A stretch of DNA of 64,000 bases, from the NCBI GenBank assembly GCA_032622095.1, contig CP136063.1, forward strand, positions 23,190,987-23,254,986, written 5' to 3'. This DNA comes from Siphonodentalium dalli. Its lineage: Eukaryota; Mollusca; Scaphopoda; Gadilida; Siphonodentaliidae. Shown here one piece after another: positions 1-64,000 of this stretch. A program made the position numbers and the translations under genes. The notes beneath the pieces were generated by a model. That model was not told the origin of the DNA and ran no database searches. It saw only the letters and a list, made by a program, of their open reading frames with translations. Each line of letters opens with the position of its first letter. The first letter of the stretch is position 1.

Positions 1-69
1 TCAGGAGGGAAGGATATGCTGTGCGACCATCATTTGATGAATTCGTCCACAAGTTAGTATCATATGTTA
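1..69 (+). CDS. SH2-tailed unconventional myosin, motor-domain exon (5' partial)
   Basis: The window opens inside an exon reading RREGYAVRPSFDEFVHK from base 3, which matches the conserved late motor segment of myosins (IR..GY..R..F.EFV). An upstream base would complete the preceding Ile codon. The 3' boundary is uncertain. A GT at 70 (phase 1) joins in phase to the next exon if that starts at 1429. A GT at 57 (phase 0) is the alternative. Neither donor is strong. The donor neighbourhood at 52-75 is repeated at 133-156. The ATPase, actin-binding and N-terminal parts of the protein lie to the left of the window. The reading frame and family are well supported; the exon end is not. Confidence 0.8.
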
Positions 70-226
70 GTAATATTCTCTAGCTGCTGATATTTCTTTC
101 TGTGTAGGGCTGCCTGTGGGGTTGGGGAGCTGGTAGTTAGTATCATATGTTGATAATGTAAGATATAGAATCTATGTGAACAAGTTCAAAAATTCAATAA
201 TAAAGAAACTTTCCAGAGAAGATGAG

Positions 227-390
227 GCCTAAGCAGAATGAGGTCCCCAGAGGGTGGATTTAGTGACGCTATCCCACATAGCAGAATGAGGCCATGCAGA
301 ATGAGGTTCCCAGAGGATGAAGTTAGTGGTGGTAGCCCGTTATGCGGGATAGCGTCACTAATTCACCCTCTGGGGACCTCATTCTGCAAA
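227..390. repeat. fold-back element, GCAGAATGAGGTCCCC family (nested copies)
   Basis: The segment contains GAATGAGGTCCCCAGAGGGT followed by its reverse complement around 357-386, separated by short copies of the same motif and by the GCTATCCCACATAGC-type inner stem. Related fold-backs occur at 33757-33865, 34043-34165, 40787-41097 and 43195-43310. It has no coding capacity and behaves like a non-autonomous MITE. Confidence 0.65.
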
Positions 391-734
391 TGACAGGCAC
401 ACTAAACTCAGGCTTGTTTCTGACCACTTAACGTGTTATGCTCTAGCTTACCTGGGACCTCTACACACACAACTATAGGGCAGTGCACTATCCTAACTGA
501 ACATGTGTATGGTGAAATATGTCACAAGGTATTTCAGCGAGAGTCTATTCCACATTCAATATACAGTTATATTATATGGCGACCCCCTTTACTCATGCTG
601 TTTATAAAAAAATTCTTTGCTGACAATAAAAGGCTCAAAATCTGCTCTGCGCATGTGCAAAGAAACAGACCCCCCCCTCATCGCCAATTTGACTACTAAA
701 GTCAGAGAGACATGTGACCTTAAGTGCAAAGTAC

Positions 735-1008
735 AGTAATGTCCTAAATAATCAACTCCTTAACCACACAAAATTTCAGGATTTAGTTGGAAATATGGCT
801 TGTTTCCAATCATCGGAAAACTCTCAGTGACGCTATCCCACATAGCAGAATGAGGCCATGCAGAATGAGGTTCCCAGAGGATGAAGTTAGTGGTGGTAGC
901 TTTCCAATAAATGGCAACAAGCCATATTTCGGACTAAATCTGAAAAATTACCCATAATTCTGCTATGGTTAAGGAGTCGGTTATTTAGGGCATTAGAGTA
1001 GAAGAACC
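735..1008. repeat. fold-back element, TAATGCCCTAAATAAT family, with nested insert
   Basis: The left arm starts near CAGTAATGTCCTAAATAATC and the right arm is its inverted counterpart, ending in GGTTATTTAGGGCATTAGAG. Between them (about 828-898) sits a short piece of the GCAGAATGAGG family, so one element is nested in another. Other copies are at 18670-18846, 25328-25457, 34240-34313, 35107-35342, 40572-40705 and 49827-49999. Nothing coding is seen between 390 and 735 or between 1008 and 1428. Confidence 0.65.
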
Positions 1009-1428
1009 ATTGTAGTTAATATGTGCTTTGATCACGATATTTCTAATGAAATTCTTCCCCTTAGCTGACTATAAAAAGCAAACTCTTTTATCAAAATATG
1101 GCTGCACATGCATGAAGAATCTAACTCTCTGTCATCAATTGTCTGCCAAGTCACAGGGGTAACCATAGTGACTCATGTGCTGAAAGTACAAGTACAATTC
1201 CAGTTGATATGTGCATTTACTGTGTTGTATTTCTGTGCCAAATATCATATTATTTCGGGAGCGGTATTCCGGTCTCCCGCGTTATGGGAATATAAGGAAT
1301 GGACAGGTATTAATTTCTGGTCACTCGGGTTTAAAGGGTTAAATATTTCAATTGGGTTTACCAGGGTTTATATTATTTACCAGGGTTTACATTATTTACC
1401 AGGTACAAGATCTTGATGTGTAGGTTAG

Positions 1429-1498
1429 ACATGGCTGGGAATCAAAACAGCTGTAAACAGATTATACAGGCCAGTGGGGTCAAAGGTTGCTTCATCGG
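1429..1498 (+). CDS. SH2-tailed myosin exon 2 (end of motor, before GKTKVFL)
   Basis: The frame reads MAGNQNSCKQIIQASG then VKGCFIG. The last Gly codon is split as GG|A with the exon at 3611, which restores the invariant myosin GKTKVFL motif. The Cys-x-x-Ile-Ile pattern before it is the usual myosin helix preceding that motif. The donor is GG|GTGAGT at 1499. The start is set at the AG of 1427-1428 because this phase agrees with the preceding exon; an AG at 1422-1423 (start 1424) is also possible and would need a different upstream junction. The last ~47 bases of the exon plus 5 intron bases are duplicated in tandem immediately downstream. Confidence 0.75.
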
Positions 1499-1555
1499 GT
1501 GAGTGTAAACAGATTATACAGGCCAGTGGGGTCAAAGGTTGATTCATCGGGTAAG
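1452..1555 (+). repeat. 52 bp tandem duplication of an exon end plus splice donor
   Basis: Two 52 bp copies (1452-1503, 1504-1555) each end in CTTCATCGGGTGAG or ATTCATCGGGTAAG, so each carries the exon 2 terminus and a good donor. Copy 2 differs by a TGC-to-TGA change in the coding frame. Use of the second donor would therefore give a stop, and the first donor must be the productive one. Confidence 0.9.
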
Positions 1556-1558
1556 TAT

Positions 1559-1880
1559 TAACCCTTTCATGATGGGAGCTGTGCTGGTGCAGCATTGAAT
1601 TTCCTGCACCAGTGCATTCTCTTTGATTCTTTTGGACCTTCCTGAAATTTCGAGAACACGTACCTGTGCCACTGCATTCTCTTACATATGCAAGTCTCCC
1701 ATAGGGAACCTTGCATATATAAGAGAATACACTGGCTTACCAGGTCAAGGTAAATATTGTTAGGCCCATGTATTCTCTTATATTTATGAGGCTGGCTATG
1801 GGTGACTCACATATATTAAAGAATGCATTGGCACAGGGTTTTCACAAAATTTCAGGAAGCTCCAATCATGGAACGGTTAA
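1559..1880. repeat. fold-back element, TTAACCCTTTCATGATGGGA family
   Basis: It begins TTAACCCTTTCATGATGGGA and ends near AATCATGGAACGGTTAA, an inverted partner of the start. Inside are diverged copies of the core hairpin (CATTCTCTTA..TATGCAAG / CATATATAAGAGAATAC). Partial relatives are at 19085-19215, 48534-48645 and 58955-59035. Confidence 0.6.
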
Positions 1881-1908
1881 CAGATATCAAGTTCCTAGGT
1901 ATGATATT

Positions 1909-2016
1909 CTTTCACACCAATCAGTCTGCCAGAGAAAGGACAAAGTACATATAGCTATTGAGGTCCCAGATAATTTACGGTCTCTTTTAGTGGATGACAG
2001 AAATTTTATAATTTGA
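1909..2016 (+). pseudogene. possible MRG-domain (MORF4L-like) exon fragment
   Basis: After a plausible acceptor (..CAGTCTGCCAG) the frame reads RKDKVHIAIEVPDNLRSLL then VDDRNFII and a stop. The pattern I..P..L...LVDD...I recalls the first strand and helix of the MRG domain of the MORF4-like chromatin readers (V.IPEEL.PWLVDDWDLI). The critical Trp residues are absent and the fragment is only ~35 residues, so this is a relic or a chance match. No neighbouring MRG exons were found. The sequence just after it (2009-2040) recurs at 2680-2711. Confidence 0.3.
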
Positions 2017-2122
2017 GAACAATAGGATTTATTTTTATACTTTCATGAGAGAAACTCAAATAAGACTATATACCATTTTAATTCGTATCAGAACTGATCG
2101 ATATTTAAATTATGTCGCTGGA

Positions 2123-2450
2123 ATTAACCCTTTCAGTGCCAGGGGCCGATCGGCCCTAATTTACGGTATGTAGAGCCCTGAAACTTTTTGGGTATGCTTA
2201 AGCATGCTATAGCGAATTTAAAAACAAACTGGATAACACCTTAGGGCATGTTATAACTCAAAACTATCACCAAGTATTCATAGTAATAATTTTGATGCCC
2301 ATGAAAAACGTAAGATTCCCTGGCACTAAACCTACAAAATAAGTCTGTTAAAGAATACAAGACAAAATTATTAAAATTGTAAAAATTGTAAAAAATAATA
2401 ACAAATGGTGAAAAATTGTTTTTAGGTGTGTAAGATACTAACCTGAGACA
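2123..2450. repeat. partial fold-back element, CAGTGCCAGGGGCCGAT family
   Basis: Starts TTAACCCTTTCAGTGCCAGG and runs through GCATGCTATAGCGAATTT and a poly-A/T-rich AAATTGTAAAAA tract. The same left half is present at 31523-31947, and shorter complete relatives are at 30352-30593 and 41573-41805. The right terminus is missing here: the tract ends at the splice donor of a minus-strand exon-like block. Confidence 0.55.
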
Positions 2451-2662
2451 TAATATATAAACAATAATTCCAATCACAACCAATAGAATCACAGATGCTG
2501 CTATCGCGAGAATACACGCGACGTTACATGGTCCCACCGCCGCCCCGATCACGGCACTGTTTGTGGGCGTATGTACATCCGGTTTAGAAATATCCGTAGA
2601 AATATCACCGAGAACACCCGGCGTCGTCCACACATTAGTGCTGAGTTCCGAGACATTGCACC
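2443..2662 (-). CDS. candidate minus-strand exon with one transmembrane helix
   Basis: On the minus strand an open frame of ~73 residues is bounded by an acceptor-like CCAAAATAG|GG and a donor CTCAG|GTTAGT (220 bp, phases 1 and 2). It is much more GC-rich than its surroundings. The product begins CNVSELSTNVWTTPG, passes through a Thr/Pro/Ser-rich ectodomain-like stretch, then a strongly hydrophobic segment (ACILAIAASVILLVVIGI) followed by CLR. This looks like a juxtamembrane plus transmembrane exon of a type I receptor-like protein. I do not recognise the family. It lies inside a myosin intron on the opposite strand, so it is either a nested gene or a captured exon. Confidence 0.4.
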
Positions 2663-2873
2663 CTATTTTGGATATTATATAATTTGAGAACAATAGGATT
2701 TATATTTATATTTAATATTTAGATATTTGGCAGATGCAGTTATAATATTATTTGGACTTTCTTGTATTTCACTTATCACATGAGACCCTTAAAATATACC
2801 ATTGATATGTCAAATCTAATACTTACTACTATTATACAGGCACTTCACTAGAGTGGTTAGATATGCACATGTA

Positions 2874-3326
2874 TTAACCCTTTACCCAACAGAACGGCCC
2901 TGTGCCAATGCATTCTCTTATATATGCGAGTCGACCATAGGTCGCCTCGCATATATAAGAGAATGCATTGGCTTAACACATATTAAAAATGATAAAATTG
3001 TCAAAGAATGTAGAAAAATATTATAAAAATTGTTAAAAAATGTAAGAAAAAATTATAAAATTGTTAAAGAATGTAAGAAAAAATGGTAAAAAGTGTTTTT
3101 TTTAGGCCAATGCATTCTCTTATATATGCGAGGCGACCTATGGTTTACTCGCATATATAAGAGAATGCATTGGCACAGGCCATAACTGTAACCATCACAA
3201 TGTGGTCAATGAACCGGTTCCAATGATATCCATATTTGTATGGTGTTATTGAGACAGACCGAAGATATTTTAGGCTGTTGAAGCTTTATTTGGGCATTTT
3301 TGGCCGTTTTGTTGGGTAAAGGGTTA
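2874..3326. mobile_element. MITE, TTAACCCTTTACCCAACA family, copy 1 (inverted relative to most)
   Basis: A 453 bp element with terminal inverted repeats TTAACCCTTTACCCAACA and TGTTGGGTAAAGGGTTAA-like. Two core hairpins of ~70 bp lie inside (arms CCAATGCATTCTCTTATATA at 2898-2971 and 3110-3177), separated by A-rich spacer. One side carries the stretch with GGTTCCAATGATATCCATAT. Full relatives are at 34459-34982, 39010-39410, 43355-43779, 45981-46380, 50364-50736 and 53749-54189. It has no coding capacity. Confidence 0.8.
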
Positions 3327-3610
3327 ATGTACCCAGCTCAACATGTACCACACTCTTACCCACCTCTACACAAACTTATGCCTGCATGCCTAACATGCTA
3401 GGTTCCTATTTAATGTTTTAGGCACACTACGAGTGTTCATCTGTCACATACACGCTCATTTTATAAATAATATTCATATTCTCTGAATCGTGTGAGATAT
3501 ATTCGCAGGAATCGGAAACTACAGGAGTTAAAAATTGTGAAATATTATATCCAAATTTTGCAAAAAATATTTGTAAATATTGCCAATTAGTTGTGTTTTC
3601 TTCATCTCAG

Positions 3611-3702
3611 AAAAACGAAGGTGTTCTTGAAATATTGGCACTTGGATGAGTTTAACGACGCCATAGAGAAAATGGGAAAGTCTGCATTACACTTACAGAG
3701 AG
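3611..3702 (+). CDS. SH2-tailed myosin exon 3 (GKTKVFL motif, lever-arm start)
   Basis: After TTCATCTCAG the exon reads KTKVFLKYWHLDEFNDAI then EKMGKSALHLQR. The split first codon completes GKTKVFLK, the invariant converter-to-lever junction of myosins. The end LHLQR is the first half of the IQ motif completed by the exon at 19703. Length is 92 bp, entering in phase 2 and leaving in phase 1 (AGA G|GTGAGT). The donor region is present three times in tandem directly downstream, so splice choice here may be interesting. The following intron (3703-19702) is exactly 16,000 bp and holds the large minisatellite. Confidence 0.92.
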
Positions 3703-3853
3703 GTGAGTTACTGATACGACTAAAACCACAATCACCAAGCCTAAAATACAGAGAGGTGAGTTACTGATACGACTAAAACCACAATCACCAAGCCTAAAAT
3801 ACAGAGAGGTGAGTTACTGATACGACTAAAACCACAATCACCAAGCCTCAAAT
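3695..3853 (+). repeat. 53 bp x3 tandem repeat of the exon 3 splice donor
   Basis: Three nearly identical 53 bp units start at 3695, 3748 and 3801, each beginning ACAGAGAGGTGAGTTAC. Unit 1 includes the last 8 coding bases of exon 3 and its donor; units 2 and 3 repeat that donor inside the intron. Copies differ by one base near the end of unit 3. Confidence 0.93.
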
Positions 3854-3883
3854 ACTCCGTACTAATGAGGTGTTAAGTCTGAA

Positions 3884-6800
3884 TTGTCACCCCTACCCCC
3901 ATGAATCCTGAATACCTGAGTTAACAGAGAGGAGTGTCACCCCTAACCCCATGAATCCTGGATACCTGAGTTAACAGAGAGGGGTGTCACCCCTAACCCC
4001 ATGAATCCTGGATACCTGAGTTAACAGAGAGGGGTGTCACCCCTAACCACCATGAATCCTGGATACCTGAGTTAACAGAGAGGGGTGTCACCCCTAACCC
4101 CATGAATCCTGGATACCAGTTAACAGAGAGGGGTGTCACCCCTAACCCCATGAATCCTGGATACCTGTTAACAGAGAGGAGTGTCACCCCTAACCACCAT
4201 GAATCCTGGATACCTGAGTTAACAGAGAGGGGTGTCACCCCTAACCCCATGAATCCTGGATACCTGAGTTAACAGAGAGGAGTGTCACCCCTAACCACCA
4301 TGAATCCTGGATACCAGTTAACAGAGAGGGGTGTCACCCCTAACCCCATGAATCCTGGATACCAGTTAACAGAGAGGAGTGTCACCCCTAACCACCATGA
4401 ATCCTGGATACCAGTTAACAGAGAGGGGTGTCACCCCTAACCACCATGAATCCTGGATACCAGTTAACAGAGAGGGGTGTCACCCCTAACCCCATGAATC
4501 CTGGATACCTGTTAACAGAGAGGAGTGTCACCCCTAACCACCATGAATCCTGGATACCAGTTAACAGAGAGGGGTGTCACCCCTAACCCCATGAATCCTG
4601 GATACCAGTTAACAGAGAGGAGTGTCACCCCTAACCCCATGAATCCTGGATACCAGTTAACAGAGAGGAGTGTCACCCCTAACCACCATGAATCCTGGAT
4701 ACCAGTTAACAGAGAGGAGTGTCACCCCAAACCCCATGAATCCTGGATACCAGTTAACAGAGAGGAGTGTCACCCCTAACCACCATGAATCCTGGATACC
4801 AGTTAACAGAGAGGAGTGTCACCCCTAACCACCATGAATCCTGGATACCAGTTAACAGAGAGGGGTGTCACCCCTAACCACCATGAATCCTGGATACCTG
4901 AGTTAACAGAGAGGGGTGTCACCCCTAACCACCATGAATCCTGAATACCAGTTAACAGAGAGGGGTGTCACCCCTAACCCCATGAATCCTGGATACAAGT
5001 TAACAGAGAGGAGTGTCACCCCAAACCCCATGAATCCTGGATACCAGTTAACAGAGAGGAGTGTCACCCCTAACCACCATGAATCCTGGATACCAGTTAA
5101 CAGAGAAGAGTGTCACCCCAAACCCCATGAATCCTGGATACCAGTTAACAGAGAGGGGTGTCACCCCTAACCACCATGAATCCTGGATACCAGTTAACAG
5201 AGAGGGGTGTCACCCCTAACCCCATGAATCCTGGATACCTGTTAACAGAGAGGAGTGTCACCCCTAACCACCATGAATCCTGGATACCAGTTAACAGAGA
5301 GGGGTGTCACCCCTAACCCCATGAATCCTGGATACCAGTTAACAGAGAGGAGTGTCACCCCTAACCCCATGAATCCTGGATACCAGTTAACAGAGAGGAG
5401 TGTCACCCCTAACCACCATGAATCCTGGATACCAGTTAACAGAGAGGAGTGTCACCCCAAACCCCATGAATCCTGGATACCAGTTAACAGAGAGGAGTGT
5501 CACCCCTAACCACCATGAATCCTGGATACCAGTTAACAGAGAGGGGTGTCACCCCTAACCACCATGAATCCTGGATACCAGTTAACAGAGAGGGGTGTCA
5601 CCCCTAACCCCATGAATCCTGGATACCTGTTAACAGAGAGGAGTGTCACCCCTAACCACCATGAATCCTGGATACCAGTTAACAGAGAGGGGTGTCACCC
5701 CTAACCCCATGAATCCTGGATACCAGTTAACAGAGAGGAGTGTCACCCCTAACCCCATGAATCCTGGATACCAGTTAACAGAGAGGAGTGTCACCCCTAA
5801 CCACCATGAATCCTGGATACCAGTTAACAGAGAGGAGTGTCACCCCAAACCCCATGAATCCTGGATACCAGTTAACAGAGAGGAGTGTCACCCCTAACCA
5901 CCATGAATCCTGGATACCAGTTAACAGAGAGGAGTGTCACCCCTAACCACCATGAATCCTGGATACCAGTTAACAGAGAGGGGTGTCACCCCTAACCACC
6001 ATGAATCCTGGATACCTGAGTTAACAGAGAGGGGTGTCACCCCTAACCACCATGAATCCTGAATACCAGTTAACAGAGAGGGGTGTCACCCCTAACCCCA
6101 TGAATCCTGGATACAAGTTAACAGAGAGGAGTGTCACCCCAAACCCCATGAATCCTGGATACCAGTTAACAGAGAGGAGTGTCACCCCTAACCACCATGA
6201 ATCCTGGATACCTGAGTTAACAGAGAGGGGTGTCACCCCTAACCACCATGAATCCTGGATACCAGTTAACAGAGAGGAGTGTCACCCCTAACCCCATGAA
6301 TCCTGGATACCAGTTAACAGAGAGGAGTGTCACCCCTAACCACCATGAATCCTGGATACCAGTTAACAGAGAGGAGTGTCACTCCTAACCCCATGAATCC
6401 TGGATACCAGTTAACAGAGAGGGGTGTCACCCCTAACCACCATGAATCCTGGATACCTGAGTTAACAGAGAGGGGTGTCACCCCTAACCACCATGAATCC
6501 TGGATACCAGTTAACAGAGAGGAGTGTCACCCCTAACCCCATGAATCCTGGATACCTGAGTTAACAGAGAGGGGTGTCACCCCTAACCCCATGAATCCTG
6601 AATACCAGTTAACAGAGAGGAGTGTCACCCCTAACCACCATGAATCCTGGATACCAGTTAACAGAGAGGAGTGTCACCCCTAACCACCATGAATCCTGGA
6701 TACCAGTTAACAGAGAGGGGTGTCACCCCTAACCCCATGAATCCTGGATACCTGAGTTAACAGAGAGGGGTGTCACCCCTAACCACCATGAATCCTGGAT

Positions 6801-9800
6801 ACCAGTTAACAGAGAGGAGTGTCACCCCTAACCCCATGAATCCTGGATACCTGAGTTAACAGAGAGGGGTGTCACCCCTAACCCCATGAATCCTGGATAC
6901 CAGTTAACAGAGAGGAGTGTCACCCCTAACCACCATGAATCCTGGATACCAGTTAACAGAGAGGAGTGTCACCCCTAACCACCATGAATCCTGGATACCA
7001 GTTAACAGAGAGGGGTGTCACCCCTAACCCCATGAATCCTGGATACCAGTTAACAGAGAGGAGTGTCACCCCTAACCACCATGAATCCTGGATACCTGTT
7101 AACAGAGAGGGGTGTCACCCCTAACCACCATGAATCCTGGATACCAGTTAACAGAGAGGGGTGTCACCCCTAACCCCATGAATCCTGGATACCAGTTAAC
7201 AGAGAGGAGTGTCACCCCTAACCACCATGAATCCTGGATACCAGTTAACAGAGAGGAGTGTCACCCCTAACCCCATGAATCCTGAATACCTGAGTTAACA
7301 GAGAGGAGTGTCACCCCTAACCCCATGAATCCTGAATACCTGAGTTAACAGAGAGGAGTGTCACCCCTAACCCCATGAATCCTGGATACCAGTTAACATA
7401 GAGGAGTGTCACCCTAACCCCATGAATCCTGAATACCTGAGTTAACAGAGAGGAGTGTCACCCCTAACCCCATGAATCCTGGATACCAGTTAACATAGAG
7501 GAGTGTCACCCTAACCCCATGAATCCTGAATACCTGAGTTAACAGAGAGGGGTGTCACCCCTAACCCCATGAATCCTGGATACCTGAGTTAACAGAGAGG
7601 GGTGTCACCCCTAACCCCATGAATCCTGGATACCAGTTAACAGAGAGGGGTGTCACCCCTAACCCCATGAATCCTGGATACCAGTTAACATAGAGGGGTG
7701 TCGCCCCTAACCACCATGAATCCTGGATACCAGTTAACAGAGAGGGGTGTCACCCCTAACCCCATGAATCCTGGATACCAGTTAACAGAGAGGGGTGTCA
7801 CCCCTAACCCCATGAATCCTGGATACCAGTTAACAGAGAGGAGTGTCACCCCTAACCACCATGAATCCTGAATACCTGAGTTAACAGAGAGGAGTGTCAC
7901 CCCTAACCCCATGAATCCTGAATACCTGAGTTAACAGAGAGGAGTGTCACCCCTAACCCCATGAATCCTGGATACCAGTTAACATAGAGGAGTGTCACCC
8001 TAACCCCATGAATCCTGAATACCTGAGTTAACAGAGAGGAGTGTCACCCCTAACCCCATGAATCCTGGATACCAGTTAACATAGAGGAGTGTCACCCTAA
8101 CCCCATGAATCCTGAATACCTGAGTTAACAGAGAGGGGTGTCACCCCTAACCCCATGAATCCTGGATACCTGAGTTAACAGAGAGGGGTGTCACCCCTAA
8201 CCCCATGAATCCTGGATACCAGTTAACAGAGAGGGGTGTCACCCCTAACCCCATGAATCCTGGATACCAGTTAACATAGAGGGGTGTCGCCCCTAACCAC
8301 CATGAATCCTGGATACCAGTTAACAGAGAGGGGTGTCACCCCTAACCACCATGAATCCTGGATACCAGTTAACATAGAGGGGTGTCGCCCCTAACCACCA
8401 TGAATCCTGGATACCAGTTAACAGAGAGGGGTGTTACCCCTAACCCCATGAATCCTGGATACCAGTTAACAGAGAGGGGTGTCACCCCTAACCCCATGAA
8501 TCCTGGATACCAGTTAACAGAGAGGGGTGTCACCCCTAACCCCATGAATCCTGGATACCAGTTAACAGAGAGGAGTGTCACCCCTAACCACCATGAATCC
8601 TGGATACCAGTTAACAGAGAGGGGTGTCACCCCTAACCACCATGAATCCTGAATACCTGAGTTAACAGAGAGGAGTGTCACCCCTAACCACCATGAATCC
8701 TGGATACCTGAGTTAACAGAGAGGGGTGTCACCCCTAACCACCATGAATCCTGGATACCAGTTAACAGAGAGGAGTGTCACACCTAACCACCATGAATCC
8801 TGGATACAAGTTAACAGAGAGGAGTGTCACCCCTAACCACCATGCATCCTGGATACCTGAGTTAACAGAGAGGAGTGTCACCCCTAACCCCATGAATCCT
8901 GGATACCAGTTAACAGAGAGGAGTGTCACCCCTAACCCCATGAATCCTGGATACCAGTTAACAGAGAGGAGTGTCACCCCTAACCACCATGAATCCTGGA
9001 TACCTGAGTTAACAGAGAGGGGTGTCACCCTAACCACCATGAATCCTGGATACCAGTTAACAGAGAGGAGTGTCACCCCTAACCCCATGAATCCTGGATA
9101 CCAGTTAACAGAGAGGAGTGTCACCCCTAACCCCATGAATCCTGGATACCAGTTAACAGAGAGGGGTGTCACCCCTAACCCCATGAATCCTGGATACCTG
9201 AGTTAACAGAGAGGAGTGTCACCCCTAACCCCATGAATCCTGGATACCTGAGTTAACAGAGAGGAGTGTCACCCCTAACCCCATGAATCCTGGATACCAG
9301 TTAACAGAGAGGAGTGTCACCCCTAACCCCATGAATCCTGGATACCTGAGTTAACAGAGAGGGGTGTCACCCCTAACCACCATGAATCCTGGATACCAGT
9401 TAACAGAGAGGAGTGTCACCCCTAACCACCATGAATCCTGAATACCTGAGTTAACAGAGAGGGGTGTCACCCCTAACCACCATGAATCCTGGATACCAGT
9501 TAACAGAGAGGAGTGTCACCCCTAACCACCATGAATCCTGGATACCTGAGTTAACAGAGAGGAGTGTCACCCCTAACCCCATGAATCCTGGATACCTGAG
9601 TTAACAGAGAGGGGTGTCACCCCTAACCACCATGAATCCTGAATACCTGAGTTAACAGAGAGGAGTGTCACCCCTAACCCCATGAATCCTGGATACCTGA
9701 GTTAACAGAGAGGAGTGTCACCCCTAACCCCATGAATCCTGAATACCTGAGTTAACAGAGAGGGGTGTCACCCTAACCACCATGAATCCTGGATACCTGA

Positions 9801-12800
9801 GTTAACAGAGAGGAGTGTCACCCCTAACCCCATGAATCCTGGATACCTGAGTTAACAGAGAGGAGTGTCACCCCTAACCACCATGAATCCTGGATACCAG
9901 TTAACAGAGAGGGGTGTCACCCCTAACCCCATGAATCCTGGATACCTGAGTTAACAGAGAGGGGTGTCACCCCTAACCACCATGAATCCTGGATACCAGT
10001 TAACAGAGAGGAGTGTCACCCCTAACCACCATGAATCCTGGATACCAGTTAACAGAGAGGAGTGTCACCCCTAACCCCATGAATCCTGGATACCAGTTAA
10101 CAGAGAGGAGTGTCACCCCTAACCCCATGAATCCTGGATACCAGTTAACAGAGAGGAGTGTCACCCCTAACCCCATGAATCATGAGTTAACAGAGAGGAG
10201 TGTCACCCCTAACCACCATGAATCCTGGATACCAGTTAACAGAGAGGAGTGTCACCCCTAACCCCATGAATCCTGGATACCTGAGTTAACAGAGAGGGGT
10301 GTCACCCCTAACCCCATGAATCCTGGATACCAGTTAACAGAGAGGAGTGTCACCCCTAACCCCATGAATCCTGGATACCTGAGTTAACAGAGAGGAGTGT
10401 CACCCCTAACCCTATGAATCCTGGATACCAGTTAACAGAGAGGGGTGTCACCCCTAACCCCATGAATCCTGGATACCTGAGTTAACAGAGAGGAGTGTCA
10501 CCCCTAACCCCATGAATCCTGGATACCAGTTAACAGAGAGGGGTGTCACCCCTAACCCCATGAATCCTGGATACCAGTTAACAGAGAGGGGTGTCACCCC
10601 TAACCCCATGAATCCTGGATACCAGTTAACAGAGAGGGGTGTCACCCCTAACCCCATGAATCCTGGATACCAGTTAACAGAGAGGAGTGTCACCCCTAAC
10701 CACCATGAATCCTGGATACCTGAGTTAACAGAGAGGGGTGTCACCCCTAACCCCATGAATCCTGGATACCTGAGTTAACAGAGAGGGGTGTCACCCCTAA
10801 CCCCATGAATCCTGGATACCAGTTAACAGAGAGGGGTGTCACCCCTAACCCCATGAATCCTGGATACCAGTTAACAGAGAGGGGTGTCACCCCTAACCAC
10901 CATGAATCCTGGATACCTGAGTTAACAGAGAGGGGTGTCACCCCTAACCCCATGAATCCTGGATACCTGAGTTAACAGAGAGGAGTGTCACCCCTAACCA
11001 CCATGAATCCTGGATACCAGTTAACAGAGAGGAGTGTCACCCCTAACCCCATGAATCCTGAATACCTGAGTTAACAGAGAGGGGTGTCACCCCTAACCAC
11101 CATGAATCCTGGATACCAGTTAACAGAGAGGGGTGTCACCCCTAACCCCATGAATCCTGGATACCAGTTAACAGAGAGGGGTGTCACCCCTAACCCCATG
11201 AATCCTGGATACCAGTTAACAGAGAGGAGTGTTGCCCCTAACCCCATGAATCCTGGATACCTGAGTTAACAGAGAGGAGTGTCACCCCTAACCCCATGAA
11301 TCCTGAATACCTGAGTTAACAGAGAGGAGTGTCACCCCTAACCCCATGAATCCTGGATACCTGAGTTAACAGAGAGGAGTGTCACCCCTAACCCCATGAA
11401 TCCTGAATACCTGAGTTAACAGAGAGGAGTGTCACCCCTAACCCCATGAATCCTGGATACCTGAGTTAACAGAGAGGAGTGTCACCCCTAACCCCATGAA
11501 TCCTGAATACCTGAGTTAACAGAGAGGGGTGTCACCCCTAACCCCATGAATCCTGGATACCAGTTAACAGAGAGGAGTGTCACCCCTAACCCCATGAATC
11601 CTGAATACCTGAGTTAACAGAGAGGAGTGTCACCCCTAACCACCATGAATCCTGGATACCTGAGTTAACAGAGAGGAGTGTCACCCCTAACCACCATGAA
11701 TCCTGGATACCTGAGTTAACAGAGAGGGGTGTCACCCCTAACCACCATGAATCCTGGATACCAGTTAACAGAGAGGGGTGTCACCCCTAACCCCATGAAT
11801 CCTGGATACCAGTTAACAGAGAGGAGTGTCACCCCTAACCACCATGAATCCTGGATACCTGAGTTAACAGAGAGGAGTGTCACCCCTAACCCCATGAATC
11901 CTGGATACCAGTTAACAGAGAGGAGTGTCACCCCTAACCCCATGAATCCTGGATACCAGTTAACAGAGAGGAGTGTCACCCCTAACCCCATGAATCCTGG
12001 ATACCAGTTAACAGAGAGGAGTGTCACCCCTAACCCCATGAATCCTGAATACCTGAGTTAACAGAGAGGAGTGTCACCCCTAACCACCATGAATCCTGGA
12101 TACCTGAGTTAACAGAGAGGGGTGTCACCCCTAACCACCATGAATCCTGGATACCAGTTAACAGAGAGGGGTGTCACCCCTAACCCCATGAATCCTGGAT
12201 ACCAGTTAACAGAGAGGGGTGTCACCCCTAACCACCATGAATCCTGGATACCAGTTAACAGAGAGGGGTGTCACCCCTAACCCCATGAATCCTGGATACC
12301 AGTTAACAGAGATGGGTGTCACCCCTAACCACCATGAATCCTGGATACCAGTTAACAGAGAGGGGTGTCACCCCTAACCACCATGAATCCTGGATACCAG
12401 TTAACAGAGAGGGGTGTCACCCCTAACCACCATGAATCCTGGATACCAGTTAACAGAGAGGAGTGTCACCCCTAACCACCATGAATCCTGGATACCAGTT
12501 AACAGAGAGGGGTGTCACCCCTAACCACCATGAATCCTGGATACCAGTTAACAGAGAGGGGTGTCACCCCTAACCCATGAATCCTGGATACCAGTTAACA
12601 GAGAGGGGTGTCACCCCTAACCACCATGAATCCTGGATACCAGTTAACAGAGAGGGGTGTCACCCCTAACCCCATGAATCCTGGATACCAGTTAACAGAG
12701 AGGAGTGTCACCCCTAACCCCATGAATCCTGGATACCTGAGTTAACAGAGAGGGGTGTCACCCCTAACCCCATGAATCCTGGATACCAGTTAACAGAGAG

Positions 12801-15800
12801 GAGTGTCAATCCTAACCCCATGAATCCTGGATACCAGTCAACAGAGAGGGTGTCACCCCTAACCCCATGAATCCTGGATACCTGAGTTAACAGAGAGGAG
12901 TGTCACCCCTAACCCCATGAATCCTGGATACCAGTTAACAGAGAGGAGTGTCACCCCTAACCACCATGAATCCTGGATACCTGAGTTAACAGAGAGGGGT
13001 GTCACCCCTAACCACCATGAATCCTGGATACCAGTTAACAGAGAGGAGTGTCACCTCTAACCACCATGAATCCTGAATACCAGTTAACAGAGAGGAGTGT
13101 CACCCCTAACCACCATGAATCCTGAATACCAGTTAACAGAGAGGTGTGTCACCTCTAACCACCATGGATCCTGGATACCAGTTAACAGAGAGGAGTGTCA
13201 CCCCTAACCACCATGAATCCTGAATACCAGTTAACAGAGAGGAGTGTCACCTCTAACCACCATGGATCCTGGATACCAGTTAACAGAGAGGGGTGTCACC
13301 CTAACCACCATGAATCCTGGATACCTGAGTTAACAGAGAGGAGTGTCACCCCTAACCCCATGAATCCTGGATACCTGAGTTAACAGAGAGGGGTGTCACC
13401 CCTAACCCCATGAATCCTGGATACCTGAGTTAACAGAGAGGAGTGTCACCCCTAACCCCATGAATCCTGGATACCAGTTAACAGAGAGGAGTGTCACTCC
13501 TAACCCCATGAATCCTGGATACCAGTTAACAGAGAGGAGTGTCACCCCTAACCACCATGAATCCTGGATACCTGAGTTAACAGAGAGGGGTGTCACCCCT
13601 AACCACCATGAATCCTGGATACCAGTTAACAGAGAGGAGTGTCACCCCTAACCACCATGAATCCTGGATACCTGAGTTAACAGAGAGGGGTGTCACCCCT
13701 AACCACCATGAATCCTGGATACCAGTTAACAGAGAGGGGTGTCACCTCTAACCACCATGGATCCTGGATACCAGTTAACAGAGAGGGGTGTCACCCTAAC
13801 CACCATGAATCCTGGATACCAGTTAACAGAGAGGGGTGTCACCCTAACCACCATGAATCCTGGATACCAGTTAACAGAGAGGGGTGTCACCCCTAACCCC
13901 ATGAATCCTGGATACCTGAGTTAACAGAGAGGGGTGTCACCCCTAACCCCATGAATCCTGGATACCTGAGTTAACAGAGAGGGGTGTCACCCCTAACCCC
14001 ATGAATCCTGGATACCAGTTAACAGAGAGGGGTGTCACCCCTAACCCCATGAATCCTGGATACCAGTTAACAGAGAGGAGTGTCACCCCTAACCCCATGA
14101 ATCCTGGATACCAGTTAACAGAGAGGAGTGTCACCCCTAACCCCATGAATCCTGGATACCAGTTAACAGAGAGGGGTGTCACCCCTAACCCCATGAATCC
14201 TGGATACCAGTTAACAGAGAGGAGTGTCACCCCTAACCCCATGAATCCTGGATACCAGTTAACAGAGAGGAGTGTCACCCCTAACCCCATGAATCCTGAA
14301 TACCTGAGTTAACAGAGAGGAGTGTCACCCCTAACCCCATGAATCCTGGATACCAGTTAACAGAGAGGGGTGTCACCCCTAACCCCATGAATCCTGGATA
14401 CCTGAGTTAACAGAGAGGAGTGTCACCCCTAACCCCATGAATCCTGGATACCAGTTAACAGAGAGGAGTGTCACCCCTAACCCCATGAATCCTGGATACC
14501 AGTTAACAGAGAGGAGTGTCACCCCTAACCCCATGAATCCTGGATACCAGTTAACAGAGAGGAGTGTCACCCCTAACCCCATGAATCCTGGATACCAGTT
14601 AACAGAGAGGGGTGTCACCCCTAACCCCATGAATCCTGGATACCAGTTAACAGAGAGGAGTGTCACCCCTAACCACCATGAATCCTGGATACCAGTTAAC
14701 AGAGAGGAGTGTCACCCTAACACCATGAATCCTGGATACCAGTTAACAGAGAGGAGTGTCACCCCTAACCACCATGAATCCTGAATACCAGTTAACAGAG
14801 AGGAGTGTCACCCCTAACCCCATGAATCCTGAATACCAGTTAACAGAGAGGGGTGTCACCCCTAACCCCATGAATCCTGGATACCTGAGTTAACAGAGAG
14901 GAGTGTCACCCCTAACCCCATGAATCCTGAATACCTGAGTTAACAGAGAGGAGTGTCACCCCTAACCCCATGAATCCTGGATACCTGAGTTAACAGAGAG
15001 GGTGTCGCCCCTAACCACATGAATCCTGGATACCAGTTAACATAGAGGGGTGTCACCCCTAACCCCATGAATCCTGGATACCAGTTAACAGAGAGGGGTG
15101 TCACCCCTAACCCCATGAATCCTGAAGACCAGTTAACAGAGAGGGTGTCGCCCCTACCCCCATGTATCCTGAATACCAGTTAACAGAGAGGAGTGTCACC
15201 CCTAACCCCATGAATCCTGAAGACCAGTTAACAGAGAGGGTGTCGCCCCTACCCCCATGTATCCTGAATACCAGTTAACAGAATTGTCACCCCCCCCCCC
15301 CCATGAAACCTGAATACCAGTTAACAGAGAGGGGTCTCATCCCACCCCACAAATCTTGAACACTAGTTATCCAGGATTCATGGGGTTAGGGGTGACACCC
15401 CTCTCTGTTAACTCAGGTATCCAGGATTCATGGTGGTTAGGGGTGTCACCCTAACCACCATGAATCCTGGATACCAGTTAACAGAGAGGGGTGTCGCCCC
15501 TAACCCCATGAATCCTGGATACCAGTTAACAGAGAGGAGTGTCACCCCTAACCCCATGAATCCTGGATACCTGAGTTAACAGAGAGGGGTGTCACCCCTA
15601 ACCCCATGAATCCTGGATACCAGTTAACAGAGAGGGGTGTCACCCCTAACCCCATGAATCCTGGATACCTGAGTTAACAGAGAGGGGTGTCGCCCCTAAC
15701 CACCATGAATCCTGGATACCAGTTAACAGAGAGGAGTGTCACCCCTAACCCCATGAATCCTGGATACCAGTTAACAGAGAGGAGTGTCACCCCTAACCCC

Positions 15801-17298
15801 ATGAATCCTGGATACCTGAGTTAACAGAGAGGGGTGTCACCCCTAACCACCATGAATCCTGGATACCTGAGTTAACAGAGAGGAGTGTCACCCCTAACCA
15901 CCATGAATCCTGGATACCAGTTAACAGAGAGGAGTGTCACCCATAACCACCATGAATCCTGGATACCAGTTAACAGAGAGGAGTGTCACCCCTAACCCCA
16001 TGAATCCTGGATACCTGAGTTAACAGAGAGGGGTGTCACCCCTAACCACCATGAATCCTGGATACCAGTTAACAGAGAGGGGTGTCACCCCTAACCCCAT
16101 GAATCCTGGATACCAGTTAACAGAGAGGGGTGTCACCCCTAACCCCATGAATCCTGGATACCAGTTAACAGAGAGGAGTGTCACCCCTAACCACCATGAA
16201 TCCTGGATACCAGTTAACAGAGAGGGGTGTCACCCCTAACCCCATGAATCCTGGATACCAGTTAACAGAGAGGGGTGTCACCCCTAACCCCATGAATCCT
16301 GGATACCAGTTAACAGAGAGGAGTGTCACCCCTAACCACCATGAATCCTGGATACCTGAGTTAACAGAGAGGGGTGTCACCCCTAACCCCATGAATCCTG
16401 AATACCTGAGTTAACAGAGAGGAGTGTCACCCCTAACCACCATGAATCCTGGATACCAGTTAACAGAGAGGAGTGTCACCCCTAACCACCATGAATCCTG
16501 GATACCAGTTAACAGAGAGGAGTGTCACCCCTAACCACCATGAATCCTGGATACCTGAGTTAACAGAGAGGGGTGTCACCCCTAACCACCATGAATCCTG
16601 GATACCAGTTAACAGAGAGGAGTGTCACCCCTAACCCCATGAATCCTGGATACCAGTTAACAGAGAGGGGTGTCACCCCTAACCACCATGAATCCTGGAT
16701 ACCAGTTAACAGAGAGGGGTGTCACCCCTAACCCCATGAATCCTGGATACCAGTTAACAGAGAGGGGTGTCACCCCTAACCCCATGAATCCTGGATACCA
16801 GTTAACAGAGAGGAGTGTCACCCCTAACCACCATGAATCCTGGATACCAGTTAACAGAGAGGGTGTCGCCCCTAACCACATGAATCCTGGATACCTGAGT
16901 TAACAGAGAGGAGTGTCACCCCTAACCCCATGAATCCTGGATACCTGAGTTAACAGAGAGGGGTGTCGCCCCTAACCACCATGAATCCTGGATACCAGTT
17001 AACAGAGAGGAGTGTCACCCCTAACCCCATGAATCCTGGATACCAGTTAACAGAGAGGAGTGTCACCCCTAACCCCATGAATCCTGGATACCAGTTAACA
17101 GAGAGGGGTGTCACCCCTAACCCCATGAATCCTGAAGACCAGTTAACAGAGAGGGTGTCGCCCCTACCCCCATGTATCCTGAATACCAGTTAACAGAATT
17201 GTCACCCCCCCCCATGAAACCTGAATACCAGTTAACAGAGAGGGGTCTCATCCCACCCCACAAATCTTGAACACTAGTTAACAGAGAGGGGTGTCATC
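3884..17298 (+). repeat. 13.4 kb minisatellite array, 48-50 bp units
   Basis: Uninterrupted head-to-tail units of the form ACAGAGAGGGGTGTCACCCC, TAACCCCATGAATCCTGGAT, ACCAGTTA. Variants are CCAGTTA, CCTGAGTTA or CCTGTTA at one joint, CCCC or CCACC at another, and GGGG or GGAG. By length there are about 270-280 units. Each unit carries a GGGGTG.CACCCC dyad and a GTTAAC palindrome. Where units are 48 bp (16 codons) they stay open in frame, which gives long repetitive ORFs on both strands; these are not genes. Blocks of about 390 bp recur at the left (5232 against 5622, for example), and a block around 7276-7700 recurs at 7866-8290. The array lies in the intron between the two halves of the myosin IQ motif. 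Confidence 0.97.
15368..15448 (-). repeat. inverted segment within the minisatellite
   Basis: About 1.6 units are in reverse orientation (ATCCAGGATTCATGGGGTTA ... CTCTCTGTTAACTCAGG), flanked on both sides by forward units. The right junction makes a small hairpin (GGTTAGGGGTGTCACCCTAACC-like). The degenerate terminal variant just left of it (15110-15368, with a run of C) is repeated at the true array end (17130-17290). Confidence 0.85.
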
Positions 17299-18460
17299 TA
17301 GTGATGTTCCGATAATGAAAAAGCCCATCGGACCGATTTCCGATAACTGGAGGCACAATCGGCCGATTTACGATTCCGATGTTTATATATATTGTGCGTT
17401 TGTTCCCATAATGGACCTATATATATTCATTGCACTCCCTATCTCGGTATAGTTTCAAAGCCAAATACATCAAAGAAATATATACACACTGTCGTAAAGA
17501 TATTTCCGCCGACATCAGTTGTGCGCTGCCTTTAATGTATACCGGTAGTTGTTTGACAAATAGATCAAAGGTGCCGACTCAGAGTAACGTTAGGACCATG
17601 TGAGGGAACACTTGAACGCGGTGTAAAAGTCTTGATTGAATACTTGTAAGTTGCGACAGTGTATGGAATGGCGATGATTATTAATTTAATTTAGATTGAT
17701 GGATAATAATTGCTGTCATATTTGTCTGAGATTTCCCAAATTCCCATTGGTCACACCTTTTGTCTTTTAACAACTGGGAAGCTTTTATAGTTCCGCCTAC
17801 TCAATTTTTTTTGCGAGACCGTTCAAATTAGAGCTAAACATATTTCATTTCATACGTGTAACTCGTAATGAGAGCATCACTATAACAATTGCGATTCGCG
17901 GCGCTGTGAAAACAAGTGCAATTTGGAACTATACTTCACCATATTGTCCACTACAGACAAAAAGGCCAATTGGTCATTATTGAAGACAGTTCTGATCACG
18001 ACTGTACTAATTCATTCAGTGTGTGCTTCAAATTATTGACATATCATGTGACGTCACAGCATGGCACATGCTCAATGGGGAAACTATATTGTAATGAGGT
18101 CAGCTGTTTAAAGCTTTCTTTGAATCTATTTCGTGTCCACGCGATTGAACCAATAACTTCATATTACACGGGATATGTCGGGCAGGTGTATTGCCATGCT
18201 TATATATAATCATATCAGACTGTTTGGACGATGTCAATAGGTTCTTTTTAGGCTGTTACAACTGCGTTTTACGTTCAATACTATTGTTGTATTGCGTACG
18301 TTTATTAAAGCGTGCATAATACTGCACTTAGATACTAGAACATTTTTGTTTGTTTTGACAATCAGTAAAAGCTGATGTTCAACTGTGAGGTACGATTAAT
18401 ATCTGATGGGCTATTATCGGCCAATGGCCGATTTCGATTCCGATTATCGTAACATCACTA
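17299..18460. mobile_element. hAT-like non-autonomous element inside the minisatellite
   Basis: A 1162 bp insertion with termini TAGTGATGTTCCGATAAT and, inverted, TAGTGATGTTACGATAAT, plus inner inverted GGCCGAT-rich stretches. The 8 bp flanks are GTGTCATC and GTGTGACC. Each is one change from the minisatellite motif GTGTCACC, as expected for a target duplication that has drifted. The TAGNG start and 8 bp duplication fit the hAT superfamily. No transposase frame is seen. A further diverged piece of the array follows at 18461-18520. Confidence 0.8.
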
Positions 18461-18669
18461 GTGTGACCCCACCACCATGAATCTTGAATACCAGTTAACA
18501 GAGATGGGTGAATCCTGCATACCAATTAAAAAAATATAAAATACAAGTTATGATTATTTCTCTAAAATATTTCCCTAAAATATGATAATTGTTTACACAT
18601 TTGGTGAAGTAATGTCCAATTAGCTTCAACACATCACGATGTATGAGACTGAAGCCCATGTTTGGCATA

Positions 18670-18846
18670 GTAATGCCCTAAATAATCAACTTCTTAACCA
18701 AAGCAGAATTATGGGTAATTTTTCATGATTTAGTCGGAAATATGGCTTGTTGCCATTCATCGGAAAGCTGAGATCTTTCTGACTAAACCTGAAAAATTAC
18801 CCATAATTCTGCTGTGGTTAAGGAGTCGATTATTTAGGGCATTACT
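18670..18846. repeat. fold-back element, TAATGCCCTAAATAAT family
   Basis: Left arm AGTAATGCCCTAAATAATCA and right arm ending TTATTTAGGGCATTACTG, with complementary inner arms around ATTATGGGTAATTTTTCA and the CATCGGAAAGCT loop. No gene lies between 18520 and 19216; a partial TTAACCCTTTCATGATGGGA element occupies 19085-19215. Confidence 0.7.
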
Positions 18847-19215
18847 GTACATATACCCCAAATCTACATCACACATCTGATGCCATTCTTGTTTTTGAAT
18901 GGGAGCATCCATTCAGTATTTAACCTTTGTAGAGCCCCACAGAGAGAACGCTGTGCGCCAAATTTTTACCCCTGCATGAGGTTCCCAATGGGATGTATTT
19001 CTCAGTTTCTGTGTTTTGTTTTGAAGTTGCCAGAGGGTTGAGATAATGAAACTGGGTCACTCTAGAGGTGTTAACACTTGAGTTTAACCCTTTCATGATG
19101 GGAGCTGAGCTGGTGCAGCATTAAAGATCCTGTGCCAGTGCATTATCTTATATTTGCAGGTCTCCCGTATGGTACCTATATATTAACAGAAATAATGCAC
19201 TGGCTTACAAGGTTA

Positions 19216-19655
19216 AAGGTACTCAATCCGATAAAACTCCTCTCAATTACTATTTCAATGGCTTCGGGGGTCAAAAATATTTGATTCAAGTCCACGAAGC
19301 CACCCATCAAAGCTCAGATTTTTTAGATATCGATTTTAGAAATCTATTATTCTTCATTATCGGGAATACTTTCTGTCCCAGAACACAGTCAAAATTGCGT
19401 TATTATTACCACTTGATTTTAGAGTTATCCATCCTTGTCTGTTTGAATAGTGTTTTGGTGTACACATCTCGAGCAGATTACGAAGTTGAAGGCAATTATT
19501 AGTACTCATCTCGAGAAAATAACAAATTTCAAAAATCAATATCTAATAACTCTGAGCTTTGTTTGATGGGTTCCTCGACTCGAATCAAATATTTTTGACC
19601 CCAAAAGCCAAAGAAATAGTAATATAGGACCCTCTGATCGGATTGAGTACATTTA
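19216..19655. repeat. fold-back element, GGTACTCAATCCGATAA family
   Basis: The two halves are inverted copies: the left has GGTACTCAATCCGATAAAAC and ATATTTGATTCAAGTC, the right has ACTCGAATCAAATATTTTTG and GATCGGATTGAGTACATTTA. The centre has short inverted pieces around CACTTGATTTTAGAGTTATC. Relatives are at 30325-31535 and 48906-49285. The open frames inside are shadows of the palindrome. Confidence 0.7.
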
Positions 19656-19702
19656 ATCTTCTGTTCCTTACCGGTCCTCATTTTACATGTTTTATGTTCC
19701 AG

Positions 19703-19867
19703 TTGCCCGCGGGTTTTTGGGAAGACGACGTGTCGAGAGAATGAAGCTGGATGCGAGGAAGCGAGCGGCCACCCTGGAGGCATTGATGCTTGAAGTGGAG
19801 GAACGCGGAATCAACAAATGTATAATGCAACAAAGTCTGATTAACAGCGATAAAAACAGAACAGCAA
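19703..19867 (+). CDS. SH2-tailed myosin exon 4 (IQ motif and charged helix)
   Basis: Acceptor TTATGTTCCAG, donor GCA A|GTAGGT, 165 bp. The exon opens VARGFLGRRRVERM, completing with the previous exon the IQ motif LQRVARGFLGRRR, a calmodulin or light-chain binding helix. It continues KLDARKRAATLEALMLEVEE, strongly helical and charged, a candidate short coiled coil or extended single helix, then a less ordered Ser/Asn-rich end. Only one IQ motif is visible, giving a short lever arm. Phases (in 1, out 1) agree with both neighbours. Confidence 0.92.
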
Positions 19868-19956
19868 GTAGGTCCTATTTGTGATAGTATAAAATTCCCA
19901 CCTTTCTGAAATGTAATTTTAATTTCAGATCAAATTTTTATCAATGATAGAATGCC

Positions 19957-20230
19957 ACTTGATTGAATGAGTTAATTGCTGAAGTGATCTGATTGGATGA
20001 GTTAATATCTGAACTGATCTGATTGGATGAGTTAATATCTGAAGTGATCTGATTCGATGAGTTAATATCTGAAGTGATCTGATTGGATGAGTTAATATCT
20101 GAAGTGATCTGATTGGATGAGTTAATATCTGAAGTGATCTGATTGGATGAGTTAATATCTGAAGTGATCTGATTGGATGAGTTAATATCTGAAGTGATCT
20201 GATTCGATGAGTTAATATCTGAAGTGCTTT
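19957..20230 (+). repeat. 30 bp minisatellite, about 9 units
   Basis: Units GAAGTGATCTGATTGGATGA GTTAATATCT repeat with few changes. The 30 bp period keeps a minus-strand frame open (repeated SDINSSNQIT), which is an artefact of the repeat and not a gene. Confidence 0.93.
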
Positions 20231-20299
20231 GATATATTTCTGAAGTGATCAAATATGTTAGATTAGTCCCTGTAAAGTGAATTTTCCGTTTGTCAGGCC

Positions 20300-20780
20300 A
20301 AAAAATGTTGGAAAGACTTATTTTATATTTATACCCCTTCCAAGAGAATGGGGGGTATATTGGATTGACCTCATCCATCTGTCTATCCGGACTTTATCCC
20401 TCCGGTTTTTCCTTCTGTCCATCCATCCGTCTGTTCGCTATCCGTCCGTCTGGGCAGATATCTCAAACACTGGTTGTCAGATCTGAATGAAATTTGGTAT
20501 GGATGTTCACTACTATGAGGGCATTCAACAGTGTTCAATCGTTTTTTCCAGATTTTCCGTTCTAGAGTTATTCATCTTTGTTTATCTGGAAATGTTTGTT
20601 TTTGTCCATCAAGGAGATATCTCCACCACCGGTTGACAGATATCAATGAAATTTGGTATGGATGTTCACTACTATGAGGGCAATCAATAGAGTGTTCAAT
20701 CGTTCTGTTTTTTCCCCCGTTCCAGTGTTATTTATCTTTGTTTATATGAAACTGATGGGTTTTTTTTTTTCGTATGAGCA
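20300..20780. repeat. dispersed repeat with CCATCCGTCTG-type pyrimidine tract
   Basis: Starts with CCAAGAGAATGGGGGGTATA and the CCATCCGTCTGTTCG tract, followed by two direct copies of a ~150 bp segment containing GAAATTTGGTATGGATGTTC (around 20490 and 20648). A diverged relative starts near 42069 and another motif cluster is near 27530. It looks like the end of a dispersed interspersed repeat; no coding is seen. Confidence 0.5.
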
Positions 20781-20886
20781 GTTATCTCACCAATACTTTG
20801 GCAGTTTGAATTTGCCATAATGGGTGTATGCCAGCACCGCCGGTGCAATAACTTGTTTATGCTGATGCATTCCACCTCATGATCAG

Positions 20887-21734
20887 TAGGGGTGCGAGAT
20901 ATCACCGGTGCACCGGTGTATCGCGAATCAGAGTTCTAAGATACACGCACCGATTCCATAGCCAAAAAATTGATTTTGTTTATCTATTATCCATTATTCC
21001 TTCTTTAAAATTGCTTTATTCACGCCGGAGAATAAGAATTAAATACAACGGCACGCAAAGAAGCATGATCAAGTCGTTCTACTTCAAAGTGCCGATTAAA
21101 TAGGTCAGCCACCTGTTCGTCTGTCATGCGCGTGGGCGTTGTTGTTTTTGTGTAAAGATTGATATACCATTGTCACCGTTGGCACACAGAAGAGTTCGTT
21201 CATAGAAATGATGTCGCCAAAAGCATGAAAAGGCTCAAAATGTACGTCGTGCTAATCATTTGTCATTCATCGGACTTGAACTGCATATTAGAGAATTAAA
21301 TCATTCCCGTTAACAGTCACCAATACCCAATTGACATAAACTTGTTTCATCGCAAGACTCGTAGTAAACCGTGTCAATACAGACAGCGGTCCGAACTTCC
21401 GACATGGTATTTTTGGATTACTCCCCCTGGACTGTATTTAAATGAATTAAACAACAAACGTGGTATGTTTTTGTACTTGAAAGTCGTGTAATCCCATACA
21501 ACCTTGGCCTTAAATAAAACATTCCAATGAACTGAAGTAGCTGGTATTGAAGGATTAATCAAATTAATGAACTATTAAATAATGACTATGATTGAATATA
21601 TGTTTTTTTTCAACCAATTCATGAATTCCATATGAAGGGCTGCATCCAGAAATACTAGGGTATCATATCTAGATACGTATTGTATCGCGACCCGCATATC
21701 CGTATCGCGACACTGGGCGTACCTCCCACCCCTA
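20887..21734. mobile_element. hAT-like non-autonomous element
   Basis: An 848 bp element beginning TAGGGGTGCGAGATATCACC and ending CCTCCCACCCCTA, so termini TAGGGGTG/CACCCCTA are inverted; TATCGCGA motifs lie near both ends. Flanking 8 bp are ATGATCAG and ATTATCAG (7 of 8 match), the duplication size of hAT. No transposase frame is present. Nothing recognisable follows at 21743-21985. Confidence 0.82.
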
Positions 21735-21985
21735 ATTATCAGCTAGCTGAGTCTAACTTCAATTGCCTGTGGCCAATATTTCCTGAACAGATATCCATAA
21801 AAGTGTAGTTTATTTCATTGAAAATCGTCCATGCATTAAAGTATCACGAGATTGTAGTCAATTACAGCAATGAATCAGAAATCTCACGTTCATACTGATT
21901 ATAAACAATCTCCTTCAGATTGAACGTGAAGGAATGGGTTGGAATCATGGAGTTTCTGGCGTGAGAAATTGGAAATTGTCTTTGC

Positions 21986-22262
21986 ATGCATGGGCTTAAT
22001 ACCAATCATTCTAATAATTATATACTGTATACACCCGTCAGTAAGCCCGGGGGGGGGGGGGGGCTCGTGCATGCATGGCCTTAATACCAATCATTCTACT
22101 AATTATATACTGTCTACACCCGTCAGTAAGCCCGGGGGTCTCGTGCATGCATGGCCTTAATACCAATCATTCTACTATTTATATACTGTATACACCCGTC
22201 AGTAAGCCTGGGGGCTCGTGCATGCATGGCCTTAATACCAATCATTCTACTATTTATATAGT
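21986..22262 (+). repeat. ~75 bp tandem repeat, about 4 units
   Basis: Units contain CTTAATACCAATCATTCTAC, TATACACCCGTCAGTAAGCC and GTGCATGCATGG. Unit 1 carries a run of about 18 G. From 22263 to 22886 I see no gene or repeat that I can name. Confidence 0.88.
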
Positions 22263-22886
22263 TCTATTATAAGTCTAAAACCACCATTGTCTGTTAGGCT
22301 TACTGATAGGCAAACTTGAGGAAACATTCTGAAACAATAAGCTTTGTCCTATAGTAGGCTGTAGATCGTTGACTCCACGTTGGGTCACGCTGGTACAGAC
22401 ACAGTTTAGAGGTTTCACAATCTTTATTGAATCCAGAATATAGTGTATGAATATAGATATACCACAACAATTCTTAAGACAAAGCAGTTAGAGATTTCGC
22501 CTGAAGATCTGTCGTGGGGCTGTTCGTTTCCTTCCAGAACGTACGACCTAAAAGCGCCGGTCTCAGCCAGACATACCATTTTATTCCAACTTGTTTTCCA
22601 AGTCACATGACCTGGCGTAAACCTATGATATGCTATACTTCCCAGACCAGTAATACAGCATACTGCATCCATGAGGCCGAGCATTGATCCGTTCCCACAC
22701 ACTTATTGATTTGGTTGTAACTGGTCCCAATAAATTACTCTGCTAAGACTTTTAGGCAAAATATTAACCACGCTATTCCACTATGGTACACCTTTACCAC
22801 TTGACAGATGTAGCTTGGCATTATAACCCTGTAACCTGTTATTTACTAAATGGATTCATGGAAATAACATTTAAACTTTATTGTAG

Positions 22887-23002
22887 GTGAAAGGAGAAAA
22901 CTGGAGAAAGCTAAAGCGCCACCTGTACCAGATATCTCACCTCCGAACTCTGTGATGGGATACGAGAAACCGAGAGTAGCATTTTCTTCACAGGGAATAC
23001 AG
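22887..23002 (+). CDS. SH2-tailed myosin exon 5 (proline-rich linker)
   Basis: Acceptor TTTATTGTAG, donor ATACAG|GTCAGT, 116 bp, phase 1 in and 0 out. It reads ERRKLEKAKAPPVPDISPPN then SVMGYEKPRVAFSSQGIQ. The basic start continues the charged helix of exon 4; KAPPVPDISPP is a PxxP-type segment that could bind SH3 domains (inference). The tandem array in the next intron begins at this donor. Confidence 0.88.
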
Positions 23003-24000
23003 GTCAGTTCGTTATCCCTTTCTATACTAAAGCATCATTGATGAGTAGTTATCCCAGAGGAAATGTTCAGTTAATAAGTTTAACCCTTTCTATACCAAAG
23101 CATCATTGATGAGTAGTTCTCCATAGGAAATGTTCAGATAATAAGTTTTAACTCTTTCTATACTAAAGCGTCATTGATGAGTAGTTGTCCCATAGGAATT
23201 TTTCTGATAATAAGTTTAACCCATTCTATATTAAAGCATCATTGATGAGTAGTTATCCCAGAGGAAATGTTTAGTTAATAAGTTTAACCATTTCTCTACC
23301 AAAGCATCATTGATGAGTAGTTCTCCATAGGAAATGTTCAGATAATAAGTCTAACCCTTTCTATACTGAACCATCATTGATGAGTAGTTATCCCATAGGA
23401 AATGTTTAGTTAATAAGTTTAACCCCTTCTATACTAAATCATCCTTGATGAGTAGTTATCCCATGGGAAATGTTCATATAATAAGTTTAACCCTTTCTAT
23501 ACTAAATCATCATTGATGAGTAGTTATCCCATAGGAAATGTTCAGATAATAAGTTTAACCCTTTCTATACCAAAGCATCATTGATGAGTAGTTCTCCATA
23601 GGAAATGTTCAGATAATAAGTTTTAACTCTTTCTATACTAAAGCGTCATTGATGAGTAGTTGTCCCATAGGAATTTTTCTGATAATAAGTTTAACCCATT
23701 CTATATTAAAGCATCATTGATGAGTAGTTATCCCATAGGAAAAGTTCAGATAATAAGTTTAATCCTTTCTATACTAAAGTATCATTGACAGGTAGTAATT
23801 ATCCCATAGGAAATGTTCAGATAATAAGTTTAACCATTTCTACCCTGAACACTCATTGATGAGTAGTTATCACATAGGAAATGTTCAGATAATAAGTTTA
23901 ACCCTTTCTATACTAAAGCATCAATGATGAGTAGTTATCCCCTAGGAAATGTCCAGATAATAAGTTTAACCCATTCTATATTAAATCATCATTGATGAGC
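23003..24000 (+). repeat. ~62-68 bp tandem array seeded at the exon 5 donor
   Basis: About 15-16 units with the landmarks AACCCTTTCTATACTAAAGC, ATCATTGATGAGTAGTTATC and CCATAGGAAATGTTCAGATA. The array starts at the first intron base. The exon end plus donor (GGGAATACAGGTCAGTTCG, then TTATCCCTTTCTATAC) aligns with the repeat joint (GGAAATGTTCAGTTAATAAG, then TTTAACCCTTTCTATAC), so the repeat probably arose by duplication across the splice junction. Divergence between units is moderate. Confidence 0.9.
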
Positions 24001-24001
24001 A

Positions 24002-24240
24002 GGGTTCGCGCTGCCGCTTGTCAAATTTCCCAATGGCAAACAATCTATTCATTTGTCAAAAATTTTAGCAAGTGAGATTTTAATTGTGGGATGTGAACTA
24101 TGTAATGGATAGATCATCTCAACGAGTGTCTTCATACTTAAGATGACTTGAATGGCAACAAGCCATATTTCCGACTAAACCTGAATAATTACCCATAACT
24201 TTGCTGTGGTTAATAGGTCGATTATTTAGGGCATTACTGT
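24002..24240. mobile_element. remnants of a CAGGGTTCGCGCTG element and a TAATGCCC fold-back half
   Basis: CAGGGTTCGCGCTGCCGCTT at 24003 is the terminus found at both ends of the complete element 42609-43113, here with its TTGTCAAA stretch but no second end. At about 24150-24236 lies one arm of the TAATGCCCTAAATAAT family, ending TTAGGGCATTACTG. Confidence 0.6.
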
Positions 24241-24339
24241 AGATCATAGAGGGTGATGTTGGGGTGATAGAAGGGTGATGTTGGGGTGATAGAAGGGTGA
24301 TGTTGGGTTATAATTTGAACTTCAGCCAATGTTGCTCCT

Positions 24340-24505
24340 CCCTAGTAACCAAACAGATCTCCCTAGTAACCAAACAGATCTCCCTAGTAACCAAACAGAT
24401 CTCCCTAGTAACCAAACAGATCTCCCTAGTAACCAAACAGATCTCCCTAGTAACCAAACAGATCTCCCTAGTAACCAAACAGATCTCCCTAGTAACCAAA
24501 CAGGG
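24340..24505 (+). repeat. 21 bp minisatellite, 8 units
   Basis: Near-perfect TCCCTAGTAACCAAACAGAT C repeats. The 21 bp period (7 codons) leaves several frames open on both strands; these are not genes. 24506-24887 shows nothing recognisable. Confidence 0.95.
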
Positions 24506-24887
24506 AGAAGTGACTTCTATACATTTGCAACATCTTTTGCAAACTTTAAAATTGGTTTGGCCTAAACCAATTTATAAAAAAATATGGCCTTATGCTTGAT
24601 AAGAGATGAAGGTAAATAGTCACTATAAGTTGATGCATTGCATAGTTACATATTTAACCAGAGATAACCACAGCTGCATGCATATATAGTTACACATTTG
24701 AGTGAATCATAATTCTACAATGTCTGTCATTCTGTGTAATCTGAAGACAGGAGATATGCACCTTGATGTCGTTTAATGTTTTCATTATATTGTTTATCTT
24801 CCTGGTAGGGACATGGGTCTTTTTTATTTTTATTCTTCTATGGAAATGTTTAGACTTTGCATGTCATGTTGTGAATGTTCCAGGTTT

Positions 24888-25031
24888 GTCAGGGGGCCAT
24901 AGGTTTGTCAGGGGGCCATAGGTTTGTCAGGGGGCCATAGGTTTGTCAGGGGGCCATAGGTTTGTCAATAGGTTTGTCAGGGGCCATAGGTTTGTCAGGG
25001 GCCATAGGTTTGTCAGGGGCCATAGGTAGGT
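24888..25031 (+). repeat. 18-19 bp minisatellite, about 8 units
   Basis: Units AGGTTTGTCAGGGGGCCAT, changing to a shorter GGGG version in the right half, with one truncated unit in the middle. The 900 bp to the next exon hold only a TAATGCCC-family fold-back at 25328-25457. Confidence 0.92.
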
Positions 25032-25962
25032 CTGGGGCCGTTTGTAGCTGGTCAGACCGTAAGGTGCATATCACATTTGTTTGTTATCTGCTTACCAGAG
25101 TCAGTGGTTTATGTATATGTCCCAGTATCTATGGTCTATACCGGTACTCCACTCACGTTGAGATATGGATGAGATAATAATCAAGTCTAATACAGCTTCC
25201 ACTTTCCCATCGTGTTAACATAGCCACGCGCCATCAGTCAATGTGGTCATAAATCTAATTCACATTGACCATTTTTTATTATCAACCATATTTCTATAAT
25301 GATTTTGTCATGATTATATATCACATACAGTAATGCCCTAAGTAATCGACCCCTTAACCACAGCAGAATTATGGGTAACTTTTCAGGATTTAGTCGTAAA
25401 TATGGCTTGTTGCCATTCATCGGAAAGCTCTCGGGGAGATTAATTAGGGCATTACTGTAACTATGGGTTTAGCAGTGTGCCAGAAGGAATCTCTTTTGGT
25501 TGAATTTGTGTTACGATGAATGGACACATAAACCATTTCAACAAATTCCGTGGAACTAGATGAACAAATAATTGGAATGATATGGTTGATATAAATCCTA
25601 ATATGGCAGTACCAGTACTCGTATGGCAGTAGATCACAGAGGAAGTGTACTAGCTGTGTTGTTCTAATGTAATGGTAAATCCATTCTATGTTGACCTTTG
25701 AACCCACGTTTCAGACCGATACGCTGCTAAACTCTCGGTGAAAGTGCTTCCTTTTTAAGGATTAATCCCCCATAGCCACGGTTGTTATAGGTTACCATAA
25801 TCGCAGTCATGTTAAGTGTTATAACATTTAGGACATAAAACCATGTTTCAAACATGATTTATCACACAAAACAATATGTTTATTAAGATGTAACGATATG
25901 TTAATTAACATGTTTCAAAAAGGGCTTACTTAATTTTTAAACTCTGAACTTTAACCTTGCAG

Positions 25963-26159
25963 GTTGAGGAGGAGTCATCGGATGAGGATGTCCTGGAGGA
26001 TGACTTCCTGCTAGCAGCGTCTCACAAAAAGAACAAATACGGCAAACAGGGAACCAAAATGGCTTCCATCCGATGGTTCCAGGAAACGCAGACGGACAAA
26101 GTTATAGAGCAGGAGAAAGGAATGTTCTCCGAGTGGTTTCATGGGATTATAACTAGAGC
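25963..26159 (+). CDS. SH2-tailed myosin exon 6 (acidic segment, start of SH2)
   Basis: Acceptor TTAACCTTGCAG, donor AGAGC|GTGAGT, 197 bp, phase 0 in and 2 out. It begins with an acidic block (VEEESSDEDVLEDDFLLAAS), then a basic KKNKYGKQGTKMASIRWFQ, and ends EKGMFSEWFHGIITRA. The WFHG.I sequence is the canonical opening of an SH2 domain (W-(F/Y)-H/F-G), with alpha-A residues continuing into the next exon. The last ~70 coding bases plus donor are duplicated in tandem four or more times downstream. Confidence 0.92.
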
Positions 26160-26680
26160 GTGAGTAAATTTGATTGTTTCCATGGTAATGCAGACAGTAG
26201 ATGTTCCAGAGTGAGGAAAGGGCAATGTTCTCAGAGTGGTTTCATGGGATTATAACTAGATTGTGAGTAAATTTGATTGTTTCCATGGTAACGCAGACAA
26301 ACAAAGTTATAAAGCAGGAGAAAGGAATGTTCTCCGAGTGGTTTCATGGGATTATAACTAGAGCGTGAGTAATTTTGATTGTTTCCATGTTAATGCAGAT
26401 GGATAACTTTATGGAGCAGGATAAAAGAATGTTTTCAGAGTGGTTTCATGGAATTATAACTCAGAGTGCGAGTAATTTGTTGGTTTCCATGGTAATGTAA
26501 ATGGACAATGTAAAAAAGCCTGAATGTTCCGGGAGTGCATGGTCTCATGAGATCATAACTAGAGTGTGTGCAAATTTCGATGGTAAAACATAATTGCTTT
26601 GTAGAGCAGAAAAAGGCAATATTACATAAGTGTGTCGTTGGATAATAACTGACTAAATTGAACTTATTTTGTATGTTACG
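26085..26680 (+). repeat. 102 bp tandem duplication of exon 6 end plus donor, 5-6 graded copies
   Basis: The landmark GAGTGGTTTCATGGGATTAT is at 26131, 26234 and 26336, with variants at 26438 (one change) and 26533 (several), giving spacings of 103, 102, 102 and 95. Each copy has a donor-like GTGAGT or decayed GCGAGT/GTGTGC, and an upstream GCAG that could act as acceptor. The copy at 26336 keeps the frame fully open and is almost identical in protein to the real exon end. Copies further right are progressively decayed. Confidence 0.93.
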
Positions 26681-26804
26681 AAGCATGTACTGAAGAAGAT
26701 TACATTCTTCTTTCATTGATTTTGCATTTGAATTACTACTGTGATATTTGAATTTAGTATCTACCTGGTCCACAGAATGTCGCAACTGAATGAAGGAATC
26801 CACA

Positions 26805-27005
26805 CATCTATAACCTATATATATATGAATCTGTCGTCAGTGTAACTCGGTCATCCTTTTGTCACATAAATAACTTTTCAACCATGCATCCAAATTTGGA
26901 ACACACATCTATAACCTATATATATGAATCTGTCGTCGGTGTAACTCGGTCATCCTTTTGTCACATAAATAAATTTTCAACCATGCATCCAAATTTGGAA
27001 CATAC
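26805..27005 (+). repeat. ~100 bp direct duplication
   Basis: ACACATCTATAACCTATATA, GAATCTGTCGTC.GTGTAAC and ACCATGCATCCAAATTTGGA recur with a spacing near 99 bp. The next 680 bp contain a dispersed repeat (two copies of a segment with GATAACT.CACA.AAAAA and CATAGGTGCACAGGTACCCA) and a C8-G8 inverted pair near 27580-27608; no gene. Confidence 0.85.
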
Positions 27006-27693
27006 GATGTGACACATCTTAGAATACGGCACGCACATGTTCAGGCTGATCAGTTAAAGACTGCCTGAGATATAGCACATATTAAAAGGGTTGTAGTGGT
27101 GAAATTTTTGTCACCATAGAAGTGGTTTAACTAGGGATGGGCCTGTCCCAGGTGGGACATGTTATTCCAATAATAAATTGACTGGAAAATATAGGAATAA
27201 AATTTCAGGCAAAATAAAACTCGAAAAAGGGTGATAACTCCACACAAAAAAAGTTAGACATAGATCATAATCGCAGGTGCACAGGTTCCCATGGTCCTTA
27301 ATATCTGTGCCAAATTTAAAAACAATTGATGTAAAAATGTAGAAATAAAACCTTGAACAAAATTAACCATGTCGCGAACATTTTCTAAGTTGATAAAGGG
27401 GGATAACTAAACAAAAATACAGTTAGACAGAACTCGTAATCATAGGTGCACAGGTACCCATGGTACTAAATATCTGTGCCAAGTTTTAAAGAAAATGTAG
27501 GAATACAAGCTCGGATAAAATTGCGTCCATGGATGGCAAGACAGACAGACGGCCGACAGACAAGCTGATTCCAGTGTACCCCCCCCCCACAATTCGGTGT
27601 GGGGGGGGTATAATTAGCATACAAAAAGCATGGGTGTTTCTGAGAGCGATAAGAACTCTATAGCTATCTATGTCATGTGAATTATAGATACAA

Positions 27694-28157
27694 TATGTGA
27701 CCCGCCATATCAAATCCAGTCGTAAGTCAGGATTTGTTTTACCCTGTGCCAATGCATTCTCTTATATAAGCGAGTCGACCATAGGTCGCCTCGCATATAT
27801 AAGAGAATGCATTGGCCTAACAATTTTTTATAATGTTTTTTAAATAAATGTTTCTTACAACTTTTAGGACATAAAATAAAAAACATCCATTACCCTGCAG
27901 GGAGCCCCACACATATATAGAAGCATATAGAAGAGTGTCGTCTGCTCATGTTTGTCTGGGGCTCTGTATGGGTGAAATTATAAAATTGTTAAAGAATACA
28001 TGAACAAATTATTAAAATTGTAAAAAATTGTTAGGCCAATGCATTCTCTTATATATGCGAGGCGACCTATGGTTGACTCGCATATATAAGAGAATGCATT
28101 GGCACAGGGTAAGAAAATCCCGACTTACGACTGAATTTGATATGGCGGGTCACATAT
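27694..28157. mobile_element. fold-back element with GTGACCCGCCATATCAAAT termini and two core hairpins
   Basis: Outer arms GTGACCCGCCATATCAAATC and GATATGGCGGGTCACATATA are inverted; next inside are TAAGTCAGGATTTG and AAATCCCGACTTACGACTGA. Within these lie the same two ~70 bp core hairpins as in the TTAACCC families (27748-27815 and 28042-28106). This is a different terminal module around the same core. It ends only 39 bp before the acceptor of myosin exon 7. Confidence 0.78.
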
Positions 28158-28196
28158 AATATAATACTAACTTATGTTAGGCTTCATTTGTTACAG

Positions 28197-28286
28197 CGAA
28201 GCAGAGAAATTGTTACAAGGAAAGCCTGTTGGATGTTTCCTGATTCGAGTTAGCGAGAGTAGATTTGGTTATTCTTTATCATTCCG
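28197..28286 (+). CDS. SH2-tailed myosin exon 7 (SH2 phosphotyrosine pocket)
   Basis: Acceptor CATTTGTTACAG, donor TTCCG|GTAAGT, 90 bp, phase 2 in and 2 out. It reads EAEKLLQGKPVGCFLIRVSE then SRFGYSLSF. FLIRVSES is the SH2 beta-B strand with the invariant phosphotyrosine-binding Arg; the Ser residues after it supply the usual BC-loop contacts. The pocket is intact, so ligand binding is expected. The order G.FLIR.SES..GY.LS resembles the HSH2D/SH2D2A/SH2D7 group from general knowledge. Confidence 0.95.
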
Positions 28287-28587
28287 GTAAGTAAAATTTA
28301 TATCGATGCAGTCATTTTCATTTGATGATTCATTTATATTCCTTCATCAAGAAATATGTAGTTGTTGGCGATCATCATATAACATTGGCAATTATTGTAT
28401 GGTATGATGACAACAATGATATTCCTTAACATATGCTACACTATATCTATAAATGTAAAATTTTCTGTAATACATTTTGAAGAAAATGTTGACTGAACAT
28501 GTCGAACTTGGTGCTATATGAAAGACTAGAAATCTTTTGATTTTCATAGCATAGTTCACTCAATGTTAAGTTGGTGCAGTATTTTAT

Positions 28588-28932
28588 TAGACTCAGTGAA
28601 CGTTCAGACGACCACGATTTAATCGTAAGTATCCGATAGTTAGACTGTGCATGCTCATGTCAAAATCAAAAGTAAAAAAATAATATCAAGCACTGTTTGA
28701 TTTTAGATTCAAAATCGTGGCGTATCCTTGGATACCTACACTTGCGACATAATCGCGTGTACGTAAAAATCGTGGCTGGAAAGATCGCAGGGTGGTCAAT
28801 CACATGCTTTACGAACAACCTACGATATCATCATGTACGACGACATCGCAATCGTGTGAACAAAATATCCACGATCTCATCAGGCCTGATTCCTCCACTT
28901 ACGATTGTATCGTGGTCGTCTGAACGTTCACT
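28588..28932. mobile_element. fold-back element with TGAACGTTCAGACGACCACG termini
   Basis: A ~345 bp element: left TGAACGTTCAGACGACCACG, then ATTTAATCGTAAGT; right ACTTACGATTGTATCG, then TGGTCGTCTGAACGTTCA, almost perfect inverted arms of ~37 bp. CTCAG flanks both sides as a possible 5 bp target duplication. The interior is rich in TCGTGG/CCACGA motifs. An ORF covering the right half is a by-product. Confidence 0.8.
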
Positions 28933-29947
28933 CAGATTGGAGGAGGTTTCAATAAAAATAGTGGACAACAGATAATACAAGGAAAAATAGGTCCCTTTAA
29001 TTGGAGGGAAATAATGTTGAGATAATAAGTTCAAGAAGCAACCGATTTGTTGAACTTATTGTCTGAACATTTTCTATGGGAACTAGCCTACCCTACTCAT
29101 ATTTAAATTTGTGCAGTACTAATTTTTGCGCACCAGTTTAAAATATACCACAGGGAAAACAAGAGTGTATGTTGATGAGTTAAGTACATTACGAAAAGTT
29201 GAAATTACGCCTATCCATGTAGGCCTATATTTATTTAAAATATTTAGTCTAACCAATATAAAAAATTAAAAACCATAACTCGATGCCAATCGACGTACAT
29301 GGTAACTCAACAGTGTTGTAATGCTGGTAAGAAGTACACATATATTGTGTCCTGTTATATTACTTGTTGTGCCAGGAATATATTCCATATTTGGAAGTAA
29401 TTAAAAAAGAATAAAAAATATTTCTGGCCACCGGCTTTTACCTTTCTTCACTACATTACCGGAAACATCACTATTTTTTAGGCCTTATTTCAACACACCT
29501 CTAAAGTATAATAGACCACTCCGATGTATAATTTTATAACAAAATGAAAGAATACATTCAGTAAAGAAAGGGTTGAATCAAACTCCAGGCAGAGTTATCT
29601 CCCATCGCTCCACTGATATACCAATACCACAAGGACATTTGGTAAGTATTCGTGACATGATCTTAGTTCTTATATTGTAGGATTAAAATTGTCTTTGTCT
29701 ATGAATGGCAGTGGCTCAGTTCATATTGTTCTTATGAATACCGAAAGAATTACCATTATTGCAAACGTTTGGTGGTAAAAATAAGATAATAGGTGACTAA
29801 ATATAGTTCCGACGATGTAAAAATAGATGTATTGGTCCGCAAATTACCGTCCTTCCGGCAGTGATCTATCGCAGTAATAACAGTGAGGGCACTGCATGGA
29901 GTTTGGGGTTGATATAAATTCATCACTCAGTTTTATGTAACTTTCAG
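28933..29947. other. intron stretch with no recognised feature
   Basis: I see no gene, strong palindrome or tandem array here apart from ordinary AT-rich intron sequence and the polypyrimidine/AG acceptor (CTTTCAG) for the next exon at 29947. Confidence 0.6.
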
Positions 29948-30065
29948 TGGTGAGGACAGGACCCGACACTATATGATAGACCAGACACCAAACGGGAAAT
30001 ACCTTGTGGTCGGAGAAGGAAAAGTCATGAAAAGTCTCAAACATCTCGTGCAATATTACCAAACT
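29948..30065 (+). CDS. SH2-tailed myosin exon 8 (SH2 central sheet to alpha-B)
   Basis: Acceptor ATGTAACTTTCAG, donor CAAACT|GTAAGT, 118 bp, phase 2 in and 0 out. It reads GEDRTRHYMIDQTPNGKYLV then VGEGKVMKSLKHLVQYYQT. RTRHYMI is the beta-D strand with the conserved His; SLKHLVQYYQT is the alpha-B helix and following segment (usual form SL..LV.YY). Together with exons 6, 7 and 9 this makes a complete SH2 fold. Confidence 0.95.
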
Positions 30066-30324
30066 GTAAGTCATATAAAGGGTACTGCTTATCAGAACAT
30101 CCCTATAAATCACATATAATATTACCAAAGGTATAGGTCATTACTTTGTTAATACGGTCCAGTGTTAAGGCCTTGCTAAGTCAATTTTTCATTTCTTATG
30201 CCCATGAGCATGGTCCCGTAAGCTGGCTGTGCATGTAACATTTTTATTTGAGTTGGAAATGTTGGGGAAATTTTCAATCAATATATGATAATTGCAATTC
30301 ATGTTTAAATATAAACATGCGATT

Positions 30325-31535
30325 AACGGTACTAAATCCGATCAGATACTCTTAACCCTTTGAGTGCCAGGTCGATTTTTTGTATCAACCCATATACCCT
30401 GTGCCAATGCATTCTCTTATATATGCGAGTCGACCATAGGTCGCCTCGCATATATAAGAGAATGCATTGGCTTAACAATTTTTTGTTTTTTTACAATTTT
30501 TTACAATTTTAGTATATTTTATTATATTCTTTAACAGACTTATTGTGTAGGTTTAGGGCCGATAATATCGGCCCCTGGCACTCAAAGGGTTAAATTACTA
30601 TTTCTTTAGTTTTGGGGGTAAAAATTATTTGATTAGACTCGAGGTACCTACCCATCAAAGCTCAGTGATCAGATATCGATTTTTGAAGTTTGTTATTTTA
30701 ATTGTTTGTGGGCCAGAATTTCGAGGTCAAACGGACGGTCTTGTAGATAAAGATGGATAACTCTAAAATTAAGTGGTTATTATTACCACTTGATTTTAGA
30801 GTTATCCATTGGCTGCGAAAGTTGCATGATTCGAAGTGATACCTGTATAAAAGATATGTTTCAGAAGGTTTCCTAACATTTTCTTTTATATTTTTAAGTG
30901 GCAATATAATTTGTTTTAAAATTAATAATAAAGGCATATGCCTGACTCAGTTGTCATTGTCATGGAATGCCATCGGTATAATATGGCTTATCCCCATAGA
31001 ACGATTAGCCCTGTGTGAGTAACAAGCGTTCTATACACAAACAGTAACCCATGCAGTGATATCTCATCCTTCCAGACATCAAACCATAGATTCTAGCATA
31101 CTGACCCCCCCATCAGTCACCACATTGCTCCGCGATACGCATGGACCTAGAAGTCACCTGGTTTTAACACTGGATTTTACAACAATATCACATTCAAAAT
31201 TATGTTGCATTGGGTTAGATTTTGTGTTTAGGCAGGTTAATTTGTTTCAGAGAATAAAGTACGGTCTTGCAGATAAAGATGGATAACTCTATAAAATCAA
31301 ATGGTAATAATAACCACTTAATTTTAGAGTTAACCATTTTTATCTGCAAGACCGTATGTTTAACCTCGTGTTTCTGGCCCACAAACAATTGAAATTAGCA
31401 AACTTCAAAAATCGATATCTGATCAATCTGAGCTTTGATGGGACTCGACTCGAATCAAATATTTGTTACCGCCAAAGCCAAAGAAATAGTAATTTAGGAG
31501 CGTCTGATTGGATTGAGTATCTCATCGGCCCTAAT
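30325..31535. repeat. composite fold-back, GGTACTCAATCCGATAA family, with nested MITE
   Basis: Left arm fragments (ACGGTACTAAATCCGATCAG, then TTACTATTTCTTTAGTTTTG after the nested MITE) match the inverted right arm (AAAGCCAAAGAAATAGTAAT, GATTGGATTGAGTATCTC). Internal inverted pairs are built from ACGGTCTTG.AGATAAAGAT and GAGTTATCC. The ORFs at 30698-30937 and 31356-31568 are shadows of this structure. Confidence 0.65.
30352..30593. mobile_element. MITE, TTAACCCTTTGAGTGCCAGG family
   Basis: Termini TTAACCCTTTGAGTGCCAGG and CCTGGCACTCAAAGGGTTAA are perfect inverted repeats. It holds one core hairpin (30403-30473) and an A/T spacer, then TTTAGGGCCGATAATATCGG. It is inserted in the left arm of the GGTACTCAATCCGATAA-type fold-back at 30325-31535. 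Relatives are at 41573-41805 (complete), 2123-2450, 31523-31947 and 51104-51280 (partial or modified). Confidence 0.85.
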
Positions 31536-31947
31536 TTATGGTCTGTAAAATCGGCCCTAAAAAAATAAAGATTTTTTGGGTTGATTTTGTTTGGGTATGC
31601 TTAAGCATGCAATAGCGAATTTAAAAACAAACTGGATAAAACCTTAGGGGCATGTTATAACTCAAAACTATCACCAAGTATTCATAGTAATAATTTTGAT
31701 GCCCATGAAAAACGTAAGATTCCCTGGCACTAAACCTACAAAATAAGTCTGTTAAAGAAAATAAGAAAAAATTATTAAAATTGTAAAAAATTGTAAAAAA
31801 TAATAACAAATGATGAAAAATTGTTAGGCCAATGCATTCTCTTATATATGCGAGGCGACCTATGGTCGACTCACATATATAAGAGAATGCATTGGCACAG
31901 GGTATATGGGTTGATACAAAAATCTGACCTGGCACTGAAAGGGTTAA
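31523..31947. mobile_element. fold-back element of the CAGTGCCAGG family, left end modified
   Basis: Shares with 2123-2450 the GTATGCTTAAGCATGC dyad, the AAACAAACTGGATAA.ACCTTA stretch and the A-rich AAATTGTAAAAAA tract. It then carries a core hairpin (31828-31895), ends in ACCTGGCACTGAAAGGGTTAA, and provides the target of the next hAT-like element. Confidence 0.65.
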
Positions 31948-31949
31948 TG

Positions 31950-32320
31950 CAGGGGCGCCGGAAGCATCCAAGGGCAGGGGGGCAGAGCCTACAAAAAGGG
32001 CACTTTTCCGCAAAAAAGGGCATTTTCTCCGCAAACTCGGGAAAATAACCATAAATTTATTGTGGCAAAAATCCCTATTTTAATGGTATTTGTCGGTTTT
32101 TATGGCCGTTTTGTGATAAAATTGACAAAAATTAATATTCCTTGTGAAATTGGTGGTATTTGGACCAAAAAAGTCACATTTTGCTATAAAAACACGAGAT
32201 TAAACACACAAAAAGCATTTTCTGTCTCCAGAAAAAGGGCAAGTCCTGCCCCAGCTCGCCCCCTTGGTCAAGGGCAGGGGGGTCAGCTGCCCCCTCTGCC
32301 CCCCTCTTCCGGCGCCCCTG
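31950..32320. mobile_element. hAT-like MITE with perfect 8 bp target duplication
   Basis: A 371 bp element with termini CAGGGGCGCCGGAAG and CTTCCGGCGCCCCTG, perfect inverted 15-mers. It is flanked by GGTTAATG at 31942-31949 and again at 32321-32328. Interior inverted stretches contain AGGGCAGGGGGGCAG-type runs. The target is the end of a TTAACCC-family element, so this is a nested, more recent insertion. Confidence 0.92.
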
Positions 32321-32404
32321 GGTTAATGGCTTATTAAATGACAACTAATTGTTTTACAGTAATTACTAGTGAGTGAATTGACAGCTTATGATTAAATTAT
32401 TAAT

Positions 32405-32690
32405 CTTTCTTCTAGATGGTATAGAAGTGGGGTTATAATATTTCTTCTAGACGGTATAGAAGTGGGGTTATAATCTTTCTTCTAGACGGTATAGAAGTGG
32501 GGTTATAATCTTTCTTCTAGACGGTATAGAAGTGGGGTTATAATCTTTCTTCTAGATGGTATAGAAGTGGGGTTATAATCTTTCTTCTAGACGGTATAGA
32601 AGTGGGGTTATAATATTTCTTCTAGACGGTATAGAAGTGGGGTTATAATCTTTCTTCTAGACGGTATAGAAGTGGGGTTATAATCTTTGG
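32405..32690 (+). repeat. 35 bp tandem repeat of acceptor-like units, 8-9 copies
   Basis: Units TCTTTCTTCTAGACGGTATA GAAGTGGGGTTATAA. Each has a pyrimidine tract followed by TAG, resembling a 3' splice site, and the array lies 190 bp upstream of the true acceptor of exon 9. No exon-derived sequence is recognisable in the unit, so a link to splicing is only a possibility. Confidence 0.92.
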
Positions 32691-32880
32691 TGTAAGCATT
32701 AGATAATGTGACTTCACGCCACAGTGTAATACTTTTATTCACTGATATTGAATGAAAATTCTTCTAACAGTTTTATTTTCAATTTTCTAACACCAATTTG
32801 TAACTTATAACATTTCTTTCTTTTTATCTATCACCATGCAGTTTGTGATGATTTAACTATAATTTTTTTCTATTTTTCAG

Positions 32881-32928
32881 CACCAGTTATCTAACTGGAA
32901 GCATTTACTAACAGAATCGTGTGGACAG
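32881..32928 (+). CDS. SH2-tailed myosin exon 9 (end of SH2)
   Basis: Acceptor TATTTTTCAG, donor GGACAG|GTAAGT, 48 bp, phase 0 on both sides. It reads HQLSNWKHLLTESCGQ. The LLTESCGQ ending corresponds to the conserved terminal strand of HSH2D/SH2D2A-type SH2 domains (LLT.PC.Q), which supports that affinity. It is small but well bounded and in phase with both neighbours. Confidence 0.9.
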
Positions 32929-33204
32929 GTAAGTACCGTAAGATTCATCAGCTTCATGTATATTCTTCTGATGAAGTTGCTATTCCCCAACGTACGGAAG
33001 CTAGAAAAATGAATGAAATTTTGTATGTATGGAGGAATATCAGGAGTGCTTTCAAAATAGGGCCCAAAGAGCTATTTGCACATTTTCCATTCTCGAGTTA
33101 TCCTCATTTATTTGGAAATAATGTTTTTATACGCGTCTACGCAGGTATGTCATCCACTAAAATGTCACTAAAATTTGGAATGGAGGTTCGCCATCATTTT
33201 CAAT

Positions 33205-33420
33205 AGTGGCCAGTGATGTTGTTTGTATTTCTAGAGTTATCCTTCTTTGTTTATCTGCTGGGTATCTCAGCCATGGATCTCAATGATGTTGTTTATATTT
33301 CTAGAGTTATCCTTCTTTGTTTATCTGCTTGGTATCTCAGCCATGGATCTCAATGATGTTTGTATTTCTAGAGTTATCCTTCTTTGTTTATCTGCTGGGT
33401 ATCTAAGCCATTGGTTATAG
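33205..33420 (+). repeat. ~68 bp tandem repeat, 3 units
   Basis: Three units with TTCTAGAGTTATCCTTCTTT and GGTATCTCAGCCATGGATCT. Around 33525-33620 is a fragment related to the CAGGGTTCGCGCTG element (GGCGCTGGACCAAAATGTTC, with TTTGCCAAA motifs). Confidence 0.85.
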
Positions 33421-33756
33421 GATCTCAATGGCATTTGTTATGGATAGCGCGATAACTTGAACAAATATATACTGATTTTCTTCATATTCGGTATATGAAA
33501 CTTGATCAAGAATGTCTTGATCTAAGGGTTGGCGCTGGACCAAAATGTTCTATTGCCAAAATGTTTGCCAAACAAAATTTGTATTTTGCCAAATTCCAAA
33601 ATTACTTGCCAAATTGAATTAGTGGTTGAGAAAATTGAGGTATCTCATTTGAGGATCAAATGCATCCAGTTACACACAGAATAAATACTTAGTTAGTATT
33701 AGTAATATATATCAAGGTTTCAATATTACAAAACTCAGTCATCAAGTGTGTCTGTC

Positions 33757-34165
33757 ATTTGCACAATGAGGTCCCCAGAGGGTGAATTTAGTAATGCAAA
33801 GTGAGCTATCATCACCAAATTCACCCTCTGGGGACCTAATTCTGCTTAGGCCTCATCTTCTGGAAAGCATCTATAGTCTCAAATTAACATTGTTTTTAGT
33901 TACTTTTTTCCCTTCTGGAAATTTTCTATATCCTATAATTGGCAGAAGATAAAATGGTTAATCAATGTGACTAATGGGTGAACATATCACCCAACTTCAA
34001 TTGGGGGTCACACAATCTGATCCTAGGTCTCCCATAGCAGTTGAGGCCTAAGAAGAATGAGGATCTCAGAGGGTGAATTTGGTGATGCTAGCCTATCACT
34101 AAATAGCATCACTAAATTCACCCTCCGGGCAACTCATTCTGAAAATGACAGACACACTATTTGGA
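33757..34165. repeat. two fold-back copies, GAATGAGGTCCCC family
   Basis: At 33757-33865, ACAATGAGGTCCCCAGAGGG pairs with CACCCTCTGGGGACCTAATT; at 34043-34165, GAATGAGGATCTCAGAGGGT pairs with CACCCTCCGGGCAACTCATT. The stretch between (33866-34042) has nothing recognised. Confidence 0.7.
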
Positions 34166-34172
34166 GGCTTGA

Positions 34173-34238
34173 TTTAACCCTTTACCCAACAGAACGGCCC
34201 TGTGCCAATGCATTCTCTTATATATGCGAGTCGACCAT
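34173..34238 (+). mobile_element. truncated TTAACCCTTTACCCAACA MITE end
   Basis: The first ~65 bp of the family (TTAACCCTTTACCCAACAGA through GCATTCTCTTATATATGCGA GTCGACCATA) break off abruptly and join the TTTCCGACTAAATCC arm of another family. The junction falls at the loop of the core hairpin. A similar break at the same place occurs at about 43542. Confidence 0.8.
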
Positions 34239-35200
34239 ATTTCCGACTAAATCCTGATAAATTACCCATAATTCTGCTGTGGTTAAGGAGTCAATTATTT
34301 AGGGCATTACTGTAACTCTCTGGGCGCAGGCGACAAGATATCTTGTCATCTAATGTCATGATGTTGGCCGCTGGATTATAAGATAATAGATTAACCAGTT
34401 GAATGTTAATTAGCGACAGATATAATTAGTGTCTCTTTGTCTCCAGCACCAATACAGTTTAACCCTTTACCCAACAAACCGGCCAAAACCGGCCAAATAA
34501 AGCTTCAACAGCCTAAAATATCTTCGGTCTGTCTCAATAGAACCATACAAATATGGATATCATTGGAACCGGCTCCTTGACCGCATTGTGATAGTTACAG
34601 TTATGCCTTGTGCCAATGCATTCTCTTATATATGCGAGTCGACCATAGGTCGCCTCGCATATATAAGAGAATGCATTGGCTTCACACATTAAAAATTATA
34701 AAATTGTTAAAGAATGTAAGAAAAAATGGTAAAAAGTGTTAAAAAAAGATTTTTTTTAGGCCAATGCATTCTCTTATATATGCGAGGCGACATATGGTCG
34801 ACTCGCATATATAAGAGAATGCATTGGCACAGGGCATAACTGTAACTATCACAATGCGGTCAAGGAGCCGGTTCCAATGATATCCATATTTGTATGGTTC
34901 TATTGAGACAGACCGAAGATATTTTAGGCTGTTGAAGCTTTATTTGGCCGGTTTTGGCCGGTTTGTTGGGTAAAGGGTTAAACTGTATTGGTGCTGGAGA
35001 CAAAGAGCCACTAATTATATCTGTCGCTAATTAACATTCAACTGGTTTATCTATTATCTTATAATCCAGCGGCCAACATCATGACATTAGATGACAAGAT
35101 ATCTTGTCGCCTGCGCCCAGAGAGTTACAGTAATGCCCTAAATAATTGACTCCTTAACCACAGCAGAATTATGGGTAATTTATCAGGATTTAGTCGGAAA
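34237..35200. repeat. nearly 1 kb palindrome centred near 34720
   Basis: The left arm runs from TTTCCGACTAAATCCTGATA through ACAGTTT; the right arm repeats it inverted from AAACTGTATTGGTGCTGGAG to the TTTAGTCGGAAA end. The outer arms (~220 bp each) are nearly identical apart from a few changes. The centre is the self-complementary MITE 34459-34982. Each outer arm includes a TAATGCCCTAAATAAT-family arm plus a unique segment (GCAGGCGACAAGATATCTTG). Confidence 0.9.
34459..34982. mobile_element. MITE, TTAACCCTTTACCCAACA family, symmetrical copy
   Basis: Both ends carry the long version of the arm (AACAAACCGGCCAAAACCGG, AAAGCTTCAACAGCCTAAAA, GGATATCATTGGAACCGGCT), so the element is palindromic over its whole length, unlike most copies, which have one long and one short arm. 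Two core hairpins are at 34612-34680 and 34760-34828. Confidence 0.88.
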
Positions 35201-35342
35201 TATGGCTTGTTGCCATTCATCGGAAAGCTCTCACTAAGAGCTTTCCGATGATTGGCAACAAGCCATATTTCCGACTAAATCCTGAAAAATTACCCATAAT
35301 TCTGCTGTGGTTAAGGAGTCAATTATTTAGGGCATTACTGTA
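35107..35342. repeat. fold-back element, TAATGCCCTAAATAAT family, complete
   Basis: Left AGTAATGCCCTAAATAATTG and right TTATTTAGGGCATTACTGTAA ends, with full-length inverted arms meeting at GAAAGCTCTCACTAAGAGCTTTC near 35220-35243. This is the cleanest copy of the family here. Confidence 0.88.
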
Positions 35343-35439
35343 ACCTAGAATATTTGAAATTTACTATTTGTTAACTTTGTTATGTAAATAAAAACTACGA
35401 TCCCAATGTCGTGGGCAATCTTTTCAGGGGGGAGGGTAC

Positions 35440-35760
35440 ATGTATAACTCTTTTATCCATTACAAGCACATGAACTTTGTTATAAGTATGTAAATCAGCT
35501 GTGATTTTCAATGTAGTCTGCAATATTGTCAAGGGATAGAACTCTATTATGAGCACATTATAAGCACAATTTTTGTTTCGAGCAGTAGTTATTTCAATGT
35601 CGTCTGCAATATCTCAGGAAATATTACTCTATTCTCATTGTAGGCACATTAACTTAAGCGGGGGATATAACTCTAATTTCATTGCAGGCTCATGAACTTA
35701 TCAAACAGGGGATATAACTCTATTTTCATTGCAGGCACATGAACAATGTGATTATGCTGA
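35440..35760 (+). repeat. ladder of duplicated 3' splice sites before exon 10
   Basis: The acceptor and first coding bases (TTTTCATTGCAG|GCACATGAAC at 35735) recur as TTTCATTGCAG|GCTCATGAAC (35688) and TCTCATTGTAG|GCACATTAAC (35644), with more decayed copies near 35550 (GAGCACATTA) and 35468 (CAAGCACATGAACTTTG). Each is preceded by ATA.AACTCTATT. Spacings are 47, 44 and roughly 80-95. The copies degrade with distance from the true exon. Confidence 0.85.
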
Positions 35761-35821
35761 ACTGATCGATGAGAAAACATACTTTGTCCTGGAGAACCTT
35801 GAGCGACTCAAAACCATGAAG
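35735..35821 (+). CDS. SH2-tailed myosin exon 10 (tail after SH2)
   Basis: Acceptor TTTTCATTGCAG, donor ATGAAG|GTGAAG, 87 bp, phase 0 on both sides. It reads AHEQCDYAELIDEKTYFVLE then NLERLKTMK. The DYAELID motif has the form of a tyrosine phosphorylation site. The following FVLENLERLKTMK is probably helical. The donor is weaker than the others; the next intron starts at once with TTGATTGAT repeats. Confidence 0.88.
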
Positions 35822-35834
35822 GTGAAGTTCTACT

Positions 35835-36180
35835 TTGATTGATTGATCTATATTTATTGATTGATTGATCAAAATTGATTGATCTATTGGTTTATATTTA
35901 TTTTTTTATGTATATTGATTGATTGATGTATATTGATTGATCTACTGAAATACGTTGATTGATATCTTCATCTTTATTGATTGATTGATCTCTATTGATT
36001 GATTGATGTATATTGATTGATCTACTGAAATATGTTGATTGATATCTTCATCTTTATTGATTGATTGATCTCTATTGATTGATTGATGTATATTGATTGA
36101 TCTACTGAAATACGTTGATTGATATCTTCATCTTTATTGATTGATTGATCTCTATTGATTGATTGATGTATATTGATCAT
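35835..36180 (+). repeat. TTGATTGATT-type simple repeat, with ~90 bp higher-order units
   Basis: Short TGAT/TTGAT repeats organised in three longer units that share CTACTGAAATA.GTTGATTG and ATATCTTCATCTTTATTGAT. It runs from just inside the intron to the next array. Confidence 0.9.
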
Positions 36181-38780
36181 AACACCTCGGGGTATCCTTA
36201 GTCCATCGAGATCATACTAAATGTTAATGTGTAGTCCATCGAGATCATACTAAATGTTAATTTGTAGTCCATCGAGATCATACTAAATGTTAATGTGTAG
36301 TCCATCGAGATCATACTAAATGTTAATTTGTAGTCCGTCGAGATCATACTAAATGTTAATGTGTAGTCCATCGAGATCATACTAAATGTTAATGTGTAGG
36401 CCTATTTATATATATATATATAACACCTCGGGGTATCCTTAGTCCATCGAGATCATACTAAATGTTAATGTGTACCTCGGGGTATCCTTAGTCCATCGAG
36501 ATCATACTAAATGTTAATGTGTAGGCCTATTTATATATATATAACACCTCGGGGTATCCTTAGTCCATCGAGATCATACTAAATGTTAATGTGTAGTCCA
36601 TCGAGATCATACTAAATGTTAATGTGTAGTCCATCGAGATCATACTAAATGTTAATGTGTAGGCCTATTTATATATATATAACACCTCGGGGGTATCCTT
36701 AGTCCATCGAGATCATACTAAATGTTAATGTGTAGTCCATCGAGATCATACTAAATGTTAATGTGTAGTCCATCGAGATCATACTAAATGTTAATGTGTA
36801 GTCCATCGAGATCATACTAAATGTTAATGTGTAGTCCATCGAGATCATACTAAATGTTAATGTGTAGTCCATCGAGATCATACTAAATGTTAATGTGTAG
36901 GCCTATTTATATATATATAACACCTCGGGGGTATCCTTAATCCATCGAGATCATACTAAATGTTAATGTGTAGGCATAACACCTCGGGGTATCCTTAATC
37001 CATCGAGATCATACTAAATGTTAATGTGTAGGCCTATTTATATATATATAACACCTCGGGGTATCCTTAATCCATCGAGATCATACTAAATGTTAATGTG
37101 TAGGCCTATTTATATATATAACACCTCGGGGTATCCTTAATCCATCGAGATCATACTAAATGTTAATGTGTAGGCATAACACCTCGGGGTATCCTTGGTC
37201 CATCGAGATCATACTAAATGTTAATGTGTAGGCATATAACACCTCGGGGTATCCTTAGTCCATCGAGATCATACTAAATGTTAATGTGTAGGCCTATTTA
37301 TATATATAACACCTCGGGGTATCCTTAATCCATCGAGATCATACTAAATGTTAATGTGTAGGCATAACACCTCAGGGTATCCTTGGTCCATCGAGATCAT
37401 ACTAAATGTTAATGTGTAGGCATATCATAACACCTCGGGGTATCCTTGGTCCATCGAGATCATACTAAATGTTAATGTGTAGGCATATCATAACACCTCG
37501 GGGTATCCTTGGTCCATCGAGATCATACTAAATGTTAATGTGTAGGCATATCATAACACCTCGGGGTATCCTTGGTCCATCGAGATCATACTAAATGTTA
37601 ATGTGTAGGCATATCATAACACCTCGGGGTATCCTTGGTCCATCGAGATCATACTAAATGTTAATGTGTAGGCATAACACCTCGGGGTATCCTTAGTCCA
37701 TCGAGATCATACTAAATGTTAATGTGTAGGCATAACACCTCGGGGTATCCTTAATCCATCGAGATCATACTAAATGTTAATGTGTAGGCATAACACCTCG
37801 GGGTATCCTTAGTCCATCGAGATCATACTAAATGTTAATGTGTAGGCATATCATAACACCTCGGGGTATCCTTGGTCCATCGAGATCATACTAAATGTTA
37901 ATGTGTAGGCATAACACCTCGGGGTATCCTTAGTCCATCGAGATCATACTAAATGTTAATGTGTAGGCATAACACCTCGGGGTATCCTTAATCCATCGAG
38001 ATCATACTAAATGTTAATGTGTAGGCATAACACCTCGGGGTATCCTTAGTCCATCGAGATCATACTAAATGTTAATGTGTAGGCATAACACCTCGGGGTA
38101 TCCTTAGTCCATCGAGATCATACTAAATGTTAATGTGTAGTCCATCGAGATCATACTAAATGTTAATGTGTAGTCCATCGAGATCATACTAAATGTTAAT
38201 GTGTAGGGGATATCCTTAGTCCATCGAGATCATACTAAATGTTAATGTGTAGTCCATCGAGATCATACTAAATGTTAATGTGTAGTCCATCGAGATCATA
38301 CTAAATGTTAATGTGTAGTCCATCGAGATCATACTAAATGTTAATGTGTAGTCCATCGAGATCATACTAAATGTTAATGTGTAGTCCATCGAGATCATAC
38401 TAAATGTTAATGTGTAGTCCATCGAGATCATACTAAATGTTAATGTGTAGTCCATCGAGATCATACTAAATGTTAATGTGTAGGCATAACATAACACCTT
38501 GGGGTATCCTTAATCCATCGAGATCATACTAAATGTTAATGTGTAGTCCATCGAGATCATACTAAATGTTAATGTGTAGGCATATCATAACACCTCGGGT
38601 ATCCTTAGTCCATCGAGATCATACTAAATGTTAATGTGTAGGCCTATTTATATATATAACACCTCGGGGGTATCCTTAGTCCATCGAGATCATACTAAAT
38701 GTTAATGTGTACCTCGGGGTATCCTTAGTCCATCGAGATCATACTAAATGTTAATGTGTAGGCCTATTTATATATATATA
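36181..38780 (+). repeat. 2.6 kb minisatellite, 33 bp unit with a second interspersed module
   Basis: The basic unit is TCCATCGAGATCATACTAAA TGTTAATGTGTAG (33 bp). It alternates with a module ATAACACCTCGGGGTATCCT TAG and a spacer GGCCTATTTATATATATA or GGCATATC. The 33 bp runs keep minus-strand frames open (repeated MISMDYTLTFS), an artefact. Unit order changes from left (runs plus TATA spacers) to middle (GGCATA spacers) to right (pure runs, 38100-38480). Confidence 0.96.
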
Positions 38781-39009
38781 CATATAAATATGAATGCATA
38801 TCATATAGCGCTGACAATGTTCTCAAATGGTATGTCATGTTATACCTGAAGGCTGCTTCTGTTAGCGTCGTGCTGAAAATGTATATTTGATGCAACAACG
38901 CGTTTACATAGAAACTAAATTGTTAGCAAAAGATATGTTTTTTATCCCGTATGTACCAATATGTGTCCAGATCTGCTACATGTATATATAATGCTTGTGT
39001 GAAGATTCC

Positions 39010-39410
39010 TTAACCCTTTACCCAACAAACCGGCCAAAACCGGCCAAATAAAGCTTCAACAGCCTAAAATATCTTCGGTCTGTCTCAATAGAACCATACA
39101 AATATGGATATCATTGGAACCGGCTCCTTGACCACATTGTGATAGTTACAGTTATGCCCTGTGCCAATGCATTCTCTTATATATGCGAGTCGACCATAGG
39201 TCGCCTCGCATATATAAGAGAATGCATTGGCATAAAAAAAAATCTTTTTTTAACACTTTTTACCATTTTTTCTTACATTCTTTAACAATTTTATAATTTT
39301 TAATGTGTTAAGCCAATGCATTCTCTTATATATGCGAGGCGACCTATGGTCGACTCGCATATATAAGAGAATGCATTGGCACAGGGCCCTTCTGTTGGGT
39401 AAAGGGTTAA
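39010..39410. mobile_element. MITE, TTAACCCTTTACCCAACA family
   Basis: A 401 bp copy with a long left arm (CCGGCCAAAACCGGCC) and short right arm, two core hairpins (39166-39231, 39312-39380) and terminal TTAACCC/GGGTTAA. The TTAA at the ends may be target sequence. Confidence 0.88.
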
Positions 39411-39440
39411 ACTAATCTATCTGCATAAAAACAAATAACC

Positions 39441-40290
39441 ACTCGCTGCGACTCTCCAGGAATGAATGACCCTATGGTTCAATCAGCATGGATTGACGTC
39501 ACCACACAATCCACGCTGCGACTCTCGAGGAATGAATGACCCTATGGTTCAATCAGCATGGATTGACGTCACCACACAATCCACGCTGCGACTCTCGAGG
39601 AATGAATGACCCTATGGTTCAATCAGCATGGATTGACGTCACCACACAATCCACGCTGCGACTCTCCAGGAATGAATGACCCTATGGTTCAATCAGCATG
39701 GATTGACGTCACCACACAATCCACGCTGCGACTCTCCAGGAATGAATGACCCTATGGTTCAATCAGCATGGATTGACGTCACCACACAATCCACGCTGCG
39801 ACTCTCCAGGAATGAATGACCCTATGGTTCAATCAGCATGGATTGACGTCACCATACAATCCACGCTGCGACTCTCCAGGAATGAATGACCCTATGGTTC
39901 AATCAGCATGGATTGACGTCACCACACTATCCATGCTGCGACTCTCCAGGAATGAATGACCCTATGGTTCAATCAGCATGGATTGACATCACCACACAAT
40001 CCATGCTGCGACTCTCGAGGAATGAATGACCCTATGGTTCAATCAGCATGGATTGACGTCACCACACAATCCACGCTGCGACTCTCGAGGAATAAATGAC
40101 CCTATGGTTCAATCAGCATGGATTGACGTCACCACACAACCCATGCTGCGACTCTCCAGGAATGAATGACCCTATGGTTCAATCAGCATGGATTGATGTC
40201 ACCACACAACCCATGCTGCGACTCTCCAGGAATGAATGACCCTATGGTTCAATCAGCATGGATTGACGTCACCACACAATCCACGCTGCA
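39441..40290 (+). repeat. 70 bp tandem array, 12 units, with CRE-like TGACGTCA
   Basis: AATGAATGACCCTATGGTTC recurs exactly every 70 bp from 39461 to 40231 (one unit starts AATAAATGAC). Each unit also has AATCAGCATGGATTGACGTC ACCAC and CTGCGACTCTCCAGG (or CTCGAGG). TGACGTCA, the palindromic CREB/ATF site, is intact in 10 of 12 units, broken by a single change at units 8 and 11. Whether it is bound is not known from sequence. Confidence 0.95.
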
Positions 40291-40571
40291 TCCACCAAAT
40301 ACATGCAATCATGCAATAAAAGCTAACAGCTCGATTGCCCAACCAATCATTAACCCCTCTGATTCTAATTCATCCCTCAAATATAATAGAGCTATATCTC
40401 CACAACATTGTATTCATATTATTCTATATACATGTATATTGAATGAGATTCTATTGTAATATACTTATTAGTTTGATTTTATGAACTTGCAACAACTTCA
40501 TTGATTGATCATACATAATCTTGTGTAGGCGCCCAAAAACGATTTGACCCACAACAATCAAAGCTGGATAT

Positions 40572-40705
40572 TGAGTAATGCCCTAAATAATCGACTCCTT
40601 AACCACATAAGAATTATGGGTAATTTTTCAGGATTTAGTCGGAAATATGGGTTGTTGCCATTCATCGGAAAGCTCTCAGTGAGATTATTTAGGGCATTAC
40701 TGTAG
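40572..40705. repeat. fold-back element, TAATGCCCTAAATAAT family, short copy
   Basis: Left arm GTAATGCCCTAAATAATCGA to CATCGGAAAGCTCTCAG, then a short right end TTATTTAGGGCATTACTG: most of the right arm is missing, as in 25328-25457. It sits between two ~60 bp direct repeats (TTGATTGATCATACATAA.CT, with GATTTGACCCACAACAATC) at about 40501 and 40719. Confidence 0.75.
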
Positions 40706-40786
40706 CAACAATCTACATTGATTGATCATACATAACCTTGGGTAGGTGACCAATAACGATTTGACCCACAACAATCGAAGCTGGAT

Positions 40787-41097
40787 ATAGTGTGTCTGAC
40801 ATTTGCTATACAGTTTGGGAACCTCATTCTGCTTAGGCCTCAACTGTTATGGGAAACCTAAGCAGAATGAGGTCCCCAGAGGGTGAATTTAGTGATGCTA
40901 TCCCACACAGTGGGCTATCATCACCAAATTCACCCTCTGGGGGACCTCATTCTGCTTAGGTTTCCCATAACAGTTGAGGCCTAAGCAGAATGAGGTTCCC
41001 AGAGGGTGAATTTGGTGATGCTAGCCCGCTATGCGGGATAGCGTCACAAAATTCACCCTCTGGGAACCTCATTCTGCAAATGACAGACACACTATTT
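40787..41097. repeat. nested fold-backs, GAATGAGGTCCCC family
   Basis: Three inverted pairs of the GAATGAGG(T)CCCCAGAGGG arm follow one another (40868/40935, 40983/41050 and an outer AGTGTGTCTGACATTTGC / CAAATGACAGACACACT pair). The inner stem GCTATCCCACA..TGGGCTATC and GCCCGC..GCGGGATAGC recur. It ends ~130 bp before myosin exon 11. Confidence 0.75.
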
Positions 41098-41228
41098 GCA
41101 GGCTTGCCCTTACTATGCAGACGATAAAATGCATAATCGAGGTGACTGATCGTAAACATCACAAAAGGGAACTAGAATTTGGTGATGCTAGCCCGCAGCA
41201 CTATTTCCAGACTTTCATATTATTTCAG

Positions 41229-41426
41229 ACAAGACCCATCTCGAGAGTGACCGGACCGAGTGAGAAGGCTCCGACGATTCCCGACCGTAATTACAGTCGG
41301 ATGAGTGACATGAGCTCCGGTGCACTCCATCACGAAGAATCAAACAAAAACAGGCCCCTCCCACAAATTCCTGAACCAACCAATCCAGCGCCAGAAGCTG
41401 TGTACAATCGACTCATTCAGAATCAG
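41229..41426 (+). CDS. SH2-tailed myosin exon 11 (proline/tyrosine-rich tail)
   Basis: Acceptor ATATTATTTCAG, donor AATCAG|GTGATT, 198 bp, phase 0 on both sides. It starts TRPISRVTGPSEKAPTIPDR and continues NYSRMSDMSSGALHHEES, then NRPLPQIPEPTNPAPEAVYN and RLIQNQ. It is low in hydrophobics, with two PxxP-like segments and two tyrosines in potential signalling contexts (NYSRM, VYNRL). By analogy with SH2D2A-like adaptors this could be an SH3- and SH2-docking tail; that is inference. Confidence 0.88.
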
Positions 41427-41572
41427 GTGATTATATTACAGTCTCATTGAGTATTCATTATTACAGACCTCCAATTACAACAACAACAACATAAAAAAAC
41501 TAATTTAACCTTGGTTTACTGATTTAATTGTTGAAAAAATGAAAACCAACATGGGATTTTAACTGGGCCTAT

Positions 41573-41805
41573 TAACCCTTTGAGTGCCAGGGGCCGATCT
41601 TATCGGCCCTAAACCTACAAAATAAGTCTCTTAAAGAATATAAGAATAAATTATTAAAATTGTAAAAAAAAAAAAAAAATTGTTAGGCCAATGCATTCTC
41701 TTATATATGCGAGGCGACCTATGGTCGACTCGCATATATAAGAGAATGCATTGGCACAGGGTATATGGGTTGATACAAAAATCGACCTGGCACTCAAAGG
41801 GTTAA
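41573..41805. mobile_element. MITE, TTAACCCTTTGAGTGCCAGG family, complete
   Basis: A 233 bp element with perfect inverted ends (TTAACCCTTTGAGTGCCAGG / CCTGGCACTCAAAGGGTTAA), one core hairpin at 41686-41752 and an A16-like run. It is in the opposite orientation to 30352-30593. Confidence 0.88.
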
Positions 41806-42229
41806 TACAAATTTTTTTTTTTTAATTAACAACTAAATTTTTGGTGTCCCTCATAATTACACCCACTTCATTTTAGATAGTATTTTGCTATCAGCTTAGA
41901 CAGAGCAAATGTAATTAAATAGAAAAATGTCATAAGGGGCGGATCACTTTAAAGTGACAGTTGAATATAGGAGTTTTATCATGACGACACGCGACATCAC
42001 AGTAATGTCACATATATTTCAAGGAGTTTAAATTCATTGCACCCTGACTATCATCTCTTCTCTTTTTATACCTCCACTCTCGAGTTTATACTGGATTGAT
42101 CTTGTCTGTCCGTCCGTCTGGACATTTATCAGTCCGTTTTCATCCGTTCGGTCAGATATCTCAAACACCGGTTATTGGATCTGATTGAAAGTTGCGCAAA
42201 AGCACCTTGCGTTAAATCTGTGGGAATGC

Positions 42230-42432
42230 TCAACGTATAACGACAAGCTAACTTCAATGTATAACGACAAGCTAACTTCAATGTACGTATAACGACAAGC
42301 TAACTTCAACGTATAACGACAAGCTAACTTCAATGTATAACGACAAGCTAACTTCAATGTATAACGACAAGCTAACTTCAACGTATAACGACAAGCTAAC
42401 TTCAATGCATAACGACAAGCTAACTTCAATGG
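42230..42432 (+). repeat. 24 bp minisatellite, 8 units
   Basis: AACGACAAGCTAACTTCAAT GTAT repeats, one unit 4 bp longer. The period is a multiple of three, hence repetitive frames such as IEVSLSLY on the minus strand; not a gene. It is followed by a partial GAATGAGGTCCCC arm (42449-42500). Confidence 0.94.
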
Positions 42433-42608
42433 AAAACAAACTAGCTATCACTAAATCACCCTCTGGGGACCTCATTCTGCTTAGGCCTCATCTTCTCTGG
42501 AAAGTTTCTTTACTATCAAATTTCTATAGAAATTTCTTCACGTAGATTCTATTTCTTTTTTAGTTTAATTTCTCTATATCTCCAAATTGGCAGACGACAC
42601 ATTGCATA

Positions 42609-43113
42609 CAGGGTTCGCGCTGGACCGAAATTTACTTTTGCCAAATAATTTGCCAAATGAAATTATTTTTTTGCCAAATTCGTTTGATATATCGATAGAA
42701 AGGCAGTTAGTTAGTGATTATAATCTCATCTCTATTGTGGTTTATCATATAACAATAAACCAATCACCGAACAATACAATGGTAGAAGCGTTGCTTCATC
42801 AGAAAGGAACATTACAAGAGGATTAGCTTTGTAAACACCACACTAAATACCGGTTATCCCTCCACCCATTGATACTAATGATATCAGATTAACTGCGTCT
42901 TAATGGAGGTGTTAACTTTTCCGAAACCATATAAAACACAACTAATATAATTCCATTGCAATAATTTCCTAAAATGAACGGTATTGATTGACCGATATTT
43001 TTCAACTTTATTGAGGAATTAAAAAGTGACTTGCCAAAACTTTTGCCAAATGAAAATATTTTTTGCCAATTGTGAATTAATTTTGCCATTGGCAAGTGGC
43101 AGCGCGAACCCTG
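42609..43113. mobile_element. hAT-like non-autonomous element with perfect 8 bp target duplication
   Basis: A 505 bp element with termini CAGGGTTCGCGCTG and CAGCGCGAACCCTG, flanked by ATTGCATA at 42601-42608 and 43114-43121. The interior near both ends carries TTTGCCAAA/TTTGGCAAA motifs. It has no transposase. Fragments occur at 24002 and 33525. It disrupted a GAATGAGGTCCCC-type neighbourhood. Confidence 0.93.
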
Positions 43114-43194
43114 ATTGCATAATCGAGGTTCCCAATGGGTGTACATCACAATATTCACCATTTGGGAACTTCAATCTGAGTCTTATTGCCTAGC

Positions 43195-43310
43195 AGATGA
43201 GGCCATGCAGAATGAGGTCCCCAGAGGGTGAATTTGGTGATGCTATCCCACTGTGTGGGATAGCATCACTAAATTCACCCTCTGGGGACCTCATTCTGCA
43301 AATGACAATC
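43195..43310. repeat. fold-back element, GAATGAGGTCCCC family, complete
   Basis: CAGAATGAGGTCCCCAGAGG pairs with the inverted CCTCTGGGGACCTCATTCTG, with GGTGATGCTATCCCACTGTG TGGGATAGCATCAC in the centre, a near-perfect palindrome. Confidence 0.85.
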
Positions 43311-43354
43311 ACTTGTTAACCTGTTCTATATTAAATGGATTATCCCTTTGGGCA

Positions 43355-43779
43355 TTATCCCTTTACCCAACAAACCGGCCAAAAACGCCCAAATAAAGCT
43401 TCAACAGCCTAAAATATCTTCGGTCTGTCTCAATAACACCATACAAATATGGATATCATTGTAACCGGTTCATCGACCACATTGTGATGGTTACAGTTAT
43501 GCCCTGTGCCAATGCATTCTCTTATATATGCCAGTCGACCATAAAATTTTTTTTTAACACTTTTTACCATTTTTTCTTACATTCTTTAACAATTTTAGAA
43601 TTTTTTCTGACATTTTTTAACAATTTTTATAATATTTTTCTACATTCTTTGACAATTTTATCATTTTTAATATGTGTTAAGCCAATGCATTCTCTTATAT
43701 ATGCGAGGCGACCTATGGTCGACTCGCATATATAAGAGAATGCATTGGCACAGCGCCGTTCTGTTGGGTAAAGGGTTAT
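43355..43779. mobile_element. MITE, TTAACCCTTTACCCAACA family, one hairpin half lost
   Basis: Starts TTATCCCTTTACCCAACAAA. The first core hairpin stops at its loop (GAGTCGACCATA equivalent, about 43542) and runs directly into the T-rich spacer; the second hairpin (43681-43747) is complete. It ends GTTGGGTAAAGGGTTATAA. Confidence 0.82.
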
Positions 43780-43858
43780 AAGCAGACTAGAGACAGACGA
43801 ACAGATAATACAAATGCTGAAGGATTGTAATTTATTTGTGGGAAATGTTCAGATAATA

Positions 43859-45641
43859 GAGACCTTTCGCATCCTCACGTTTACGATTACGAATACGGAT
43901 AGCTATTCGTAGTCGTAAGTCTATCCGTATGGCCAAAAAGTCCTTTCGCAAAACGAGTACGCGTAAGAGTTTTGACGAACACGTACGATCATTATTTCGT
44001 ACCACTTTTACAACTCAAAGCGTGTGTTTGGTATACAGTCCCTTAATACTTCACTTATCGTCTCATTTGCAACAATGCGATTATCATGACCTGCTAATAT
44101 TGTCAATAATTCGACCAGTCACAACGTACGACCCGGGATTCTCGTGATATATTGTGGCAATACAGGTATAAATGCCAGGTCATATGTGGTGGAAATTCAG
44201 TTCGTTGTTAGCATGGATGACCGGATAGACGTTATGCTGATGGGGAAGAGGGGTTCCTGAATTTGGACCTCACATCAACCACGACGCCATCGTTCAAGCC
44301 CCTTCAAGTCCGCGAGTTGATTTCAATGCGATTTCGGCTTCACCTCTTTGGGTTTAGGAAATCCGACATAAGGTTGGTGAGCTCGTTGATGTGCATCACT
44401 TCTGATGTGTTACTACCAAATCGAAACAAAGTCGACACGGTAGAAGCGATGTGCATCAAGTTGCTTTTTTGTCAGATATTTGACAAACCGGCAAAATTTC
44501 GTTGCACAAAATGTTGATAAATAACAGGTTTTGGGCAATTTTATAATATAGTTCACTGTGGTTAGCATTAATTTTGAGCAATTACTCGATTCTGATAACA
44601 GAAGCGGCATTTCAAAAAAAATTGTTGTTGGAATCTGATGATATGGGGACATCTAATCGGATTGAGTACCTTTAAATGCCGCATTTGTGCATGTTCTTTA
44701 AATTAAAAATAAATGCAAAGAACAAACCTGACAGAGACTGCTGAGCTCTGGTGATGTCGGTGGGTGTGCCAAATATTCTTTTAGTTATGGTTCAGGAGCA
44801 GAAATTACTACTTACCAGTTGAATCGGGATCCAGGGTATGTTCAGATTACTCAGACAGAGTACTTTATGTAACTTAGAACTCGGTTATGAATTCCATGTA
44901 ATTTTAAAATCGGTTATGAATTCCATGTAATTTTAAAATGCCCTGCATTACAGACTCTACGAGAGAGATATATAAAACCCAACTTCTACCGAAAACCGAA
45001 TATTATTAAATTGAATGAACTATTCAATTCGGGAAAGGGGAAGAGAACACAAAATCTTTCACTATTCATTAATAGGGTTATGCCATTATTTAGGCTCTCC
45101 TGATGCATTCTATAACTGCATACGCTAGGACACCACCATGGGTTGTTGAATTAAATAATTGTTGAATTTCACTATATAATGTGTACTATCTTGCACATAA
45201 TAATCACTCAAAACTCCTCATGCATCGCACACTATATACTGTATTTTTGGCGACTGGTTTCATAGTGCACTCTTACTGTAAAGTTTTCTGTCGCAGCCAT
45301 GGCAGCTATGGCTATCCGTTGTGAATAGCGATCTTATTTCGCGGGAAGCTCGTGATTCACGACGACGAGTACAGTGATTGACAATCTAAACAGCACATCG
45401 AGGTCGTAGCTCAATACAACTGGATGGTGTACATGATATACATATACAGTCTCGAACGGAGTAGAGTGATATATTGCAGAAAATAAATTTCAGGTGTTAT
45501 TTGAGCTTATTAGAAACCATGAAATCGTAACCGTCATTACGGATAGTAAAATACGAGAACGATTAGAAAGTACACAAAGGTTGGTGACGTAGTACCCTAT
45601 CCGTATCCGTAATCGTAAACGTGAGTTTTGCGAAAGGTCTC
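43859..45641. mobile_element. PIF/Harbinger-like element, degenerate
   Basis: A 1783 bp segment with inverted termini GAGACCTTTCGCATCCTCAC / GTGAGTTTTGCGAAAGGTCTC, continued inward by GTTTACGATTACG..TACGGATAG arms. TAATA directly flanks both ends (43854-43858 and 45642-45646), compatible with the short A/T-rich target of PIF/Harbinger elements. It contains a broken transposase start. Tandem pairs (ATCGGTTATGAATTCCATGT at 44881 and 44914) lie inside. Confidence 0.72.
44214..44517 (+). pseudogene. PIF/Harbinger transposase N-terminal remnant
   Basis: A frame from ATG 44214 (MDDRIDVMLMGKR) hits a stop; after a shift the frame continues PSFKPLQVRELISMRFRLHL, FGFRKSDIRLVSSLMC, then LLPNRNKVDTVEAMCIKLL. 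The F.FRK.DI..L...L......NR.KV...EA.CI.L pattern is the N-terminal region typical of HARBI1-type transposases. The catalytic DDE region is absent and the frame ends soon after, so it is non-functional. Family assignment is from pattern memory. Confidence 0.55.
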
Positions 45642-45720
45642 TAATAAGTTCAACATACGACACAGCACATCATAACTGAATAAAGGTTGTTTTATTTCTT
45701 ATTTGTTGGATTTTCCCCAG

Positions 45721-45795
45721 ATGGATCAACATTCTTATGCTAGACATACGGATGGTCCAAAGAAAAAGATGTCGACAACTCGTGGCCAGCGATGA
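45721..45795 (+). CDS. SH2-tailed myosin, candidate terminal exon A
   Basis: A strong acceptor (TTGGATTTTCCCCAG) precedes a phase-0 frame that fits exon 11: MDQHSYARHTDGPKKKMSTT then RGQR and TGA. The exon end is repeated in ~55 bp tandem copies within the downstream sequence. No AATAAA is seen before the MITE that begins at 45981, though that MITE itself supplies AAATAAAG at about 46016. It is therefore either a last exon or a decaying one; see the alternative at 58417. Confidence 0.5.
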   Translation: MDQHSYARHTDGPKKKMSTTRGQR

Positions 45796-45972
45796 TTTTG
45801 TAAAGAGGGTTCAAAGAAGAAATTATCTACAACTTGCAGCCAGCGATCGATGATTTTGTAGAGGGCCCAAAGAAGAAATTATCCACAAAGCATATAGCCA
45901 ATGGTGGTTTCATAAAGAGCGTCCAAAGAAGAAATTATCCACAAGTCATCGCCAGTGACGATTCTGTTACAT
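45751..45972 (+). repeat. ~55 bp tandem copies of the terminal exon A end, 4 units
   Basis: Units share GGTCCAAAGAA.AA.AT, TCCACAA and GCCAG.GATGATTTTGTA. The first includes the coding end and stop; the next three diverge increasingly. CAAAGAAGAAATTATC is the best preserved part. Confidence 0.85.
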
Positions 45973-45980
45973 ATGAGTCA

Positions 45981-46380
45981 TTAACCCTTTACCCAACAAA
46001 CCGGCCAAAACCGGCCAAATAAAGCTTCAACAGCCTAAAATATATTCGGTCTGTCTCAATAGAACCATACAAATATGGATATCATTGGAACCGGCTCCTT
46101 GAGCACATTGTGATAGTTACAGTTATGCCCTGTGCCAATGCATTCTCTTATATATGCGAGTCGACCATAGGTCGCCTCGCATATATAAGAGAATGCATTG
46201 GCCTAAAAAAAATCTTTTTTTAACACTTTTTACCATTTTTTCTTACATTCTTTAACAATTTTATAATTTTTAATGTGTTAAGCCAATGCATTCTCTTATA
46301 TATGCGAGGCGACCTATGGTCGACTCGCATATATAAGAGAATGCATTGGCACAGGGCCGTTCTGTTGGGTAAAGGGTTAA
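45981..46380. mobile_element. MITE, TTAACCCTTTACCCAACA family, reference-like copy
   Basis: A 400 bp copy with complete long left arm and short right arm, two core hairpins (46135-46201, 46282-46350) and flanking TCA/TGA next to the TTAA ends. It can serve as the family consensus in this window. Confidence 0.9.
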
Positions 46381-46519
46381 TGATCTACGTGAGAATCTGA
46401 CAAGAATCAGAATCATTATTCCTGCTTTTGATTCTCATAAAAGCAGCTGATTTGCTGTAGAAATGCTACAATTTGATATGTTGCAAATTTTTATGGATTT
46501 TAAGGCCTGGTTTCTGAAC

Positions 46520-48040
46520 TCCAGGATGTTGTTAAGGTGATCACCATGGTAACTTGAGAACCGAACACTGTATCTGATCCAGGATGTTGTTACGGTGATC
46601 ACCATGGTAACTCGTATGTAGTGATGCGGACCGGACCGCTTTTTGCCACCGGTCCGGTACTCTCCGGTCCGGTCCACTATTTTACTTCAGTTATAATAAA
46701 CTATCGCGAATATTATTGCGTATTTGCCGTCATATCAATTAGCAACAATGTATTGTCGCATTGAAGTGGTTAATATCTATTAAACATTTGATATCACGAA
46801 AACAATGTATAGATGTACATTGTACATGTCACTTTCCTTATAATGAAAGTGCCAGTGTGGGCGGCCGCCTGATTTGATGTCCAACGCTATGTAGCACCCT
46901 ACCAATGCGACAAACATGCAACTGAATGAGTAATTGAGTATGGAACTATTTGTCATAAACAGTGTAACATGGCATCAACTAATCAATTTGGATGGATATC
47001 GAATTGAGTATTCTATTGTTTTTCACAGTTATAATTATCGAAGAAACATGCAAACCACATTACATAGTACATACACAAGACAGTCACATTAATCCAATAG
47101 TATAGTAGTTGTACTTAGCCTAGGTATTAAAAACTCAAATGAGTCTTAAATGGTGTTACTTTATTTTATTCCCATTTATTATAGCCTAGGTATATAACTG
47201 TAATTGTCAGGACTATACAATCAGCCATCACAATCTCCAAGACTCCAATATTAATGTAGTAGTCATATTAGTACACATTTGTATAATTGTCATCAGTATA
47301 GCTATTTCGTTTAAATTTCAATTTAATGAAAATAAGTATGATACGAATAATGCATACGATCAGTTGAGTGCCATGTTAGATTGGTTATAACACATTCTGG
47401 CCCTAGCTAGCTATATATCTGCCCAACACATTTAATTAGTGCATGTTCGCATTACTAGAAATAATATTATCGTTCCCAGTATATCCCACCAGAGACAGAC
47501 AATGATGCATACACTCGGCAAACAATGTAAGTTTTAACATGTATGGACTCATTGCAATGCACTGAACTCCAGTAACCTTATAGGTTGTACTATACAGAGT
47601 AAAAACTTTTAGAAAACAGAGAATTAATTAACATATAGCCTATTACAGGTGGACCGGACCATTTTGGACCGGTCCAGGCATATGTACCGGACAGGAATGG
47701 CCTGGACCGGACCGGACTGGACCGCTTTGGCAGTGGACCGGACCACCCAAGGTCCGGTCCGCATCACTACGAGTCGTATCTGATCCAGGATGTTTATAAG
47801 GTGATCGCCATGGTAACTCGAGCGAGCACCGCATCTGATACAGGATGTTATTAAGGTGATCGCCATGGTAACTCATCTGATCCAGGATGTTTTTAAGGTG
47901 ATTGCTATGGTAACTCGTATCTGATCCAGGATGTTGTTAAGGTGATCGCCATGGTAACTAGAGTATTGAGCAACATATCTGATCCAGGATGTTGTTAAGG
48001 TGATCGCCATGGTAACTCATATCTGACCCAGGATTATGCC
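46520..48040 (+). repeat. ~45-50 bp minisatellite, split by an insertion
   Basis: GGATGTTGTTAAGGTGATCG CCATGGTAACTC followed by GTATCTGATCCA recurs about 2 times at 46520-46618 and 5-6 times at 47770-48040. The 1.15 kb element between interrupts one array. Confidence 0.88.
46619..47769. mobile_element. hAT-like element with CGGACCGGACCG termini
   Basis: Starts TAGTGATGCGGACCGGACCG and ends CGGTCCGGTCCGCATCACTA, perfect 20 bp inverted ends. Further CCGGTCC/GGACCGG clusters fill ~80 bp at the left end and ~120 bp at the right. The TAGTGATG start matches the element at 17299. A clear 8 bp target duplication is not evident. The AT-rich centre has no coding frame. Confidence 0.82.
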
Positions 48041-48905
48041 ATTATTGGGTTTAGATTGTAAAACGGACAAACATCAAACTTTAGTTGTTGAGCTACCGAC
48101 TGTCAGCTGATTCGTGTGATCGCCAGACAGATGATCCTGTTGTGACGACACTATTTTATATCATTCTTAGTTCATGTGATAACTTCTAACTTGTAGCAAA
48201 CACAATAACATTGTTTACATGATCATGTGTGCCACCCATTGCCCAATCCACTATCCGTGAATTAATTTCATAACGTCTTGTACACAAAAATTCGTAGTTT
48301 ATTTTATGGCTCCAGCAATAAATTAAATTTATATCAAATTATTTACTTTGATTTTAAGATAACCTATTAACCTGTACATTTACAGAATACATATTTGACT
48401 CAAATTACTTAATTTTCTATATTATGTCGATATTAGATCGTTGTTATTACTGGGAATTTATTACAGTACCCCTTTAAAGGCCTTAGCAGTCGTGTCATCT
48501 GTGATTTATGTACGTAATATGGAATTTGATGCTTTAAACCTTCCATGACTGGAGCTTCTCAAAATTTTGCGAAAACCCTGTGTCAATGCATTCTCTTTTA
48601 TATGCGAGTCTCCCATAGGGAGCCTCGCATATATAAGAGTATATATGTATACATAGTTTATAGTTTTAATATTTAACTTGGATTTAGATATTCTCATTAG
48701 TCGATATCTTTCCTTTTATTTATCCGCAATTGAATAAGTCTGAAGGAGCTCTTGAATATTTACATTAATATACATAGTTTAAATCTTGAGTTACATGTAA
48801 TTGTCCTTAACTATGAAGAACAAGCAGTTGGAGTGTTCGGAAATAATAGTTGAATGCATAATATACTTGTAATACTTTGTTAAGTGCATAATAAACCTTT
48901 TATAC

Positions 48906-49285
48906 TTTGTTAACGTAAAGGTACTCAATCCGATAAGACGCCCTTAAATTACTATTTCTTTCGTTTCTGGAGTTAAAAATACTTTATTTGGGCCAGAAGC
49001 ACGAGGTAAAATGGACGGTCTTGCAGATAAAGATGGATAACTATAAAACCAAGCGGTAATAACAACCATTTGATTTTAGAGTTATCCATCTTTATCTGCA
49101 AACCATCCGTTTGACTTCGTGCTTCTGGCCCACAAACAATTGAAATAACAAATGTCAAAAATTTATATTTGATCAATTTGAGCTTTGATGGGTGGTAGGT
49201 TCCTCAACTCGATTCAAATATTTTTTACCCCTGAAGCCAAAGAAATAGTAATTTAGGCGTGTCTGAATGGGATTGAGTACCTTCA
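48906..49285. repeat. fold-back element, GGTACTCAATCCGATAA family
   Basis: Left AAAGGTACTCAATCCGATAA and right GATTGAGTACCTT ends are inverted. An inner pair AGATAAAGATGGATAACT / AGTTATCCATCTTTATCT flanks a short loop. A TTAACCC-type half element lies upstream at 48534-48645. 48041-48530 shows no recognised feature. Confidence 0.75.
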
Positions 49286-49560
49286 ATATTGATTCCATTT
49301 GAACAAATGAATCCAAAGTGGTTTCTCTGCCTGAAGTCTGCTGAACATATAAAATGAAGAATAGTCCATTATAGTCAGTTCAGTATAACCAAAGGAGATC
49401 TGAAAACTTACTCTATTTTTATATAGTTTTATAGTTTTGTTGAATCATGACTGATATATCTGTTAATAAATTAATATAATGATAACAATTCTTGTCTGTT
49501 CTCAAATGTATCCCTGCCATTAAGGAGTATTTAGATGAGTCTGTTTCGTAAAACTTGTCT

Positions 49561-50326
49561 TAAGACCCCCACACACTTGAGCAATCAAGCTAAGCAAATG
49601 TGACTCGTGTTCCCCGCAGACTTGAGCAATTCGGCTCAGCACTCTGATTCCAGGCCCTATCGCGTGATTTTCTATCACCAGAAACATATAAATTGATACC
49701 TGCCCCTCCCCTGTACCCACCCACCATGTCAGGTTTATTTTCAATAATGGCGAGGGTCAAATTTGTCTATGCCTTCATTAATCTGCTTCGGTGACAAGAA
49801 AATACAGATATTCAAAATAAGTGCCTACAGTAATGCCCTAAGTAATTTACTCTTTAAGTTAACTACAGCAGAATTATGGGTAACTTTTCAGGATTTAGTC
49901 GTAAAAATGGCAACAAGTCATATTTCCGACTAAATCCTGAAAAGTTACCCATAATTCTGATGTGATTAAGGAGTCGATTATTTAGGGCATTACTGTAAAT
50001 GTCAGTCACATTCCAAACCGAATTGGTTTATTCCAGATTGAGTTGTACAGACATCATCATGCATTTGAAGGAGAACAATTTTGTCATCAAAAACTGGTTG
50101 TATGGACATTCTTTTCCATCCTGCTTTGCTGAGCAATATTTCTCGCGTACCCTGCAGATGTGAGCAATCCGGCTCACGACACAACAAAATATCAAACATG
50201 CTTGATGCGTGAGGCTGATTGCTCGCGAGTCCGATTGCTCAGCAAAATCACCCCCGCAGACTTGAGCAATCCGGCTCGCAAGCAATATTACTTAGCTCGA
50301 TTGCTCAAGTGTGCGCGGCCGGGCCT
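49561..50326. mobile_element. element with CACACTTGAGCAATC termini and internal GAGCAATCCGGCTC repeats
   Basis: Left CACACACTTGAGCAATCAAG and right CTCGATTGCTCAAGTGTGCG are inverted; the next module GCAGACTTGAGCAAT(C/T)CGGCTC occurs on both sides and several more times. A TAATGCCC-family fold-back (49827-49999) is nested inside. The sequence does not code for protein. Confidence 0.7.
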
Positions 50327-50363
50327 TTAAAGGCCCACTTAATTTTCGAATCACCAGATCACA

Positions 50364-50736
50364 TTAACCCTTTACCCAACAAACCGGCCAAAACCGGCCA
50401 AATAAAGCTTCAACAGCCTAAAATATCTTGGGTCTGTCTCAATAAAACCATACAAATATGGATATCATTGGAACCGGCTCATTGACCACATTGTGATGGT
50501 TATAGTTATGCCCTGTGCCAATGCATTCTCTTATATATGCGAGTCGACCATAGGTCGCCTCGCATATATAAGAGAATGCATTGGCCTAAAAAAAAATCTT
50601 TTTTTAACACTTTTTACCATTTTTTCTTACATTCTTTAACAATTTTATAATTTTTAATGTGTTAAGCCAATGCATTCTCTTATATATATATAAGAGAATG
50701 CATTGGCACAGGGCCCTTCTGTTGGGTAAAGGGTTA
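50364..50736. mobile_element. MITE, TTAACCCTTTACCCAACA family, second hairpin shortened
   Basis: The first core hairpin is full (50518-50584). The second has lost its loop and inner stem, leaving CCAATGCATTCTCTTATATA directly fused to TATAAGAGAATGCATTGG (50668-50706). Otherwise it is like 45981-46380. Confidence 0.88.
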
Positions 50737-51103
50737 AAGAACATATTCCATGTTATATACCATTTGAAAGAGGAAGCGTCACAACATTTTATTATTAACT
50801 GGGAATAAACTGGGAGCATGTTGTTTTTGTCAAGGTACCATGGTGTGTCCTGTATTTAATTTTGATTCTGACTGTAATATAAAGTCTATTATACTCAATG
50901 GAAGGGGAATAACTCTATCTCTTAGTTTGAATTCTGGTGCATTCTGGGTTGACAAGGGGGGGGGGAAGTCTTTGATGAATCTCTATCACTTGGTGGACAG
51001 TCCTAGGCCACAGCTGCTTCGTATTCTGGTGAAATATATATTTTTTTGGTTCCTCTTCCAAATGGTATATAATATGGAATAATGTTATCTGGGCATTCGA
51101 AAA

Positions 51104-51280
51104 TTAACCCTTTCAGTGCCAGGGGCCGATCTCATCGGACCTAAAAATAAAAAAAATGTCTGTTAAAGAATATAAGAAAAAATGATTAAAATTGTAAAAA
51201 ATTGTAAAAAATAATAAGAAATGATGAAAAATTGTTAGGCCAATGCATTCTCTTATATATGTGAGGCGACCTATGCTCAA
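51104..51280. mobile_element. truncated CAGTGCCAGGGGCCGAT family element
   Basis: TTAACCCTTTCAGTGCCAGG, the A-rich spacer and the first arm of one core hairpin up to GAGGCGACCTATG are present. The sequence then departs at the hairpin loop, the same breakpoint as in two other copies. Confidence 0.75.
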
Positions 51281-51499
51281 ACATTCCACTACTGAGTATG
51301 AATTGATCACCTGCGCTTTGTAAGGTTTGAGCAATCGTTTCTAAAAAATTAACACTGAATTCCCCATTCAAATATTGCCATTATACCTCCCTCTTAATGC
51401 ACTCAACGAGAGATTCAACTTGTGACAATGCAGCGCAATCCCTTTATTAGGAATTTTGGAAAGGACCCGGCAGGATTTGGAACGGGCGTAGCCCCTCCC

Positions 51500-52508
51500 C
51501 TACAACCAACTTTGGAAATTTTGGATGGGGTCATGGGAATGAGATACGTTGCGTATGACAGGATGAACATGAAATGGAAATGATCTTATTTTGATTTTTT
51601 TTTCTTTGGTTTCTTTTTGTTTGTTGTTGTTGTTGGTAGTAGAGGCCACAGTGAACTGGTGGCTGAGAGCTGTGTTGCTGACTGTTCTATAGTTCTGTAT
51701 TTTTAGAACAGCTCTTCTACTTGTGCCCTCAACTCTGCCGCCGACCGTGGAATGTGGAATGGAGACGGCAGAGCTGCTGCTGGTGTTGTTGGACGAGGGG
51801 GAGATGGAGGACACCGGGTCGTTGTGGTACTCCGGTGTCCGTGGTGGTAGGGTGTCCATCTCAACGTCAAAGCTGTTGGCAGGCACGTCCGGTGGCATCG
51901 GCGTCCCTATCTCCGCATGCCTCAATGTCCACAGCCGGGACATCCGGTGTGACTTCGGCGTCCCTGCTAGCTTGTGCAACGTCGACGACGTCTAGATCAG
52001 CAGCCAATTGGGTGGCTGGATGTCTCAGCTCGCCCCTGTATCCACTTGGCCCTTCTGCCAGCGTCCCTTCTCTTCCTGGAGGGGATCTTCTTCCCCCGCG
52101 TCGTCTTCTGCTTCTGATCGCTGATATCTTCATACCAGATGGTAGGTCGCTGGTGGGTGTCAGTTTCCAAGTTACCGCCAGCAGGCAGAGGGTACTGCTG
52201 GAGCAATCTAGTGGTCCACGGACAGATGCACGAAGCCTTCCTTAGCCTGGAGCAGTGTCCAGCTAAGGGTATCAACAACGTGCAATCTGTCCAAGGCGGC
52301 TAACAAAGAAGAGGGGATTAACTCCATAATCCTCTGCCAGGTCCATAAACAGCTCACGCCGAATCGCTCGGGCGGCTAAGTTCTTTTCAGAACGACCACA
52401 AAACTCACAGGCGATCCGGCGGGAACAGCGACAAGAGACAAAGCAAGCATTGCGACTTTCCCGCTCAACCACCGGCTGGCGAATGAATATGATGTCCGAG
52501 CAACGCAA
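51500..52508 (-). pseudogene. GC-rich coding-like block, minus strand, unknown product
   Basis: Between about 51690 and 52520 the sequence is clearly GC-rich against an AT-rich background and open on the minus strand in successive, overlapping frames: 52508-52272 (starts MRCSDIIFIRQPVVERES, with C..C-type cysteines, then RRELFMDLAEDYGVNPLFFV), 52278-51997 and 52133-51867 (basic RSRRRRGGRR, acidic end), and 51979-51500 (Pro/Ser/Thr-rich, DVPANSFDVEMDTLPPRTPE). No single frame spans it, so there are introns or frameshifts. A CATATCATATAAGG box lies upstream on this strand. It may be a domesticated or dying mobile-element gene. I do not recognise the family. Confidence 0.35.
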
Positions 52509-52898
52509 GCCCCAAACGCCGCAAACCTTATATGATATGGAAGCATGTGCGTCATGATGTCATAGTGGTTGTTGTTTTAAATCGATCATAGAAGGTCGCT
52601 TAGTCTGCAAAGCGAAGAAAAATTGACTTGTATTTATGAGAATGAAGCTTAATGTTTTTGAATTTTGAAGATTGAATTAATTTGAAATATTTCATTTGTT
52701 CCAATATCAAATTTATTAGCTACAATAGGAAGCTCTGCATTATAACGCAACGGATGTGTGCAAACGATTCAACAGCCCTTCCAGTGAGGAAAACACATCG
52801 AGAGCACTTATTTTCTCCCGCAAATCGGAAGATGGGTGTAATTGCACCTGTAATATAATCATAAGTTGGGATTTTCTCAAGAAAATGCCACAATTGAT

Positions 52899-53045
52899 AG
52901 ACCTACATGTATATATGATAGACCTACATGTATATATGATAGACCTACATCTATATATGATAGACCTACATGTATATATGATAGACCTACGTGTATATAT
53001 GATAGACCTACATGTATATATGATAGACCTACATGTATATATGTC
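52899..53045 (+). repeat. 21 bp minisatellite, 7 units
   Basis: GACCTACATGTATATATGAT A repeats with three single changes. The three-fold period opens frames in both directions; they are not genes. Confidence 0.95.
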
Positions 53046-53201
53046 CATTTCACATGCCTATAATTGAACTCAGATGAGAAAGATAACATTAAAATAATTC
53101 AATATTGAATCAGCGCTCAGTCACCATGAGCATTGTGACAAGAAAGACCAGTGCAAATTATAACACCCGGGAATTAAATATTGAGAGTGCATATATATAT
53201 A

Positions 53202-53362
53202 CACAGAACGACACGATGTGTAAATGGGTTTGTCGATACGGCACGAGTGCTGTCGCGGAAGGATAGAACGAGAGCCGCTTGCGCCTCGAGATCTATCATT
53301 CCGCGACAGCACGAGTGCCGTATCGAAAAAAACATTTACACATCGTGTCGTTCTGTGTTTAT
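53202..53362. mobile_element. ~160 bp perfect-stem fold-back
   Basis: ACACAGAACGACACGATGTG, then TAAATG..TTGTCGATACGG and CACGAGTGCTGTCGCGGAA, are followed after a ~35 bp loop by the inverted series ending ACATCGTGTCGTTCTGTGT. Arms of ~65 bp are nearly perfect. It ends in CTGTGTTTATTACACGC, and a related AAGCGTGTAATAAATACGG lies at 53582. Confidence 0.85.
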
Positions 53363-53748
53363 TACACGCTTCGCGTCCTAGAATCCGTGCATTAAAAATA
53401 CAGGATTAGAAGGTTTATTTAGGCTCATACAGGGCGTGTTTGTCATGTGTGATGATTCTTTTATTTAAATAGTTCCAGTTTCATGATTGAGACGAACGTC
53501 ATGTACGTCATTTTACGTCAACGAGATGCGTATACGGATTTGTAAATATGGAACAGCAATAACACTGTACTTCTAGGAACAAGCGTGTAATAAATACGGG
53601 TGCGAGTGCAATCACTCCTGTCTCGTGGGAAGGACTTGTTCAACGGATCAACACAACACAACGCAGTCATCTAAATGCAACCATCTAAATGCAACCATCC
53701 AATTGAAATATGAGTTTTTTGGATTTGGAAACATTTTCAAACATTCAT

Positions 53749-54189
53749 TTAACCCTTTACCCAACAGAACGGCCCTATGCCAATGCATTCTCTTATATAT
53801 GCGAGTCGACCATAGGTCGCCTCGCATATATAAGAGATTGCATTGGCTTAACACATATTAAAAATGATAAAATTGTCAAAGAATGTAGAAAAATATTATA
53901 AAAATTGTTAAAAAATGTAAGAAAAAATTATAAAATTGTTAAAAAATGTAAGAAAAAATGGTAAAAAGTGTTTTTTAGGCCAATGCATTCTATTATATAT
54001 GCGAGGCGACCTATGGTCGACTCGCATATATAAGAGAATGCATTGGCACAAGGCATAACTGTAACCATCACAATGTGGTCAATGAACCGGTTCCAATGAT
54101 ATCCATATTTGTATGGTGTTATTGAGACAGACTGAAGATATTTTAGGCTGTTGAAGCTTTATTTGGGCGTTTGTTGGGTAAAGGGTTAA
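53749..54189. mobile_element. MITE, TTAACCCTTTACCCAACA family, inverted copy
   Basis: Same orientation as 2874-3326, with a short left arm, hairpins at 53778-53845 and 53977-54045, and the long arm at right ending GGGCGTTTGTTGGGTAAAGGGTTAA. The two copies share spacer details, so they are likely sister insertions. A short (ATT)n microsatellite follows at 54286-54326. Confidence 0.88.
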
Positions 54190-54283
54190 AACCACTTGAT
54201 GGTTTGCGCTTCAAAATATACCTAATAATATTTACTTTTTATTTTTTTTCGGTCGATAAATACACGAACTATCTTTCTACGAG

Positions 54284-54325
<42 letters not shown>

Positions 54326-54794
54326 GTCCCTGAAATATGCATTGAAGTCATAAAAAATACAACCTCGATCACAATGTTCAGGGCCAAAACAAAAACTCCC
54401 ATTTGTAGTCATCGGATTTTGCCCTTACCGAACTCTAATGATTTGTTTGTCGTCACTAAGCATTGCACTAGTATTCAAATGTTAAGAAAGTAATCATACT
54501 AGCGTTGACGCTCTATATTGGAGCAGCCAAATTGGTCATCAAACAGTAAGTACAAGAAAACCATAGTCAGAAATGGTAACGCCACCAAGATCGTATTATT
54601 AGCCATAAATATAAATAATAATACAATTATTCTATAAACTAGCTTTCAAATTTTATGCGGGAAATTTGCGTACTTCCATATTTCAAGTTTTCCCGTTTCT
54701 CGTGGCATACATTACTTTCATCAAACTGTCTTCTTTATTACACAAGCTGATTCACCCGGGCTGTTTCCCATCTGCTTTCCGGTGAAAGGTGCGA

Positions 54795-55320
54795 TTTGAC
54801 CTTCAATTGACTATTTCGAAAGTCAAGGTCAGGTCAGGGTCATGATTTGTCCAGTCCAAAACACCCCCACCCGTAGAAAACTACCCATAGGTATCAAATT
54901 TCGTCGAAATCCGTCCGTTTTACCCAACTTGACCTTTAATTAACAATTTTGAAGGTCAAGGTAAGGTCAGAGTCATGATTTGACCCGTCCAAAACACCCC
55001 CCCCCCGACAAAAGTACCCATAGGTATCAAATTTCGTCGAAATCTATCCGTTTTATCCGAGTTGACCTTTGATTGGCCATATTGAAGGTCAAGGTCAGGC
55101 CGAGGTCACGATTTGACCCGTTCAAAACTCTCCTCGGACCAAAGTATCCCTAGGTATCAAATTTCGCCGAAATTTGTCCGTTTTACCCAAATTGACCTTG
55201 CATTGACAGTTTTAAAGGTCAAGGTCAGGTCGGGGTCACGATTTGACCCGTTCAAAACACTTCCCGGACACAAATACCCATACGTATCAAATTACGTTGA
55301 AATCTATGGAAAGCCGAGGA
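54795..55320 (+). repeat. ~132 bp tandem repeat, 4 units, with AGGTCA half-sites
   Basis: The landmark TTGACCTT recurs near 54796, 54928, 55062 and 55191. Each unit has GAAGGTCAAGGTCAGGTC-type clusters, then GATTTGACC.GT.CAAAAC, a C-rich tract, and TAGGTATCAAATTTCGTCGA. TCAAGGTCA, the extended nuclear-receptor half-site, is exact in three units. 55330-55905 holds nothing recognised. Confidence 0.88.
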
Positions 55321-55904
55321 GGACATGTTGGTTGCTAATTGCTTGATATACGACGCGGTATTTTGAAGGTGTTTCAAACTAGGAGATAGAAGTATTCTGC
55401 CTTTCAAATGGTGATGAATTATAGTAGTTTATTCAAATTTTATGGCATAAATTGTTATTAAAACCGTATATACGATAAAAAATTAATGACTCGAAAATTA
55501 AGTGGGCCTTTAAACAAAGTCACAATTGCATTTAGGCTCATCTCATACTCGTCCATTCAGCGATATTCTACTGCGCAGTTTGTTATAGCCTCCAGTATTT
55601 ATTGAGCGTTATACCCCCAACTGTTATAATTCGCCTTTAGCAGGCGTACTCTTGCCTCAGATTATTGAGATATTAGGTCACACATAATCACATTAAATCG
55701 CATCGTAACATAGCAATTGTGTGGGCTCCTTGGCGTGAATATGTAATGAGAAATAAGGTCATACGTAATGACATTAAACTCAAGAAAACCCTCGAAAACA
55801 AAACAAAATCACATTTAATGTTTTACGTTATTTCCTTCATAAAAAGAATCTTCGTGATAATGAACCCTCTCGTTACTTTAGAATATAGAATTAACCTTAA
55901 AATA

Positions 55905-56060
55905 AAAAAAATCTTTGGAACACAGAACCTTCGGAATAACGAACCTTCGGATTGGTGAACCTTCGGAATAGCGAACATTCAGAGAAATTTCGGAATAGTG
56001 GACCTTCGGGATAGTGAACCTTCGGAATAGAGACATGCCCCCCAATATTCATATTATATG
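55905..56060 (+). repeat. short interspersed CCTTCGGAATAGCGAAC repeats
   Basis: AACCTTCGGAATA(A/G).GAACC-type 16-18 bp motifs recur 6-7 times. The same motif returns at 56462-56500 and 56700-56755. Confidence 0.75.
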
Positions 56061-56267
56061 CCCAGAGTTCAAAGGTATGGACCCATAAAATTCTAAACTT
56101 GGCCCTTAAAATATTGAACTCCAAATTGGAGCACACACAGAACACCACTTAAGTCAACTGAACCTATGTCATGTCCCAATGCGGGAGGGTCCATATATAC
56201 CACAACATTCATAGTATATGCCAAGAATTCAAAGGTATGGACCCACGTAATGACATAAAATCTCAAG

Positions 56268-56755
56268 AAAACCAGCGAAAACAAAACAAAATCACATTTA
56301 ATGTTCTAAGTTAAGTTATTTCCTCCTGTATCTGTATCGGTGTGCGCGCATGATCAGTTCGGATGTGAGCGCACACTCCATATAAAGAATCTTTGTGAAA
56401 ATGAACCCTCTCAAATTAGTCTCAATACTTTAAAATATAGAATTAACCTAAAAATAACAAAAACCTTCGGAATAGAGAACCTTCGGAATAGCGGACCTTC
56501 ACAAGAAAACCAGCGAAAACAAAACAAAATCACATTTAATGTTCTAAGTTAAGTTATTTCCTCCTGTATCTGTATCGGTGTGCGCGCATGATCAGTTCGG
56601 ATGTGAGCGCACACTCCATATAAAGAATCTTTGTGAAAATGAACCTTCTCAAATTAGTCTCAATACTTTAAAATATAGAATTAACCTAAAAATAACAAAA
56701 ACCTTCGGAATAGAGAACCTTCGGAATAGCGGACCTTCGGGATAGCAAACCTTCA
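56268..56755 (+). repeat. 234 bp direct duplication
   Basis: AAGAAAACCAGCGAAAACAA at 56268 and 56502 opens two almost identical segments, each ending in the CCTTCGGAATAGCGGACCTTC motif. An earlier diverged copy starts at about 55779 (AAGAAAACCCTCGAAAACAA). Confidence 0.88.
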
Positions 56756-57166
56756 TAATAGAAGCATGTCCCCACAATTACACCGGTGACGTAAACACAT
56801 GTGCCAATCTTAGTTGTACTCTCGTAATTATCGGTACGATGAAACGGTGACGGAATCTGACGAGGTTTGCCGAATGTACAATCACCCAGTGAATTATCGA
56901 TCGACCATGCGATATCAAAAAACCAAAAGCTAGAAACACCACACTACGGTGGCGTAATAATAGAAGCATGTCCCCACAATTACACCGGTGACGTAAACAC
57001 ATGTGCCAATCTTAGTTGTACTCTCGTAATTATCAGTACGATGAAACGGTGACGGAATCTGACGAGGTTTGCCGAATGTACAATCACCCAGTGAATTATC
57101 GATCGACCATGCGATATCAAAAAACCAAAAGCTAGAAACACCACACTACGGTGGCGTAATAATTTA
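56756..57166 (+). repeat. 203 bp tandem duplication
   Basis: AATAGAAGCATGTCCCCACA recurs at 56959 after 56756. The two copies are nearly identical through GTGGCGTAATA, giving the matching ORFs on the minus strand, which are by-products. Confidence 0.93.
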
Positions 57167-57294
57167 AACAGAATTAATGGTAAACATGATCTGGTTCTGA
57201 AGTGTGATAAATACGGATTCTTGAACATTAACTATAATATGCATGGCTTCTCTGTTAGAGCCTGTCTGACGTTCCGTGGTTTCATAGATTCATG

Positions 57295-57436
57295 CAGCCC
57301 CGGTTCCGTGGTTTTAGTGCTACAGGTAAAAGTTCTGGAGTAGCATTTCCATATATGGATGTCATGAATAATTCATGACTTCCATATATTGGTAGAACTT
57401 TGACCTGCAGCACTAAAACTAAGGAACCGGGCCTGG
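57295..57436. repeat. fold-back with TTCCGTGGTTTTAGTGCT arms
   Basis: CGGTTCCGTGGTTTTAGTGC TACAGGTAAA pairs with the inverted TGACCTGCAGCACTAAAACT AAGGAACCG, with an inner TTCCATATATGGATGTCATG / CATGACTTCCATATATTGG pair. The stem is about 60 bp in total. Confidence 0.8.
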
Positions 57437-57444
57437 TGGGTCCA

Positions 57445-57957
57445 ATATCGTCGCGAGTTATAGTGACAGGGCGTATGGTATATATATGTGGGTGTTTATG
57501 TATCGTCGCGAGTTAGTGACAGGGCGTATATGGTATGTGGCTGTTTATGTATCGTCGCGAGTTAGTGACATGGCGTATGGTATGTGGCTGTTTATGTATC
57601 GTCGCGAGTTAGTGACAGGGTGTATGGTATGTGGCTGTTTATGTATCGTCGCGAGTTAGTGACCGGGCGTATGGTACGTGGCTGTTTATGTATCGTTGCG
57701 AGTTAGTGACAGGGCGTATGGTATGTGGCTGTTTATGTATCGTCGCGAGTTAGTGACCGGGCGTATGGTACGTGGCTGTTTATGTATCGTCGCGAGTTAG
57801 TGACAGGGCGTATGGTACGTGGCTGTTTATGTATCGTCGCGAGTTAGTGACAGGGGGTATGGTAATGTGAATGTTTATGTATCGTCGCGAGTTAGTGACA
57901 GGGCGTATGGTATGTGGCTGTTTATGTATCGTCGCGGGTTAGTGACAGGGCGTAGTT
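57445..57957 (+). repeat. 47 bp minisatellite, about 11 units, CpG-rich
   Basis: Units TATCGTCGCGAGTTAGTGAC AGGGCGTATGGTATGTGGCT GTTTATG, each with a TCGCGA palindrome and several CpG. Variation is mostly single changes (ACAGG/ACCGG, TATG/TACG). It is followed by 460 bp with no recognised feature. Confidence 0.94.
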
Positions 57958-58416
57958 GGGGGAAGGTATGAGAGGGGTGACCTCCCCCTGGAAATATGTA
58001 CCTATAATGCCATACAATGACAATTTAATGCTTTATTGGATGATTTAGTGTCAGTTGTGTTTGATTTTAAGTAGTATTGGTAAAAAAAACAAATTATTTG
58101 AGTATTTGTTTTTCTTTCCAACTGTTTTTTTTGGGCACCTGGAGTTTGGATGCCCATACATGTTACAGGTCCCAAAATCATTTGCGTTAGTTTGTTACAG
58201 ATTGTTGCGTCCCAAACTGAAATGTTAAAATTTACAATGAAGCGTAGTTCAGACGGTGATACAGACATGTATGTAGTATTATGGTTCATTTCTTTGAGAT
58301 TTTCGGCGATGTTAGTAGAATGCTACATTCCCACATTCGGCATAGCGAGTACTAACCTATTAGTTGCAGGTTCCTGAGCAAGTTCATAATATGTCTTTAA
58401 ATGGTCTCCTTTTCAG

Positions 58417-58530
58417 CTCACAAACAAACACAGTACTGTGATGCTATTCGTGAACATTACCCAGAGTATTCAGAACAACGATCCAAAAGATGACATGGAC
58501 GAATATGTAGCGAGAGGCAGGATGCAATGA
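58417..58530 (+). CDS. candidate terminal exon B (of the myosin or of an unseen gene)
   Basis: A textbook 3' splice site (GTACTAACC branch-like sequence, then TGGTCTCCTTTTCAG) precedes a phase-0 frame: LTNKHSTVMLFVNITQSI then QNNDPKDDMDEYVARGRMQ and TGA. AATAAA lies at 58836, 306 bp after the stop. Phase 0 fits myosin exon 11, so this could be the real or alternative C-terminus. A second frame (HKQTQYCDAIREHYPEYSEQ) is also open for ~23 codons and would need a phase-1 upstream exon. I cannot decide between them. Confidence 0.45.
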   Translation, partial: LTNKHSTVMLFVNITQSIQNNDPKDDMDEYVARGRMQ

Positions 58531-58835
58531 CTGTTCGCATGGTGAATTGAGCATACATGTACATGTACTATACTTCTGTTTTGTCACTGCTATGGATTAT
58601 CTGATTCAAATGGAAAATTTGTATTCTCTGAATGATGTCCCATAACCAATATGGGCTACCATAGAAGATGCACCACTCTTTAATAGCCATTCAAAGCCAA
58701 GATTATTTAATCTATCACGCTCAGACCGGTAGATGTATTCCCATTTTAGCGATACTAAAAATCCCTTAAGCCTTTAATAACTGAATATCGGTACTCATTG
58801 ATGAGTAGTTAATCGTTTCCCATTTCTTCATTTGC

Positions 58836-58841
58836 AATAAA
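58836..58841 (+). terminator. polyadenylation signal AATAAA
   Basis: AATAAA 306 bp downstream of the stop of the 58417 exon, in the right orientation and not inside a recognised repeat. Confidence 0.45.
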
Positions 58842-58849
58842 TTCAGCAA

Positions 58850-60060
58850 CCTGCCTGAGGCTGTTTGTTGCACTTATTATATGATCACTCCTACAACTGA
58901 AGGATGGTAATTCATGTAGAATGCTTGAGGCTGTTTCATCTGTGCTGTCTGCATGGAAGACTCGCATGTATAAGAGAATGCACTGGCACAGGGTCTTTAA
59001 TGCTGCACGAGCACAGCTCCCAACATGAAATGGTTAAAATGATTGAGAGAAAACAATAATATTTGATATGCCTGCAGGTGCATAATCCCTTGGGGGATGC
59101 ATATGGCGTTATATTTGGCGCACAGTATTTTTTTTCACCTTTTGTGATGGTATAGACCCCATGATCGCTGGATTTCAAAATATGATGTAGAACTTTTGTC
59201 AACATTCAAATTGGTAGTTTTTTTTAACACATGGTCCATGTAAATATTTGGTTGTTACTGCTGAATTTCCTTTCTCATCTGAAATTGACATCCAAATGGA
59301 ATTAAACTTGAGTAATGTGAATCTCACCTGATAAAGCTGGTAAAACTCTTAAGATGATTACTATTTATTTTGTTTTTGGCACATTTTAAGCAATTCCACT
59401 ACACAGTGCTACAGCTGTACTTTCCTTTTTATGCGCTTTCATCTGTGCTATTCATTATAGGCCATCTAGCCGAATATTTTCTGAACTGTCTCTTTTAAAT
59501 TCTCTCCGATTAAATTGTCTTGGCTTTGCCACTTGAATGGCTAAGTATGGCAAATCTTCCAGTTCATATTTGTTAGTCAACATCATTTAGATAATTTAAA
59601 AGAAATGTATTCCCCGTTCAGTCGAACTAAAAATACCTTAACCCTTTGATAACTGAATACTCACTGACGAGTAGTTACTGGTTACACATTTGTATTAATG
59701 TTTATATAATTTCTCTTGTGATTATAAACGATAATTTTATAAACGATAATTTCATTGTGAATTGACATGATTAAACTACTGGCGTGAAATAATACATTGC
59801 ACTTAAGTGTTTTACAAAATAGTCCTTGCGTCAAATGAATTATTAGGTAAAAAACTTGAGCGCAATGAATTATTTTACTACACCACTTCAATCAAGTGAA
59901 TCCTCTCTATTTATCTACATGTATATAAATCGCAGTGCCTATATATACCATGTTATGTTTAAAGTTGAATTCTTATTCTGAATAAAATAATTTAGATAGA
60001 AACTTATCGCATTGTACTGAAAACCATTGATGGCACATTCTGGGTACCCAGCCATCACCC
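58850..60060. other. intergenic stretch with one element fragment
   Basis: A fragment of the TTAACCCTTTCATGATGGGA family lies at about 58955-59035 (CTCGCATGTATAAGAGAATG, ending AACATGAAATGGTTAA). Otherwise I see no gene. A C-rich run (60056-60090) precedes the next array. Confidence 0.55.
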
Positions 60061-60124
60061 CACCCCCCCCCCCCCCACCCCACCACCACCCAGCTGGGTT
60101 CCCCATCCATTCTTCGACGCACCA

Positions 60125-60620
60125 AATGTGTCAGATGACATGGACCTGTGTCACCCCAAACGTGTCACTTTACACGCCTGATGCGCTTTCTATGGACAAA
60201 CTCTGTGACGCGTTTAATGTGTCAACTGACACGATTGGGCGACACATCAGATGTGTCGCATGACACGTTTACTGTGTCACAAGACATGGACCGTGTCGCC
60301 CAAACGTGTCGTTTTACACGCCTGAAGCGCTTTCTATGGACAAACTCTATGACGCGTTTAGTGTGTCACCTGACACGATTGGGCAACACGTTAGATGTGT
60401 GGCATGACACGTTTGCTGTGTCACAAGACATGGATCCGTGTCGCCCAAACGTGTCGTTTTACACGCCTGACGCGCTTTCTATGGACAAACTCTGTGACGC
60501 GTTTAGTGTGTCACCTGACACGATTGGGCGACATGTTAGCTGTGTCGCATGACACGTTTACTGTGTCATTCGACGCGCTTTCTATGGACAACTTATCGTG
60601 TCATTTGACACGGTAAAGTT
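60125..60620 (+). repeat. ~145 bp tandem repeat, 3.4 units, dense in GTGTCA/TGACAC
   Basis: Landmarks GTGTC.(T)TTTACACGCCTGA at 60162, 60306 and 60451 give 144-145 bp spacing. Each unit has CTTTCTATGGACAAACTCT, GACGCGTTTA.TGTGTCA and TGACACGATTGGG. GTGTC and its complement GACAC recur every 10-20 bp, often in opposed pairs. The array ends 6-10 bp before the acceptor of the TLR exon. ORFs here are artefacts. Confidence 0.9.
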
Positions 60621-60626
60621 TTTCAG

Positions 60627-62614
60627 TGACAAACGAATTCTTTAAAACTACAACCAATACGTTCGAGAATCTTGTCGCCATTGAAAACTTATCAATCGTT
60701 CATGTCCGGATAAAGTATTGGGATCTTAATTGCTTGAGTAATTTGTATAATTTGAACTCCCTCAGTTTGACCGATAGTGACGAACTGGAGTTCAATGAAG
60801 CCGCCTTGATACTAAGACATTTGGGTAACAAGACTCTAAGATTTCTAAATCTCACTATGACAAACTTCTGGCCAATAGGCAACCTTCTAATTACTTACGA
60901 TTCTTGGAAGACCTTGATGGGCCTAGATTTAGAGGTTCTGGATATATCACATGTTGGAATACTAACGTATTACGACCGAGACATGAGGCATCTTGTTGAT
61001 GAAGGGTATACCTTTCGGAGACTCAAGGAGCTATACGTCTTCGGTACAGTTGGCCATGGAATCGGGAAAAAAAGATATCAATATTGGAAACTATTTCCTG
61101 CTGTAAGAAAGATTATTTGGGGCGGGATGCCATATCGAAAAATCTCGGACGAGAGCTGTGATAAAAGCCGTGAATCTTGCAGCACTTTCATTCACGAAGC
61201 GAACAATCTCACAGAAATCAGGATTTCAGACACACACTATATGGACCGCTGTTACTTGCAATATGAATGCCCGATCAAAACATTCAATTCCATGGCACGG
61301 ATTTCTGCCGAAAATACGAACATGGAGCGACTTGAGCTAGAGTTAGCCCTAATGTTTCATAATTTAGAAGAAGTGAACCTCAGACGAAATAATCTAGTTT
61401 ACTTGATACCAACCGTTTTCAAGGACTTGAAAAATCTCAGGGTTGTGCGACTGGGAGGAAACCGGATTGGATCTAACAACGATTTCCCTCTGGCCGAGTT
61501 ACTGTCATTCTCGGAAAAGCTCGAGCATTTCGATATCTGCTGCAATCAGCTTAAGTTCATACCAGAGAACATGTTTCGAGCCAACAGAAAATTACGCACG
61601 ATCGACCTCTCTCACAACGAATTGAACAGTCTCCATCTGAGCATAAATCACCTCATAAATATAGAGTTATTGATCTTGACTGGAAATCTATTGAAATCTA
61701 TTGACGACTATTCGCTTGGTAATATCGACTCACTTATGTTCTTAGGGAAAAAGACCTTCTTAGATCTACGTGACAATGACGTAACATGTTCGTGTGAACA
61801 ATCTTCATTTATCAATCAGCTCATTGATATTAAAAAAGCTCTCATTGCCCCGGAAACTTACACATGTGTGTTTGACTCCCAACTCAAGCCACTTTTCAGC
61901 ATCGATAAAGGTGACATCGAGTTCACTTGTTATGTTCTTCTGCTGAAAACGTCGTTATCGTGCTTTGGAGTTATCGTTCTTTGTATCGTTGTTGGGGCTA
62001 TCTGTTACAGAAAGCGGTTAGTGTTCTTAAAATTATATGTTCGGCTTCGTTTCTGGAGATATCGTAACAGACGAATGAATGCAACAGACCGAGTCTTTGT
62101 GGCGTATTCTATGAAAGATAAGGATTTCGCTCTAAAGATGTTTGATAGGATTAATCCAGTTCTGCAGAGTCTACTTCAAACAGAAGAGGACGTTCTCTAC
62201 ATAAGTCACAAACATTTCAGGTGTCCTGGTGATATTGACGAAGAAATTGTTAGAGGAGTTCGATCATGTCGATGCACTATACCTATTGTGAGCGAAGATT
62301 TCATCAAAAGTGCGTGGGCAAATTTAGAAATTTCGCTCACTTGGGCTGAAAAAAAGCCAATTTTACCCGTGTTTCTGAGCGAAGTTAAAAGGCGACAACT
62401 TAAGGGTGTGTTAGAGTATTATTATGATAGGAAAACTCGCCTTCTGTTTCCGACAAATGACGAAAACCAGGACATGTTTTGGCAGACACTTCTAGTTGGG
62501 ATAGCCGATATACTGAACAAACGTAAAGAATTGTCGACACTTCCCGATCCTCATGATCATGCCGTTACCATGGCTACACAAAGAGAACCAAATATTTTAG
62601 AAACATATATTTAA
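60627..62614 (+). CDS. Toll-like receptor (LRR-TM-TIR), 3' exon, 5' part not found
   Basis: An acceptor (AAAGTTTTTCAG) opens a single 1988 bp exon; a GTG-start reading would give 662 residues, but no ATG is in frame for the first ~75 codons. Numbering from there, residues ~15-390 are leucine-rich repeats (LEEVNLRRNNLVYLIPTVF, LRTIDLSHNELNSLHL). Residues ~390-435 are an LRRCT cap (CSCEQ.. to ..FTCY, a single C-terminal cysteine cluster). A helix (LSCFGVIVLCIVVGAICY) spans the membrane at ~441-458. The TIR domain is at ~488-635, with box 1 RVFVAYS, a divergent box 2 (FRCPGDIDEEI) and box 3 FW. There is no signal peptide, so an upstream exon is missing or the gene is truncated. Confidence 0.88.
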
Positions 62615-62623
62615 TCACGATAA

Positions 62624-62708
62624 ACTGGTATGCCATACCTAAAGGAGTCACTCAATGATCCATTTAACTGGTATGCCATACCTAAAGTTGTCACTCAATG
62701 ATCAATTT
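62624..62708 (+). repeat. 43 bp tandem duplication in the TLR 3' UTR
   Basis: AACTGGTATGCCATACCTAA then AG..GTCACTCAATGATC.ATTT occurs twice in a row directly after the stop codon region. Confidence 0.93.
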
Positions 62709-62720
62709 AGGACCTTTGGA

Positions 62721-62726
62721 AATAAA
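62721..62726 (+). terminator. polyadenylation signal AATAAA of the TLR gene
   Basis: AATAAA 107 bp after the TLR stop, the first such motif on this strand; consistent with a short 3' UTR. Confidence 0.6.
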
Positions 62727-64000
62727 TGTATTTCTCAGCGATATGTTTTATTGCATACATAAATAGTAAGGCTATCAAAAATAAACACCTAGATTATCAT
62801 AACACCCCCCCCCCCCCCTCATTCACGATATTTCGTCCCCACCCCACCCCTCAGATTTATTTATTTTTGTTATGTTCTCATAATAATAAATAAATAACAG
62901 TTTTGTATAGCGCAAAATCCATCGAATTGCTCTAAAACGCTTGACATGTTAAACATAAAATACAATTGCATACATATGACATATGGACATCCACAAAAAC
63001 AGTAGAACAAAAAGTGAGACGTTATAAACAAAAATATAGAAGCGCGCTTAAAATCACAAAATCGAAAAACTATTAAAAAGTTACTGGTAAGTTGGGGTGA
63101 TAACATTTAAAAATAACAGTGAAAGGGGGGGGGGGGGGTAAATGGCGAACGGGAAATGAGTAATATTGAATCGTAAATTGTTGATGAGGTGCTTAAATAT
63201 ACAGTATAAAACAATATTGTCAACAGGGAGTATTTGTTTTAGTATTTGTTTGGTATTTTAAGATATAATAATACACAGTTATCAAACACATATGCAGACG
63301 ACTTAAGTTCAGCTGGTTCAGCTGGTTTTTCCTGGTTGATGTCTACGATCCTCTCACACACTTAGACATATATATTTGCGCCCCTGTTTAAATTAACTTA
63401 AGAAACATTGCATATGTCAGTGAGGTATGTGTGATACAAAAATAATACGATCATACGTGACCCTATGAAACCAATAGACCTAAATCACACATGTTGCCAA
63501 TTTTATTTCTATCTTGTTGATCCATTGACGATTCTGCGCTTTAACAATATCTACAAAGTTGCTAACTGGATAACATTTAAAAAATGCCATATTACCCTCC
63601 AATTCTTGTCTGACCATATAAGAAAATTAATGATATGACGACATTCACATGTCCGTAACGTATAGACAACCAACGCAGGTGATGTGACCGTCTATGTGGT
63701 TTCTTTAAACAAAACAATTTTTTTTAAATCACAGCACAAATTATAAATACAGAGAGAGTGGGCATATACTATATCAAATATGGCCACGGTATAGTGTTAT
63801 ACGAATCGGCTTCGCCTCTGTAACTTGCGAAGAAAGTTTATAATACTATTGTTATTTTAGCATCCAGATTGTTAAGGGGTACTGTACGTACTCAAATGCT
63901 GTTGTTGGTTTCGTAGAATAAAGTAACCAGATTTCCATTATTTGAGTTCCTGCTGGGTACGAATCAAGCTCCATGCAGAGTTCAGTCCCCTACGCAGAAC
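62727..64000. other. right flank, no gene recognised
   Basis: Contains a C-run (62805-62818) and a G-run (63126-63138), a stretch with TATAGCGCAAAATCCATCGA and CTCTAAAACGCTT resembling a dispersed repeat, and otherwise AT-rich sequence. No credible exon, palindrome or array is seen. Confidence 0.55.

Follow-up and report, generated by a model that had tools for sequence, protein, structure and literature searches.

Tandem repeat units containing exon edges and splice sites at four junctions of a scaphopod myosin III gene

The window, a stretch of 64,000 nucleotides from the scaphopod Siphonodentalium dalli (assembly GCA_032622095.1, contig CP136063.1), includes the 3′ half of a gene for a myosin III that ends in an SH2 tail. 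When spliced via the exon-side sites, its 12 exons yield an open frame of 443 codons. The exons are listed below, with the basis for each in brackets.

1–52 (+): exon 1, cut by the window edge; myosin converter RREGYAVRPSFDEFVHK; donor GTTAGT (frame, homology)
1403–1498 (+): exon 2, YKILMCRLDMAGNQNSCKQIIQASGVKGCFIG (frame; relatives with KYKILLC-type sequence at the same place)
3611–3702 (+): exon 3, KTKVFLKYWHLDEFNDAIEKMGKSALHLQR (frame, homology)
19703–19867 (+): exon 4, ARGFLGRRR stretch (frame, homology)
22887–23002 (+): exon 5 (frame)
25963–26159 (+): exon 6, start of the SH2 domain (frame, domain match)
28197–28286 (+): exon 7, SH2 (domain match)
29948–30065 (+): exon 8, SH2 (domain match)
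32881–32928 (+): exon 9 (homology)
35735–35821 (+): exon 10 (frame, homology)
41229–41426 (+): exon 11 (homology)
45721–45795 (+): terminal coding exon, MDQHSYARHTDGPKKKMSTTRGQR followed by the stop (frame; Haliotis protein end QEEQHKYN...LSTTRNRLH)

Full-length relatives from molluscs and annelids share up to 45% identity with the 443-codon frame. Domain searches and the first homology searches were performed with a 436-residue version of the protein, without seven residues at exon 2, and the SH2 tail of this version matched PF00017 (E 1.2e-19). The window fragment gave no match to the motor family (PF00063) at E 0.001; full-length "myosin-IIIb-like" relatives carry both PF00063 and PF00017. 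The order of the myosin converter region followed by SH2 is the same in the window gene as in these relatives, which places it among myosin III genes with an SH2 tail. The gene falls inside a 31-row clade that includes mollusc, annelid, and rotifer rows (support 99/97), and its grouping with three Branchiostoma rows was rejected (p-AU 0.0026). A second terminal exon considered at 58417 probably lies outside the gene; the end of the Haliotis protein resembles the exon at 45721. A Toll-like receptor gene considered as a marker of the taxon had only remote matches (21–35% identity). Rfam at gathering thresholds returned no matches.

We found that at four junctions, the donors of exons 2, 3, and 6 and the acceptor of exon 10, the exon edge and the splice site lie inside the unit of a tandem repeat. 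Both 5′ and 3′ boundaries are hit.

1452–1556 (+): duplication of the exon 2 end and donor, 52 bp × 2.0 (TRF), unit with 47 nt of exon
3694–3855 (+): array of the exon 3 end and donor GTGAGT, 53 bp × 3.1 (TRF), unit with 9 nt of exon
26077–26650 (+): array of the exon 6 3′ end and donor, 102 bp × 4.2 (TRF 26077–26508), unit with 83 nt of exon
35443–35744 (+): exon 10 acceptor array, 47 bp × 2.7 (TRF 35621–35744), unit with 10 nt of exon

An earlier note on this DNA had proposed tandem copies starting within the exon edge at six or more junctions. Its proposals for these four borders, with two copies of 52 bp at exon 2, three of 53 bp at exon 3, five to six of 102 bp at exon 6, and acceptor copies at exon 10, are borne out, while those for exon 1 and the terminal exon fail. 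The second copy at exon 2 carries TGA in the exon frame and the donor GTAAGT; duplication of a whole microexon was rejected here, because the alignment puts the start of exon 2 further upstream. At exon 3, the GTGAGT donor is intact in copies 2 and 3. Both sets are young, with 96% (exon 2) and 99% (exon 3) matches by TRF. At the exon 10 acceptor, AG is present in the copies at 35644 and 35688 upstream of the functional acceptor at 35735, and an older outlying copy at 35443–35483 has no AG at 35466.

The exon 6 array comprises six recognizable copies, the exon's own included, with weaker ones reaching to about 26650. In copies 2 to 6, the exon-derived part matches at 61/74, 72/75, 63/75, 51/68, and 38/50 bases, and the intron-derived part, which includes the donor, at 19/19, 18/19, 15/18, 15/18, and 15/17, giving sums of 285/342 and 82/91, respectively. 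The donor GTGAGT is intact in copies 2 and 3, while copies 4 and 5 carry GCGAGT and GTGTGC/GTGCAA-type sequences. The proposed decay of copies with distance from the junction was thus only partly supported, as at exon 6 copy 3 is a closer match than copy 2.

Further arrays lie at or near other junctions of the gene and within intron 3.

1354–1403 (+): 19-bp array of 2.5 copies, the last TTTACCAG being the exon 2 acceptor (TRF, exon start 1403)
3885–17296 (+): 48-bp array in intron 3, 274 copies, 13.4 kb (TRF)
23012–23999 (+): exon 5 array, 68 bp × 14.5, beginning 10 nt past exon 5 (TRF)
35835–36177 (+): ATTGATTG-rich array, beginning 14 nt past exon 10 (TRF)
45751–45966 (+): copies of about 55 bp of the coding end and 3′UTR (TRF 45785–45945, 56 bp × 2.9)

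The 19-bp array, absent from the earlier note, is closed by the exon 2 acceptor TTTACCAG followed by the exonic G, so that a single exon base lies within it (score 87). At the exon 1 donor, positions 52–74 and 135–157 match at 91.3% of 23 bases and only base 52 is exonic, which leaves no exon-edge copy as had been claimed. The array described at the exon 5 donor is real, but it starts 10 nt inside the intron and its exon content is uncertain: the last 20 exonic and first 10 intronic bases fit the array no better than shuffled sequence does (P 0.086, 500 shuffles), and an extension anchored after the fact gave P 0.007 (150 shuffles; 6 of 12 copies). No exon sequence was found among the matches of the exon 10 donor array. 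The copies at the terminal exon (45805–45858, 80% match; 45921–45966, 76%) repeat the coding end and 3′UTR, with no junction in them, and do not form a splice-junction array. The unit of the intron 3 array and the exon 3 border unit share ACAGAGAGG (P 0.02 and 0.01 for two versions of the unit).

Many of the border copies, not all, keep the AG/GT signals. We computed the reading frame for 12 extra copies used singly, comprising seven donors (one at exon 2, two at exon 3, and four at exon 6) and five acceptors (three at exon 10 and two at exon 2). Each of the 12 brought a premature stop 305–1196 nt upstream of the last junction; the sites of three (26467, 26567, and 35466) are damaged, and two exon 1 positions tested additionally also gave early stops. 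The early stops argue against productive back-up splice sites, and the suggested selection for them is opposed by every copy tested. Because the reading frame stays open through the exon-side sites, these are probably the ones in use. Judged from the sequence, the extra copies look like tolerated by-products rather than working spares.

We then evaluated the placement of the arrays relative to 23 junctions, including that of the doubtful exon at 58417 (22 in three of the four birth-model runs); all tests concern one gene in one window chosen for its look, with only four to five events. Of the first 60 kb, 24.5 kb lie in TRF arrays (score at least 50); when the 13.4-kb array is left out, the figure is 11.1 of 46.6 kb. 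Compared with uniform placement or rotation, there was no excess of junctions inside arrays (5/23 versus 3.8–9.4 expected) or of arrays spanning a junction (5 versus 2.9–3.9, P 0.15–0.33; score at least 50, period at least 7), and local repeats were no more frequent at junctions (4/23) than at 1500 random positions (about 25%). In contrast, exon-avoiding placement gave 5 junctions in arrays versus 1.2 expected (P 0.004–0.005). When repeat units were born at random, 0.67–0.75 were expected to reach across a junction by at least 5 nt, and 4 were observed (P 0.004–0.006, four settings), about five-fold above pure chance births. With spans of at least 1 nt and the exon 2 acceptor counted, the numbers were 5 versus 0.85–0.93 (P 0.001–0.002) in the three settings whose set includes that array (score 87; absent at a score of at least 150). 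A model allowing no exon overlap predicts zero spans by construction and says nothing. Array ends lay within 15 nt of 5/23 junctions versus 1.0 under uniform placement (P 0.002–0.003; rotation, P 0.003–0.008 at score at least 50), and at all five junctions lying in arrays, the array extends further into the intron than into the exon. Whether placement is random therefore depends on the null model. The claim that it is far from random is not shown: arrays take up so much of the gene that junctions inside them are no more numerous than the uniform, rotation, and local-repeat nulls predict, and an excess is seen under exon-avoiding placement and unit births.

The explanation that we consider probable is that the border arrays are "mirages," ordinary tandem duplications across a border, which the gene tolerates since it retains the exon-side site. 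At the outset, some 20–100 bp lying by chance over an exon-intron border would be duplicated in tandem, giving birth to a minisatellite. The spliceosome would keep to the exon-side site, which selection would preserve, and the spare copies would turn into intron and become neutral. They could then grow and shrink by slippage or unequal exchange, become partly homogenized, and drift; in a gene rich in minisatellites, some arrays would fall on borders. The open frame, the early stops in the other copies, and the nearness of array ends to junctions speak for it, and the further reach of the arrays into introns is expected if selection holds the exon content. Two observations speak against this explanation: junction-spanning units (at least 5 nt) outnumber chance births about five-fold, and in the exon 6 copies, the part that derives from the intron, with the donor, is slightly better preserved than the part that derives from the exon. 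The exon 2 and exon 3 sets are young, and a slower loss of similarity in the exon-anchored copy would not account for them.

The surplus could instead mean that tandem duplication in this lineage has mutational hot spots at exon-intron borders, so that arrays are seeded there more often than at other places, for example through transcription-linked breaks, steps in base composition, or a conserved exon copy that serves as a lasting template. The counts of the birth model (at both overlap thresholds) and of exon-avoiding placement favor such seeding, as do like structures reported in several lancelet genes. However, the evidence comes from a single gene chosen as striking, with four to five events, and measured against the uniform, rotation, and local-repeat controls, junctions lie in arrays no more often than expected. 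We regard a hot spot as rather unlikely, and a mechanism that duplicates borders is neither shown nor excluded.

Mere coincidence, in which arrays are so abundant that some borders fall inside them with no link between the two, overlaps the mirage explanation; the latter also accounts for the tolerance of border copies. The coverage by arrays and the lack of excess for junctions in arrays, spanning arrays, and local repeats (uniform, rotation, and random-position controls) agree with it. However, an array that grows by copying its unit cannot take in adjacent exon sequence; its unit must have straddled the border from the start, an event rarer than array overlap (the 0.67–0.75 expected above), and the array ends pile up at junctions. 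We consider coincidence unlikely.

A broader reading is that minisatellites are seeded again and again at exon-intron borders throughout the animals, with the selected exon copy as a permanent template from which border arrays are continually renewed and with border units able to grow into large intronic satellites. We find this doubtful; were it true, introns would grow from their own edges. Bearing on such growth, the 13.4-kb array and the duplicated exon 3 border have ACAGAGAGG in common, and an old border copy may underlie the exon 5 array.

It is very improbable that selection keeps the copies as decoy or regulatory splice sites that, when used, set off nonsense-mediated decay and thereby tune expression of the gene: the 12 premature stops, the intact donors in copy 2 of exon 2 and copies 2 and 3 of exons 3 and 6, the two AG-retaining acceptor copies of exon 10, and the better match of the intron-derived part at exon 6 (on small base counts) would fit, but the donors of exon 6 copies 4 and 5 are altered, AG is missing from the exon 10 copy at 35466, and any misuse is likely to end in an early stop, which is hence no sign of design.

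Under the mirage explanation, border-spanning minisatellites, described in lancelets, now have a counterpart across the bilaterian tree, and a simple count over a whole genome could be used to look for them. Should an excess at junctions be upheld, it would offer a concrete way for introns to lengthen and for the material of new introns to arise; if there is none, the case is a warning that repeat-rich genes yield striking border arrays by chance.

Among known systems, internal tandem repeats at exon-intron boundaries have been reported in human segmentally duplicated genes, with effects on splicing and with novel introns formed from them (PMC2812944); in the window, existing junctions are copied and the frame is as in relatives. 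Splice signals are likewise carried along by tandem duplication when introns are gained from duplicated AG/GT proto-splice sites (Rogers 1989, cited in PMC3087553), though no new intron is seen in the window. A near parallel is the earthworm metallothionein gene, with intronic minisatellites and exon-4 duplicates absent from the transcript (PMC12783039). The lancelet mirages, as given in two reports, occur in Adh3 and the globins BflGb6 and BflGb9 (PMC3087553) and in PGBD5, with troponin C as cited there (PMC3902484); their reported units measure 10–72 and 150–160 bp, and they are reported to leave splicing undisturbed. Unstable length between haplotypes or tissues counts as a further mark of mirages. 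Under that name and in this border-repeat sense, mirages were not found outside cephalochordates among the matches listed, which is no proof of absence; that cephalochordates are the host group is a fact of sampling, not of definition. The lancelet and window cases share minisatellite-like tandem copies over both 5′ and 3′ borders, splice signals that many of the copies keep and some have lost, and an exon-side copy that gives the normal frame. Unlike the lancelet mirages, the copies in the window belong to a gene placed among mollusc, annelid, and rotifer sequences; they occur at four or five of the junctions in this one gene, beside a 13.4-kb intronic array.

On its plus strand, the window holds the 3' half of a gene for an SH2-tailed myosin III. 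Its 12 exons (from 1-52, truncated at the window edge, to 45721-45795) join into one open reading frame, 443 codons long, and their internal borders carry GT and AG. A Pfam search of the encoded protein recovered the SH2 domain (PF00017, E 1.2e-19), and 114 proteins matched the encoded sequence at E <= 0.001. Full-length relatives, named "myosin-IIIb-like" or similarly, span the region encoded here, with identities of 43% in Haliotis and Gigantopelta, 45% in Nucella and Owenia, and 39% in Branchiostoma floridae. Because the reading frame and the alignment to these relatives set the junctions, including the start of exon 2 at 1403, they were fixed without recourse to the repeats. By eye, the last exon, at 45721, resembles the C terminus of the Haliotis protein.

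At a score of 50, TRF reported 76 rows in the window, and 5 of the 23 junctions considered (which include that of an exon at 58417, probably outside the myosin gene) lay inside arrays: the acceptors of exons 2 and 10 and the donors of exons 2, 3, and 6. Exon sequence of 9 to 83 nt was found inside the array at four of them, and the exon 2 acceptor array took in a single exonic nucleotide. Two further arrays began 10 nt (exon 5) and 14 nt (exon 10) into the intron past the donor, and none of the 16 other junctions had an array within 15 nt at TRF scores down to 30. The earlier note had also listed exon 1, a misfit whose donor carries a 23-base repeat only, and the terminal exon, which does not fit the description given there.

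The same note held that, in the clearest sets, copies decay with distance from the used junction. Identities were 100% (39 bases) and 98.2% (56 bases) at exon 3; 90.7, 84.4, 89.5 (a 19-base fragment), and 82.5% in upstream order at exon 10; and 82, 96, 84, 75, and 76% for the exon-derived part at exon 6. Thus, a loose trend stands, but exon 6 copy 3 (96%) is out of order, and this departure suggests that copies exchange sequence among themselves. The exon 5 array is the weakest large case among the examples listed. With 500 shuffles as the control, its border (20 exonic plus 10 intronic bases) did not match the array better than expected by chance (P 0.086). An extension anchored at TCAG, picked post hoc, reached P 0.007 over 150 shuffles when the first 6 of the 12 copies were used. 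Because part of its unit resembles, by eye, sequence near 58770 and 59640, this array may derive from a mobile element. A much longer array lies in intron 3:

3885-17296, intron 3: 48-bp unit array, 274 copies, 13.4 kb (TRF, which also lists it with period 97)

It begins about 30 bp past the exon 3 border copies, and its unit has ACAGAGAGG in common with the border unit, along with a 17-base segment of 82% identity (P 0.02 and 0.01 for two unit versions, mononucleotide shuffles). It is possible that this array grew from the exon 3 border.

The verdict on chance varies with the null model used. Arrays scoring at least 50 cover 24.5 kb out of 60 kb, and therefore five junctions in arrays is not a high number. 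No excess was found under rotation (mean 9.4 with the 13.4-kb array, 5.6 without) or single uniform placement (8.1 and 3.8), nor for junction-spanning arrays, of which five were observed where rotation predicts 3.9 in either case and single placement 3.8 and 2.9 (P 0.15-0.33). A local-repeat control comparing the 23 junctions with 1500 random positions, those within the 13.4-kb array being excluded, gave 6 junctions against 6.8 expected at score 24, 4 against 5.6-6.2 at scores 28-40, and 3 against 5.0 at score 50. When placement avoided exons, with overlaps capped at 83 nt and no exon covered entirely, the five junctions in arrays compared with 1.2 expected (P 0.004-0.005), and the seven in an array or at most 15 nt off with 1.5-1.6 (P < 0.001).

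Since arrays expand by repeating their own unit, they cannot take in the flanking exon; the fitting question is therefore that of unit birth, i.e., how often a random unit-length segment spans a junction. Spans of at least 5 nt numbered 4 against 0.67-0.75 expected (P 0.004-0.006, four settings), and spans of at least 1 nt numbered 5 against 0.85-0.93 (P 0.001-0.002, the three settings including the exon 2 acceptor array). We regard this null as the best model, but the counts are small and the window was chosen as striking. Array ends at most 15 nt from junctions numbered 5 against 0.3-1.3 at scores of at least 50 (P <= 0.008, all nulls), 5 against 1.5-1.8 at 30 or more (P 0.017-0.026), and 4 against 0.7-0.9 at 100 or more (P 0.004-0.012). 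Selection against repeats in exons would give such an excess.

Splice sites in the extra copies, those besides the exon-side site, are in some cases intact and in others broken, and exon 2 copy 2 has TGA in place of the used copy's TGC. By raw counts, the exon 6 copies keep their intron-derived bases, including the donor, slightly better (82 of 91) than their exon-derived ones (285 of 342). Each of the 12 extra donor and acceptor copies tested would, if used singly, lengthen the message by 19-408 nt and introduce a stop codon that lies 305-1196 nt upstream of the final junction; messages with such early stops would probably be degraded. That the extra copies serve as regulated decoys is improbable, and their features could fit neutral spare copies.

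Other elements in the window are as follows:

2874-3327, 34459-34981, 39010-39410, 45981-46380, 50364-50737, 53749-54189: six paired copies of an element with ends TTAACCCTTTACCCAAC / GTTGGGTAAAGGGTTAA
2124, 30352-30593, 31928, 41572-41805, 51104: second TTAA-ended family, ends TTAACCCTTTNAGTGCCAGG
18837, 24229, 25326-25459, 34302, 35126-35342, 40692, 49826-49997: third short inverted-repeat family, ends TACAGTAATGCCC / GGGCATTACTGTA
about 2440-2682, minus strand, intron 2: possible transmembrane exon, by eye, ending in CAG|GTTAGTATC
36191-38760, intron 10, directly 3' of the ATTGATTG array: 2.6-kb array of mixed 33-bp and 58-bp units (TRF)
60617-62611, plus strand: Toll-like open frame, 665 codons, leucine-rich repeats and TIR domain

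The first element, which looks like a TTAA-targeting (piggyBac-type) MITE, also has a lone end at 34174 and inner hairpins based on CTTATATATGCGAG, which occurs 16 times in the window. The Toll-like frame has distant relatives only (21-35% identity).

Placed in a 45-row tree, the myosin gene of the window fell in a 31-row clade (support 99/97) of mollusc, annelid (Owenia), and rotifer rows and 8 unnamed ones; 26 mollusc rows (6 unnamed) grouped apart from it with 87/90, which is not strong. The window is not lancelet DNA: a clade uniting its gene with three Branchiostoma rows was rejected (p-AU 0.0026). Border-spanning minisatellites are termed mirages in lancelets, and a limited literature search found no use of the term beyond cephalochordates. 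Border repeats are known in human duplicated genes (PMC2812944). Compared with lancelet mirages, as characterized in their description (PMC3902484), the arrays in the window agree in every structural feature that could be tested.
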